Assembly (NCBI GenBank): GCA_943736015.1
Contig: OX031065.1
Coordinates: 35,044,427 to 35,108,426 of the forward strand
Origin: Tridacna crocea
Lineage: Eukaryota; Mollusca; Bivalvia; Cardiida; Cardiidae
Reading direction: 5' to 3'
DNA: 64,000 nt
Of the stretch, positions 1-64,000 are shown in pieces. Position numbers and translations under genes: made by a program. The notes under the pieces are model-generated. The model searched no databases and was not told where the DNA came from. It worked only from the letters and a program-made list of their open reading frames with translations. Numbering within the stretch: position 1 is the first letter of the stretch; each line of letters begins with the position of its first letter.

Positions 1-354
1 ACTGGATTTTTACCAAATTTCACAGGAATGTTCCTTAGGTGGTCCTCTTTCAAATTCCTTCAAATAATTGTGTTCCATGAATAATTCTGGTTGCCATGGC
101 AACCAAAGTAAAAAACCTTTAAAAATCTTCTCCTCCCAAACCGCTTATTGGATAGCATTACTTTTTGGCAGGAATGTTCCTTAGATATAGGTCTACAGAA
201 TTCCTTAAGAAAAAAAAGATCCGTCAAAAAACATGGCTTTTATGGGAGACTCATTTTCCTTTTATGGTATAAAGTAAAATCTTTGAAAAATTTCTTCTCT
301 CAAACTACTTGTTTTGATTTCATTGTTGTATTGAAGGTTAGTTCCAATGGTGGT

Positions 355-581
355 AAGTCTTTACCATACAATCCTGACTTTTAAGGACCCTAAAGAAGAA
401 GTCTTTGGAAAACACTCTTTGAAAAGGAGAAAATGCTGGTAATCAGCATTTTCTCCTTTTACCTCAGTGTTTTCTACTCTATGAAAGAGAGAAATCATCA
501 TTTCATCAATGTTTAATTTGTTGTCTGCAAATGCTCTCAGTTTGGTCACATCCCAAGTTTTGTCGTTTGGTAAAGAGTTAA
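355..581 (+). repeat. Family A hairpin MITE, full copy (family description here)
   Basis: Typical family A unit: about 225 bases starting TTAAC(C/T)C(A/T)TTACCA and ending TGGTAAAGRGTTAA. One arm reads ACACAATCCCTACTTTTGA then CCCTGAGAAAGAAGCC. The other reads GTCGTCTGCAAATGC, TTTCAATTTGGACCAG, TCTAAAATTTTGTCG. Between them is a long hairpin: GAAAACATTGTGGGAAAAGG, AGAAAATGCTGG and their reverse complement. TTAA edges and CCC/GGG ends fit piggyBac-type MITEs. Orientation '+' here means the ACACAATCCC arm comes first. This copy has a slightly mismatched stem. Confidence 0.85.
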
Positions 582-726
582 AGATGGTTGCTTTACATAA
601 TCTATAATCCTTTTCATATAAAGCAAGGGAAACTCTGCACTTTGATAAGTTCTGGTAAAGGTTTGTTGACCTCCTGGTGACCTAGTAGAAAGAGGGACAG
701 GGCTTTACTGTTGTGATAGGCATTTT

Positions 727-928
727 GTTATCAAATCAAACTGATCCCTGACAAAGAAGAGTTTAGAAAACATTGTGGGAAAAAGAGAAAATGCTGGTAA
801 TCTTTTCCCACAATGTTATCTACCCTTCACAAAACAACTTTCAAATTTTCAGTCACTTTTATTTTTTCATCTACAAATGCTTTCCATTTGGACAACCATA
901 GAATGTTGTGATTTGGTAATGAATTAAC
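727..928 (+). repeat. Family A copy, shortened hairpin
   Basis: Left arm decayed. The right half of the stem is shortened (GGTAATC then TTTTCCCACAATG), so the inner palindrome is largely lost. Ends GGTAATGAATTAA. Confidence 0.7.
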
Positions 929-1129
929 TAAACTAGAAGACAAAATTTTTATAACTGGCCATAATTGAAAGATGTTGCAGACAACATAATAAATCTTCAA
1001 ATTAGTAAAACTTGTATCAAAAAGGGTAGAAATTATTGTGTCAAACTAAGAAAATGCAGGTAACTTTTATTTTCTTCTTTTCTCACAGTGATTTTCATAG
1101 CTTTTTTTCTTTAGTGACCTAAAATGCAG

Positions 1130-2560
1130 GAATGAATGGTAATTGTAAAAAACTTCCCTTCACCGGTACAGAAAAATCAGGCCTGTGGAGCGATACAGGC
1201 GCTCAAGCGCCTCTAGTTACTACATTTTATACTAAAATTTCAGAGCAAGATCGGTATTTTTTTTGTCCCTAAGAATTGGAAACAGTGAAAATCTATTCAA
1301 CAAAAAATCTTGATCTGTTTGACACCCTTTATTTACAAGCATTTATTTCACACTCTACACACATAACGTCATAAGCATGCTTCCCAACCCACCACGATTT
1401 CAAAGGGAGGTTCAAGACCTAAAAATCCAATCACCTGACAGACTGTTTAAACCCCAATTAAAAACATTTCGGATATAAGTGTATAAAGGGTGTGATAAAG
1501 CTTGTATCCCAAGATACACATACATATACATCCGAGGTTGCCATGGAGTTGACATGCATGTATTTCACGGTCAATCGGGTTCGGTCTTTATAAATAGAAA
1601 TCAACATTCAGTAATCTTACCGAGTTTTATCGATCAAAGATCGACGAAGCAATCAAATTTGAGAACGAGTCGAGCAGGTCCTTGTCAGTGCAATTTACGT
1701 CATTCACCCCACGTAAGCAGGTAAATTATATTATGATTTTAACAAAAATGAAAAATAACAATCTTCATCGTTGGCCCAGGATATAGACAATAATCAGTTA
1801 CAAGTTAATCATCAATGAAAACAATGGGAAAAGGCCAAGTTTTTGACTGCTTAGTGCACAAATTGATCGCTGGAATTCCAATCTGTCTAAAAATAGACCA
1901 ACCTGCATATCAACGTAGGTTTTATGAAATCAATGGTGTAGCTTTTTAATGTCGGCATTGTTAGACTTGTTAGCGGTCAGTGACATAGAGTTGGCGAGCG
2001 TGTCTTGTCTGATCATAAGTTTTGGGACCGCTTATAAAATAATTATTTTTTATAGACCTTAGTATTGGAACACGAAAAAAAAATTATATTTTACTATCCC
2101 AAAAATTAAAGCAAAATACGGTAGGTCTACAATGGCACGTGGGCGATCGCAAGGTACGCACGATGCCTAAATAAGTAACTGTGAAGATTAAGAATAATTA
2201 TTTTCTCCTCCCTAATTAGACCATATTAGCCGGCCTCTGATTTACTGAAATTACGAAAACTTTAATGATTAGTGATTAACGTGAACGGCTTAACGTTATA
2301 ATTGGCACAGTTGTTTATTACAAACACATGTCAAATTGTGAATTGTTTGGCTATCTTTCGCACTTTTGCAACGATGTTTTGATTACATTTAATCGGCTGC
2401 AGTGTTTGTTTTGCAAAGAAAATTTTCCTCGGGAAGCAAAATGGTACATTTTTTAAAAAAAATACCGAGTACTCGAATATCAAATTCCATAATCGATACT
2501 CGGACGTTCGATCGAGTACTCGGTTAACCGGTTACTCGTTGCCATCCCCAAATAATACCA
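1130..2560. other. Non-coding stretch, possible hAT-type end at right edge
   Basis: No exon recognised. The composition is less AT-rich, with short palindromes such as GCGCTCAAGCGC. It ends near 2455-2551 in a dense set of CGAGTACTCG words followed by GTTGCCATCCCC. The reverse complement, GGGGATGGCAAC, resembles the terminal repeat of some hAT transposons. No matching left end was found. Confidence 0.3.
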
Positions 2561-2760
2561 AAGAAAACACCAGAAGGAAAGGAACATGACTTAAATTGTA
2601 CTGAAAATATTATTGGAAATGGAGCAACAGTTTGTAAAAGCAATTGTTTCTTATCCCACAGTGCTTTCATAAATGGTTGTGTGACACAGGCACATTTTTC
2701 CAACTCCCATTTTCATCATTCTCTAAGCCTTCATGCAAAAACATTTTATGATATGTAGAC

Positions 2761-2947
2761 AGAACTCCAGATAGAAGAAGACATTTCGATCTCAAAAGTG
2801 AAAATATGAATTGTTCTCAAGTAAACCCTATATTGTGGGTACTCAAAATAATCTCGTTAATACAATTCTAATGAGTACCCACAACATAGGGTTTGGAAAA
2901 GAAATAATGGATTTAGAAAACCATCGCTACCTCGTATCTGGAGCTCT
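2761..2947. repeat. Family C foldback element
   Basis: Ends are AGAACTCCAGATAGAAG and TATCTGGAGCTCT. The core is a 70-base near-perfect inverted repeat: AACCCTATATTGTGGGTACT ... AGTACCCACAACATAGGGTT. Other full copies lie at about 22362, 43158 and 51073. Confidence 0.75.
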
Positions 2948-3095
2948 GTGTAGATCTTTTATTACTGAAGATATTTACATCAAACTTTGACTAGTTGTTA
3001 AACTATCAAAATGGCAACCATAAAATAGGGGCAGGTAATTAATTATCAAAATATTTTTTCTTAGTTATGCCCTTTTTCTTTCTCGGAATTTTTAT

Positions 3096-3325
3096 TTAAC
3101 TCATTACCAAATGACAAAATTTTAGGTTTGTCCAAATTGAAAGCATCTGCAGACGACGAAATAAAAGTAACTGAAAATTTGAAATTTGTTTTGTGAAGAG
3201 TAGAAAAAACATTGTGGGAAACGGAGAAAATGCTGGTTACCAGCATTTTCTCCTTTTCCCACAAAGTTTTCTAAAGGCTTCTTTCTCAGGGGCGTCCAAA
3301 GTAGGGATTGTGTGGTAATGGGTTT
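3096..3325 (-). repeat. Family A copy
   Basis: The GACAAAATTTTAGG arm comes first; the hairpin is nearly perfect around GCTGGTTACCAGC; ends TGTGGTAATGGGTTTA. Confidence 0.85.
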
Positions 3326-3532
3326 ATTAAAGCATCTGCATCTTGGCATTAGCACACCCACATGCAATGCATTTGGGTGGTTTGAGTTTTCAATATTTTT
3401 TGAGTTGCTAACATTTTTCCTTCAGGCTCATTTTTACAGAAAAAGAAATAATCACACATACAAAATCCTTATAATATATAGATTTAAGTTGATTTTTCAA
3501 CTGGAACTGTGTGGCAAGTGGAGAATTTTCTT

Positions 3533-3984
3533 CTTTAAACCTTTGCCACACTATGATTACTTTTCAATGCCTCTGAGGAAGAATCCTTTTGAAAACAGTG
3601 TGGGAAAAGGAGAAAATGCTGGTAACCAGCATTTGCTCCTTTTCCCACAAAGTTTTCTACCCTATCAAAGCAAAATTGCACCATTTTTGCCACTTTGAAA
3701 TTGTTGTCTGCAAAGGTTTTCCATTTATATAGGTCTAAAATTTTGCTGTGTGGTAAAGTTTACCCATTACCATGCAATCCCTTCTTTTGACGGCCCTGAG
3801 AAAGAAGCCTTTTGAAAACACTATGGGAAAAGGAGGAAATGCTGGTAACCAGCATTTTCTCCGCTTCCCTCAGTGTTTTCTACCCTTCCCAGAACAAATT
3901 TCTATTTTAGTCACCTTTATTTTGTCGTCTGCAAATGCTTTCAATTTGGACCAGTCTAAAATTTTTGCGTGTGGTAAAGCGTTA
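3533..3984 (+). repeat. Two family A copies end to end
   Basis: Copies 3533-3760 and 3761-3984 abut at a single TTTACCC junction, in the same orientation. The first has a variant right arm shared with the copy at 41299. Confidence 0.8.
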
Positions 3985-4084
3985 AACACAACTCATTTCC
4001 GCGTCAGGTTTATTTGAATTTTTGTGCAAATGTGTTTGAGCTATATTCATGGAAACAGAGTTATGTCCTTCTGCAAATTGTATC

Positions 4085-4408
4085 AACTAGGGTCAGTCTG
4101 CGCAGTCCATGCAGGCTGACATGGGTCAAAACTTTCAGCTATATGGCTTGCAACACGCAAAAAGGGCTATTCGGACATTTCCGTAAAGTGTCATCTCGGA
4201 TCAGCCCATGCAGTCCGCACAGGCTAATCCGAAACGACACTTTCCATTCTTAAGTAATTTCCTGTTTTGCACAGGTCTACTGAAGAAGGAAAATCAGTGT
4301 AGTTGTAAAGTGAGGTCTCGGATTAGCCTGCGCGGAGTGTACAAGCTGATCCGACACTTTGCGCAAATGTCCGAATGCCCCTTTCCACATGTTGCAAGCC
4401 ATTTATAA
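4085..4408. repeat. Foldback repeat with GTGTC...GACAC hairpin
   Basis: Outer arms ATGGCTTGCAACACGCAAAA ... TTGCAAGCCAT, with GGGCTATTCGGACATTTCCG matching CAAATGTCCGAATGCCCC. The inner hairpin is GTGTCATCTCGGATCAGCC ... GGCTAATCCGAAACGACAC. A related GTCAGCCTGTGCAGTCCG word recurs at about 35940. I recall such hairpins as common in bivalve genomes. Confidence 0.65.
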
Positions 4409-4584
4409 ATTTTGCACCTGTCAAAGCACCATTCTACCTCCAGATCTTATCAGTTGTTACACTTACTGGATTTTATTGATCCATGATGTGATAATTTGCT
4501 CGATGTTATGTACCCCAGAGAAGTATTTAACCATCTTTTGCTAGAGCATGGCTCATATGTAACATTTTTATATCAGTAGGTGAT

Positions 4585-4813
4585 AAACCCATTACTCCAT
4601 AGATACTCATTTCTACGAATTGCTTATAGGAGCAGTTAGAAAACATTGTGGCAAATGGTGAAATTGCTGGTCACGAGCAATTTCTCCTTTTGCCATAATG
4701 TTTTCTATGCTAGCAAAAGGTGTCCTATACACATATGAAACGGCTTCATCCTTGCTGTTATATAGGGTCAATTAGAGATACCATAGAAATGCCTTATTGG
4801 GTAAAGGTTTAAC
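4585..4813 (+). repeat. Family B hairpin MITE (family description here)
   Basis: Family B: same TTAACCCTTTAC ... GTAAAGGGTTAA ends as family A. Inner arms differ: CTCCATAGATACTCATTTCT on the left; GGTGTCATATACACATAAG and CTTCATCCTTGCTGTTATTT on the right. The stem is AACATTGTGGCAAAAGGTGA with loop TTGCTCGTGACGAGCAA. This copy ends about 24 bases before exon a of the zinc-finger gene. Confidence 0.8.
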
Positions 4814-4836
4814 AATTATTATCAATCGTATTGCAG

Positions 4837-4983
4837 GTTTAATTCAGCAGCCTCCGAGAAATACTGTGTTTAACCAGTACCTGGGTGAGTCAGGCAGTGT
4901 TGATAGACCATACAAGTGTGGATACTGTCAGAGAGGCTTTAAAAAGTCTAGCCACCTTAAACAGCATATTAGATCTCACACAG
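4837..4983 (+). CDS. ZNF236: ZNF236-like exon a (first visible): linker plus finger 1
   Basis: Opens after AG at 4835-4836 and ends before GT at 4984 (phase 1, splitting the Gly of the TGE/TGx linker). Encodes a Q/P/N-containing linker, then YKCGYC...[13 protein letters not shown]. The acceptor has a weak pyrimidine tract and could instead be the AG at 4846-4847, so the left edge is uncertain by about 11 bases. It starts only some 24 bases after a family B hairpin element. No upstream exon of this gene was seen in 1-4836. Confidence 0.78.
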
Positions 4984-7900
4984 GTTTGTCTATATTGTGA
5001 TCTCCCTTATCTCTTTACCACACAGTCCTGACTTTCAACAACCCTCAGAAAGTAGCCAATAGAAAACACTGTGGGAAAAGGAGAAAATGCTGGTAACCAA
5101 CATTTTCTCCCTTTCCCACGATGTTTTCTTCCTTTCCTAAAACAAATTCAAATTCTTTAGTCATATTGATTTTGTCGTCTGCAAAGGCTTTCAATTGGAC
5201 CAGTCTAAAATTCTGTTGTTTGGTAAAGAGTTAATGTGTTATTGTGATAGCCTGGAAAAAGTGGTTCTGTGCAATAAGAATTTCAGACCTGTCCAATTAG
5301 AACGAATTTGTTGAGGACAAATAAGATATAAGTGAAATTATCATTTTTGGCTTTGTTAGGGCAGAAGAAGGAAGAAATACAGCTTATTAGCACCATTTGC
5401 TTTTCCAAACTTTTTTTCAGAAGCATTCTTTGTGAGGGTCATTAAAATTCGGAACTGTTTGGTAAAGGGTAAGTGAAGAAACGTAATGCAGGTTTTGTTA
5501 CAAGACTGCCTTTGGAATATATTTGCAAATTAGTTCTTATTTCTTTTACTTTTAGATATGGATAGCTTTTTGTAAACAAGAACACTGAATACTGTTGTTT
5601 TTTTTTTTAAGTATAAATGTCACCATGTCATTCACTCTCAACTCTCTACCAAGCAACAAATCTGAAAACTCTTCCCAAATAAAAAGTTTCTGCAGACCAC
5701 AAATAACATGTGCTTCAAAAAGTGGAAATTGTCATTGAAGGGGTAGAAAACAAACTGAAAGCATTTGCAGATGAAAAATTCAATGTTGTGACAATTGTGT
5801 GTCTGATAGGGTAGAAAATGTTGTGGGAAATGGAGAAAATGCTGTTACCAGCATTTTCTCCTTTTCCCACAGTTTTCTAAAGCCTTCTCTTTCAGGTTTG
5901 TTATAAGTTGGGGTTGTGTGGTAAAGAATTAATATTTTATTTTTTAGAAACGTCCTTATCCAAAGTTGTTAAAACTATGGGTTTTGTGTTAAAATGGGAT
6001 AAACTTGTGCTTTATGAAAGAGTTTTGTCACACCATGATGGTAAATTTTTGCGAAGAAAACGTGGAAGAAAGAGCACAAAGGCGTGTAACAAGTATTTAC
6101 AAATTACATAATCATAATATATTATGATGTATGTTGATTATATAAATATTTCCAGTCGTGTTTTGTTCCAGTTTGTGGAAGGTCTGAATTTGCTTGTAAC
6201 TTTTGATGTAACTTGGAATTTTAAGAGATTATTTCCTGTGCAAGAATGGAATCCATTATAATGTTATGCATTTCTTAATTACTAAACCAGGGGAACATAA
6301 CGGTGCAATTGTATTGCTTATATTTTGATGTCACAATTCATTACAGTCCACAAAAGCATCATCTTCGCAAGCCAAGGCTGACGATTCACTAGGCTACTCT
6401 ACCCTTTGCTGATCAAGCTTGATTTTTACATTCACCCGATACGCTTTTTCATTGGATGCAGTCAGCTCTAGCTGCAACAAATGAAATCCCTCGTAGCATT
6501 TCATCTTTGATAAAAATAGAATAGAAGGTAAAACGTGGAAACCCACGTTGATATCTGCTTATCGCTTCATGTGTATTTGTAAGCGGTTTGTAAAACGAGA
6601 TTTCATTTGCTTTTAGAAATATGATGTAAAGGGGGGTAATCACCAGCATCCAATAGAGGGCACATGGCAGGAATCTCGAAATGGGGCTCAATCAGCCAAG
6701 GTAAGATCCACGTAGTGATCGTAAACTTGGCTCGCGAAGATGCAAAAGCATTTGAGGCAGTGTTTACATTCTTGATGTTGATTTGTCAGTTGTTAATCTT
6801 GTAGGTGAGAAGCCATACAAATGTTTAACCTGTATGAAGACCTTTGTTTCTAATGGTGTGCTAAAGGCCCATATCAGAATACACACTGGAATGAAACAGT
6901 ACAAGTGTTTGATGTGTGACAACTCCTTCTCGACCAATGGTAGCCTCAAACGACACATGTCAACACATAGTGATGTAAGGCCGTTTATGTGTCCATATTG
7001 CCAGAGAACATTTAAAACCAATGTGAACTGTAAGAAGCACATGAAAACACACAAGTAAGAAATTATTTCTTTTTAATCCTTAACCCTTTACCCCATAAGG
7101 CATTTCTATGGTATCTCTAATTGACTCTAAATAACAGCAAGGATGAAGCCATTTCTTATGCATATATGACACCTTTTGATAGCATAGAAAACATTGTGAC
7201 AAAAGGTGAAATTGCTTGTCTAGCCACAATGTTTTCCAAAGACTCCTACAAGCAATGCGTAGAAATGAGTATCTATGGGGTAATGGGTTAATTTTAGCAA
7301 ACATCAGAACAATGTGCTTGTAAAATCTGTTTAAATTTGCGTGCAACAGATTTACTTTTTACCACACAATCCCTAGTTTTAATGACCTTGAGCAAGAAGA
7401 CTTCTGAAAATACTGTGGGAAAAGGAGAAAATGCTGATACCACCATATTTTCCTTTTCCCACAATTCTTTCTTTCTACTCATGGACATGATCTACCCTTT
7501 TAGAAATATTTGCCTTGTGATCTGTAGATATCTTCAATAAGGACCAGCCTTAAAGGTAGATATAATTAGAATGACTGGAGTTCTTTTTACAAGAAACTGA
7601 GAAACAATATTTTAAGACGCTTCTTTGTGACATAAAAAAGCAAAACCTGGGTTGTCTGTTAACTCTGTAGCAAATGACAAAATCTTAAGATTTGTCCAAT
7701 CTGAAAACTTTTGCAGACAACAAATTAAAGTTGGCCTAAATTATGAAATCTGTCCTTGATAGGGTAAAAAACATTGTAAGAAAAAGAGAAGAATGAAAAT
7801 GCAGGATACCAACATTTCCTCTTTTTCCCACAATGTTTTCACAAGTTTTCCTATCAGGGTCATCAAAAGTCAGGATCATGGGGTAAACTGTTAAAGTGTG

Positions 7901-10900
7901 AAACCACCAAATAAATTCAAGACATTTTCAGGCAAGAACAAAAATGTTTTGAAGTGCATTAACCCATTACCATACAATCCCTACTTTCGACACCCCTGAG
8001 AAAGAAGCCTTTTGAAAATACTGTAGGAAAAGGAGAAAATGCTGGTAACCAGCATTTTCTCCTTTTTCCACAGTATTTTCTACCCTTCCCAGAACAAATG
8101 TCTTTTTTTCAGTCACCTTTAGTTTTTCGTCAGCAAATGCTTTCAATTTGAACTAGTTAAAAAGTTTGTCATCTGGTAAAGGGTTAAAAAGTTGGAATTG
8201 TGGTGTAATGGGATAAAATACCATTCATATCAACCACTGTAAACTTGCATTGGGTTTGGCCTGTGGCAGTGTCATTACAAAGAAAAACAATCAATTTTTT
8301 CACACAGGCATGAAATTGCAATGCAGACACTGTCAGAACAGGGTCACCTAGACCAACCGACTGAACAGACAGAAGAAGGGGAACAGGTTATTACCCAGGA
8401 ACCCTCTGAATATGTTGAAGAAGAAGCTATTGAGAATGATTTAACATTGGTTCAACAAGATCTGAACCAGACAACTGTTATATCACAGACTGACATGTCA
8501 CAGCCGACCATCTTGACGCAAGCTGGTTTTCAGGATGCACTTGGATTGACTACTACAACTATAGACCAGCAATTACTAAATCAGCAGGTTGGAAATGTAA
8601 CATTTTGTGTTTAATCCATTAACACACAATCCCTACTTATGACAACCCTGAGAAAGAAGCCTTTAGAAAACATTGTGGGAAAAGGAGAAAATGCTGGTTA
8701 CCAGCATTTTCTCCTTTTCTCACAATGTTTTTACCCTTCACAAAACATGTTAAATTTTCAGTCACTTTTATTTTGTTATCTACAATTGCTTTCAGATTTG
8801 ACAAGCCAAGAATAGTGTCGTTTGGTAATGAGTTAAATGTTTACCAAACAACAAAATTATAGACCTGTCCAAATTGAAAGCATTTGCAAACGACAAAATC
8901 ATTGTTACTGAACAAATGAAATTCGGTTTTAGAAGGGCAGACAACATTGTGGGAAAAGGAGAAAATGCTGGTTACCAGCATTTTCTCCTTTTCCCACAAT
9001 GTTTTCAAATGCTGCCTTTCTCAGGGTCGTCAAAAGTCGGGATGCTGTGGTAAAGAGTTAACTGTTTACCACACAACCAAGGTTTTTAATGACCCAAAAA
9101 ATAAGAAGGCCTTTAAAAACGTTTTGGGAGAAGATGAAAATGCTTCTGTCTAGCATTTTTCTCATTTTTCCACCATGTTTTCTGCCATATCAATGATAAG
9201 TTACTTATTTGGGCCACATTTGATTTTTCATGTTCAAAAGAATTCAATTCGAACTGGTTAAAGAATTTGTTATGTGCTGAAAAGTTAACTCGAACCATAC
9301 AATCCTTTGTTTTTACCACCCTGATGCAAAAGACTTTTGAAAATATGGAAAAGGAGAAAATGATGTTTACCTACATTTCCAATGTAACTGCCCTATAAGA
9401 GATAAATCCTTATATTTTAGCATTAAGAGTCCTGCATTTTGTCAAAAGTTGGCAAAAAAAATGATTTTTACCAAATGACAAAATTTTAGATTAGTCCAAA
9501 TTGTGCTGATATGATGATACTTTGATCAGATAGAAAACATTGTGGGGAAAGGAGAAACTGTTGGTTCCTAGCATTTTCTCCTCTTCACACAATCTCTTCT
9601 AAAGCCTCTTTCCATAGGATCATTCAATCCTTTACCAAACAGTCCCTGGTTTATACGACCCTGAGATAAAAGTCTCTTGAAAACATTGTGGGAAAAGGAG
9701 AAAATGCTGGTAATCAGTATTTTGTCCTTTTCCCACAATGTTTTCTACCCTTCCGGAAACAAATTTCAATTTTTGAGTTACGTTTATTTTGTCGTCTGCA
9801 AATGCTTTCAGTTTGGACCAGTCTAGGATTTTATCATTTGGTAAAGAGTTAATCATTTATATGCACTTCAGAAAACCATAATGCAAACACTGTAAGAAAC
9901 TGTAAAATCAATAAATCTATAAGCTCCATAATTATGGATGAAATTGACAGACCCCTACTTATTCATATTCTAATGAACCAACCAATGTTTTGCTTTAATG
10001 TGTTACCACACAGTAAAATTTTAGACCTATCCAAATTGAAAGCATTTGCAGAAAACAATTTCAAAGTGGCTGAAATGGTGCAATTTTGCTTTGATAGGAT
10101 AGAAAACTTTGTAGGAAAAGGAAAAAATGCTGAAAAACTTATTTTCAATTCTCTACAGATGTTTGGCCAACAACAGACCTTTACACAAAGTTTACTGACC
10201 GGTCAACAGAGTTTTCAAGTACAAGGATTGGGACAGCAACAGAACCAGTTTACAATTCAGGTAAAGTACCTCATTACCCTCGAGTGGTTATTGTTGATAG
10301 AGCGGTGGCTGTTCAGGTATGACAGCTAACTCGGATTTGACTGTATTTTGAACAATGTTGAACAACATTCCGCTTGCACAGAATGAGTTTATATTCTAAA
10401 CAATTTTTGCAAAACTAGTTACTTTTACCCTAGCATGCTAAACATTAATGATAATCAGATTTGTGACATATTTTCCTTTTATGAATGATGTGCATTAAGA
10501 TTTGACAGTTAGCAGGGACTTTGCAGTGGACTCTTTAACTCTTTACTCCATAGATACTCATTTCTACGCATTGCTTGTAGGAGCCTTTGGAAAACATTGT
10601 GGCAAAAGGTGAAATTGCTCATGACGAGCAATTTCACCTTTTGCCACAATGTTTTCTATGCCATCAAAAGGTGTCATATACACATAAGAAACAGCTTCAT
10701 CCTTGCTGTTATTTGTGGTCATTTAGAGATACCATAGAAATGCCTTATGGGGTAAATGAACACCTTTCATCCCCTTGTTCCAAGCTATGATCAAAATGCC
10801 AGAGGCAGCAGAACATCATTTTTAAAACAACAAAAAAGTATTATAATTACTTACTGGATAAAGGAAAAGACACAAAAAAAAAGAATTTTTATTCTACCTT

Positions 10901-13900
10901 CCTCATCTTTCCTGAACGTCAAATTGATTTTCTTCACAGCAACCACAGCCCATAAATCAGCTGGACTTGAACACATTCACACAACAGCAGGTACAGATCC
11001 AGAGTGTATCTGAGGCTCAAGCAGCTGTCCAGTCAGTCCAAAATGTTGAACAGATACAGACAATAACCACAGTCCAAGAAGATGACTTACAGACTGAACA
11101 GATTGGTAACACAGATATGCCTAGTACTTCTATGCAGAATATTCTTCAAACAAGGTAAAGTTTGAGACTATAGAGAGTACAATTTCAAGTTTTAAAGACC
11201 CTAAGGAAGAACACTTTTGAAAACATCATGGGAAAAGGAGAGAATGCTGGTAACCACAATTTCCCACAGTTTTTTATACTCTTTAACTCTTTACCAAACA
11301 ACAGCATTTTACCCTTGTTCAAATTCAAAGCATTTGCAGACGACAAAACACATGTGACTTAAAAATTGAAATTTGTTTTAGGAAGGGTAGAAAGCATTGT
11401 GGGAAAAGGAGAAAATGCTTGTCTTGTACAGATTTAACATACAAGTTAAGCAACTATAGACTCACTATGTTAGTTAAAGTGTAACTTAAAACCAAACTGC
11501 ATGCAATTGTATGCTGTTTGGTAATAGTTCATTCTTCATCTCGGGGTTCTCGCCACTTTTCCAAGATTTAATGGATACCTCCCTACCACAGGAACTTGTG
11601 TACTTGCAGTTTTCTTTTGGATTGGTCAGCCAGAGCAGGAGTAATAGCCTTGGAAATTTTTCCCAAGTCAGTAACATGGCAACCAGTAGAGGACATTTGC
11701 TGATCTGCTACAGTGCTATCTTACAGTAGTATTTTTGGTCCCTAACTTTTACCAAAAGAGACAAACTTAGACATGTCTAAGTTGAAAGCATTTTAAGACA
11801 TCGATTTATAATTGGCTGAAAAGACGGGATTTGCCTTTGATAGTGAAAAAAACATTGTGGGTAAAAGAGAAAAATGCTGATTACTTACGGTTTCTCCTTC
11901 TCCCACAATGTTTTCAAAGTTGTCTTCTTGTGGGTCATTTAAACTGGCTAGTGTGTTGTGAAGGGTTAAGATTGCACATTCAATAATAGATTAGCCATAA
12001 AGCAAAAAGCAGCCCTCTTTGAATCACAAAGATTTCATTTGCTGTTTGAATCACAGTAGTCCTGTAAAGGAATCACCTGATCTAGCAGAAGAGGAAGGAC
12101 CTACAGAAAATACTGTTCCAGATACAGATGATTTCACTGTGAAGGGCAGACTATATTCATGTGATCAGTGTGATAAAGTCTACAAGAAATCCAGTCACCT
12201 TAAACAGCATATGAGAACTCACACAGGTTTGAAATACAATTTTATTCATTCTCTTATTGAACTATATAACCCTTTACCAAAGACAAAATTAAAGCCTTGT
12301 CCAAATTGAAAGCATTTCCAGATGACAATATTAGTGTAGCTCAAATGGAGCAAATTTTCTTTGATTGGGTAGAAAACGTTGTGGGAAAAGGAGAAAATGC
12401 TGGTTACCAGCATTTTCTCCTTTTCCCACAATGTTTTCAAAAGGCTTCTTGCTCAGGGTTGTTAAAAGTTGGCTTGGCTTTGTGTGGTAATGGGTTAAAT
12501 GTCTCAATCTGTTGGTCTTACATAGATTGTTTTTAGCTTGGCTGTTCGGAGAAAATCTCAAGGTATCATCATAGCCCTGGCGTCATTGCCTGTGTTGTCA
12601 TTGTTATCTTTATGCAAAACCTCAAGACATTTTGTAATATCTGTTATTACTGAAGATATTTACTTCAAACTTGCACATGTTAACTTTCAAAGGAGAACCT
12701 ATATGACAAGAATAAGTAACTATCAATATATCTTTTATACAATTATACTCCTGTTTCGACTTACAATTTTCACTGCAGCTAATGGTTGGCACAAGGTAGT
12801 ACTTCTGTGTTGATTTAGTAGAAATTGCTCTTATTGGAATAGTATTATCTGTTTATTCAAAGTATCTACTGAAGTGAAGAAAAGTACTAAGGACAGTGAA
12901 CAAAGACTTGGTGTAAATAAAACGCTGCTGAAGGTCTGGCAACTCCTGTTTACTCTTTACCAGACAATCCCGACTTTTAATGACCCTAAGAAAAAAGCCT
13001 TTTGAAAACATTGTGGGAAAAGGAAAAAAATGCTGGTAACCAGCATTTTCTCCTTTTCCCACACTGTTTTCTACCCTTCCTAAACCATATTTCAATTTTT
13101 CAGTCTCATTTATTTTGTCGTCTACAAATGCTTACAATTTGGACAGGTCTAAAATTTTCTTGTGTGGTAAAGAGTTAATGATCACAAACGAGGATTTACT
13201 ATTTTTGTACATATGAGGATTATCAATATGCACTAACCAGTGTATGTATAAACACACTTTTGCAGATGACAGATTAATGTTTAAATAGAAAAAAATGAAA
13301 TTTGTTTTTGGAAAGGTAGGAAAACATTGTAGGCAAAGAAGAAAGTGCTGGTTAGCAGCTTTATTTCCTGGGGCGAGGGGTTTTGCGCTATAGCAGACAA
13401 GTCGCATGACATGCGCAGACAATGGGGATTCTTTGGTATACTTGTAGTCTGCATAGAATTAATATATATGTTCTTGAAGCACTTTTTGAAGATTCACATT
13501 TTGTTTTCCCCATTTAGATACAGGGACACTTTGAAATAGTCTTTTTGTCCTTACCATATTCAAATACCTAACTTTTTACCAAACAGCAAAATTTTAGACT
13601 TTTCCAAATTCCGAATTGAAAGAATTGCAGATGACAATTGAAATGTGGCTCAAAACAAAAACAGTCTTTGATAGGGAAGAAAACATGGTTGGAAATACAG
13701 AAAATGCTTGTTACAGGTATTTTCTCCTGTTTCCACATTGTTGTAAAAAAGGCATCTTCCTCAGGGTCTTTGAAACTTGGGATTGTATGTAACAGGGTTA
13801 AATTGAAGTTTTTAAGGTCTAAAACATCTTTTTCCACCACTTTGTTACTTTTAGACTGTTTGAAGAAATTGCTTTTCTCCATTTTTAAAATTAACTAGAA

Positions 13901-16900
13901 AACGGTTTTGCCAGTTTAACTCTTTACCAAACGACAAAATCATAGACTTGTCCAAATTGAAAGCACTTGCAGACGGCATAATAAATCTGGCTCAAAAATT
14001 GAAATTTGTGGGAAAAGGAGAAAATGCTGGTTACCAGCATTTTTCCTTTTCCCACAATGTTTTCAAAAGGATTCCACCTCAGGGTCGTTAAAAGTCGGGA
14101 TTGTTTGGTAAAGAGTTAAATGAATCTTTTGGTAAATTCCATATAGGACTTAAGTTATAATTTCACAAAATAGCAGACAGTATAGATCGAAATTCAGACT
14201 CTATGTTTTATGTTTTATATCTTGATATACACTGTCTATAAGAGAAAAGTTTGCGCCACCTCTAAAGGTTACTCATTAATCCTGTAGTTCTTAGTGTGAT
14301 TGACATGAATTCTCTTGTGGATAACAAGGTAAATTGTAAAGCAAAAGTAAGCATTTTACATTAATATTTGCTATTTTCAGGTGAACGACCATACAAATGT
14401 AGTAAATGTGACAAGACGTTTGTGTCAATGGGAGTTGCTAAACAGCACCTGCGCACACATACTGGGATCAAGGAATATCGTTGTAATGTCTGTAGTGCCA
14501 TGTTTACTACAAATGGTTCCCTGGTCAGACACATGAACATTCACATGGCACTGAAAGAATATAAATGTCCATACTGTTTAGAAGGATTTAGGACTCCATC
14601 GCTCTGTAAACGTCATATGAAGATACACACTGACCCTGACAATGCAGAGGCAGAAGGTAAAGTGTATTCATTACTCAGGGGTCAAGTTCTGAAAGCAACA
14701 ATTTTCACTAGGCCATGTGTTGTGGTTAATTACTAGAACTATCTCGAGGAAAGATGTTGCACTTTGAATCCAAATCTGCATCTTAGATGACTGTGTAAAC
14801 TGCTATAGTAATGCATATGATAAAAAGGAATTTTTTTTATGGGAATGAAACCATCACTGATAACAAGGGATTTGTATTTCCCACACAAGTTTTTCAAAAG
14901 CTTTTTTACTGCAAAAACATCAAGAGCCTTTCAACTATAGTAAGTTACTCATTACCAAATGACAAATTTACAGACGGGTCCAAATTGAAAGCATATTCAG
15001 ACAACAAAATTAATGTGACTCAAAAATGGAATTTTGGGAAGGGTAGAAAACATAAATAAATATAAATGCTTGTATTATCTTTAACCACACCTCTAATCTT
15101 TGTCAAAGACATCGCTTTTATTAACTCAATACTGAATGACAATATTTTAGGTTTGTCCAGATTCAAAGCATTTGCAGACGACAAAATGAAAATGATGGAT
15201 AATTTGAAAATTGTTTGTGAAGGGTAGAAAAAATTGTGGGAAAAGGAGAAAATGCTGGTTCCCAACATTTTCTCCTTTTCCCACAGTATTTTCTAAAGGC
15301 TTCTTTTACAGGTTCGCCAAAAGTAGGGATTCTGTGGTAATGGGCTAAAGACAAATAGATTATTGTCTGCAAATTGTTTTCAAAATAGGCAAGTCTAAAA
15401 ATTTGTTGCATTGTAAAAGGTTATAGCTGACGCTGTTAGAATTCTATTTGTGTTTCAGATGAGAATGACAAAGAAGCATCTGATGAGGTCAGTAAAGAGA
15501 AAGACAAACAGTCAACAACAAGCCTGGCCTCTACGCTTAGCAGACCAGAACAGTCTGAGGATCTTGGCATGTCAGAGAGATTATTTATAGAGTCAGAATC
15601 TGAGAAAAACAGAGTCAGTCGGGTAAAGATGAGAGGCCTTTGTATTTACCTTTTTAACAAACAATTTGTGTAGGAAGGTTTTGAAAACAATGTGGAAAAG
15701 GTAACCAGTATTTCAGTATTTTCTCCTTTTCCCACAATGTTTTCTTTCCTTTGAAAGACAAATTTCCTGAAATTAAGTTGTGTTTGATTTTTCATGTGCC
15801 AATGCTATCAGTATGGACAAATCTGACTTCTCATTCTGATGCAGAATTTTTCTGAGATGAAAAGATCCCTCTTTTTTTACTGCTCTGAAACAAATAGACT
15901 GACCAAAATTGAAAGCATTTACAGACGACAAAATAAATGTGACTGAAAAAATTAAACTTGGTTTGGAACAGAAAATCCAGCATAACCTTGGAAAATTACA
16001 GAAAGTTATGAAAAAGCAAGACATGCCCAACTTCAATAGGAAAGTCTTCAAAAAGCCCACACCAGCTTTTAAAATTGTACTAAATTTGGGGGGGAAAAAA
16101 TCAATATCTTCCTAGGTCATATACCTGAAGACGACAATTGTGGCAAAATTCAGTGCTTCTACTGCCATTTGCAGGCAGTAGAGAGCATGTCTTTGTAAAT
16201 TTAGAGTTGCCCACAGTAATGTTTAAAATTGTCCTCATATTCAATTACGAACTTGTACACCTAACAGAGCACACTGCAACCTTCTTGTATGATGATAATG
16301 GACTGAAGTAAATGACAAGCATATTGATAGAACAGAAACTAATGAAGAACAAAGTCCACTTGGTGCCCGTGGTCATGAGGTAGAGCATTAGCCTCATAGC
16401 CTAAGCTCGATACCTGGGAGCGGGTGTCAACTTTGTGATTTTTCATTGGCCCACACATTCGGCGCGAGTACTGGTGTAGTTCCCATGAAGCAGAATTGAG
16501 AGAGATTAGTAAAGTTGTAAGAACTTGTTTCTCAATCGGTGTGAAATAAATATGTTTAAACTCCACTTGTACAGTTTTAAACTTGCAATAATTTATTTCT
16601 CTCATAAACTAAGTAAAATGAATAGTGTTAAAGACGAAATACCTCTAGCAGAGTTTAAAAAAATGTTGGTGCTGATTTTGCCACTAGGAAAAAAAAAATT
16701 GCCATTTAACTCATTACCAAACGACAAAATTTTTTGCTTGTCCAACTTGAAAATATTTACAGACAACATAGTAAAAGTGACTGAAAATTTGAAGTTTGTT
16801 TTGTGAAGGGTAGAAAACATTGTGGGAAAAGGGGGTTTTTGAAGGGTAGAAAACCTTGTGAGAAAAGGAGAAAATGCTGGTAACCAGTATTTTCTCCTTT

Positions 16901-19900
16901 TCCCACAATATTTTCTAAACGCTTCTATCTCAGGGTCGTCAAAAGTAGGGATTGTGTGGTAATGGGCAAAACTTGTCTGCATTTGCTTTCAGCTTGGACT
17001 GGTGTTTAGTTTCTTATGTCAAAGCATTGAGACAGATGTGTATAACACATTACACATTTGAACCTCTGCCATCTGCTTTTTTTTTGTGACAAGACTTTAT
17101 TCTTTATTCCTCAGGTAAAGGATATTCCATCACAGTATGACCAGAAGCATGCCCATCAGTGTGAACATTGCCCAAAAAGTTTCAAGAAACCCAGTGATTT
17201 GGTGAGACATGTCAGGATCCACACCGGGGAGAAACCGTTTTCCTGTCCTGTTTGTAGCCGTACTTTTACAGTCAAATCAACACTAGACAGTCACATGAAG
17301 ACTCATGGTGGATGTAAGTCTTCTTTTTTTTTTGTGAAGCATAATATTGTATTTCTTCAGCTTAGTTGGTATCATAGTTGATAGGGAAGAGGATTTGAGA
17401 GGCATTGCAGGGTCAAATCTCCAGCTTGGACAATTTCTTTAGGAGGATATGATGGGCATTGTGACAGGACTCTTTCTTCTGTCACAGCTGATCAGTTTTT
17501 TGTTGATTGTTATTTGGGAAAGCAGCTAGTGGCAAGGAAAGAAATACCGTGTGAAGCAAATAGTAAACAAAACTCCAGGAAAGCGTGGATAGATGCACTG
17601 ACAGCCTTAGTATAACTTAAGTAATTTTGAAAACCGTGTTAATTACCATACCAACAAATAATAAAGTTGGTTACCCATCACTAAAAATACAACTTTTTTT
17701 CTACCCCTTTCTTTGAACATTTTGGAAATCAGAAATGACAAAAAAGCAGTTACATCTAACTGTTGAAGATTTCTTGCAGTGGTAACCACAAACTATACAT
17801 AAAATCTTCTATTATTCTATATACCTCAACTAGACATCTCATTGTCCAAGGTGTTTTGCCTTTCAGATGTTTTTAACTCTATACAAAGTGATGAAATTTA
17901 GATCTTTCCAAAGTGAAATCAAAGGTCGCTGAAATAAGTTTTCTTCTACATGTAAGGAAATAACATGAAAAAGGAGGAAATGCTGTTTACTAGCATTTTT
18001 TTCCAATGTTTTCAAAACTTTTTTTTTTCTCTGTCTTTACAACTCTGGAGTGAGTAGTAAAGAGTTGACAAGGCTGAGGAATGAAGCATTTTCTTTTACA
18101 GTGTTTTCTGTCCTCTAAAAGACATCATGAACCCATTACAACACTATCCCAACTTTTGACAATCCAGAGAAAGAAGTCTTTAGAAAACATTGTGGGAAAT
18201 GGAGAAAATGCTGGTTACCAGCATTTACTCCTTTTCCAACTATGTTTTCTACCCTTTTCACAAATTAAAATTTTTAGTCACATTTATTTTGTCATCTACA
18301 AATGCTCCCAGTTTAGACCAGTTTATAATTTCATTACATGGTAAAGAGTTAAAATTCATGAAAAAATTCCTATTTGTTTGGCAAGCCATGTAGCTCCATA
18401 GAGACTTCCAAATTCTGAATTCATACACGGCCACTTAGTTGTCAGGGCCAGTCGTTTTTTTGTTTTTCTTATCCTCTGTCACTACTGATAGCTGTTTCAA
18501 GAGTAGTTATGATTGAACCCATTACCACACAATCCCTCCTTTTAACGACCCTGAGAAAGAAGCCTTTAGAAAACATTGTGGGAAAAGGAGAAAATGCTGG
18601 TAGCCAGCATTTTCTCCTTTTCCCGCAATTTTTTCTACCGTTTTACAATATCTTCCGCAATTTTAGCAATGTTAAATTTTGGGTCTGTATATGCTTTGGA
18701 TTTTGACAGGTCTACAATTCTTTCGTGTGGTAATGGATTAAAGAAACTGCAGGAAATATGGACTTAGCCACTGAGATTGAAATGAAACAATGTTGAAAAG
18801 CCTTAACCCTTTCCCTAACGACAAACTTTTGGACTAGACCAAGTTCAAAGCATTTGCAGACGACAATTCAACTCTTGCTGAAAAGATGATTTCTGTCTAT
18901 GATAGGGTAGAAAACATTGTGGGAAAAGGAGAAAATGCTGGTTACCAGCATTTTCTCCTTTTCCCACAAGGTTTTCAAAAGGCTACTATATCAGACCCGT
19001 AAAAACCAGGGATTGTTTGGGAAAGGGTTAAACACAAGGAGAAGCAAATGCAAATCTTTTTTTGAAGATAATGAGGCAAAGGTGCTGTTTGCTTTGCATT
19101 CTAAACACAAATAATTCAATTATCTTTTTCTTATTTATAGTTGAGAAGAGTATACGCTGTCATGTCTGCAACTCATTGTTCAGCACTAAAGGGAGTCTAA
19201 AAGTACACATGAGACTCCATACAGGATCCAAACCCTTCTACTGCCCCCACTGCCCACAGAGATTCCGAACTTCTGGACATAGAAAAAGCCATATTTTGTC
19301 CCATTACAAGCCAGAAAGTTCCAGGAAGAAGAAGAGTGCAGCTCAAGCAAGCACTACAGTAGTCGAAGAAGTTCCTCAGAATCAAGCATTGGACTTCATG
19401 AATGCTGTAGAAAATAGTGGACCTGTTCCACAAATTATTACCCATAATCAGGGTCAGATTGGTGAGGTGATTAATATTGACCAATCACTGCTGCAGGGTG
19501 CTAACGTGCTTCCACTATCAGTTACAGTTGATAATTTTGGCAATCTAGCAGAAAACAACATGACCACCCAGGTCCTTCAAGGATTTGAAGGGCTACAGCT
19601 TCAGCTTGGTGGAGGAAATTTGACCCAGGGGATACAGATCACAGGGCTTGACCCCAATGTGTTTAACCAGACTGTGCAGATAGATGCCAACTTGTTACAG
19701 CAGCTACAAGCTGGCAATGTGAATATTGCTCTCAATCAGCTTCAGGGTACAGACCCCAGTCTTATTCAAGTCCAGCCTATCTCAATACAGGACAGTGTAA
19801 ATCCAAACTTGGTGGTGCAGCCATTAAGTACTTTAGACCCATCATCACAGAGTGCCCTACAACAGCACATCAACTTAGGTCAAGAGGCCTCAACAAACAA

Positions 19901-22900
19901 CTTTACAGCTAGCGGATCAGTGAATGAACACCAGGTTTGTAACTAACTCTTTACCCAATGACACTATTAGTTGTATGGTCAGATGGCAGGGGACTTAGAA
20001 ACTTGTTCACGGTTATGGTTAATCGTGTCGCCCTGAGCTTGCAAGTCCCCTGCCACCTGACCTTCGGCTAGGGGCAACATGATTAACCACAGCAGTGAAC
20101 AAGTTTCCAAGTCCCCTGCTACCTGACCGTACAAGGAATTTATTATACTGCAAAGTTATACCCTTTCAAAGCGTATTAAGTGAATTTTTCCTATTTTATA
20201 GTCTCATGAATCAAGTATACTGGCGAAATAGAAATTCCCTTCTGAATGCCCCAATTCATTGAAAGCTGACGTCACAGGGGACTGATGTCACTAAAACATG
20301 CAGTTTGTTGCATAAATGTGCAGTCTGGTGATTGATCGATGCCGCCATTTTGGATGTTGTGTTGTATGTGTAGTGATGTTTACAGGGCACTCAAAAGGGA
20401 AACTGGCTTTACGTGGTTCTTGCCCAGAAATATGATTATAATTATGTTCCCGGCATGTTAACCAATCAGACCACGAGGAATTTCTTTGCAGTATAATGAA
20501 AATTGTAGACTTGTCTAGACTGAAGCAATTTTCATATGACCAAGTCAGTGTGACGTTTAAGTAATGCTCTGTGTAAAGAGGTTCAGTGCATCTTTGTAAT
20601 CATTATACCAAGAAAGTCATTATTATCCCCTGCTGAAGGAGGAGGGATATACTTTTATGGTTGTCTGTCCTTCTGCCGGTCTGTCCGTCCATCCATCCAT
20701 CTGTAACAGTGTCTCCAATACCATGTTTTGGCTCTGGGTCGATTAGTTTACAGATACATTAAACCCCCTTTTCTTAGAGTTTACAAATTTATCTTTGTAT
20801 GAATGAAACCACAAAGTTTGGGCTGTTTCATGTGGAAAAATTCCACATAAAGATCAAAGGAAAAGCGACATAAACCGGAAATGTTAAAATCTCTGTTCAT
20901 CCTTCTGTTTGTCCGCAGACACAAATTTGTCCAGTGAAGTACTCTGACAATTTTTCAGGTACTGAACTGAATTTACCCACAGTGTTCCTATATTTATGAA
21001 GAAATATGCATGTGCATTAGTTATATTATCTTGACCAAGTAGTAGGCTTTGTTTATGTGAAGCTACAAAAAATTTCAGGTATGAAACATGAGTTTCACCC
21101 TTTCCCAAATGACAAGTTTTAGACCCTTTCAAATCTAAAACATCTACAGACAGCATACTCTTAAAACTGGTACAGATGAATTTGAGTTCTCTGATATAGA
21201 GTAGAAAACATTGTGGGAAAAGGAGAAAATGCAGGTTACCAGCATTTTCTTTTTTTCCCCAAAAATGTTTTCAAAAGCCCTTTTCCCCAGGGTTGTGAAA
21301 ACCCAGGGTCATTTAGTAAAATGTAAATTGCATAGTGGTCTGAAAAATGTGCTTCTTCATATGTGGTATTTTGTTGTATTAATGTTGAGTAATATCTTTT
21401 TTTTGTTGCTGTCATTAGACACAACTGGATCTCCAGTCAGGAGGTGGTACAGTACAGGCAGTAGACACTGAGCTGAAACATGAATTAACAGATAATTCTC
21501 AAAACCTTGAAGAAGCTGAATTGGAAACTGGTGTGGAAGTAGACAGTGTTGTAGAAAAGAGTATAAGTGTTCCTGATAGCCTAAATAACGTAGACGTTTC
21601 AAACGATATAGATCCTGAAGCAAATGAAATGAGGGCAATCAATCCCAACACCATGACAAACAATATGGAAGATATGTCGGCTTCGATGATGGATGTGGAT
21701 AATCAGATTGATTCAGATAATGAGGATGGTTTGGTGAATGATGATGATGATGATGATGACGATGATTTGATTCAAGAATCAGTTGCTGATGATGAGTTGC
21801 ATCATCTGGATGATGATGGTTTGACTGGAACTCTGGTACCCACAACCCAGGATCCAGCTTCGCAACAATCGGACAGGCGTTTTCCATGTCCTGTAAGTAG
21901 TTAACCCTTTCCCATGCTATTCCTGGATTTTACAACCCTGAGATAGAAGCCTTTTGAAAACATTGTGGGAAAAGGAGAAAATGCTGGTGACCAGCATTTT
22001 CTCCTTTTCCCACAGTGTTTTCCATCCTGCTGGAAACAAATATCAATTTTTGAGTTACGTTTGTTTTGTCTTCTGCAGGTGCTTTCAATTTGGACCAGCC
22101 TATAATTTCCTCATTTGGTAAAGAGATAATCCTTTGCAATGCTTTTCCCACTTTTAAGGATCGGAAGGATGAAGGCGTATAAAAACTATGGGTAAAAAAG
22201 AAAATTAAGGTTACCAGCATTTTCTCCTTGTCCCACAATGCTTTATAACCTCTGAAGGCCAAATTCTATTCTTCTATAAGTATTCAGGTTGTCGGCTTCA
22301 ATTCTTTTCAAATGGGACAGAACTTTTTGATAAAAAGTTCAATCATAGCCTTTGTAGGACCAGAGCTACAGATTAGAGGGAGTGATGGTATTCTAAATCC
22401 ATTATTTCTGTTTGAAACCCCATGTTGTGGGTACTCATTAGAATCGTCTCATAGAGACAATTCTAATGGGTACCCACAATTTAGGGTTTAGTGGAAAATA
22501 ATTAATATTTTTAATTTTGAAATCAAAATCACTCCCTTTATCTTGAGCTCTGTAGGACTAAATCAGATACAGTATTTAGTCTAATCAGTATTTTACCTTA
22601 TAAGATGATCTGTGAAATGTACATACCTAAAGGGCAGGCCCTTTTGACTCCTTTAGTCAACCATGTCACACCCCATTCTAGTGATAGATTTTTAACATCG
22701 CTCACAACCAGTTGATTGTTCTTTATATTTTGATATTTTTACAGCTTTTTGTTGTACAGTGCAAGGATGCATTGCCATTTGCAACATCATACGTTTCTGT
22801 GAAAAGTGAAATTCATACATCTATTGCTTACCTTTTATAGACAGAATTTAACTCTTTCCCAAATGACAAACTTTTGGACTAGACCAAATTGAAAGCATTT

Positions 22901-25491
22901 GCAGACGACAATTTAACTCTTGCTGAAAAGGTGATTTCTGTCCATGGTAGGGTAGAAAATCTTGTGGGAAAAGGAGAAAATGCTGGTTACCAGCATTTTC
23001 TCCTTTTCCCAAAATATTTTCTACCCTTTCCATTTCAAAATTTATTTTTTGATTCACATTTAATGTGTTGTCTGCAAATGCTTTCAATTTGGACAAGTCC
23101 AAAATTTTGTCGTTTGGTCAAGAGTTAAAGGTGGGATTGTTTGGTAAAGAGTTAGATATGTTGCAATCAATGATATATTTCTTCAAAACAGTAAAAAAAC
23201 ATCCTGGGATAAGGAGAAAAACACCGGTTACCATCTGATGGTTATTTAGGTATATTTTCACAGGAGCCAGCAATGAAATGCAAGCAGAGAATCTTTTCCA
23301 GAGTGTAACAAGTTAATATTTTTATGAATTCAGGAATGTCACAAGTCTTTCAAAAGATCGAGTCACCTGAATGAACACCTGAGAATTCACACGAGAGATC
23401 CCCCGAAGAAAGAAAAGACGGCAGATCACAAGTGTCCATTTTGTAATAAAGCTTTCCAGAAACCAAGTCAGATGGACAGACATATCAGAATACACACAGG
23501 TAGGTTGGCCCACTTGTGTTTTGTGGTGATTCTATATAGCTATTTGACTTTTTCAGAGGACCGTATCTTCAAGCTAATGAAAAAGATCGAATTTATATTT
23601 TGTGCTTGATTGAGTTAAAACAAGGTTTCTTTGGCAACTTTTGACAAAAGGAAAGCTGTGGTTATTCAAATCCGAGCAGGTTACCAAATTGATTGCAAAT
23701 TAACTCTTTACCAAACAACAAAATGTTAAACCAATCCATTAAACTCCATTTTGAAAGCATTTCAAGAATCTTGTTTTGGGAATAGTAGAGAACATTATGG
23801 GAGTTTAAACTTGGGATTGTGTGGTAAAGTGTTAAGGGTGGGTATGTTAAAGAATAGATTTATATTGGCCTTATTATATGGCCTTGGGATACCAAACTTT
23901 GCATGCAGCTTCATCAGTTAGATCTCTTCCAAGATTGTCCTAATCATAGGCCCTGGGGTCAAAATCAGCCCCATCTATTGGTAAAAAGTTTTCACAGGGA
24001 CTTATACACTGAAATCCACAAAATCTTCTGGTTCTCAATAGTTAATCAAAGGTTAATCAAAACTTGTGTATAGCTTCATCGTGTTGGTCTTGCAAGATTT
24101 AATATAGCACTGGGGCAAGTGACGGGGGTGGGGTGGGGGGGTTTACATGATTTAGGAAAGCCAATTTTGTGCTCTCTGTTCTTTTTATGCGCATTGTATG
24201 CTAAAGGAATGAGTTTGGTGAAGCATCTAGAGGGACATGTTATGGTCTTCTGTTTGCTTCAGAATTCTTCCATGTAAACCACATGATTGGACAAGCAAAG
24301 CAACTGTCTTAAGTTTAGCCATTAACCTTACAATCTTATTTTAAGCTTGAGAAAGAAAGCTTCTGAAAAGAGTGTAGGAAATGGAGAAAATCCTGGTAAT
24401 CAGCATTGTCTCCTTCAAAAAATTGTTTCAATGTTTCCTATCTTTTTATAGAAAAATCATACCATTTCAGCCATGATGAAATCTTTGTCTGTACATGCTT
24501 TAACCCTTTACTCCATAGATACTCATTTCTAAGCATTGCTTGTAGGAGTCTTTAGAAAACATTGTGACAAAAGGTGAAAGTGCTCGTGACGAGCAATTTC
24601 ACCTTTTGCCACAATGTTTTCTATGCTAAAAGGTGTCATATACACATAAGAAACAGCTTTATCCTTGCTGTTATTTAGGGTCAATTAGAGATACCATAGA
24701 AATGCCTTATGGGGTAAAGGGTTAAACTTGGACAAGTCTGAATACTGCCATAAAGAGTAATAAATGAACACATGTGAAAATGTTGATGAAGGAATGAGAA
24801 AAATTCTCACAAGTAATTTCTCGCTTTTCTTCTATTATTAGTTATTATCATTGCTTTTAGAAATAGGCTAGCCTGAATCTTTATGACCCTGAGGAAAGAG
24901 GCTTTTGAAAATATTCTTGGAAAAAAGAAGTAAAAGGTGCTTGTCATCTGCAAATGCTATAGACAATTCTACAACTTCTCTATCTTGTAAAGGGTTAAGT
25001 TTTTGTACATGAGATGAAATCACGGTAAACCAAAAAATTAGAATTTATGCTTATTTTGATTAGAGCTTTTAAATTTTAGCTAATAATGTAGATCGCCATC
25101 TGACTCACATTCTATCTTTGCAGGGGAGAGACCATTTGTTTGCATGTTGTGTAAAAAGGCATTCAATCAGAAAAATGCTCTACAAATGCATTTGAAAAAG
25201 CACAGTGGTGAACGGCCCCATCAATGCCAGTATTGTAATATGTCTTTCACCCAGAGGGGAAATCTCAAAACTCATGTAAAAAGGGCTCACCATCTAGAGA
25301 TGGTCAACTCAATGAAATTACTGAAATCCTATGAGAAGGCTAAAGATGACAGTTCTCAAATAGAAGTTACAGTGGCTCCGGCTGGAAAGTATGTGGAAAG
25401 TGATGTTGGCCTTGTAACAGCCGATGGTACAGTTCAGATAGTAAATCAGGATTTAAATCTTGTGGAGGTAGCTGATTTGTTCAACAATTGA
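4837..25491 (+). CDS. ZNF236: ZNF236-like C2H2 zinc-finger protein, 3' part of gene (13 exons)
   Basis: Thirteen exons join with matching phases into 1200 codons ending in TGA at 25489-25491. They encode 16 C2H2 fingers (Cx2C...Hx3-4H) in groups of 1+3, 1+3, 2+2, 2 and 2, split by long Q/N-rich linkers and one acidic linker. Finger wording such as [19 protein letters not shown] and [16 protein letters not shown], and its order, match what I recall of vertebrate ZNF236, a nuclear DNA-binding protein. The visible protein starts in mid-chain, so N-terminal fingers lie upstream of the window; human ZNF236 is about 1,845 residues. The DNA target cannot be read from the sequence. The orthology call rests on memory of the family; the C2H2 nature is certain. 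No AATAAA is seen in the 270 bases after the stop. Confidence 0.8.
5006..5233 (+). repeat. Family A copy just after a splice donor
   Basis: Begins about 22 bases after the donor at 4984. Full length; loop GCTGGTAACCAAC with one mismatch. Confidence 0.8.
5280..5931 (-). repeat. Decayed family A copy plus enlarged family A copy
   Basis: 5280-5472 is a badly decayed minus-type copy. 5640-5931 is a minus-type copy with part of its left arm duplicated (a second GAAAGCATTTGCAGATG at about 5757) and a good hairpin at about 5816-5880. Confidence 0.65.
5932..6780. other. Intron sequence without recognised element
   Basis: AT-rich. The open frame at 5908-6111 starts inside a repeat end and shows no family. 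Nothing convincing seen to 6780. Confidence 0.4.
6805..7054 (+). CDS. ZNF236: ZNF236-like exon b: fingers 2-4
   Basis: Acceptor TAG at 6802-6804, donor GTAAGA at 7055. It enters in phase 1, completing Gly of a GEKPYKC linker, and leaves in phase 2. Three consecutive fingers: YKCLTC...[15 protein letters not shown]...[15 protein letters not shown]...NCKKHMKTH. Reading past 7054 hits a stop within two codons, so the donor is well placed. Confidence 0.9.
7080..7292 (-). repeat. Family B copy
   Basis: Inverted relative to the copy at 4585, with TTAACCC ... GGGTTAA edges. The hairpin is shortened: ACAAAAGGTGAAATTGCTTG is not followed by a full complement. Confidence 0.78.
7352..8187. repeat. Three family A copies
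   Basis: 7352-7555 (+, diverged right arm), 7659-7894 (-), 7959-8187 (+, near-consensus hairpin). Short unique spacers lie between. They occupy most of the intron before exon c. Confidence 0.75.
8308..8587 (+). CDS. ZNF236: ZNF236-like exon c: acidic/Q-rich linker
   Basis: Acceptor CACACAG at 8301-8307. The first base completes a Lys codon left open by exon b. It reads [11 protein letters not shown] and continues as a Glu- and Gln-rich, low-complexity linker. Donor chosen at 8588 after CAG; a second in-frame GT at 8597 would add three residues. The reading frame then runs into a family A repeat starting about 8611, so extension past there is not real coding. No zinc finger. Confidence 0.85.
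8611..9853. repeat. Array of six family A copies
   Basis: 8611-8836 (+), 8837-9061 (-), 9058-9288 (+), 9285-9460 (+, truncated), about 9464-9625 (-) and 9628-9853 (+). The first four share TTAA junctions with little or no spacer. The array begins 23 bases after the exon c donor. Confidence 0.78.
9998..10146 (-). repeat. Truncated family A copy at the exon d acceptor
   Basis: Left arm and the rising half of the hairpin only, stopping at GGAAAAAATGCTG. The exon d acceptor lies about 12 bases further on, where the falling half of the hairpin would be expected. Confidence 0.7.
10159..10260 (+). CDS. ZNF236: ZNF236-like exon d: short Q-rich linker
   Basis: A 102-base symmetrical exon (phase 0 to 0) of 34 codons, about one third Gln. 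Acceptor CTACAG at 10153-10158, donor GTAAAG at 10261. Because it is phase-neutral it could be skipped without a frameshift. A truncated family A copy ends just before its acceptor, with an open frame running through it; only the part after 10158 joins the gene. Confidence 0.82.
10535..10757 (+). repeat. Family B copy
   Basis: Full copy; hairpin GGTGAAATTGCTCATGACG ... AGCAATTTCACC, stem almost perfect over about 30 base pairs. Confidence 0.85.
10940..11154 (+). CDS. ZNF236: ZNF236-like exon e: Q-rich linker
   Basis: Acceptor TTCTTCACAG ending 10939, donor GTAAAG at 11155. Phase 0 to phase 2. Encodes a Gln/Val/Thr-rich segment beginning [13 protein letters not shown] and ending ILQT plus two bases of the next codon. 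No finger. Such linkers in zinc-finger factors often act as activation or interaction surfaces; that role is inferred here. Confidence 0.85.
11186..11968. repeat. Partial and full family A copies
   Basis: 11186-11282 is a broken plus copy, 11284-11425 a minus left half, and 11738-11968 a full minus copy. Between them, 11430-11735 shows nothing recognised. Confidence 0.65.
12057..12226 (+). CDS. ZNF236: ZNF236-like exon f: acidic linker plus finger 5
   Basis: Acceptor TCACAG ending 12056; the first base completes a Ser codon from exon e. An acidic stretch ([18 protein letters not shown]) leads to YSCDQC...[13 protein letters not shown]. Donor at 12227 splits the Gly of the finger linker (phase 1), exactly as in exon a. 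The finger repeats the KKSSHLKQH helix of finger 1, pointing to an internal duplication. Confidence 0.88.
12269..12497 (-). repeat. Family A copy
   Basis: Starts 42 bases after the exon f donor. Near-perfect hairpin around GCTGGTTACCAGC. Confidence 0.85.
12540..12945. other. Intron sequence with a diverged dispersed repeat
   Basis: TTATTACTGAAGATATTTAC at 12643 also occurs at about 2959, beside a family C copy. That suggests an old dispersed repeat. No coding content recognised. Confidence 0.35.
12950..13177 (+). repeat. Family A copy
   Basis: Full copy, with an inserted A run in the left stem (GGAAAAAAATGCTGG). Confidence 0.82.
13570..14128 (-). repeat. Two minus family A copies
   Basis: 13570-13801 is diverged. 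13916-14128 is near consensus but lacks the outer part of the left stem (GAAATTTGTGGGAAAAGG). Confidence 0.75.
14381..14656 (+). CDS. ZNF236: ZNF236-like exon g: fingers 6-8
   Basis: Acceptor CTATTTTCAG ending 14380, donor GTAAAG at 14657, phase 1 to 1. A GERPYKC linker leads to three fingers: YKCSKC...[15 protein letters not shown]...[15 protein letters not shown]...LCKRHMKIH. The layout and helix residues parallel exon b (fingers 2-4). Confidence 0.9.
14944..15346 (-). repeat. Partial and full family A copies
   Basis: 14944-15055 holds only a left arm. 15121-15346 is full, with loop GCTGGTTCCCAAC. Confidence 0.72.
15459..15622 (+). CDS. ZNF236: ZNF236-like exon h: charged linker
   Basis: Acceptor GTGTTTCAG ending 15458, donor GTAAAG at 15623. 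Enters phase 1 (G|AT = Asp), leaves phase 0. Lys/Glu/Ser-rich segment such as [19 protein letters not shown], with no finger. No ATG opens this frame, so it is easily missed; it is supported by phase continuity on both sides. Confidence 0.82.
15650..16110. repeat. Decayed family A fragments
   Basis: A shortened hairpin at 15677-15755 (stem with internal deletion) and a lone minus left arm at about 15900-15970. Between them no element is clear. Confidence 0.5.
16352..16560 (+). repeat. SINE-like repeat, type 2
   Basis: tRNA-like head (GTGGTCATGAGGTAGAGC, then CTAAGCTCGATACC). The tail has GCCCACACATTCGGC and GAAGCAGAATTGAGAGAGAT. A second copy of the tail is at about 53455-53560. Confidence 0.5.
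16708..16966 (-). repeat. Family A copy with internal stem duplication
   Basis: The GAAGGGTAGAAAACATTGTG segment is present twice (16805 and 16842), the first ending in a run of G. Confidence 0.8.
17115..17313 (+). CDS. ZNF236: ZNF236-like exon i: fingers 9-10
   Basis: Acceptor TTCCTCAG ending 17114, strong donor GTAAGT at 17314. Phase 0 to phase 1. Fingers HQCEHC...[13 protein letters not shown] and FSCPVC...[12 protein letters not shown] joined by the classic TGEKP linker. This is the stretch I find most like vertebrate ZNF236. Confidence 0.92.
17391..17625 (+). repeat. SINE-like repeat, type 3
   Basis: Shares GGGAAAGCAGC...GTGTGAAG and neighbouring words with 59214-59470. The head is too diverged to fold by eye. 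Confidence 0.45.
17873..18740. repeat. Three family A copies
   Basis: 17873-18068 (-, decayed), 18129-18352 (+), 18516-18740 (+). The last has an almost perfect hairpin around GCTGGTAGCCAGC. Confidence 0.75.
18804..19030 (-). repeat. Family A copy
   Basis: Variant with TTTGGGAAAGGGTTAA end. Its left arm (CAAACTTTTGGACTAGACC) matches the copy at 22849, defining a subfamily. Confidence 0.83.
19141..19934 (+). CDS. ZNF236: ZNF236-like exon j: fingers 11-12 and long Q/N-rich region
   Basis: The longest exon (794 bases). Acceptor TTATTTATAG ending 19140; the phase 1 join makes Phe. Fingers RCHVC...SLKVHMRLH and FYCPHC...[10 protein letters not shown] are followed by a basic patch (SSRKKKSA, a possible nuclear-localisation signal by composition). 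About 190 residues rich in Gln, Asn, Leu and Thr follow. Donor at 19935 after CAG, phase 0; the frame stops four codons later. Confidence 0.9.
19973..20500. repeat. Foldback repeat following exon j
   Basis: GGTCAGATGGCAGGGGACTT ... AAGTCCCCTGCTACCTGACC arms (about 19977-20035 against 20066-20132), with a third AAGTCCCCTGCCACCTGACC in the middle. Outside it, ATTATACTGCAAAG (20151) pairs with CTTTGCAGTATAAT (20485), so a larger element of about 350 bases may end there. Confidence 0.6.
20630..20900. repeat. Dispersed repeat with CTGTCCGTCC microsatellite
   Basis: CTGTCTGTCC/GTCCGTCCATCC runs at about 20671-20700. A related CTGTCCATG...GTCCGTCCGTGTG run is at 60685-60730, also followed by a region containing no exon. 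Identity unknown. Confidence 0.4.
21092..21325 (-). repeat. Family A copy, decayed right arm
   Basis: Hairpin with T-rich right side (CATTTTCTTTTTTTCCCC). Ends about 95 bases before the exon k acceptor. Confidence 0.7.
21419..21892 (+). CDS. ZNF236: ZNF236-like exon k: acidic linker with Asp run, start of finger 13
   Basis: Acceptor GTCATTAG ending 21418, donor GTAAGT at 21893, phase 0 to 0. Begins [16 protein letters not shown], becomes strongly acidic with nine Asp in a row at about 21739-21766, and ends RRFPCP. That is the first cysteine of a finger whose second cysteine opens the next exon. The GAT/GAC run may vary in length between individuals. Confidence 0.88.
21901..22340 (+). repeat. 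Family A copy plus decayed neighbour
   Basis: 21901-22128 starts 8 bases after the exon k donor and is near consensus. 22130-22340 is a decayed plus copy. Confidence 0.75.
22362..22552. repeat. Family C element with short target duplication
   Basis: Ends AGAGCTACAGATTAGAG and TATCTTGAGCTCT. Flanks GTAGGACC and GTAGGACT suggest a 6-8 base target duplication. Core ACCCCATGTTGTGGGTACTC ... GGGTACCCACAATTTAGGGT. Confidence 0.7.
22849..23156. repeat. Family A copy with two identical-type arms (near-full palindrome)
   Basis: Both outer arms are the TTGAAAGCATTTGCAGACGA/GGACTAG type, so 22849-23128 is one long palindrome. A leftover of the usual other arm (GGGATTGTTTGGTAAAGAG) follows at 23131-23156. 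Confidence 0.8.
23334..23499 (+). CDS. ZNF236: ZNF236-like exon l: rest of finger 13, finger 14
   Basis: Acceptor GAATTCAG ending 23333, donor GTAGGT at 23500, phase 0 to 1. [19 protein letters not shown] completes the finger begun in exon k (C-P|E-C across the intron). A basic linker then leads to HKCPFC...[10 protein letters not shown]. The exon has no in-frame ATG near its start and is short, so it needs the phase argument. Confidence 0.88.
23700..23836 (-). repeat. Family A deletion derivative without hairpin
   Basis: Both ends present (TTAACTCTTTACCA, GTGTGGTAAAGTGTTAA) but the central hairpin is lost, leaving about 137 bases. Confidence 0.7.
23840..24320. other. Intron sequence, old dispersed repeat, G-rich tract
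   Basis: Duplicated words (GGTTAATCAAA, ATAGCTTCATC) suggest an old retroelement-like repeat. GGGGGTGGGGTGGGGGGG at about 24124-24141 could form a G-quadruplex. No exon seen. Confidence 0.35.
24322..24762 (+). repeat. Family A copy interrupted by family B
   Basis: The A halves are 24322-24499 and 24726-24762. The B element 24500-24725 lies at the TTTCAATTTGGAC position of the A arm with TTAA on both sides. Confidence 0.8.
24500..24725 (+). repeat. Family B copy nested in family A
   Basis: Flanked left by TTTAACCC and right by GGGTTAAACTTGGACAAG. Loop GTGACGAGC; left stem GTGACAAAAGGTGAAAGTGC. Confidence 0.85.
25124..25491 (+). CDS. ZNF236: ZNF236-like exon m: fingers 15-16, C-terminus and stop
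   Basis: Acceptor CTTTGCAG ending 25123; phase 1 completes Gly of GERPFVC. Fingers FVCMLC...ALQMHLKKH and HQCQYC...[11 protein letters not shown] are followed by a C-terminal tail with [19 protein letters not shown], ending FNN and TGA. This is the gene's last coding exon. Confidence 0.9.
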
Positions 25492-25767
25492 TTGTTAGAG
25501 TGACGCCAATCACAGCTTTTGTTGAATTTGTAGATGAATGTCAGTTGCATAGGATATACAGTCTGATGGTAGATTTATTGCATTAAGTATTTCTCAAAGA
25601 CATTCTTGCCAAAAAAAGCTTTCAAAATTCTTGCTCAATGGGAAAAAACAACTCAACAATGAACCTTTTTGCTCTTAAAGCCTTTAGATGTACTTACAGG
25701 GAAGAACAGTGGCGAACCAAATAGGAGCATAACTTGATCAATTTCTCAATAATGTCACACAATTTTA
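25492..25767. other. Probable 3' UTR of the zinc-finger gene
   Basis: Repeat-free DNA directly after the stop codon. No AATAAA or ATTAAA seen before the first family A copy at 25768, so the poly(A) site is not placed. Confidence 0.4.
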
Positions 25768-26371
25768 TTAACCTATTACCACACAATCCCTACTTTTGAC
25801 ACCCTGAGAAAGAAGACTTTGGAAAACATTGTGGGAAAGGGAGAAAATGCTGGTAACTAGCATTTTCTCCCTTTCCCACAATGTTTTCTTTTTTTCACAG
25901 AACAAATTTCAAATTTTTGGTTTAGGTTACTTTTATTTTGTTGTCTGCAAATCCTTTTGATTTCGACAAGCCAGATATATTGTTGTTTGGTAAAAAGTTA
26001 AACTGTCATTATCTGAATTTATCTTTGTCTAATAAGAGAAAAAACATTTCATGTAATGGGATGGCTTTTGAATTTGGTCTAAAAATATTTTTTCTTATGT
26101 CCTTGATGTTAACCTTCAATGGAAATATTGAAAGAAAAGGAGAAGTTGCTGACTACAAGCAATTACTCATCTTTAACCCTGTACCACACAATCAAAAGTT
26201 TCAACAATCCTGAGGGAAAAGGAGAAAAAGTAACCACTAATCAGCAATTTCCCCTTTTACCACAATGTTTTCTACCCTTCCTGTAAAAAGTTAAAATTTT
26301 TGAGTCACTATTGTTGTCTGCAAATGCTTTCATTTGGTGAGGTCTAATGTTTTGTTGTCAGGTAAAGGGTT
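25768..26371 (+). repeat. Two family A copies
   Basis: 25768-26000 has paired changes in both stem arms (GTGGGAAAGGGAG / CTCCCTTTCCCAC). 26173-26371 has a shortened hairpin (GAGAAAAAGTAACC). Confidence 0.78.
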
Positions 26372-26376
26372 AAAGA

Positions 26377-26915
26377 TGACCCTTTAGAATTTGGGACGAA
26401 AATTTTACAAAATACAAAAAAATCATACTTAAACTCCCAAAACCTTTTAAGTTCCATTCATAAAACTCCAATAATTGAAAACCATGAGACAACAAGAGAA
26501 ATTAGAGATTTACTATGGCCCAGGTTGACACCAACGGGAAACACAATCTTTTTTTACATAAGCAACTCGCTTATTTACATACTGGAAAAACACAGACGAT
26601 GCTTCAAACATAGCGTCAAAATAAGACATTGTAGAAATAATTACATGTTCATTATGTTGTGGAATTTAAGCGTCATTAGTCACATGCCAGTCACTTGACA
26701 TTCCAACAATGCTTTTCTTTTTATTTCTGATGCGGTATCTAAAAATACCTTAAGAGTCTATGTAGCCTTTGAAAGGAACACAATCAAAAAAAATTTTTTT
26801 TTGTAATTTTATGATCATTAATTATTGATGATTTGTATTGTTTTTTCATATAAATTTCAATTATATATTTATTGTTTAATTTGGTGAGATGTGAAAAATC
26901 TAAATACCCACCTTT
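26377..26915 (+). repeat. Dispersed repeat block X, copy 1
   Basis: Shares with 48889-49431 many words: CCAGGTTGACACCAACGGGA, GAATTTAAGCGT, TTTGGTGAGATGTGAAAA, CTAAATACCCACCTTTAA. Non-coding; element class unknown. Confidence 0.75.
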
Positions 26916-26959
26916 AAGCAATTCAGCGAAACACGAATCAAGGTATTACCAGCCGATAA

Positions 26960-27295
26960 CTTCAAGTGCAACATTGAATAAAATTTCTTGTTTGTTGATA
27001 AATAAGGATTTATACGGATATAAAGTTTTCCACATTTCTAACAGACCAGAAATAGATTTGATGTCTATCTTGAAATTATTTGTTAATACTTTTGTAAGTT
27101 TCCTGAAAAGGGAGGTAATTATTATCTCCCTTTGTATAGAGAATAAAGTGGTTTTACATTAGTACATAATAATTCTAAGAATGCGCAGTTAGAGTAGTAC
27201 AATAATATTCACTTTTTAGCAAATTTTGTAGGATAATATCACAGTGGAAATAGCTATTTTCCATTAGAAGGTTACTATCTTAAGATAAATCATTT
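26960..27295 (+). repeat. Dispersed repeat block Y, copy 1
   Basis: Shares TATCTTGAAATTATTTGT, GAAAAGGGAGGTAATT and TGTGGAAATAGCT-like words with 48130-48468, and inverted with 39415-39735. Confidence 0.7.
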
Positions 27296-27303
27296 GATTA
27301 TTG

Positions 27304-27976
27304 GAGGCATATTTATACATTGTGGCAAAAGGAGGAATTGCTCATAAAGAGTAGTTCTATGTTTTGCCACAGCTGGATGCTTCATGATGCAAAAATTCTG
27401 CTGCAAGTGTTCATAAAGTTAACTCTTGGCTATAAAATCCAGACTTTTAACGACCCTAAAAAAGAAAGCTTTTGAAAATATTGTAGGAAAAGGAGAAAAT
27501 GCTGGTAACCAGCATTTTCTCCTTTTCGCACAATGTGTTCTACCCTTCCAAAATCAATTTCAATTTCTGAGTCACATCTATTTTATCTTCTGCGTAAGCT
27601 TTCAATTTGGACAAGTCCAAAATTTTGTAGTTCAATAAAGTGTTAATTGTATTCAGTTTCACCTTACTTTGTATTTATATTTCTTATTGGTTCAGTGTTT
27701 GAAAAAGGATAAAAAGGCACCAGCTACACCATTTCTAAGAAAGTTTTTGTGGCCCATTTTGACCCTTTACCACACAACAAATATGTTTACTTGTCTGCTT
27801 AGGTATTTGCAGATGACGATTTCGGTATTGCTAAAATAGTGGGGCTTCTATATTAAGAGTAGAGTATAAAACATGGTGAGAAAAGGTTACCAGCATTTTC
27901 CCCATTTCCCACATTGTTTTCAAAATTATTTTTATTCAAGATCATTAAAACATTGGATTGTCTTGCAAAGGGTTAA
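27304..27976. repeat. Family B fragment and two family A copies
   Basis: 27310-27420 is a B-like hairpin fragment (TTGTGGCAAAAGGAGGAATT). 27418-27645 is a full plus A copy. 27760-27976 is a decayed minus copy. Confidence 0.65.
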
Positions 27977-28687
27977 TTCTAAGCATGCAATTCACAACTA
28001 AAAGCTGTTATGAACAGCATAGAGTAAGATCAGATGACAAATATGCACATAAAGCTAGTCCTAGGCATACAGTGTTAGCTATGTTGAGATATTGTAGTAG
28101 AAAACCTTTCTGGAATGATGCCATATTTTGATATATTTTGTCGTCGGATTGAAAAATTTTGGACCTGTATACTGCCAAGTAAATAATCATGAAATTGTCA
28201 TCATCAGTCAGGTCAGATTCCATGGGGATCCAGCGTGGTTGCATGTTAAAGTATAGGAATCGTAGCCAGCAAGTCTTGGGTTTAAGCCTCAATGGAAGCA
28301 CTGGATTTTTCCTGGCAGTGTTCTACAAAAGGCTTCACAGGCCTAGCCTGGTATGGTTAAATCCAGGACATGTATAAGTGAGTTGTTCCTGTAATATGAC
28401 TGAAATAATTTTGGAAACGGTATAAAACGCCATTTAATTTATCTATCAGTCAATTTCAAGGGCTCAAGTTGATGTTCCTGAAAGTCTGATTGTAATCACT
28501 GAGTTCATAAGAAAATGTAGCTGTGCTTGGAATGTCCCAATATTAGGGGTAGTTTGTGTTGTTTGAAAGAGATTTGCTGTTCAAGAATTATTGTGTTCAC
28601 TGTAATAACTTGTCAAAGGTATTCATTTGTATTTTATTCATTTGATTAACTTCTTTACAGTTGAATACATCTTCATTAGGGGTATTT
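27977..28687. other. Intergenic sequence, nothing recognised
   Basis: Weak tRNA-like word GGGTTTAAGCCTC at about 28279 hints at an old SINE, but no matching A box was found. No coding frame with family features. Confidence 0.35.
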
Positions 28688-29128
28688 TAACCGTTTACCA
28701 CACCACACTGTGTTTTAACTGCTCTGAGAAAAAAGGCTTTTGAAAATAATTTTGGAAAAACAAGAACATTCTGGTAACCAGCAGTTCTGGTAACCAGCAG
28801 TTTCTCCTCTTCCCACAATGTTTTTCCGCCGTCTTAGAGGCAAATCTTAACAATTGAGCAACAATTAGTGTGTTATCTACAAATGTCATGAAAGTGAACA
28901 AGTTTAACTCGTTACCAAAGGATAAAATTTTAGACTTGTCCAAATCAAAATCAATTGCTGACAACAAAATACAGGTTACTCAAAAATTGAAATTTGTTTC
29001 CAGCAGGGTAGAAAACATTGTGGGAAAAGGAGAAAATGCTGGTTACCAGCATTTTCTCCTTTTCCCACAATGTTTTCAGAAAGCTTCTATTTCGGGGTCG
29101 TAAAAACCAGGGATAAACCAGGGTTAAA
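28688..29128. repeat. Two facing family A copies
   Basis: 28688-28907 (+, with a small GGTAACCAGCAGTTCT duplication in the loop) abuts 28905-29128 (-) at one TTTAAC junction. The second hairpin is near perfect. Confidence 0.78.
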
Positions 29129-29274
29129 ATTATGACGTTTGATAGAGTTTATATTTTTTTTATGTTCACCATTAGCCTCAATGGTTTTCTAAAGGCTGCT
29201 TCCCTATCTATATGTTTTACTTTTTCACTTGTTTCTTTTCTCTGTAATCATCATTTAGGCTGCTTTTTCACTCC

Positions 29275-29833
29275 CTACCAAAAGACAATGTTTTACAGGT
29301 CAGTCGAAAAAGCAATTGCAGATGACAGAATGTATGTGAGTCAAGTGTGTTGCTATTTGTCATCAAGATTTAAGTATAGGAAACATTATTTGTAAAGAAG
29401 CAGATACTGGTTACCAGCGTTTAAATCCTCTAACCACAATGTTTTCAAAAGCTTCATAACTTTGAAGATTGTTTGTTAGATAGATAGCCTTTTACCATAA
29501 TTATGTTTTTTTAACCCATTACCACACATTTCCTACTAATGACGACCCTGAGAAAGAAGCATTTAGAAAACATTGTGGGAGAAGGAGAAAATGCTGGTAA
29601 CTAGTATCTGCTTCTTTACAAATAATGTTTTCTATACTTAAATCCTGCAGACAAATAGCAACACTTGACCCACATACATTCTGTCATCTGCAATCATTTG
29701 CGACTTTTCCAACAATGTTTTCTACCCTTCACAAAAAAAAAATCAAATTTTCAGTCCCTTTTATTTTGTTGTCTGCAAAATGCTTTCAATTTGGACAAAC
29801 CTAAAACATTGTCATTTGGTAATGAGTTAATAG
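29275..29833. repeat. Family A copies sharing an unusual stem
   Basis: 29275-29480 (-) contains ATTATTTGTAAAGAAGCAGATACTGGT. The copy at 29511-29660 (+) carries the reverse complement of that segment in place of its own right stem, followed by 29665-29833 with a usual right arm. The two copies appear to have exchanged stem sequence. Confidence 0.6.
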
Positions 29834-30088
29834 ACCACAAAGTTTTTGAAAGCATCATGGGAAAAAGAAGAAAATGTTGACAACCTGCATTTCATCCTTT
29901 ATCAAGGTTGTTTTCAATCCCATCACAGACTAATTTCATCGTTTAAGTCGCATCTAATTTGTTCTTTATTAATAGCCTCAAATTTTCTCATATGTTAAAA
30001 AGTTTAGGTATTTCATTTGCCCCATGGAGCTGCTAGTCAGTTGGTGCTGTCTTTGGCAAGGCACTGCAGAGGTTCAGTCTAGTATCAT

Positions 30089-30495
30089 TTAACTCATTAC
30101 CAAACAACAAAAAATGAGACTGGTCCAAATTCAAAGGATTTAAAGATGACGAATTAACTGTGACTGAAAGGATGATTTTTGTTTTTGATAGGGAAGAAAG
30201 CATTGTGGAAAAAGGAGAAAATGCTGGTTACCAGCAGTTTCTCCTTTTACAACAATGTTTTTAAAAGCCTTCTCCTACATGGTTGTTAAAACTCGGTCGG
30301 GATTGTGTGGTAATGGGTTAAACAAGAAAAATATGAAATTTATATATCCAAGCAGTTTAATGGCAAGTGTTTAATGCATCTCCCCAATGCATTAACTCAT
30401 TACCAAACGACTAAATTTTAGACTGGTCCAAATCGAAAGCATTTGCAGACGACAAAATAAAAGTGATTAAAAATTCGAAATTTGTTTCATGAGTT
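30089..30495 (-). repeat. Family A copy and truncated copy
   Basis: 30089-30320 is full. 30392-30495 has only the left arm; a family B element begins about 30 bases later. Confidence 0.75.
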
Positions 30496-30524
30496 ACATG
30501 TGCCCCCTTTGACCTTCATCAAAA

Positions 30525-30755
30525 TTAACCCTTTACTCCATAGATACTCATTTCTATGCATTGCTTGTAGGAGCCTTTGGAAAACATTGTGGCAAAAGGT
30601 GAAATTGCTCGTGACGAGCAATTTCACCTTTTGCCACAATGTTTTCTATGCTATCAAAGGGTGTCATATACACATATTAGAAACGGCTTCATCCTTGCTG
30701 TTATTTAGGGTCAGTTAGAGATAGCATAGAAATGTCTTATGGGGTAAAGAGTTAA
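30525..30755 (+). repeat. Family B copy, near consensus
   Basis: TTAACCCTTTACTCC ... GGGGTAAAGAGTTAA. Hairpin with GCTCGTGACGAGC loop and perfect pairing through CCTTTTGCCACAATGTTTTC. Confidence 0.88.
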
Positions 30756-30999
30756 CATATCAGTTTATTACCAAACCAGGTCAGCCTCAAATATAAACAT
30801 GTATATAGATATGACCTCCTTTGGTGATATGACTTAAAGCAGTGGGAAGTGAAGTACATCTGAAATTTCAAAATTCTTTGAAAGTTACTATGGAGTCAAA
30901 GGGCATAAGATAAAGACCAATTTGTGTTCATGTTCACAATTTAATGATGTAAAGGGATGTAGAATGAACAGTTATCCCTTTACCAAGGGTGGTAAAGAG

Positions 31000-31530
31000 T
31001 TAACCCTTTTCTCCATAGATACTCATTTCTACGCATTGCTTGTAGGAGCCTTTAGAAAACATTGTGGCAAAAGGTGAAATTGCTCGTGTCGAGCAATTTC
31101 AACTTTTGCCACAATGTTTTCTACACTATCAAAAGGTGTCATATACACACATAAAAAACAGCTTCATCCTTGCTGTTATTTAGGGTCAATTAGAGGTACC
31201 ATAGAAATACCTTACGGGGTAAAGAGTTAAATGATAGAGAGTAGATTATATTGACTACCCCTTTACCACACAATACCAAGTTTTAATAGCCTTGAAGAGG
31301 AAGCCTTGTAACTCTCCCAAACAACAAATTTTCAGGCTGGACTAAATCCAAAGCATCTGCAGGCAACAAATTAAGTCTTGTTAATATGATGGTTTCTAAC
31401 TTTGATAGGGTAGAAAATATTGTGGGAAAAGGAGGAAATGCTGGTTACCAGCATTTTCTCCTTTTCCCACAATGTTTTCTATTGGTTTCTTTCTCCGGGT
31501 CGTTAAAAGTTGGGATTGGGTGGTAAAGAT
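31000..31530. repeat. Family B copy followed by a family A chimera
   Basis: 31000-31230 is B, its loop arm carrying GTGTCGAGC. 31257-31530 begins with a plus-type A arm, switches to a minus-type arm at about 31312, and ends with a full hairpin. Confidence 0.75.
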
Positions 31531-31639
31531 AAAAAATATTGTGCTTGTACTAACCATTTGCTTCTTCTGTGACAATATATTTTCTGCAAGATCATAATAC
31601 TTTCCTTGTCAATCATCTATTAATGTGGATCTAAAACTA

Positions 31640-31830
31640 GAAAGCATTGTGGGGAAAGGGGAAATGCTGATAACCAGCATTTTCTTCTTTTTCCGTGATG
31701 TTATCTGTGCTTCCTAGTACAAAACACATCATTAGAGCCATGCTGAAGTTGTCGTCTGCTAATTCTTTCAGTGTGGAAAAAAAATTCTAAAATTTTTATG
31801 TTCATGTAAATGGTTGAAAGTTCATAGTAA
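31640..31830 (+). repeat. Decayed family A fragment
   Basis: GCATTGTGGGGAAAGGGGAAATGCTGATAACCAGC hairpin remnant, read here as short words, with a plus-type right arm. Confidence 0.5.
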
Positions 31831-32109
31831 CTTTAATAGATAACATACAGTATGATTGTAAAGCATTTACCTTATGTTGAAATGAACAATTTTATGCTAT
31901 GATAAATTACAAGTTTTATTACTGAAAGGATACTTTTCTTTTTTGCTTCATCCTATACACAACCTCTATATGAGAACGTAATTTTAACCCTTAACCTGAT
32001 ATGCGTGACTGGCTGACCTTTTTAGGTCAGTGAAGATCAAGATCAGACTGCGCAGAACATGCCGTAGGATCTTTGATCTACACTTTCCGATGAGGAGATA
32101 TGTTTTCTC

Positions 32110-32385
32110 CAAAAATGCTTTTGAAATATACTACTCAACTTTTGCTAGGGATCAAAACAAAAAATGAATATTTTTTTCCAAATTAAATTTATTCAAACAA
32201 AAACAATTTCATTTCATCTGTGGTCATAGTAAAGGAAATCAATATCAAATAAACAGAATAAAGTTCTTTCAAACATCGTGGAAGGTTGAAAAAAAACGGA
32301 TTTGCCCATTTGAAAAAAAAAAAAAATTTTGGTTTTGATCCCAAGCAAAAGTTGAGTAGTATAGTTTGAAATTTTCATCTTAATT
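32110..32385. repeat. Foldback repeat
   Basis: Arms ATACTACTCAACTTTTGC, GGGATCAAAAC (about 32139-32158) pair with GTTTTGATCCCAAGC, AAAAGTTGAGTAGTAT (about 32333-32362). Spacer about 175 bases. Confidence 0.6.
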
Positions 32386-32461
32386 ACTTAGTATGATAAG
32401 GATTGCTGGCTACCACTATTTTCTCCTGTATCTGCTTTTCCCACAATGTTTGGCTTGATAC

Positions 32462-32556
32462 CTTAACCCCTTTACCATACAATCCCGACTTTCAACATCT
32501 CTGTGAAAGAAGCCTTTTGAAAACATTGTGGGAAAAGGAGAAAATACTGGTAATGA
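32462..32556 (+). repeat. Half family A copy
   Basis: Left arm and rising stem only, ending GGAGAAAATACTGGTAAT. The other half is absent. Confidence 0.7.
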
Positions 32557-32689
32557 TTTATATTGGAGTAAATAGTGATGTCGAAAATCGTGAAGTTATT
32601 ACTGTGCGAAAATTCATAGAGACCTAGACATGCCGAGCCCATTACTATAGTTAGTGCACATGCCTGTCCTACCAAGGTTGGAAGGGAAT

Positions 32690-33185
32690 TTTAGCTCGCC
32701 AAAGCTGACTGCGAAGATTGATGGTTGTTATGGTTGATCGAGTCCGCTGACATTGGCAGGGTTTCCTATGATTAGAATGATATTAGCAGAGGTTAATTTT
32801 CTGAAGCTATTAAGCCCGTGTGAAAATTGTGACCCCTACGGTGAGACCAATTTTGACGCCAGTGCTATAATTTGAAGAAATTCGGTAGAGATCTTTCAGA
32901 TGAAGCTACATGGCAAACTTGGTAGTCCTAGACCTGATCATTTCGGACAGGAAGATTTTCAAAGACTCAGAATTTTCAGTTTTGTTGTCATGGCGACCAG
33001 TTTTGATCGAAATCAGATTCTTTGGCGAAGAGGGCTATAATAGGATAACTTCTATGAAGTTTCATCAAAATTGTATTAGCAGTTTCAGAGAAAAAGATGT
33101 TTGAAACTGACACATACGCACGACGGATACCAGGCAATATCACAAGCTCGCTGATCTTCCACCAGTGGAGCTAAAGACTGGTTTA
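32690..33185. repeat. Dispersed repeat with TTTAGCTC / GAGCTAAAG ends
   Basis: Imperfect end pair TTTTAGCTCGCC (32690) and CCAGTGGAGCTAAAG (33164). The text resembles a widespread bivalve repeat from memory (GTTTCAGAGAAAAAGATGTTTG). An open frame at 32910-33104 shows no protein features. Confidence 0.45.
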
Positions 33186-33293
33186 AGCGACATTAGCTTC
33201 GAAGAAAATTAAAATTTATAATATAGTGTACTGAATAATAGGCTACTGTTGGACAATGAGCAAGTTTATCTATTCCTTTGGGCTAAAACATGT

Positions 33294-33777
33294 CTTGACC
33301 TTTTCTCAAACAATCCCTGGTTTTCACAACCCTGAAAAAAGAAGCATTTTACAAACATTGTGGGAAAAGGAGAAAATGCTGGTATACAGTATTTTCTCCA
33401 TTTCCCACGATGTTTTCTACCCTGCTGGAAACAAATTTCAATTTTTGAGTCATGTCTATCCTGTCGTCTGCAAATGCTTTCAATTTGGACCAGTCTTAAA
33501 TTTTGTCGTTTGGTAAAGAGTTAAATGACATCTTTGCATGGCAACCGGTTAACCCTTTACTCCATAGATACTCATTTCTACACATTGTTTGCAGGAGCCT
33601 TTGGAAAACTTTGTGGCAAAAGGTGAAATTGCTCGTCACGAGCAATTTCACCTTTTGCCACAATGTTTCCTACACTATCAAAAGGTGTTATATACACATA
33701 AGAAATGGCTTCATCTTTGCTGTTATTTAGGGTCAATTAGAGATACCATAGAAATGCCTTACAGGGTAAAGGATTAA
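33294..33777 (+). repeat. Family A copy and family B copy
   Basis: 33294-33525 is A (+). 33549-33777 is B with GCTCGTCACGAGC loop. Only about 25 bases separate them. Confidence 0.82.
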
Positions 33778-33917
33778 ACTGGGGGTATTAAATGTGACAT
33801 CCTCCTTTTACACCATCATGTTGGTTAAAGTCCAACTTATTACCTAATGAATGGGCCGTGAACCTTTAACTCTTACGTCAGAGCAACCATAAAATGTACC
33901 TGATAGACCGAGATTTA

Positions 33918-34145
33918 ACACTTTACCAAACTATCCTGCGTTTTAACGACCCTGAGGAAGCTGGTCTCTTAAAGATACCGTAGGAAGAAGTCGAAAATGA
34001 TAACCACTATTTTCTCCTTTTCCTACGATGTTTTTTTTTTTTATCCAATTTAAGTCAAATTGCATCAGTTCCGATACAGTTTGCTTTTTTGTCTGCAAAA
34101 GCCTTCAACACGGACAGCTCTACGGTTTCGTCATCCGTGGGGTTA
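33918..34145 (+). repeat. Decayed family A copy
   Basis: Recognisable CCCTGAGGAAG, TTTTCTCCTTTTCC and TTTGTCTGCAAAAGC. Stem mostly unpaired. Confidence 0.55.
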
Positions 34146-34149
34146 ATCA

Positions 34150-35759
34150 AAGCATAGAAAGTACTGAGGACATGGATTCGTTTGCTTGGTGCTTAACGTC
34201 ATTTTCTAAATTATTTTAATATCTTACGCTAATATTTCGCACAATATTCCTCCCAAGTCACTGGCCCCTTTCCGACATAATCGTTGTAGAAACAATGATG
34301 AGTGTTAATGGAGTAATGAATCCTGTCGCAGTAATTATGTACAGTAAATCCTCAGGATGAAATTCGCCGAGCTGGGAATCAGAACCGGTGACCCCAGGTC
34401 AAAACGGTCCTGCAAGCTAACTATCGACTAGGCTATCAAGCGCACAGAGGAGTTGATACGGGGCAGAAATCGTAAACCAAAGACATTAATTTCCAAAATT
34501 TATATGAATGCAAACAAATCGATTCCGTGAATTATTTTGATAGACGTCGAGTGTCTAGACTACATTGCGAACTTGTTAGCGGTATATTACAACGTTGGTG
34601 GTAAACCGTCCTGCGCTTTCGATCGAAGATCATAAATTAACGTCTTAATATGGATACAGCAAGATAAATACGGCATACATCCAAATAATACAGTTCACAA
34701 CGCTCAATCGAAATCGAGACGGTTCAAATATCTATTACAGCAATATATTTTACGTCGATTCGTCAGGTACTTCCGGTCGAACAAAGTAACTTATCCGAAG
34801 CAGTAAATACAATAAATATACACAGAGATGGGCAAAAGCATCCCCCTCCCCCTCCCCGTGAAACTGACGTATACAACCACTCGCCCAAACAAATACATCC
34901 CCAGGAAAAAATGCAAAAATCCAGAAAGCTCCATTGCATGGTGCGAAAGAGCTCCGAAGCATTCGACCCTTTACTAATAGGATCTCGGTTTTTACGACTC
35001 TGAAAGACAACTTGTGTTTGAAAACATTACGGTAATAGAAGATGCTAGTAACCATGCAGCATTTGAAATCGCGCTATCCACGATCTTTTCAACTCTTTCA
35101 AAGACACGCCATTTGAGCCATATAGAATTTGTTCATCTACAAATGTCCTCATTACGGACTTGTAAGTCTGCTGCGTAATGTCGATTCGTACACGTGGTCT
35201 GCTTTGACGGTCGCTCTGATTATATTTGCCGTTATAACGTGTTCATTGTAGGCTATTGTAATTACCTTCAATTATTTTCTTATATCTTTTCTTTTTGAAG
35301 TAATACAAATCTTTTATGTTTATACATACAAAAATAAATCGTAATTATTCTAAAGAGCATTTCATTTATGAAATTTACAACCTTCATTTTTTTCTATATT
35401 CTGTAATACCTGAACGGATATATTGAAATAATTAAACTAATCACTATCATCCAGTATCGTTTACTTAACACGAGAGAATATTATTCGGTACTCTTGAATA
35501 ATAATAAATTGTTGATACTTTAGATAGCGTCTTCAACAGCGGCGATAAGCCCCTATAATATTGCTCTGCATTTTCAATGGTCGTTTTTCATTTAATAAAT
35601 ACATCGTAGTTAAAGAAAAAAGTGACTTTCATCACAGTCAATTTTGAGCATATTTTTTTTTCACACGGTTTACGACCGTTATTAAATGACACACTTAGTT
35701 TATGTATTCAAAGAACAAATTTGACCAGCAATAACGTTATAAATATATTGTGAGTGAAG
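34150..35759 (+). promoter_or_regulatory. Probable promoter/5' UTR side of PMT
   Basis: Relatively low in family A/B copies and richer in CpG-containing words than the flanks (for example around 34550-34640 and 35150-35230). It contains a minus-strand tRNA-like SINE head at about 34365-34445 and one decayed family A copy at about 34963-35170. No promoter element can be named with confidence; the call rests only on position before the proposed first exon. Confidence 0.3.
34365..34445 (-). repeat. tRNA-like SINE head
   Basis: Read on the minus strand it has an A-box-like TAGCCTAGTCG and a B-box-like GGTTCTGATTCCC at tRNA spacing, but poor acceptor pairing. Confidence 0.45.
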
Positions 35760-35820
35760 ATGGGCACCAACGGAATAATAGCTAACGGATTTATTGACCA
35801 TTGTAAAGACAACGAATTAT
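35760..35820 (+). CDS. PMT: PMT exon 1: start codon and N-terminal 20 residues
   Basis: ATG at 35760 with A at -3 and G at +4 (a strong start context). It opens 61 bases, [20 protein letters not shown] plus one base, ending at a consensus donor GTAAGT at 35821. Phase 1 fits exon 2, making Tyr at the join and giving [13 protein letters not shown]. The segment is too short to stand alone. It is chosen because start context, donor and phase all fit and because the flanking DNA is relatively repeat-poor. A different upstream first exon remains possible. Confidence 0.62.
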
Positions 35821-38800
35821 GTAAGTACCGTTTCTTCTGTGTGTGTGTTTTTTTTTTTTGTTTTTTATGACTTTCCACCCTCACATTATTTGTATGAGCC
35901 GTGTTATGTGAAAAGGGCATCTGCAAAAGGTATAGACTCATGTCAGCCTGTGCAGTCCGGGCAGGCCGATGTGAATCGAAACTTTGCTATCCGTTAATGT
36001 TTTGTATTAATAAATAAAAGTGTACCTCATCAATGTGTCGATCGCTACAAAAAATGGATCTCTTTGATTCTTTAATATGATATCATGCATAGATGCCTAG
36101 CAGAGATTAATTACCACCCCAACACACACACACCCAACCCCGCTTTTGCCAGGGCATGACTCATATATAAAATCTTTTCTCCTCTGTAAAAAAGATTGAA
36201 CTGCCTATTCTGGAACTATAATTGCCGAACAGTTATATGGTTACTTTGTACGTCCATACAGTGGACAGCCTTTGAAAATTCACATTGTTGAAAGGGACAT
36301 CAGCTAAAAATACAGTTTGCCAACAATGTGTCCCAAAAAGACTATGATTTCTTTTTCTAAGACGTAGACCATGCTCTTGACCTGACCCGGCGCATATATA
36401 TCGTGCACTCTGATCCCGAATCCACATCCTACCCTTGAACATAAATATACATGAGATTTGTAGAAGGCATAGATTAAGATCAGACTACACGGAGTGTGAA
36501 TTCAAATCCCGAATCCATATCATACTCTTGCACATACTTATGCAATGGCTTAGGCCCTAAATTGTGCAAGGTAGGCCTATAGGCCTAGATCAAGACCAGA
36601 CCTCCCAGAATATGCACTCCGATCTCGTATCCTCGCCGTCCGCTTGCATATATATTTTTATACATGGGCTTTTGTGGAAGGTATATAGATCTAGCCAATC
36701 AAAGCAAGATTGCACTTTCTGAACAACACTGACATTGTCGTCTGCAAATACTTTCAATTTGGAAAAGGCTAAAATTTGTTGCGTGGTAAAAGGAAAATTT
36801 GCACAGAAAAATTGTGTACCACAATAAGGCTTGCATATTCGCCGTCCTTTATCACAAATCTGTCGATAGGTCCACAAACACAGCCAGAACCAGAAGTTCA
36901 AAAGATAGCAAAATTTAATAAATTTTCTCCGTGTTAATTGGTTCCACGCATTGTCTTTCATCCAATTCTCGATGAAGCTGGGTGCCACACAGATGCAGCT
37001 GATAAAGAAGCTCTTTCTTGCAAGTCTATTTAAAAAAAAAAATCAAGCCAGTGTCTTTGTAATTGAAGCTAATAATCAAGGGTACGTATGTTGTTTCGAT
37101 AATTCATCAATGGTTTTACTTCGTTCGATAAAGCAAAATATTTTCCGAAACCTTGCTTATCGACAGAGTTAGACTATTTTTGTCCGGATGTTTCGTCACC
37201 TAAACGTTCGTCACAAGAGCTTTCGATCTTCATTTTATTTCACCATTGTACAAGAAGAAAAAAAACCTTTTTTGAGGCTTGTGTAAATTTGTTTCCAATA
37301 GATATGATACATTCAGTAGCTATAGCTTTTATACTTAGTTGAAGGTTAGGGATATACCAAACAATCCTATAATTGTCAAAGCCCTACCTTCAGTCTGAAG
37401 GTGTCTGCTCCGATGCTATTTTTGTGACTGGTCTTCGCTAACACCTTCAGTCCAGCCATTCATTGAACCCGTATGGAAAAAATACGATTTTACCCGCATC
37501 TTTTAGAACGGCTCTATGCGACAGAATTTCAAATGACAACTACTAAAATGGGCATGGATTGTTAGATAAATAATTAATCTTTACAAAAAAACTGATGTTA
37601 ATTAATATCCAACTCTTACCTTTGTGCAAATCTGTACTTTTCAACGTAAATAATCGTTGACCTACTTCACCAGAAATCAAAACATGGTTATCTTTTCAAT
37701 GCGCATGTCTCGGCAGAAATCGCAGTATCTCTGACACACTACAGGATGGTTTAGTTGCGAATTTTGCTGTAAATAAACGCACCTTGATCGAACTTGGCTG
37801 TATAGGGTTAGGGAACCAGACTGTAAAAATTTCAAATTCCGTTGAGTGCGCATGCCTGACTAACGGAAGTCGCCGTGTTAGTTGTTTACAAATTATGCTG
37901 GATTTATTTACGTTTGGAAAAAGGTAAATTCCCATTGATTTAATTAGTATTTTGCAGCATATTTTGTGTGCTCTTAAAGATTAATCATTTATCTAACGAT
38001 CCATACCCATTTTATTAGGTGTCATTGGAAATTTTGTCGCATTGAGACGTTCGAAAAGATGCGGGTAAAATCGTATTTTTTCCATACGGGTTCAATGAAT
38101 GGCTGCACTGAAGGTGTTAGCGAAGACCAGTCACAAAAATAGCATCGGAGCAGACACCTTCAGACTGAAGGTAGTCAAAGCCCATACAAGGAAAGTTTTA
38201 GATAAGATTGTGGTAAAGGCAGAAAATTATAGTAAGAGCAGTTTCTCTCTCCGCGAAAATTTCAATCCTTTAACCAACAAGTGTCAACTCATTATTTTTA
38301 TTTTAAAGTTTGTTCTCTGTTTTGGTAAAAAAAATTAAATAAAATAGGGAAAAAGTGAACAGTGTGGAACCAAGATCACACAAGTTTAACACTGTGCAGT
38401 CTGATCTCAAACTAAATTGTCTGCAAAACCAGCAGAAGATATGCTTTTGTGCTTTAACCTTTTCCCAAACGACAAAATTCTAGACTAGTCCAAATCGAAA
38501 GCATGTGCAGATGACAAAATAAACATAACTAAAGATTTGAAACTTGTTTCCAGCGAGGTAGAAAACATTGTGGAAAAAGGAGAAAATGCTGGTTACCAGC
38601 ATTTTCTCCTTTTCCCACAATGTTTTCAATGCGTCTATCTCAGGGTCGTAAAAACAAGGGATTTTTAGGTAAAAAGTTCAGGAAATATCTGTCTATCTAT
38701 TTGTAGCTAGCCTATTTTCTTGGAAATATTATGAAGAGAAAAAAATTCTATGACCCTCAACTGCTGACAGGTTTTCAAATGCCAAAAGGATATGAATTTT

Positions 38801-41800
38801 ACTATGACTTATTACAAAGAAACATTCTAAAGAACATGATTATAGAAGTCAGTTTTTAGATATCCAGCTCAACAATACTCAATGATTAGCCTGTGAAAAA
38901 CATATCATAGCAAATGTTGCGAGAGAAGAAATGTTGAACCCTGTAGGTACAAACAACCATGCCCCTTACATCCCTGAAGGAAAACGCTTGTGAAGATATT
39001 GTTGGAAAAGAAGAAAATATTGGTTTCTGGCATCTTCTCTTTCCCACAATGGCTTTATTATCCTTTCAAAGACAGGCTTTTTTTGCTCAATTATTTTTAC
39101 CCATCCTCGGATACCCCGGGGTCTCCCTATTTGCTACGCTACATCGACCCCTGGGACAATTGACTAATAAAACTTTGAATCAGCTGCCGAAAATCGATAC
39201 GAAACGTCATAGCGTACATCGACTCGCCCATCACAAAATGATGATGGAACCAATGAAAAGCCAGCATTTGGCCAGCGGTAAAGCGAGGGAAATTCAATTA
39301 ATTGTCCCAGGGGTCGATGTAGCGTAGCAAATAGGGAGACCCCGGGGTATCCGAGGATGATTTTTACCCATGTCTGAGCTAAAGTATTTCACAGAGGTCA
39401 TATCCCCATGCTTGTTTACCTTTGGACACGTAATAGAAAACAGCCTTTTTCACTATAATATTGTCCTAGAAAATTTGCTGAGATTAAAGATGTGTATTAT
39501 TGTAATACTTTCACTGGGCCACTTTTTCTTTTTTTTTTTGCTTCCTAGAATTATCAATTATAAATCTAAAACCACTATATTCACATTACAAAAGGATGTG
39601 ATAATTTCCTCCCTTTTCTTGAAACTAACAAAAGTATCAACAAATTATTTCAAGATAGACATTAGCAGGGGAATGTCTGGTCGGTTAAAAATGTGCAAAA
39701 GTATTATATCTGTATAAATCTGTCTTTATCAGCTGTCAAGAGATTTTATGCCACACTGCATTAGAAGTATTACTGGTCCACTACCTTAAGGTATTAAGAA
39801 AAGAGGAAAAATGTGATTTTAATTTCATCTGAGATGTCAAGAAAAAATATTTAGGTGTAAGGAAAATTGTGATCATTCCTTATGAGCAGTTTCATTTCTC
39901 TTCATTATGTATTTCCAAGAATTATAATATGATATGGTTTCTCTCTAAGTTTACTTTTCATATTGTTAAGAACTGATTAAACTACCTGGTAAGAAATTAT
40001 CAACCCTCATCCTGCTGAATAAAATGAAGGAAACTTTTCAAATGCACATATGAATGAAATTCATCTCCTACTCAGATATTGAAGATCCAAGATCAGACTA
40101 TGTTCTGTGCAGTCTGATCTTGATCTTCACTGTCTGCAAAAGGTCAGCGAGTCACAATTGGCAACCAAAGGGTTAGTAACTGTTACTCTGAAGGAAGCTC
40201 ATGGCATATTACAGTATAACCCATTACCACACAATCCCTACTTTTGATGACCCTGAGGAAGAAGCCTTTAGAAAAAATAGTGGGAAAAGCAGAAAATGCT
40301 GGTAACCAGCATTTTCTCCCTTTCCCACAATGTTTTCTACCCTTCACAAAACAAATCTTAAATTTGCTGTCTCCAAAATTGTTTCAATTTTGACAAACTC
40401 AAAAAAGTTAGGTAATAAGTTAACTCATTATATCCTGCAGAAACTGTGTCTTGCAGTAGTCTGCTTTTTAACTCTTTACCAGATGACAAAATTTTAGACT
40501 GGTTCAAATTGAAAGCATTTGCAGATGACAAAATAATGGTGACTGAATAATTGAAATTTGTTCTGGGAAGGGTAAAAAACACTGTGGGAAAAGGACAAAA
40601 TGCTTGTTACCAGCATTATCTCCTTTTCCCACAGTGCTTTCAAAAGGCTTCTTTCTCAGGGGCATCAAAAGTAGGGATTGTGTGGTAATGGGTAGAGATA
40701 TATTGGCCATTGAGATATTGTTCATTACATACAATTTCTCCTTTTGCCAAAATGTTTTTGCTTATTGTACACATTTTAAACCTTAACCCTTTGCCAAAAA
40801 ACAAAATTTGAGACTAGCCCAACTTGAACGCATTAATTTTCCCCGGTGAAAATTCAGAAGTATAAGAAAGCTTTATTAAAAACAGAGAAAATACTGGCTA
40901 CAAGCAATTTCTACTTCTTACTACTATATTATCAAATACCCTTTTTATCAGGGTTTGTCTATATAACCCAAGATTATGTGGCAATGGGTTGATTTTTTAT
41001 CGATTGCCTGCCTTTGTTTCTGGACATGAATAGATTTGAGAGTTTTATGGACTTTGGAAGACAGGCAAACAAAAATGGAGAAATTTTTCCTTGTTTAACT
41101 CTTTACCAAATGACGAAATTTTGGACATGCCCAAATTGAAAGCACTTGCAGACAACAAAATAATTGTGACTCAAAAATTGAAAGTTGTTTCCAGTAGGGT
41201 AAGAAAACATTGCAGGAAAATGAGAAAATGCTGGTTTTCAAAAGAGTTCTATTTGTGGGTTGTAAAAACCAGGGATTGTTTGCGAAAGGGTTAAGTAATT
41301 AACCCTTTATGACACAATCCCGACTTTTAACGACCCTGGGAAAGAAAGCCTTTGAAAACATTGTGGGAAAAGGAGAAAATGCTGGTTTCCAGCATTTTTT
41401 CCTTTTCCCACAATGTTTTCTTCTCTATCAAAACGAAATTGCACCTTTTGAGCCACTTTGAAAATTTCGTCTGCAAATGCTCCTTAATTTGCAGACGAAA
41501 ATTTTGCTGTGTGGTAACGGGCTAATTAATGATCATAACATTTTTGAAACTTTACAGCACATGGACCTCGGAAGGTTCATACACTGAGGAAAGGGTTCTT
41601 TTTATTTTGAAATTTTAGTCACTCATATGACATTCTATACATATTTTATTCCTCATTGTTTATAAGCATCTCACGGATTCAATGAAAGAAAAAGTAATGG
41701 CTGCTTGGTGCAGTTACAATTCAGGTAAAAATGCTATGAAGGGAACATTTTTATTATAACTGATTTTTTTGTGCTCTTATGTTGTTAGTGTCTTGTGTGT

Positions 41801-44800
41801 CCGTATACCAGCCAATCCCATGTTAATGATTATTCTTTATCATATGGCAAAATGTTAGACCTGTCCAAATTGACAGCATTTGCAGAAGTTAACCTATTAC
41901 CACACAATCTCTACTTTTGACGACCTTGAGAAAGAAGGCTTCAGAAAACATTGTGGGAAAAGGAGAAAATGCTGGTTAACAGCATTTTTCTCCTTTTCCC
42001 ACAATATTTTCTACCTTTAATTCACATACAAATTTCAAATTTTCATTCACTTTTACTTTGTCGTCTGCAAATGCTTTTGATTTGGACAAGCCTCAAATAT
42101 TGTCGTTTGGTAATGGGTAAAAATAAATGTGGCTGAAATGTAGAAATTTGTGTAGGGAAAGATAGAAATCGTTGAGGGAAAAGGAGAAAGGGCTGGATAC
42201 CAGCATTTCCCACAATGTTTTCAAAGGCCCTCTTTCTCGAGTAGTTATTTAACCCTTTACTCCATGGATACTCATTTCTACGCATGCCGTGTAGGAGCCT
42301 TTGGAAAACATCGTGACAAGCAATTTCACCTTTTGCCACAATGTTTTCTATGCTATCAAAAGGTGTCACATACATAAGAAACAGCTTCATCCTTGCTGTT
42401 ATTTAGGGTCAGTAAGAGATACCATAGAATGCCTTATGGGGTAAAGGGTTAAAAGTGTGTTAACTTAAAAAGAGTTAAACCCTGCATAAAAAAAGACCTT
42501 TGGAAATCCTCTGAGGAAGGGTGAAAATGGTCATGTGCAGCATTTTTGCCCTTTTCTGATACAAATATTGTAATTGGAGCCAATTCTTATTTTATCTCTG
42601 CAAAGGCTTACAATTTGGGACAGTAAAATATTGTTGTTTTGTGTTAATTTTCAATTTTTGCCATATTATTTAGGACTTTTGGTAGTTTGCTTTTTAGTTT
42701 GCTTTTAAGTTTGCTTTTTTTTGTTGACTTAAATTTCATCAGGGCCTGTATTCACCAACCATTCTTGAGAATATCCTTAGTCTTAATCTCCTAGATTTTC
42801 TACATTTGTAAGTAACACAACTTCTGATTGGCTAAACCGAATGGTTTAGCAGAACAGAAAATTCTGGAGAATAAAACAAAGGATGTTCTTAAGAATGATA
42901 GGTGAATACGAGCCCAGGACTTTTTGTAAATAACCACATGTCCGTATTTTGATTAGACTGAGGAGGAAGGCTTTTAAAATTACTTTCAGAAAAAGGAGAA
43001 AGTGCTTTTCGAAGCATGTTTTCTGCCCTTTGATAGTCAAAACCATCATTTGAGTTGCATGATTTGTTGGCTGTAAATACTTATGAAAAGGACAAATGAA
43101 TGAAATGACTTTGTTGTCTGGTACAGAGGTTTCTGGTTTTATTCAATTTCAAAACCACAGAGCTCCAGATAAGAGGGAGTGATGGTTTTCTAAATCCATT
43201 ATTTCTCTTCGAAACCTATGTTGTGGGTACTCATTAGAATTTTCTCGATGAGACAATTCTAATAAGTACCCACAACATAGGGTTTAGTGGAGAATTAATA
43301 ATATTTTCAATTTTGAAATCTAAATCACTCCCTCTATCTGGAGCTCTAGAATATTTCTTTTCCGCGGTACGCAGTATAGTGGAAAAGCTTTATCTTCTTG
43401 ATACGCACCTGCAACAAAGTTGTTATGACACGTTTACGAAGGACTGACCAATCAGATGAGAGCACAAATAAAGTAGATAGATCGACAAGGAGTCAGTTCT
43501 AGCGAGTACGCCTAGACAACAGGCACACTTTGTTCAGCTATGTAATAATATTTCTTCTATAATGGTAGTTCGTACGAAATCCCACGTACGCCACAAAGTC
43601 AACTGCTTGACTGTTCTGGGATACAGCTTTTTCAGAGTAACTTCTCTGTTTTTTGGCTGGACGCCGCGGTTTTGGCTATGACGTGGATGATATGTTTATG
43701 TTGTAATAGATTTTATTCATGCTTCTGTTGTTTCATTGTAAGGTTGAATCAACAATTAAATCCATAGCATTCACGTATCCATGGAACATTTGAACCTATA
43801 AACTGTAACAGTTTTCCTCATTCCAACTTCGTTTATTATATTCCTTACCTAACAACAAAACTGTGGGATTGTCCAGATTGAACACATTTACATACAACAA
43901 TGACTGTGACTCAAAAATTTAAATTCTTTTGTTATAGTGAAGAAAACATTAACTCTTTACGAAACGACAAAATTATAGACTGGTCTAAATTGAAAGCATT
44001 TTGCAGATGGAGTGAATGTGGCTAAAGAATTGAAATTTGGTTTGGGAAGGGTAGAAAACACATTGTGGTAATAGGAGAAAATGCTGGTGACCAGCATTTT
44101 CTCCTTTTCCCATAATGTTTTCTGTTGCAGATGGAGTGAATGTGGCTAAAGAATTGAAATTTGGTTTGGGAAGGGTAGAAAACACATTGTGGTAATAGGA
44201 GAAAATGCTGGTGACCAGCATTTTCTCCTTTTCCCATAATGTTTTCTGAAGGCGTCAGTCCCAAAGGTGTTAAAAATCTGCATTGTGTGGTAAAGGGTTA
44301 AAGAATTAGGAAGAAATGTGGGTCATCAGCGTGTCATCCTCTAGTCCATAAAGGTTTTAAAAGCCTTCTTTTTCAGATTTGTTAAAACTCTGGAAGGTTG
44401 TACTCTTTACCACACAATCCCGACTTTTAATGACCCTGCGAAAGAAGCCTTTTAAAGAAGCCTGGTTACCAGCATTTTCTCCATTTTCCACAATGTTTAC
44501 TTCCCTCTCAAAGAAAAATCATTTCATATGAGCCAAATTAAAACTGTCATCGATTAGCAGATGGTTTTATTTTGGACAGGTTTAAAATTTTGTCGTATGA
44601 TAGAGGGTAAATGAAGGTTTAAATTATAATTTTTTATTTACAAACTTTGACTACAAAAAGTTATTTTTATCTGTCATTTTCAGATATTGATATTTTATTT
44701 CTCAATGTCGGACCCTTTGAGAACCAAATAACACAAAATGGAGATCTTCAGGCAGTAGAATAAGCCATTCACAGTTCCAACATCAGTAATCAAAAAGGAT

Positions 44801-47800
44801 TGCACAAAAAGTATTGGAATGCACTGAGATAACATTCTTTCCTCATAATTTGTTGAGTATTGATTCTTTTGCCTGTACAAGATGGCTTGTAATTTAGATT
44901 TGTCCCAATTGAAAGCATGTAGACGACATTGTCTGTGCATGTCATATTCTTCGAAGATATGACCTGTCTTATATGACGCATCACTAGCCCTGAAAGCTGG
45001 CAGACTGTAATATTACGCTCTATAAAGTAACAATGCTGAAAATAGCTTTTATCAATACGTTTGAGGAGAAATGAGACCTGCTTCAGCTCCAGATTTCTCT
45101 AAACTGCTGATCATAGCTGAGTGAATTGCACGAGGTAGGGTTTTATTGAGTAAACATTTATTTTAGTTTGAAATTCAAAGTAACGGTTGTCGTGTAGGAA
45201 AGTGGTTCGGTTCTGTACCCAGGATGCCCAAATTAGATAGGTGAGTATTTATAGAATGCCATCTAGCGGGTGATAATGAAATTTTGCCCGGACTTGTGCA
45301 GGAGATAGTGATGTAGAGGACAGATGAATTGTTACCTAACTATTTACCAAGCAACAAATTTTAGACTGGCCCAAATTGAAAGCATTTGCAGACGACAATT
45401 TCAGCTCGGCTGAAATGGTGCAATTTTTCTTTCTTTGGGTAGAAAACATAGTGGAAAAAGGAGATATGCTACTTACCAACATTTTCTACTTTTGCCAAAA
45501 TGTTTTCAAAAGGCTTCTTCCTCAGGGTTGTCAAAAGTTGTCATTGTGTGGTAAAGGGATAGTACATGCTGGTTGTCTTCAGAATGGTAGAAAACAAAGT
45601 GGGCAAAGCATAAAATGCTAGTGACAGCAGAAATATTGCTGTTTTAAACCCACTACCATACAATCCCTACTTTTACTCAATAAAACGCTACATCGTGCAA
45701 TTCACTCGGCTATGATCAGCAGTTTAGAGAAATCTGGAGCTAAAGCAAGTCTCATTTCTCCTCAAACGCATTGAAAAAAGCATTTCAACATTGCTACTTT
45801 ATAGAGCGTAATATTACAGTCTGCCCGCTTTTGGGGCTAGTGATGCGTCATATAAGACAGGTCGAACCTTTGAAGAATATGACATGCACAGACAACGACT
45901 ATAGGGTGAAGATGAAGGGGAAATGAAAGAGGGTGTATGGACTAACCTTTCAAAGTGCATTAATTTTGTTATGAGAATATGCCCTTTAACTCTTCTCCAA
46001 ACAACAAATTTTTTGGACTGGACCAGATTCAAAACATCATTCTGCAGATAACAAATTAACTCCTTACCAAACTATCCCGACTTTTAACACCCCTGTGAAT
46101 GAAGGCTTTTGAAAATATTGTGGGAAATGGAGAAAATGCTGGTAACCAGCATTTTCTCCTTTTCGGACAATGTTTTCTTCCCTTGTTAAAACAAATTTCA
46201 ATTCTTTAGTCACATTTAGTTTGTCGTCTGCAAATGCTTTCAATTTTGACCAGTCTGAAATTTTGTTGCTTGGTAAAGAGTTAAACCTTTTCAATATGAT
46301 AGTTTCTGACTTTGATAGGGTAGAACAATTGTGGGAAAAGGTGAAAATGCTGGTTACAAGCATTTTCTATAGGAGAAGTTCTTTCACCGGTTCATTAAAA
46401 GTCGGGATGGTGTGGTGAAGAGTTAACTCTTTTCTCACATGGTTAACTACTCTTGTCACAAAAACATAGTTTGAGACACATTAACTTGTGATTTGAGATA
46501 CCAATATAAAAGTTTGTCCTTTAGGTCTTTGACTTTACCAAATGACAAAAATTTGGACTATTCCAAATTAAAATCATTTGCAGAAGACAAAATAAGGCTT
46601 CTTTCTAAGGGTCCTTAACAGTGGGGATTGTGTGGCAAAGTGCTAAATCATATAAAACAGCATTGGAAAAGGGTGGGAGGTGCTGGTTATCAGCATTATC
46701 TTCTTTCCTTCAGTGTTGTCAAAAGCCTTTTCCAATGGGTTTGTTAAAGCACAGTTGCTTGTAAATTCCTGACATTGCAATCATAAGTTTTGAAGACTGT
46801 GACTAAGAAATCTTTTGAAAATATTGGAGAAAAAGGAGAAAATGCTGGTAACCATCATTTTGTCCTTTTCCCTTAATGTCTTCTATCTTTCATAATACAA
46901 ATTGCCATTTTCGAGTCTCAGTTATTTTGTCGTCTGCATGTGCTTTCATTTAGGAGAAGTCTACAATTTCACTGAGTGGTAAGCAGTATATAAAGGCATA
47001 AATAACAGTTTTTGAGACTTGTACAATTTGAAAGCAGTTGCAGAATACAAAATTGGTGAGACTCAGAATATGAAATTTTGTCTATTGAAGGGTAGAAAAC
47101 ATTGTGGGAAAAGGAGAAAATGCTGGTTTGAAAACATTGTGGGAAAAGGAGAAGATGCTGGTCACAAGCGTTTTCTTGTTTTCCCACAATGTTTTCAAAA
47201 GGCCTCTTTGGTAGGGTCGTTAAATGTGGTAAGTTGGTAACTGTGTGGTAATTGGATATGGGAGCTTTTGAATCTATACATATAGTTCCTCTGCTCCAAG
47301 TATGAATAGATCTGGAAAACTATGATAGGATTGCAACATGGTCATAAAAGTGCATTATGTTAGAGCATGTTCATTTTGTTTATCAGGTTTCATATGCTGG
47401 GACAAGGTTACAACAGTTTTTGTCAGATATTGACAGTGTTTAAATAGTTCAATTAACTCTTGATCAGACAACACTATTTTAAACTAAAATTAAAAACATA
47501 AATTTGCAGACTGCAAATTAAGTTTAGCTAAAGTGACAGAGTTCGTCTTTGAAATGGTAGAACATTATGGAAAAATAAAAAACATTGTAAAGCTGTATTG
47601 TAAAGCTCCTTTTTTACACAATGTTTTCAACAGGCTTTCTCATTACTGAATGACGATATTGTAGGCTTGTCCAAATCGAAAACATTTGCAGATGACAAAA
47701 TAAAAGTGACTGAAAATTTGAAATTTGTTTTGTGAAGGGTAGCTGGTTACCAACATTTTCTCCTTTTCCCACAATGTTTTCTAAAGGCTTCTGTCTCAGG

Positions 47801-50800
47801 GTCATCAAAAGTAGGGATTGTATGGTAATCCAGGGTTAAACACAGGATTTAAGAACAACGTGTCTTGAAATTTTTTCTTTTTTTTAAACCAAAGACTTTG
47901 AAACTTCTGGCCATAGATACTCGAATTTTGTCTCTGCGATTTCTTTTTTTGTAACTATTGTGTTGTGTTTTGTTCTGTGGCACTTTAAGTCCCTGGTCTG
48001 TATTAGTGACTTTTTTCTATGCTTAATGTTTGGAAGAAGAATACATGGTGTCATTAGCAGGTGAATTATTGTGCATTTTTCCCATGCATGCTGTTGCATA
48101 AGTTTGTACCCCTATACCTCTAGTGATGCATTGCATAAAGTTTTCTTGATAGTTGATAAATATGGATTTATACAGGTATAATACTTTTGCACGTTTTTTA
48201 CCGACCAGAAATTTCTTTATGCCTATCTTGAAATTATTTGTAGATACTTTTGTTAGTTTCCAGAAAAGGGAGGTAATTCCCATTGCTCTTTGTAATGGAA
48301 ATATAGTGGTTTTAGATTTATGAATGATAATTCTAGAAAAGACAAAAAGGGAAAAGTGGCTTGATTAAAGCAGTACAGTAACACTCTTTTTTAATCATAG
48401 CAAATTTTGTATGATAATATTCTTGTGGAAATAGCTGTTTTCTTTTAGGGGTCTACTATGTTAACCCTTTCCCAAACAATAAATTCTGGACCCTCCCAAA
48501 CCGAAAACGTTTGCAGACGACAATTTTAGATATTGAAAAAATGGCAGAAAGTTCTTAAAAAGGGTAGAAAACACTGTGGGAAAAGGAGAAATTGCTCGTT
48601 ACGAGCAATTTCTCCTTTTCCCACAGTGTTTTCAAAAGACTTTTACTGCAGACACGTAAAAACCAGGGCTTGTTTGGGAAAGGGTTAAATGTTAGAAAAT
48701 CAAGCATGAACAGTTTTAATGTTGTAATTATGGACTGTCCTCCTTTGGTTTGTGTAGTCCTAGTTTTCTCATGAGATTGCTCTTCTTCAAGATCAAGTCT
48801 AAATACATAAGTTCAAGTGTGATATTTGTGATAGTACTTGGGGTACTTGGTTGCCTTGTTAACACGCTCCTGCCTTTAAAAGGTGGCCCTTCAGATACTG
48901 GGCCGAAAATTTTTCAAAAAGGCAAAAAAATCATCCTTGTACTCCCAAAGCCTTTTAATTTGCATTCATAAAACCCCAGTAGTTGAAAACCATCCGACAA
49001 CACAAGAAATTGGAGACTTACTACAGCCCAGGTTGACACCAACGGGAGACACATTCTATTTTTAGGTGATCACTTCTCTCATTTACATACAGGAATACAA
49101 ACACGAAGTTTCAAATATAGCGTCCAGAAAAGACATTATGGAAAATAATTATTACATGTACATGTTTGTTATGTAATGGAATTTAAGCGTTATTAGTGAC
49201 GTGCCATTCATTTGACATTCCTACAATGCTTGATTGATTTTTTGCATGAAATCTCAAAATACCTTAAGAGGCTATATAGCCTTTTAAGGGAACACCATCA
49301 AAAATATTTTTTGTTGTAATTTCATGAGTCTTAATTATTGACGATTTGTATTATTTTTTCATTTTTATTTCAGTGATATACATATTTTTCAATTTGGTGA
49401 GATGTGAAAATTCTAAATACCCACCTTTAACAACCCTAAGAAAGAAAGCTTTTGAAAACATTGTAGAAAAAGGAGAAAATGGTGGTGACCAGCATTTTCT
49501 CCTTTTCCCACAGTGTTTTCTACCCTTCTAAAATCAAATTTCAATTTTTGAGTTTACATTTACTTTGTGGTCTGCAGTTGCTTTGAACTTGGACTAGTCC
49601 AAAATTTGGTGTGTGGTAAAGAGTAAACTAAAGATACAAACTTGTCTTGTTAACTCTTTACCAAACAACAAAATTATAGACTGGTCCAAATTGAAAGCAT
49701 TTGTGGACAACATACATGTATTAAAGATAGCTAAAATGGCAAAAATTGTCCTTGATAGAGTAGAAAACATTGTGGGAAAAGGAGAAAATGCTGGTTACCA
49801 GCATTTTCTCCTGTTCCCACAATGTTTTCTATAGGCGTCTTTCTCAGGGTCGTTAAAAGTCAGGATTGTGTGGTAAAGAGTTACTGTAATTAAATACCTT
49901 TGAGAAATTGAAGGCTTTAGAAAAAATTTATGGAAAAGGAACAAAATGCTAGTATTAAACAGCATTTTCTTTTTGTCTCGCATCAAACACTCTCAAAGAT
50001 AAAACCTATCATTTGATAAGTGGTATATAAATTATTCCAAAATGCTTGAAAATGGTATAGTCTAAGATTTTGGAATCTTGTAAATGATTGAGTGTATTGT
50101 GGGAAAAGGAGGAAATACTGGTAACATTAGCTGATCTCATGTGTTTGACAACTTAACTGTCTCTGCAGTATGACTGAATAGGTTCCTTGTTACTGAAATG
50201 AAGGAAAACATTGCGGGAAAGAAGAAAAGGCTGCCTTCCAGCAGTTTTTCCTTTCTGCACATGGTTTTTAACAGCCTTTTTCCTTAAAGTTGTTGAAAAG
50301 TTATATTGTTTGGTAAAAGGTTAAGAGAAGGATGAGAAAAATTAATGATGTAATGTAGCTATGGCTAGAAAGCTACTAGACTGGTAAAATTGTTTTATGA
50401 CCAGCTGTTGAATTGTTGTGAATCCATAATTCACAGATTAGTTGTGATGTAGTTAACCCATTACCACACAATCCCTACTTCTGAGAAAGAAGCCTTTAGA
50501 AAACATTGTTGGAAAAGGAGAAAATGCTGGCAACCAGCATTTTCTCCTTTTCCCACAATGTTTTTCTACCATTCACAACACAAATTTTAAATTCTCAGTC
50601 ACTTTTATTTTGTCATCTGCAAATGCTTTTGATTTGGACAAGCCTGAAATATTGTCATTTGGTAATGAGTTAACCTCCTTTGTACAGTCTCATATTGAAG
50701 TTTAGCAGGTTTGCAAAAATTTATATATGTACTTTTAACCTTTTCCCAAACAATCCCTGTTTTTTTTTTAACGACCTTGTGGTAGAAGCCTTTTGAAAAC

Positions 50801-53800
50801 ATTATGGGAAAAGGAGAAAATGCTGGTTACCAGCATTTTCTCCTTTTCCCACTATGTTTTCTACCCTGCAGAAAACAAATTTAAATTTTTGAGTGTCATT
50901 AATTTTGTTATCTGCAAGAGCTTTCAATTTGGACCAGTCTAAAATTTTGTCGCTTGGTAAACAGTTAAACAGTATTTTCTCTGATTTCCACAATGTTTTC
51001 AACTCTTTCAGATAACCCTATCCTTTGATTTGTATAAAAGTGATCTTCTTCACATAATTTGTAATGTGGACACAGAGCCCCAGATAGAGGGATTGGTTTT
51101 GATTTTATGATTCAAAATAATAGATATTCTCCACTAAACCCTATGTTATGGATACTCATTAGAATTGTCTCATTGAGATTATTCTAATGTGTACCCACAA
51201 CAGTGGGTTTGGAAGAGAAATAACGGATTAAGAATGCCATCGCTCCCTCTTATCTGGAGCTGTGTCCCAGGACAAGTCTTAAAATTTTGTTATCTGATAG
51301 ACAGTTGATTTATACATAGGCAACATATTTAGTTACATTTAGAGTGCCAAATAAACCTAACAGACATTTTCAGTCAAACAAATCATTGCAAGATCTGGGT
51401 TGCTTTTGGAGAGAATGTCTAGGCAAATCTAGCAGTGAAGTTTAAAGATCAATTTGCATTTTTTTCATATTCTGATCTTGATCTACACTGGCTGCAAATG
51501 CAGCTGCATTTGTGAAAGACTCTAAAATCCATTTTGCCAAACAATTCTGAGTTTTAACAATTCTGACAAAAAGTATCATTGGAAAAGGAAAATTGCTTGT
51601 TACCAATGTTTATTCTTTTTCCCTAGTTTTCTTGTCTACCAGAGAAAAAAATCCATGAAAGAAAAATCACATCATTAATTTGCTGTCTGCAAATACTACC
51701 AAAACAGAGCAATCTAGAACTTTGTAGTTTGGTAAACTGCAAGTGACGAACTTTTAGACTAGTCCAAATTGAAAGCATTAGCAAAATAAATTGGCAAAAT
51801 AATTGAGACTTAAGAGTTAAATTTGTTTTAGAAAGGGTAGAAAATGTTCTGGAAATAGGAGAGAATGCTTGTTATCAGCATTTTCTCCTTTTCCCACTAT
51901 GTTTCGAAAGGTCGCCTGACCATATGGCTCAGTGGTTAGCATATCTGACTTGTGACTAAGAGGTCGTGGGTTGGCTACCTGGTTGTGGCAAACTTTCTTT
52001 CCGGCAATTTTTCGACTTTCACCTCTGATGTATGTGAGAAAAGTAGTTTGTGGATTTGGAAAGAAACTTGTGTCAGTTAACTGGTGTGGGAATTCCAGGA
52101 AACACATAGGTGCATCACTGACTGCCATGATATGACCTAAGTTGTTAAAATGGCATTAAATTTCAACACAAACCAACCAAATCAAAAGGTCACTGGAGGT
52201 CATTTCAGGGTTGTTCAAAGTAGGATTTAGTAGTAAATAGTTAACTCTGTACCACACAATCTTGACTTCTAATGACCTTGAGAAAGACAGCTTTTGAAAA
52301 CATTATGGGAAAAGAAGAAAATGCTGGTAACAAGCATTTTCTTCTTTTACCATAATGTTTTCTACCCTTCCCAAATCAAATTTCAATCTTTGATTAACAT
52401 TTATTTTGTCTTCTGCAACTGCTTTCAATTTCGACTGGTCCAAAATTTGTCATTTGGTAAATAGGTAAGGGTTATGTACAGTTTATAGCCAGTTTCTTTT
52501 TCCTTCAGATGTGAGGAAGGCCATGACAAGGTTTTGGTCGGAGCACTCTAAGGAGGCTTCCTTGGAAGAAATGATGCTTGATTCCAATGCAGAAGAATTG
52601 ACGAAGCAAGAGCTCCCAGAAATTTTGTCCTATCTGCCCACCTGGCAAGACAAAGATGTTGTTGAACTTGGTGCAGGAATAGGGTAGGTGAAATTCCTTG
52701 TGTAATTAACTCCTTACAAAAAAACAAAATTTTAGGTTTGTTTTATTTGATAGCATTAACTGTTGCTGATGACAAATCAAGTATATCTTAACCCATTACC
52801 ACACAATGACAACTTTTGACAACCCTAAGGTAGAAGCCTTTTGAAAACATTTTGGGAAAAAGAGAAAATCCTTGGAATAGCATTTTCTCCTACTCCCAAA
52901 ATATTTTCTACCCTTCCGAAATCAAATTTCTTCGATTTTTCAGTCACATTTATTTTGTTATCTGCAAATGCTTTCTATTAGGACTACTCTATAAATTTGT
53001 GGTTTGGTAAACACTGAATTTTTTCTTTGTAAGGGTTGAAAACATTGCTGTGATGGAAGAAGAATCATAACTGAACTTTTCAAGAAAAAGAGATAGTGCT
53101 GGATGCAGAAATTGTAATTACTGTGATATATGCCTTAGATAATATAAGGTTTTGCTGCAAGGTTAATCGTTGATTTTTCACTCTGCTGTCATCACTTATT
53201 ATTTCAGTTAACCCTTACCAGCCGACAAAATTTTAACCTTGTTCAAATTTAAATCATTTGCCGACGACAATTTCAATGTGGCATTACCAGCATTTTCTCC
53301 TTTTCCCACAATGGTTTCAAAAGGCTTCTTTTTTAGGGCTGTAAAAACCAGGGATTGTTTGGTAAAGGGGTATGCAAACAAATGCTTGCACAAATGGTGT
53401 CTCTGGCTGTGGAGTACCCTTGTAACCTTAAGGTTCTTAGTTTGATACTGAAGAGTGGGTGTCTACTTCGGACTGGTTTTTAGCCCACACATTTGGCACA
53501 AGTACAGGTGTAGTCTCCAGGAAGCAGAATCATGAGAGATTAGTATGAATTGAAGAAATTGTTTCCCATATTTTTTAAACTAAGTGCCTGCAATATTTGG
53601 CCAAATCTTTAATTTACCCTGTACCAAACAATCCCTGGCTATTACGACCCTGAGAAAGAAGCCCTCTGAAAACATTGTAGGTAAAGGAGAAAATGCTGGT
53701 AACCAGCATTTTCTCCTTTTCCTGCAATGTTTCTACCCTTCCCAAAACAAATTTCCATTTTTGAGTCACATTAATACATGTATTGTTGTATGCAAATGAT

Positions 53801-56800
53801 TCCAATTTTGACTAGTCTAAAATTATGTTGTTTAATAAAGAGTTAATAATGCTGAATGTTTTTCATTAATCCATTTAGGAGATTCACTGGAGAGCTTGCC
53901 ACAAAGGCAAATAGTGTGCTTGCTGTAGACTTCATGGAGAAATTTGTCACGAAGAATAAAGAAACCAATAATCACCACAAAAATGTCACCTTCAGATGTG
54001 AGGATGTAACAAAGTTAGACCTTGCAACTAACAGGTAAGTTGATTACTGGCCTGTATCATGTGTTATGCCACATATATATCAAACATACCCTAAATCAGC
54101 TTACAGTGATCTTTGTCTACTCTCTGTACAAAAGAAACAGTGTTATTCTTTCGCACAGAATGTAGACAAAGATCATTGCGAGCTGATTTAGAGTGCCCCC
54201 CCCCCTCCTCAAAGCATAAAGATTTACTATTTTTAAGTTTTAGTTACTGCAGTTAAAATCAATTATTGGATGTGAAACAGGATTTTTGCTCAGATGTTTT
54301 ATAGAACATAAATTTATGGTCTATTGGTTTATGAGAACATTTGATTTCTTTCTAATTTCAAATCAAAGGATGTAGAAAAGTTGATTATTTGATATGTAGC
54401 ATCGTCTAATATCAAGTTTGTCCTAGGGACTGAGATGGGCCCTTTCGAAGCCTTCATGGATTACATTATTCACCGCAGTTATCATTTAGAAGAAAGTTAG
54501 TTTTGTAGAAATAAGTAATTACTGAAATAATTCATAGGCTATGGTTTTTGAACTTTGTTTGGTGAAATATCTGTTCCAATTATGCTTGTAAAATCAATTT
54601 CAGACTGAAGTCAAGGTCACTGTCACTAGCAGCAACAATAACTAAAGTATTGAAATATAAAAGAAGTTTAGAATGTACAAAAACAGTAGCAGAAAATTTG
54701 CAAAAAGTTCACTGTTCAGGGTGTTACGGGAGACCACTCCTTCCTGCATGGCATACTCCCGATTTAAATACAATACCTGGCTGCTGCGTCAGGGAGATAT
54801 CTCTTTGGCTCAGTGGTTATGGTATTGGCCTTGCGTCCGGGAGTTCGGGGTTCGAATCCCGCTCGGTACCTTATTTCTGCCATGCATTTATTCATTTGTT
54901 TCTTTGTTACGGACTTCGTTCGTAAGAAGGGTGACACATGTGTAAGTTACAGCTTTGGTAAAAATGAAAGTCACATACTAATTTTAAACAAAATAAAAAA
55001 GAAGCTGTGAACCCTTTCCCACACAAGCCCATGTTTTAACATCCCTGGGGAAGAAGGCTTTAGAAAAAAATTGTAGGAAAAGGAGAAAATGTAGGTAACC
55101 AGCATTTTCTGCCTTTTCGGCATTGTTTTCTTTTCTTACAAAGGATAAATCCAGATTCTGAGTGGCAATTTCTCTGTTGTTTGTGTATTTTGAAATTTGG
55201 ACATCTCTGAAAGTGTATCATTCAGTAAAGGTCAAAGTGCTAAGCATGTAGGGAACTTACTTTGCATACTAAAGTTAAGCCACGGTTGGCTCAAACGAGT
55301 ATTGTGGTATCATCATTGTCCTCCTGTTATCATTAGGTTCTTAATATTAATGAGGTCAAGGAATTGGTGAAATCACATGATTGATCATGGATATGACTTT
55401 ATGGAGCAAAAAATGTGAAAAGAAAAAATAACCCTTCATAATTATTTGACTTTTTAGCAAAGAAAGTGTGCTTAAGTTGTTTGATGATACATAATACATA
55501 AAATATGTGATATACAGACATGTTTCTTATACGTATAGGTTGCAAAAGTCTAAAATTTTTCTTATGATTTTGCCGCTGTTTATCCTTAGAGACTGTTTTG
55601 CAACTACAGTTGACTTTGCGGCCAGTATAGATGAGCAAAGATGCAGTACAAACTGTGCAGCCAGATCTTTTATCTACAACGTTTGCTCTGCTGACATTCT
55701 TTAGACAAGAATAGCCTTGAAATTGTTCTTATTAAGGTGTTATTCCTAGACAAAAAATTGATATTGGGTTTAGTAGTCTGTAAGAGAAAAATTGATAAAT
55801 AAATATTGGTAAAATCACAATTCCAAAACAGCTATCCTCTATTTAACCCATTACCACCCAGTCCCTACTTTTGACGACCCTGAGAAAGAAGCCTTTTGAA
55901 AACATTGTTAGAAAAGGAGAAAATGCTGGTTACCAGCATTTTTACCTTTTCCCACAATGTTTTCTACTCTTTACAAAACAAATTTCAAATTTTTAGTCAC
56001 TTTTATTTTGTCGTCTGCAAATGCTTTCAATTTAGACCAGTCCAAATTTTGTCGTTTGGTAAAGGGTTAAACTCATGTAAAATGGCCAAGTTATTCATTA
56101 ATTTTTTGTATATTCTCAGTTATGACCTTGTTTTTTCCAACTGGTTGATGATGTATCTAGAGGACGAAGAGACGCAGACTCTTGTGAAAAAAGAGTTGTC
56201 ATGGTTACGGGAAGATGGTTATCTGTTTGCGAGAGAATCTTGTGTGAAACAGTCAGGTATCTATGCTTCTCAGTTATTTGTAGAGTTTATATTTATAGCT
56301 AGGAAGTGTTTCCAGCCAGCTGGGGAGTCTTTCCTTTCTGTAACATAATGCCAAACATCTTCTTGGGAAGAAAGCTTCCCAAAGTATGGTCATGAGGGCA
56401 TGGGATTGTCTAGATATGGGTTAAACCTCTACCACTCAACAAAAGTTTGGACTCGTCCATATTGAAAGCATCTCAAAACATGATCATGAAAGCATGGGAT
56501 TTTCTGCTAGTAGACTTATTCCGTATTAAAAGTACATGTATTTATAGAGGATACAAAGAATTAACGTGAATCATTGGATGAAATTTATGTTTGACGAAGT
56601 AGAAAATATTGTGGGAAAAGAAGAAAATGCTGGTTATCAGCATTTTCTCCTTTTTTCTCAATATTTTCAAAAGCCTCTTTCATCAAGATAATCAAAACTT
56701 TGGGTTGTGTGATAATGGTTAAACCCACAGAGCCTTAAGCTAATCTGAACTTGTCCGTCCTCAATATAGTGACTGCTAACCTGTGGTTCTTGTGGTTGAC

Positions 56801-59800
56801 ATGTGTCACAACTGTCTACTTGAGACATAGATATATCACTGGATGAAAAAAGTGACAAAAATGGAAGTTTTTGTAAGAAATCAAAATGCCTTTCTTGAGT
56901 TATTTTGAAAATAATCTGGGAAAATTTTTTTTTTTTTCACACAATGCTTTCAAATATACTGATAGCTATCATAACATACACAAAACTTTGTTTTGTGTAG
57001 AATTTTACCCGAGATAATTTTCATGAATTATGTTTTGCAGGTAACAAAAAACGTGGTCAGAATCCAACAAAATATCGAGATCCTCAAGTGTATCTGGCAA
57101 TATTTACTACTGTCAACATTCCAACAGAAAACGAAGATGAAGAATTTGGCTTTGAACTAGTTTTGTCACGTCCTGTCTATTCCTATATAAAGGTATTCAT
57201 TCTCTACCCTACAGTTCTCTCTTGAAACAGCCCTGAGTGAAGAGGCCTTTGTAAACATTTCGAACCCAGTTGAGCCAATTTTTGTTTTTTTAACTCTTTT
57301 CCACACGAGAAAATTTTAGACTGGTCCAAATTGAAAGCATTTGCAGATGACAAAATAAAGGTGACTGAAAAATTGAAATTTGTTCTTGGAAGGGTAGAAC
57401 ACTGTGGGAAAAGGAGAAAATGATGGTTACCAGCATTTTCTCCTTTTCCCACAGTGTTTTCAAATGGCTTTTTTCTCAGGGGCACCAAAATTAGGGATCG
57501 TGTGGTAATGGGTTAATGCTATTTTTTGACTCTTACCTGTGATGCATTAGAGAAAAGTAGTCAGTGGCTCGAAAAGAAAGCTGTGTCTGTACTGGTAGGA
57601 GAGTCAGGAAACACATGTCTAGGCGCACTGACCACAGGCACTTGGTCCAGTAATTTGTTTGGTATCTTGTAAGTAAATATAGACAAGGGGTCAAACATGA
57701 CCAAAGGGCAGATATTACCGGATTTGAATTTAGGCCCAATTACAAAATCAATTTTGATTCAATTTTGTCATGAAATGTACTAACTCACAGCTAAACGAAT
57801 ACGATGATGCCTCAGATTATAACTATAATCAATCTGTTTACCAAACACAGAACGAGATATCGAGCAAATTAGTGTCAATTTTGAAGGTCAGACACAACCA
57901 TGAAACTGGGACACCACTCTACTTTCAGGGCTAAATGGCACATCTCCACCATTGACAGCCGGTTTTCCTACAAAGCATGGATTAAAAGCATGCTAATAAA
58001 TAGCTTACAGATTACTTTTCCTGTCGATATTGATCAACCAGGGAACAAAACCAGTTATTAACTAATTATGAAATGTAAATGCCATTAAAAGGGGACTTTT
58101 TTCAAACTGACAGGGAGAATGGCGGTCGCCATTTTGGAGGAAGTGAAAAATTATGTACACTCTGATTTCAAGCATCTGAAAGATTGGTTGGCCCAAGATA
58201 CACATTGGAAATTTCCTAATAGATAAAAGGGAAATCTTTTAATGAAATGGAAGTTGTCAATTATTATGGTCTGAAATTGACGGTTGAGCAAAAACTTTCC
58301 ATTGATAGTTTAGGCTCATTGTCTGAAACACATTGGTGGCATTCACATTATTAGCAAATAATGGCAAAAACATGTATTAGAAAAAGAAAAGTTATTGGTT
58401 GGGTCACCTGAAACACATTTTCTTTTCCTAATACTTAACCCATTACCACACAATCCATACTTTTGACACCCCTCAGAATGAAGCCTTTGGAAAACATTGT
58501 GGAAAAAGGAGAAAATGCTGGTAACCAGCATTTTCTCCTTTTCCCACATTGTTTTCTACCCTTTACAGAACAAATTTCAAATTTTCAGTCACTTTTATTT
58601 TGTCGTCTGCAAATGCTTTCAATTTGGACCAGACTAAAATTTTGTTGTTTGGTAATGGGTTAAACTCTTTAGCAAACGATATACATTTAGAGTCACTTGT
58701 TCATCTTGGAAGCATTTGCAAATGGTATTACGGCTCAGATGATAGGATTTGCCCATGATGGAGTAGAAAGCATTGTGGAAAAAGGATAAAATGCTGGTCA
58801 CCAGCATTTTATCTTTTTCCCACAATGTTTTCCAAAGCTTTACTCTTAAGGGTCATTAGAACTCAGGAATGTTTGGTAAAGGGTTATTGGTAAAGCCACA
58901 CTCACCAACAAATCTTTGGCATTATACCATCTCATAATTTCAAGAGTGGGTGTCTGAGTTTTTCGGAAAGTGTGTTGCTGCAAATTAACCCTTTACCACA
59001 GAATCCCAAGTTTTAACAACCTGATAAAGAAGTTTTTTTTAAAACACTGTGGGAAAAGGAGAAAATACTGGTAACCAGCACTTTCTCCTTTTCCTACAAT
59101 GTTTTGTAGCCTATATGAAACATAAACCATTATCTGGGCTAAATTTAATTTGTAGTCTGAAAATGCTGTCATTTTGGTATGGTCCAAAACTTTGTTGTCT
59201 GGTAAAGATTTGTACGGGCCAAGCCCCGATAGTTCAGTGGGTGACGTAGGACAGGAATTGAGAAAAGGGTTCTGTGGTTTGATTTCCCAGCTCAACCAGT
59301 TTCCTTCGAGGATTGATGATGGCATGGGATCGTCCGAGGATTTATGATAGTTATTGCCTCAGATATCATTTCTCTATCACTGCCGATCATTCCTTGACAA
59401 TTTATGTGTGGGAAAGCAGCCACTGGCTTCTTAGTATACTGTGTGAAGTATAGGTAGCAAGAACCCTAGAAATTTTATTTAAAGATTTGGATTTTACAGT
59501 AAGAACCCCAGCAAGGTATGGATCATCAATTTTAAATGCATCGTTTCTGTACAAAAACCAATTTTGTGGGTACTCATTTGAATTGTTTCTTTGAGACAAT
59601 TCTGTTGAGTATCCATAACATAGTTTTAACCACACAATCACTACTTTTGATGACCCTGAGAAAGAAGCCTATCGAAAACATTGTTGGAAAAGGAGAAAAT
59701 GCTGGTAACCAGCATTTTCTCCTTTTCCCACAATGTTTTTTACCCTTCACAAAACAAATCCAAATTTTCAGTTACTCTTATTTTGTCATCTGCAAATGTG

Positions 59801-62135
59801 TTCGATTTGGACAAACCTAAAATATAGTCATTTGGTAATGAGTTAAGATTTGGATTTTACCGTAAGAACCCCAGCAACGTATGGATCATCAGTTCTAAAT
59901 GCATTGTTTCTTTACAAAAGCCAGTGTTGTGGGCACTCATTAGTATTGTCTCTTTAAGACAATTCCATTAAGTATCCACAACATAGGTTTAAATGAAGAG
60001 TTACAGAGAAAGTACCTTTTGGACCCCAATATACTTCCCTGTATGCCTACCTATGCAATATATTTCTGTTTTTGAGATTAGATGAAAGACAACAAACATC
60101 AGCAGATATGGTTACTTCAGAAGACCAGAAGGCGCAAACAAAGTAACCATGGGTTCAAAACATTCCAAGAGTTTTTAGACAACCAGCAATACTCCAGTAA
60201 TGGTATACTCCGATATGAGAAGGTATTTGGGCGAACATTTGTCAGTACTGGTGGTATTGACACAACAAAGGTGACTTAATAATTTTTCCGCACATCTGCT
60301 GTATTTATTGTGGTTAGAAATGGGTTTTATATTTTATAAATGCTGATGCCTCTGAAAAAGTAAGATTAGGAAAATATTGTATGAAAGAAAACTTGTCACA
60401 AGGAATTTCTCTCTTTTCTACAATGTCTTCCAAATTACTCAAAAAGGCAGTTTTTTCTCCTATTTAACCTTTTACCACACAATCCTGACTTTTAACAACC
60501 CTGGAAGTGAAGGCGTTTGAAAACATTGTGGGAAAATTCTTAAAAAAAATAACTTTTTCCATCACATTTGCTATGTTGTTTGCAAATGCTTTCAATTTTG
60601 ACCAGTGCTTTTTTTTTTCGTTTATTAAAGAGTTAACCCTTTTAAATCTCGACTTTTAACGCCCCTGAGAAAGAAGCAGCTTGTCTGTCCATGTGTCTCC
60701 ATCTGTGCGTCCGTCCGTGTGTCCATCTATGTACAAAATACTAGTAATCTTGTGTCATAAACTCCTCCTACAGTTTTGCTTCTATTGTATTGAAAAGTTG
60801 TGGATACATTTATTGTATACTGAAGTTGTAAAAGATGCAGTTTTCAATCATCTACTCCCACTGATTCCAGGGTAATATCCCCTTGAACTTACAAAATATT
60901 TTATTAAATTGCCTGTTTCTGTCAAAGCGCTGGCTGGGGTATTAAGTCACATTCAGTGACAGCTCTAGTGTTTCCTTCCAGGATTTTGTTTCCAGACTGA
61001 ATCTGCAGAAAGATGAGGTTGTACTAGATGTAGGTTGTGGTATTGGTGGAGGTGCTTTCTACATGGTCAAGGTATTTTTTGTCATTTATCTTCAAGTGAA
61101 CAGTTTCTTTAACCCTTTACCACACAACAAATGTTAAGATCTATCCAGATTGAAAGCATTTGTAGATGACAATTTCATTGTGGGTAAAATGATGCAATTT
61201 CTCTTTAGTAGGGTAGAAAACTTTGTGGGAAAAGGAGAAAATGCTGGTTACCAGCATTTTCTCCTTTTCCCACAATGTTTTCACAAGGCTTCTTCCTCAC
61301 AGTCGTCAAAAGTCGGGATTGTGTGGTGAAGGGTTTGACAATTCTTTCAAAATGGTCTCTCATGTAAGGGCATAAAAAATGATACAGTATTTTGATAGTA
61401 AGCCTCATAGAAATAGCTAGATTAAAGGACCCATGACATACATACATCTAGAATATTTCTCTGTACATCAACCATTGAAGATCCAAGATCCTGTCCACTC
61501 TGATCTTGATCTACACTGTTTTCAAAAGTCTTTGAACAGTTGGAAACAGTATTTACAAAAGCTTACTTCTTTAGAGTAAAAAAAAAAAAAAAAAGCAGAT
61601 TGCTTGGTAAAGGTTTACTCTTCATCTTCATCGTCAATAAAGACAGTTTTAATTTTGCTTTGAGGATAAGTAGGTTAAGAGTAGTACTGTTGATTCAATC
61701 CTTTTCTAAATGAAAATGAACAAGGTTTACCTCGATATCAAGATGAAATGGAGTAAGCCACATAAACTCTTTCCATAAAATTGTATAGACCATTTCTTCA
61801 TCATGTAGTCGATGAGCAGGGCATGAAGTATTTTTTTATTAACTCTCATTGTTCTGTGCAGTCAAAGGCAGTGAGGTATTTTTTTTTTTTATTCTTATGT
61901 CTTTCTAACTGTTTCTCCATCCCTCTTTCCTTCCGTTTATCTAATTAGTGTCTTATCTGTAGAAAAGCAAGTCTGTTGTGGAGGAGGTGGCAGGGAGGAG
62001 ATAATATAGTAAAGTAACTTGTTGACATGTGTTTTATTACAGGAATATGGTGTCAAGGTAATAGCTATCGATTTATCCTCAAACATGATACAGATTGGAA
62101 TAATGAGGGCAGAGGAAGAGGGAGTTAGTGCAGAA
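35760..62135 (+). CDS. PMT: Tandem-domain phosphoethanolamine N-methyltransferase, 5' part (8 exons visible)
   Basis: Eight exons with consistent phases give 351 codons, open at the 3' edge. The family (EC 2.1.1.103) methylates phosphoethanolamine three times with S-adenosylmethionine to phosphocholine, in the cytosol. Domain 1 shows SAM motif VELGAGIG (residues 72-79), acidic [18 protein letters not shown] and RESCVKQSG. The inter-domain part has ILRYEKVFG and [11 protein letters not shown], close to plant PEAMT wording. Domain 2 shows [10 protein letters not shown] (305-314) and [10 protein letters not shown]. Plant enzymes are about 490 residues, so some 140 lie beyond the window. In nematodes the two active domains are divided between PMT-1 and PMT-2; here both motifs look intact in one chain. 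Confidence 0.88.
35821..37374. other. First part of PMT intron 1
   Basis: T-rich run at 35848, a GTGCAGTCCGGGCAGGCC hairpin word at 35951 related to 4200, CAC microsatellite at 36122, and an isolated family A right arm at about 36690-36790. No exon recognised. Confidence 0.4.
37385..38173. mobile_element. Long-TIR foldback transposon, Mutator-like by target duplication
   Basis: Arms of about 190 bases (37385-37575 and 37985-38173) are close inverted copies: TACCTTCAGTCTGAAGGTGT ... ACACCTTCAGACTGAAGGTA. Identical 10-base flanks GTCAAAGCCC (37375-37384 and 38174-38183) show a target duplication. The interior of about 410 bases has one 79-codon frame (minus, 37696-37935) with no known domain, so the element is probably non-autonomous. 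Class assignment is inferred from TIR length and duplication size. Confidence 0.8.
38455..38680 (-). repeat. Family A copy
   Basis: Full, with near-perfect hairpin around GCTGGTTACCAGC and TTAGGTAAAAAGTTC end. Confidence 0.8.
38681..39092. other. PMT intron 1 sequence with decayed family A copy
   Basis: Family A remnants at about 38935-39090 (CCCTGAAGGAAAACGC, GTTGGAAAAGAAGAAAAT). The rest is unassigned. Confidence 0.4.
39102..39359. mobile_element. Short foldback transposon with 9-base target duplication
   Basis: Arms of about 60 bases, nearly perfect: CATCCTCGGATACCCCGGGG ... CCCCGGGGTATCCGAGGATG. Flanks ATTTTTACC at 39093-39101 and 39360-39368 are identical. The interior of about 140 bases is non-coding. 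A second copy starts at 63940. Confidence 0.82.
39415..39735 (-). repeat. Dispersed repeat block Y, inverted copy
   Basis: The reverse complement matches 48130-48468 (TATACAGATATAATACTTTTGC, here in short words, ATTTATAATTGATAATTCTAG). No block X is attached. Confidence 0.7.
40218..40993. repeat. Three family A copies
   Basis: 40218-40425 (+), 40469-40694 (-, stem variant CACTGTGGG/CCCACAGTG), 40793-40993 (-, decayed). Confidence 0.75.
41095..41525. repeat. Two family A copies
   Basis: 41095-41296 (-) has lost the falling half of its hairpin. 41299-41525 (+) follows at once. Confidence 0.78.
41526..41889. other. PMT intron 1 sequence
   Basis: AT-rich, with a family A left-arm fragment at about 41835-41885 (GCAAAATGTTAGACCTGTCC). 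Nothing else recognised. Confidence 0.35.
41890..42452. repeat. Family A copy, A fragment and family B copy
   Basis: 41890-42117 is A (+). 42118-42248 is a minus A fragment. 42249-42452 is B lacking most of its left stem (AACATCGTGACAAGCAATTTC). Confidence 0.75.
42742..42915. repeat. Foldback MITE with GGGCCTGTATTCACC ends
   Basis: Ends GGGCCTGTATTCACC and GGTGAATACGAGCCC, continuing inward as ATTCTTGAGAATATCCTT against AAGGATGTTCTTAAGAAT. Interior contains CTGATTGGCTAAACC. Unrelated to families A-C. Confidence 0.7.
43158..43348. repeat. Family C element, best copy
   Basis: Ends CAGAGCTCCAGATAAGAGGG and CCCTCTATCTGGAGCTCT. Central inverted repeat CTATGTTGTGGGTACTCATT ... AATAAGTACCCACAACATAG. 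Confidence 0.8.
43349..43950. other. PMT intron 1 sequence, apparently unique
   Basis: CpG-containing stretch (for example CGCACGTACG-like words near 43575) with no exon recognised. It stands out as repeat-poor inside a repeat-dense intron. Confidence 0.3.
43951..44300 (-). repeat. Family A copy with exact 124-base tandem duplication
   Basis: 44001-44124 and 44125-44248 read as identical. Each carries part of the left arm and a whole hairpin (GCTGGTGACCAGC loop), giving two hairpins in one element. Confidence 0.88.
44401..44612 (+). repeat. Family A copy, left stem missing
   Basis: The left arm runs directly into CCTGGTTACCAGCATTTTCTCC; the rising stem is mostly deleted. Confidence 0.7.
44931..45900. 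repeat. Large inverted repeat
   Basis: Left arm about 44931-45160, right arm about 45673-45900. Matched words include TTGTCTGTGCATGTCATATT, TTATATGACGCATCACTAGC, CAGACTGTAATATTACGCTC and TCTCTAAACTGCTGATCATA with their complements. A family A copy (45337-45560) lies in the interior. No target duplication seen. Confidence 0.75.
45337..45560 (-). repeat. Family A copy inside the large inverted repeat
   Basis: Full arms. Stem degraded (GGAGATATGCTACTTACCAAC). Confidence 0.75.
46057..46426. repeat. Two family A copies
   Basis: 46057-46285 (+) is full. 46289-46426 (-) is truncated at the left and in its right stem. A lone minus left arm precedes at about 45987-46056. Confidence 0.75.
46531..46647 (-). 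repeat. Family A deletion derivative without hairpin
   Basis: The left arm (ATTTGCAGAAGACAAAATAA) joins directly to the right arm (GGCTTCTTTCTAAGGGTCC), removing the hairpin. Confidence 0.72.
46763..47838. repeat. Cluster of family A copies
   Basis: 46763-46990 (+), 46990-47260 (-, left stem present twice at 47093 and 47128), 47452-47650 (-, decayed), 47637-47838 (-, left stem deleted). Confidence 0.68.
48130..48468 (+). repeat. Dispersed repeat block Y, copy 2
   Basis: Here Y precedes X (at 48889), the reverse of the order at 26377-27295. A family A copy (48463-48688) lies between them. Confidence 0.7.
48463..48688 (-). repeat. Hybrid family A copy with family B-type loop
   Basis: A-type arms and outer stem (CACTGTGGGAAAAGGAG), but the inner stem and loop read AAATTGCTCGTTACGAGCAA, as in family B. 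The hairpin, about 48565-48634, is close to perfect. Confidence 0.88.
48889..49431 (+). repeat. Dispersed repeat block X, copy 2
   Basis: See block X copy 1. Its right end, TAAATACCCACCTTTAACAA, runs into a family A arm. Confidence 0.75.
49425..49885. repeat. Two family A copies
   Basis: 49425-49627 (+) lacks its outermost left end and is fused to block X. 49650-49885 (-) is full with a near-perfect hairpin. Confidence 0.8.
49886..50453. other. PMT intron 1 sequence with decayed family A fragments
   Basis: Fragments at about 49900-49990, 50095-50120 and 50190-50320 (GGAAAGAAGAAAAGGCTGCC). No exon. Confidence 0.4.
50454..50966 (+). repeat. Two family A copies
   Basis: 50454-50674 lacks part of its left arm. 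50738-50966 has both outer stem arms changed together (CATTATGGG / CCCACTATG, partly compensated). Confidence 0.8.
50969..51310 (+). repeat. Family A half copy split by family C
   Basis: The right half of an A copy (from TTTCCACAATGTTTTC) is broken at GGACA by the family C element and resumes GGACAAGTCTTAAAATTTTG at about 51289. Confidence 0.65.
51073..51272. repeat. Family C copy nested in family A
   Basis: CAGAGCCCCAGATAGAGG ... CTTATCTGGAGCTGTG, core AACCCTATGTTATGGATACT ... GTACCCACAACAGTGGGTTT. Confidence 0.75.
51746..52240 (-). repeat. Family A copy interrupted by a SINE
   Basis: The A halves are 51746-51913 and 52185-52240. The falling stem is intact up to CCCACTATGTTTCGAAAGG. Confidence 0.78.
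51914..52184 (+). mobile_element. tRNA-derived SINE inserted in family A
   Basis: A box TGGCTCAGTGG at about 51926-51936 and a degenerate B box GGGTTGGCTACC at about 51968-51979. A body with GTGAGAAAAGTAGTTTGTGG and AGGAAACACATAGGTGCATC and an A/C-rich tail follow. Flanking AAAGGTC at 51907-51913 and 52185-52191 is the target duplication. A related body lies at 57540-57650. Confidence 0.75.
52241..52465 (+). repeat. Family A copy just upstream of PMT exon 2
   Basis: Stem carries two compensated changes (ATTATGG..AAGAAGAAAA / TTTTCTTCTTTTACCATAAT). Confidence 0.82.
52509..52683 (+). CDS. PMT: PMT exon 2: start of methyltransferase domain 1
   Basis: Acceptor TTTCCTTCAG ending 52508, donor GTAGGT at 52684. 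Encodes [15 protein letters not shown], then the LEEMMLDS substrate-side motif typical of this family and the SAM loop ELGAGIG. Its last codon is split (GG|G). A family A copy ends about 45 bases upstream. Confidence 0.92.
52789..53846. repeat. Family A copies and SINE tail in PMT intron 2
   Basis: 52789-53015 (+), 53208-53371 (-, rising stem deleted), 53617-53846 (+, near-perfect hairpin). A type-2 SINE tail is at about 53395-53585. The last copy ends about 32 bases before the exon 3 acceptor. Confidence 0.72.
53879..54034 (+). CDS. PMT: PMT exon 3: domain 1, post-motif I
   Basis: Acceptor CCATTTAG ending 53878, donor GTAAGT at 54035, phase 2 to 2. RFTGELA continues the SAM loop. [11 protein letters not shown] carries the acidic residue expected to bind the ribose of SAM. 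The exon ends [10 protein letters not shown]. Confidence 0.92.
54060..54200. repeat. Small inverted repeat in PMT intron 3
   Basis: CTAAATCAGCTTACAGTGAT, CTTTGTCTAC, TCTGT pair with ACAGA, GTAGACAAAG and ATCATTGCGAGCTGATTTAG (about 54091-54190), followed by a C run. Confidence 0.6.
54795..54880 (+). repeat. tRNA-like SINE head
   Basis: A box TGGCTCAGTGG at 54806-54816 and consensus B box GGTTCGAATCC at 54849-54859. The T stem has two mismatches and no acceptor stem pairs, so this is not a working tRNA gene. Confidence 0.65.
55010..55240 (+). repeat. Decayed family A copy
   Basis: Left arm good (CCCTTTCCCACACAAGCCC); right arm eroded. Confidence 0.65.
55241..55841. other. PMT intron 3 sequence, nothing recognised
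   Basis: Contains GTCTGATC-type words shared with other bivalve-like repeats but no clear element. Open frames here show no protein features. Confidence 0.35.
55842..56070 (+). repeat. Family A copy ahead of PMT exon 4
   Basis: Near consensus. Ends about 50 bases before the acceptor at 56119. An open frame runs through the element and into exon 4, which is coincidental. Confidence 0.82.
56120..56256 (+). CDS. PMT: PMT exon 4: domain 1, DLVFSNW motif
   Basis: Acceptor TATTCTCAG ending 56119, donor GTATCT at 56257, phase 2 to 1. [17 protein letters not shown] is a hallmark of the family, followed by [17 protein letters not shown]. The frame stays open well past 56256 into intron DNA, but the next exon joins exactly in phase 1. 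Confidence 0.92.
56420..56725 (-). repeat. Family A copy with insertion
   Basis: The left arm is followed by unrelated bases (56475-56580) before the hairpin (GTGGGAAAAGAAGAAAATGC). Right end TTGTGTGATAATGGTTAAA. Confidence 0.65.
57041..57192 (+). CDS. PMT: PMT exon 5: end of domain 1
   Basis: Acceptor TGTTTTGCAG ending 57040, donor GTATTC at 57193, phase 1 to 0. [19 protein letters not shown] corresponds to the NPTxYR-containing stretch of plant PEAMT. The exon has no in-frame ATG, so it is recognised by homology and phase. It ends RPVYSYIK. Confidence 0.9.
57290..57515 (-). repeat. Family A copy
   Basis: Subfamily with CACACGAGAAAATTTTAGAC left arm and CACTGTGGG/CCCACAGTG stem, shared with the copy at 62150. 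Confidence 0.85.
57530..57690 (+). repeat. SINE body fragment
   Basis: Matches the body of the SINE at 51914: AGAGAAAAGTAGTCAGTGG and AGTCAGGAAACACATGTCTA. Confidence 0.5.
57691..58436. other. PMT intron 5 sequence, nothing recognised
   Basis: About 750 bases without a repeat I can name; no exon-like frame. Confidence 0.35.
58437..59205. repeat. Three family A copies
   Basis: 58437-58664 (+) and 58663-58885 (-) abut at one GGTTAAACTCTTTAGC junction. 58987-59205 (+) follows. The second has the compensated stem change GATAAAATGC/GCATTTTATC. Confidence 0.82.
59214..59470 (+). repeat. SINE-like repeat, type 3
   Basis: tRNA-like head (GATAGTTCAGTGGGTGACG, GGTTTGATTTCCC) and a tail shared with 17391-17625. 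Confidence 0.5.
59484..59992 (+). repeat. Direct repeat flanking a family A copy
   Basis: 59484-59626 and 59847-59992 match throughout (GATTTGGATTTTAC, TAAGAACCCCAGCAA, GTATGGATCATCA). Each ends in a family C core hairpin (GGGTACTCATTTGAATT ... AGTATCCATAACATAG). A family A copy (59629-59846, +) fills the gap. Confidence 0.8.
60082..60270 (+). CDS. PMT: PMT exon 6: inter-domain linker
   Basis: Acceptor GAGATTAG ending 60081, donor GTGACT at 60271, phase 0 to 0. [14 protein letters not shown] closes domain 1, then comes a basic stretch (KTRRRKQ). [20 protein letters not shown] and [16 protein letters not shown] follow, the most conserved bridge of tandem PMTs. The acceptor has a poor pyrimidine tract. 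Confidence 0.9.
60465..60640 (+). repeat. Family A deletion derivative
   Basis: Left arm and outer stem (AACATTGTGGGAAAA) join directly to the right arm; the inner hairpin is absent. Confidence 0.68.
60982..61071 (+). CDS. PMT: PMT exon 7: SAM motif of domain 2
   Basis: Acceptor CCTTCCAG ending 60981, donor GTATTT at 61072, phase 0 to 0, 30 codons. It carries [18 protein letters not shown], the glycine-rich SAM loop of the second methyltransferase domain. No ATG start and only 90 bases, but the family match is unmistakable. Confidence 0.92.
61110..61336 (-). repeat. Family A copy
   Basis: Starts about 38 bases after PMT exon 7. Near-perfect hairpin. Confidence 0.85.
61337..62030. other. PMT intron 7 sequence
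   Basis: A-run at 61580, T-run at 61876, and GATCCTGTCCACTCTGATCTTGATC words related to those at about 40090-40130. No exon. Confidence 0.35.
62043..62135 (+). CDS. PMT: PMT exon 8: domain 2, last visible exon
   Basis: Acceptor TTTATTACAG ending 62042, donor GTAAGT at 62136, phase 0 to 0. [19 protein letters not shown] has the Asp expected to contact SAM ribose in domain 2. A family A hairpin begins about 14 bases after the donor. The next exon is not in the window. Confidence 0.92.
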
Positions 62136-62149
62136 GTAAGTGTATTATC

Positions 62150-62852
62150 TTAACTCTTTACCACACGAGAAAATTTCAGACTGGTCCAAATGGAAAGCAT
62201 TTGCAGATGACAAAATAAAGGTGACTGAAAAATTAAAATTTGGTTTGGGAAGGGTAAAAAACACTGTAGGAAAAGGAGAAAATGCTGGTTACCAGCATTT
62301 TCTCCTTTTCCCACAGTGTTTTCAAAAGGCTTCTTTCTCAGGGGCGTCAAAAGTAGGGATTGAGTGGTAATGGGTTAAACAAGTTGCAAAAGGGTTTAAC
62401 TCTTTACCACACTGTAGCAACTTTTAACAATGCTGGGAATGAAGCCTTTTGAAAGCATTGCGGAAAAGGAGAAAGTGCTGGTAACCACCATTTTTTCCTT
62501 TTCCCACAGTGTTTTCTACTCTTCCCAAACATATTCTAATTTTTCACTCACATTCATATTGTTGAATGTTTATGCCTTCGATTTGGACAAGTCTAAAAAA
62601 TTTTCATCTGCTAAAGGGTTTACCGTAACTCTTTACCAGATGACAAAATTTTAGCCTTGTCTAAAATGAAAGCATTTGCAGATAACAATATTAGTGTAGC
62701 TCAAATGGTGCAAATTTTCTTTGATAGGGTAGAAAACATTGTGGGAAAAGAAGAAAATGTTGGTTACCAGCATTTTCTCCTTTTCCCACAATGTTTTTAG
62801 AAGGCTTCCTTCCCAGGGTCGTTAAAAGTCGGCTTTGTGTGGTAATTGGTTC
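62150..62852. repeat. Three family A copies after PMT exon 8
   Basis: 62150-62380 (-), 62397-62622 (+), 62628-62852 (-), with gaps of 5-16 bases. Confidence 0.82.
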
Positions 62853-62984
62853 AATGGACCTCTGTGTTGCATTATATCAAGTAATTCATTGTTAATTATG
62901 GAGCCATAAAATCAGTTTTATATTTTTTAACCAACAGAATCATGTTAACAGACAGAAAATTGACTCATAGTGTAAAAGTTCTCA

Positions 62985-63065
62985 CAAACAGGCGTCACTG
63001 GCAGGGTTTGAACCCTGGATCTCTGGGTCTCAAGGCAAACACTCTACCTCCTCGCTACAAAAGCT
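62985..63065 (-). repeat. tRNA-like SINE head
   Basis: On the minus strand: GAGGTAGAGTG as A box and GGGTTCAAACCCTG as B box with good T-arm pairing. A neighbouring acceptor stem is not seen. Confidence 0.55.
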
Positions 63066-63439
63066 AGCTCTATAGCAAGGCAGTATAAATGTCCCCTTAT
63101 ACCAACACAAGCTATACCTTTACATCTATCTGTGGGATAGAACAGTTGATTTCATGCTTTCCGGTGGGATATTGAGAAATAGCAGTGAAAATATTTTTCG
63201 ATCTTACACTGGTTGCACCAGTGAAAATACTGATTTTCATGCTCTTGTTGGCTTGGTAAATTGCACGTGCCTAACAACCGGATGGGAAATATGAGGTCAT
63301 ATACCTTACATTTCTCGCGCTTGACGTAATATTGCTATGCGTTGCTGTGCAGGAGGGGTACGCCACGGGGAATAACGGAAGAGATCTGTACTGGATTTTG
63401 ATAAAGCTCCTCCTAGAAAGGGTTAAAAGCATGAAATAA

Positions 63440-63608
63440 ATAGAATATTTGTACATATTTTTCGGTGAAAGATCGAAAATTATTTCATCTCATTAACACC
63501 ATCGGTAATGTTTTCACTCGTGGCTCTGCCACTCGCAAAAATATTACCGATGGTGTTCACTCGATGAAATAAATTTCGATCTTTCACCGAAAAAAACAAA
63601 TATCCTCT
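63440..63608. repeat. Foldback hairpin
   Basis: TTTTTCGGTGAAAGATCGAAA ... (read as two overlapping words) pairs with TTTCGATCTTTCACCGAAAA. ACACCATCGGTAAT pairs with ATTACCGATGGTGT. Loop about 30 bases with GTGGCTCTGCCAC. Confidence 0.75.
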
Positions 63609-63939
63609 AAATATTACAAAAGCAAAAAGTTTCTACTCCAATAAGACAGCATAATACCGTAAAATGCCCCTCTTCTATATACAGTGAATGCTTACATGTG
63701 GCATTGTTTTTGAGTTAAAAGAAGAAATTTAATGAAATTTTCAGCTTCATTCCGTTTAAAAATATTGTATTTGATGTATACGAAATGAATCCATAAACCA
63801 GTTGCAATTTTTTGACATATAATTTTGATTTTCATGGGTTTTTGCGATTTATTCCTGGGCATTTTACGGTGTTATGTGGGTCCTGGGTTAATACTTTTTG
63901 CAGAATCATTAAATTCTTTTTTCACAGAATGTAATGGGG

Positions 63940-64000
63940 CATCCTCGGATACCCCGGGATCTCCTATTTGCTACGCGTACATCGACCCCTGGGACAATTA
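63940..64000 (+). mobile_element. Start of second copy of the short foldback transposon
   Basis: CATCCTCGGATACCCCGGGA through GACCCCTGGGACAATT matches the left arm of 39102-39359 with few changes. The rest is beyond the window. Confidence 0.75.

Follow-up and report, generated by a model that had tools for sequence, protein, structure and literature searches.

A very abundant TTAA-flanked MITE family with a 67-bp palindrome, and its candidate piggyBac partners, in Tridacna crocea

The closest precedents for the MITE family analyzed here are the CMITEs of corals and human MER85. CMITEs resemble it in their TTAA duplications, their tandem arrays and their CC[C/T]T ends, a motif from which the right end of our consensus departs, in having a piggyBac-like parent that shares little with them beyond the ends, and in an internal region more conserved between families than the TIRs, which in our family holds for the palindrome only, while they differ in length (about 100 bp against 229 bp here) and in the 18 to 737 copies per family expected in A. 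millepora (PMC2872659). The authors of that study suggested a transposition role for the conserved region and cautioned that the conservation may in part reflect ascertainment bias; neither of the word stems palindrom and hairpin appears in the main text of their article (PMC2872659). We found no similarity between the 60-bp core of the CMITEs and our MITE, the alignment score being equalled in 115 of 200 shuffles. MER85 of primates, whose partner is PGBD3, is likewise a TTAA element with short TIRs and one internal palindrome; 96 bp separate this palindrome from the 3' TIR, where our family has 107 bp between palindrome and right edge. The MER85 palindrome is, however, imperfect, only 16 bp long and 3 bp from the 5' TIR, and the family has 889 copies (PMC3459987). 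This palindrome, present three times in the parent element, binds the transposase in vitro, and its loss reduced binding by 80% as compared to 60% for the loss of the TIR (PMC3459987). The same article reports that partial deletion of an internal repeat abolishes transposition of the piggyBac element of T. ni (PMC3459987). In T. ni piggyBac and in piggyBat, palindromes are bound by dimers of the cysteine-rich domain, these being 19-bp palindromes or imperfect sites of about 14 bp and not one long internal palindrome (PMC11707139). Finally, the T2-MITEs of Xenopus share with our family the TTAA target, long-lived families and recent activity, but they have AGGRR ends and a presumed Kolobok transposase (PMC6004289).

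MITEs are abundant in bivalves, and no such family is named in the accessible part of the report describing them (PMC10294476). Neither did we find, in the open-access literature as far as its text is searchable, any paper naming this MITE family, which may already be catalogued in Dfam or Repbase; the exact end string TTAACCCTTTACCA matched there a single article, on gastric cancer. As far as checked, what is new in the family is a palindrome both long and perfect, an extreme copy number and a pair of candidate helpers whose ends match; also new is the test distinguishing constraint before insertion from constraint after it. Internal sequences have been proposed to matter for the enormous multiplication seen in a few MITE families.

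Copies, ends and abundance of the family

The window, by which we mean the whole 64-kb stretch of T. crocea DNA analyzed, contains 140 non-overlapping matches to a first profile built from twelve seed copies (nhmmer, E 1e-3) and 133 to a trimmed model (E 1e-5), the latter amounting to 38.5% of the window bases. The original prediction of 80 to 90 copies, counted by eye, was hence too low for all matches, but it came near to the 89 copies in which at least 60 of the 66 hairpin arm positions are aligned. Sixty-five copies are near-full-length, 37 in the forward and 28 in the reverse orientation, and their identity to the consensus ranges between 71 and 93% (median 85%, mean 0.835). The consensus measures 229 bp with both TTAAs counted, in agreement with the predicted size of 220 to 230 bases and the occurrence in both orientations. 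It starts with TTAACCCTTTACCACACAATCCC, contains at positions 56 to 122 a perfect 67-bp palindrome made of two 33-bp arms and a one-base loop, and continues for the last 107 bp, closing with GTTTGGTAAAGAGTTAA; the hairpin, predicted as central and of about 30 bp, thus lies left of the centre. When folded as single-stranded DNA, the copy at 58435..58663 gave a z-score of -9.2 against 200 shuffles.

TTAA was found at the left edge of 35 of the 65 near-full-length copies, at the right edge of 41 and at both edges of 21, where about 33 of 65 would be expected per edge, given the mean identity of 0.835, had all copies started with TTAA. These counts therefore fit full use of TTAA followed by decay, and sequence conservation in the profile alignment falls off at TTAA. 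The end strings that had been named, CCCTTTACCA and TGGTAAAGGG, are present but occur exactly only 7 times each, and the real ends vary, the left one being mostly TTAACCC[T/A]TTACCACAC and the right one mostly finishing in the GTTTGGTAAAGAGTTAA of the consensus. The TIRs are short and imperfect, of about 14 to 18 bp with TTAA (for example TTAACCCATTACCACAC and TTAACTCATTACCACAC in the copy of locus L031), in line with the 12 to 19 bp given for the TIRs of piggyBac/TTAA MITEs (PMC2872659). The left consensus end is CCCTT, replaced by CCCAT in younger copies, and CCCAT is among the motifs given for piggyBac (PMC10813416), whereas the right consensus end, CTCTT, departs from the CC[C/T]T motif. 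The MITE has no transposase gene, in that 30 piggyBac proteins gave no tblastn match in the window, in L001-L008 or in L039-L042.

The coordinates given in this article cover the 48 near-full-length copies at least 80% identical to the consensus plus the copies at 9058..9288 and 58661..58887, a right-right chimera and six copies of a second lineage, leaving aside fragments and 15 other near-full-length copies. Both edges are TTAA in the forward copies at 7959..8187, 25768..26001, 26173..26373 (201 nt), 27419..27646, 46056..46284, 50453..50673, 50735..50968, 55843..56070 and 58435..58663 (the folded copy), and in the reverse copies at 30089..30321, 57290..57516 and 62150..62378. Other forward copies are located at 5007..5234, 9624..9852, 12949..13178, 18128..18352, 18514..18741, 21901..22129, 33295..33524, 40216..40423 (208 nt), 41299..41525, 41889..42121, 44399..44611, 52241..52468, 52788..53018, 53613..53846, 59624..59846 and 62396..62622. 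Reverse copies are found at 3096..3326 (91% identical to the consensus), 12266..12498, 13568..13801, 13916..14119 (204 nt, with an internal deletion), 15121..15348, 31308..31532, 38454..38680, 40468..40696, 41095..41294 (200 nt, hairpin partly lost), 45336..45562 and 47637..47839 (hairpin partly lost).

Among the 64 pairs of neighbouring near-full-length copies, six overlap by 3-4 bp or lie at most 4 bp apart, and in each of three pairs a single 4-bp junction is common to both copies. The forward copies at 3535..3762 and 3759..3985 have such a junction, TTTA, in common, and three successive copies spanning 8611-9288 are joined through single shared TTAAs (8611..8836, forward; 8833..9061, reverse; 9058..9288, forward and 72% identical to the consensus), while the reverse copy at 58661..58887 overlaps the folded copy preceding it by 3 bp. 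These shared and abutting junctions indicate that new copies can insert into the end TTAAs of older copies. Seven of the nine translated pieces tested matched C2H2 zinc fingers, all seven within 6756-25491, and some MITE copies sit between the zinc-finger exons of a host gene.

The assembly, which comprises 1,048.8 Mb (1.05 Gb) including the window, contains 199,253 exact occurrences of the 29-base palindrome core (99,347 forward and 99,906 reverse). Read backwards, the same core pattern has no occurrence in the 1,048.8-Mb assembly, and the core has no match in the viral contigs. To our knowledge, nearly 200,000 exact cores place the family among the more extreme single MITE families. With 18 exact cores the window holds about 1.5 times the genome average (12.2 per 64 kb). 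Four 10-kb stretches outside it, hand-picked at round coordinates, contained 7 exact cores and 36 matches covering 3, 17, 17 and 35% of their length. Rough estimates, in which fragments are counted and little sequence is used, give about 1.35 million matches genome-wide (from 169 matches per 25 cores in 104 kb) or about 0.94 million (from the four stretches scaled by length).

Insertion into TTAA and candidate autonomous partners

A recent insertion was found in locus L031, where a 227-bp MITE has TTAA on each side and lies within a copy of a piggyBac family of the same genome (family A), whose copies served as insertion trap. At the same site L033, L014, L015, L018 and L013 have one TTAA (GGC-TTAA-ACCAACCC) with matching surroundings, so that the site is empty in five of the six paralogues examined, the sixth, L023, being without the search string. 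The duplication of TTAA is therefore clean, with one TTAA in the empty sites and two around the inserted copy. Over 2.2 kb, L031 and L033 share 98.7% identity, and hence this MITE moved fairly recently.

PF13843, the piggyBac transposase family, has at least 118 matches in the genome, of which we screened the best 30 with 1.5-kb flanks, and then 13 more regions. Two related elements with ends matching those of the MITE were identified, both encoding a DDE_Tnp_1_7 (PF13843) transposase (E-values of 2.6e-88 and 3.8e-89), and these are the autonomous piggyBac elements that had been looked for. The first, auto-1, is 7,203 bp long and forms a group of near-identical copies (L056 and L057 are 99.9% identical). 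It starts with TTAACCCATTACC and ends with GGTAATGAG, behind which TTAA stands in L056 only, L057 having none; seven of eight auto-1 copies start with TTAACCC, and the flanks differ among copies. Its protein matches solved structures over most of its length (piggyBat 9e-40, piggyBac 4e-36). The left end of auto-1 contains TTTTGACGCCCC, exact or with one change, at positions 27, 62, 97 and 132, that is with a 35-bp period, to be compared with the left-end repeat GCGGGA at 11, 55 and 99 in piggyBat (PMC11707139). The young MITE of L031 also has TTTTGACGCCCC, exact, at position 27, where the MITE consensus reads TTTTAACGACCC, and over positions 14-40, ungapped, it is identical to auto-1 at 19 of 27 sites, a score equalled in 2 of 100,000 shuffles. 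A two-motif pattern was found in eight auto-1 copies and in one MITE with a duplicated motif. The second element, auto-2 (L067/L068), is 6,376 bp long, was observed as a single copy and has a perfect TIR of 18 bp with TTAA, TTAACTCTTTCCCACACA, with CTCTT at both ends as at the right end of the MITE consensus. Its left end agrees with that of the older MITE consensus in 34 of 38 positions, including 19 of 21 over MITE positions 18-38 (equalled in none of 200,000 shuffles), and the L024 protein, which lies within auto-2, is 80% identical to the auto-1 transposase.

Past the TIR, the right flank of the MITE has no counterpart at the right end of auto-1 (14 of 46 sites, ungapped), nor did one come to light at the right end of auto-2, and the MITE profile detected no terminal palindrome in either element apart from MITE-like segments lying inside them. 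As judged from their sequences, the palindrome and the right flank of the MITE are not derived from the auto-1 ends as observed. Auto-1 and auto-2 do hold MITE-like palindromes between the transposase and the right end, and their 3' regions gave global alignment scores far above those of 20 shuffles; since that match is largely made of MITE copies, common descent of these segments is not claimed. Families A (TTAACCCTTTATATAC), B (TTAACCCTAGTCATGC) and C (TTAACCCTTTCAG) as well as L011 (TTAACCCATTTATGCCT) were rejected as parents of the MITE, their TIRs being different. Several screened loci had no TIR at the 1.5-kb flank width, seven of which later proved to be auto-1, and the sequence taken from the 13 further regions included no element with MITE ends; L044, L048 and L054, which belong to these regions, are auto-1 relatives whose ends may fall outside that sequence.

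The MITE could also belong to another TTAA superfamily, Kolobok or Sola3, its likeness to piggyBac being then only superficial, and Sola3 does use TTAA targets. Kolobok likewise duplicates TTAA, as found here, but its termini are 5'-RR..YY-3' (PMC9587614) and the MITE ends start with CC or CT, not RR, so that we rejected it; moreover, the elements with matching ends encode a piggyBac transposase. We give such an origin almost no credence and retain the piggyBac assignment, as predicted from the TTAA targets and CCC termini; the two checks by which the original prediction could have been refuted, on empty sites and on the autonomous parent, both turned out in its favour. The matching ends, the shared subterminal motif and the empty site suggest that a transposase of the auto-1/auto-2 clade, or of a close relative, most likely mobilized the MITE.

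Variation within the palindrome

Clustering the copies at 30% flank distance, a threshold set by hand, yielded seven clusters whose consensus palindrome is perfect in four and has one mismatch in a fifth. Clusters 38, 34 and 28 have identical 67-bp palindromes though their flanks have diverged; in the window, cluster 34 includes the reverse copies at 49650..49884, 61109..61337 and 62625..62853, and cluster 28, the TTAACCCTTTCCCAAACA lineage, that at 18803..19031 (reverse). The consensus of cluster 10, to which the reverse copy at 48461..48688 with its symmetric palindrome changes belongs, differs by two symmetric substitutions and one mismatch. Cluster 1, a second lineage of unchanged layout, has four symmetric palindrome substitutions in its consensus and is represented by the forward copies at 4586..4811, 24500..24725, 30525..30755, 31000..31229 and 33549..33775, and by the palindrome, also with symmetric changes, of another cluster 1-like copy at 10579..10663 (forward). 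Two more clusters, of three listed members each, present 3 and 9 arm mismatches, the latter being one copy in three overlapping loci (L005-L007). Similarity between the palindrome arms and the TIRs, looked for as TIR-like sites inside the arms, was unconvincing, with fractions from 0.01 to 0.93 in ten comparisons.

We then compared unique and shared variants in 60 copies of the main lineage, having removed copies less than 2% apart, as was done in the 162-copy and subset tests as well. Singletons were equally common in the palindrome and in the flanks (0.716 and 0.689 per site, with 0.893 in the TIRs), whereas variants present in at least 8 copies were about ten times rarer in the palindrome, numbering 2 over its 67 sites as compared to 37 over 122 flank sites and 8 over 28 TIR sites. 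Fisher tests of singleton against shared variants, in which the relatedness of the copies makes the counting of an inherited variant as one event an approximation, distinguished the palindrome from the flanks (p = 8.8e-5) and from the TIRs (p = 0.012) but not the TIRs from the flanks (p = 0.53). The same direction was obtained in 33 window copies (p = 0.0015), in 31 copies from outside (p = 1.2e-5) and in 14 copies of the second lineage (p = 0.0035, or 0.028 at a lower threshold), and it was unchanged at thresholds of 4, 6, 8 and 10 copies, all p values lying between 1e-6 and 0.028. In 12-bp bins the depletion of shared variants coincides with the palindrome. The pairwise divergences, for which duplicates were kept and some loci overlap (as also in the cluster and flank-correlation analyses), were similar in palindrome and flanks for young pairs (0.05-0.07; 56 pairs with 3-10% flank divergence) and amounted to 0.23 in the palindrome and 0.36 in the TIRs for old pairs (flank divergence above 50%).

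Because its singletons accumulate at the flank rate, the palindrome decays like other sequence after insertion. Among propagating elements it looks constrained, and more strongly so than the TIRs, but once inserted it does not; we interpret this as purifying selection that acts, while copies propagate, on both the sequence and the symmetry of the palindrome. That it was kept in the copies that multiplied suggests that it helps the element to spread. The original prediction was right in calling the hairpin unusually well kept, and the variant spectrum narrows the reason to constraint on propagating copies.

It could be argued that the palindrome seems little diverged only because the profile used to detect and align the copies was itself palindrome-rich, as damaged palindromes are harder to detect and near-full-length copies were chosen by their aligned palindrome positions. 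The singleton comparison controls for this bias, which would have cut singletons too, and these are not reduced. In addition, a palindrome-less profile yielded 414 flank-only matches; 39 of these span the palindrome junction, 7 being without much or all of the palindrome, 21 with a partial and 11 with a nearly full-length one. Two segments inside auto-1 copies recur as at least 14 of the 18 partial matches listed. The seven losses are seven different deletions, each private to its copy, and together with the perfect or nearly perfect consensus palindromes of five of the seven clusters they make an artefact very improbable.

The symmetric changes call for a second alternative, namely that the palindrome is kept intact, without any role in transposition, by arm-to-arm correction (quasi-palindrome template switching) or gene conversion. 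Paired changes across the arms do exist. Positions 7 and 59, where both variants reaching at least 8 copies in the main lineage are located, were changed jointly in 14 of 162 copies where 3.3 would be expected (Fisher p = 7e-9), and paired changes were clearly above expectation also at 11, 13, 19, 20, 25 and 30, although the symmetric changes are clustered in a few lineages and the Fisher cells are hence not independent events. Rearrangements consistent with such correction were likewise found, in the form of a chimera at 22848..23128 (no strand assigned), in which two right halves flank the palindrome and TTAA stands at both ends, and of a perfect 124-bp tandem duplication that includes the hairpin. 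However, most other palindrome variants in the 162 pooled copies are one-sided, and the equal singleton rates of palindrome and flanks leave no correction visible in resident copies. Under correction alone, shared symmetric variants per pair should also be about as frequent as shared flank variants per site, and the main lineage has only one paired change in at least 8 copies. Frequent exchange of halves at the palindrome is contradicted by the correlation of left and right flank distances, which at 0.68 is not below the 0.59 found between two parts of one flank. We consequently regard correction without a transposition role as improbable.

Conservation for a host function, such as a small-RNA hairpin or a regulatory element, might be proposed on the grounds that the strand folds into a very stable hairpin and that some copies lie between zinc-finger exons. 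Selection at the host level should nevertheless show in resident copies, yet in these the palindrome decays as fast as the flanks, and no Rfam family exceeded its gathering threshold in the window. There is, in our opinion, little chance that such a function accounts for the data.

A probable role for the palindrome in transposition

Taking all results together, we consider it probable that these elements form a very abundant non-autonomous piggyBac family, mobilized by a resident clade, in which the palindrome is a cis-acting part. The MITEs would be cut and pasted into TTAA by transposases of the resident clade of 6- to 7-kb piggyBac elements or of a close relative, and changes in the 67-bp palindrome would lower the chance of further copies being made. 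The palindrome would most likely be a transposase-binding or synapsis site, or alternatively form a cruciform bringing the ends together, and after insertion it decays like any sequence. The first of these roles is suggested by the shorter palindromes that act in this manner in T. ni piggyBac, piggyBat and MER85/PGBD3; since 67 bp is far longer than the known sites, a cruciform or several sites may be involved instead. A stronger proposal, in which piggyBac transposition depends on the palindrome as a third cis-site, under tighter constraint than the TIRs and the cause of the extreme multiplication, seems to us rather unlikely; under it the parasite may even have supplied its helper with the site, given that both helpers carry MITE-derived palindromes between the transposase and the right end.

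With the variant spectrum, decay after insertion can be told apart from selection on copies that propagate, which addresses, for this family, the doubt about ascertainment raised for the CMITEs. A defined 67-bp segment of a MITE is thus probably functional, and because candidate helper transposases with open frames are at hand, the role of the palindrome is directly testable.

Palindromes and left ends of the piggyBac elements

Each of the two autonomous piggyBac elements, the 7,203-bp auto-1 and its 6,376-bp relative auto-2, carries several palindromes like that of the 229-bp MITE, located in auto-1 at L056 4113-4281 and 6605-7266 and in auto-2 in the 3' region of L067/L068, and in each element three of these fall between the transposase and the right end. 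The piggyBac pair at loci L044 and L048, which are 86% alike, shares a block 3' of the transposase (L044 2826-3067; L048 3022-3273) in which the arms of the MITE palindrome are separated by a spacer. The left ends of auto-1 (L056:466-7668) and auto-2 (L067:1765 onwards) contain about four 35-bp units arranged head-to-tail, comparable to the repeated motif at the left end of the piggyBac-type transposon piggyBat.

Loci L013-L019, L021-L023 and L032 belong to other piggyBac families that are also young; their copies closely resemble one another, and their terminal inverted repeats are TTAACCCTTTATATAC or TTAACCCTAGTCATGC. Pieces of piggyBac transposase, many of them with stops, are locally clustered in the genome (G000 C8:56.71-56.76 Mb and C13:4.48-4.61 Mb).

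Rearranged MITE copies

At 44001-44248 of the window a perfect tandem duplication of 124 bp includes a complete MITE hairpin. An element of about 280 bp at 22848-23128, with TTAA at both ends, is built as right half, palindrome and right half, and judged by eye its two halves look like they come from different lineages. The MITE at L060 contains the TTTTGACGCCCC motif twice, at a spacing of 33 bp.

Zinc-finger exons around the MITEs

Matches of translated pieces identified exons coding for C2H2 zinc fingers on the + strand of the window, at about 6756, 12001, 14365, 17046, 19032, 23328 and 25087, in a gene that may be ZNF236-like. Because these exons are spread over 6756-25491, the MITEs of that stretch sit between the exons of a zinc-finger gene.
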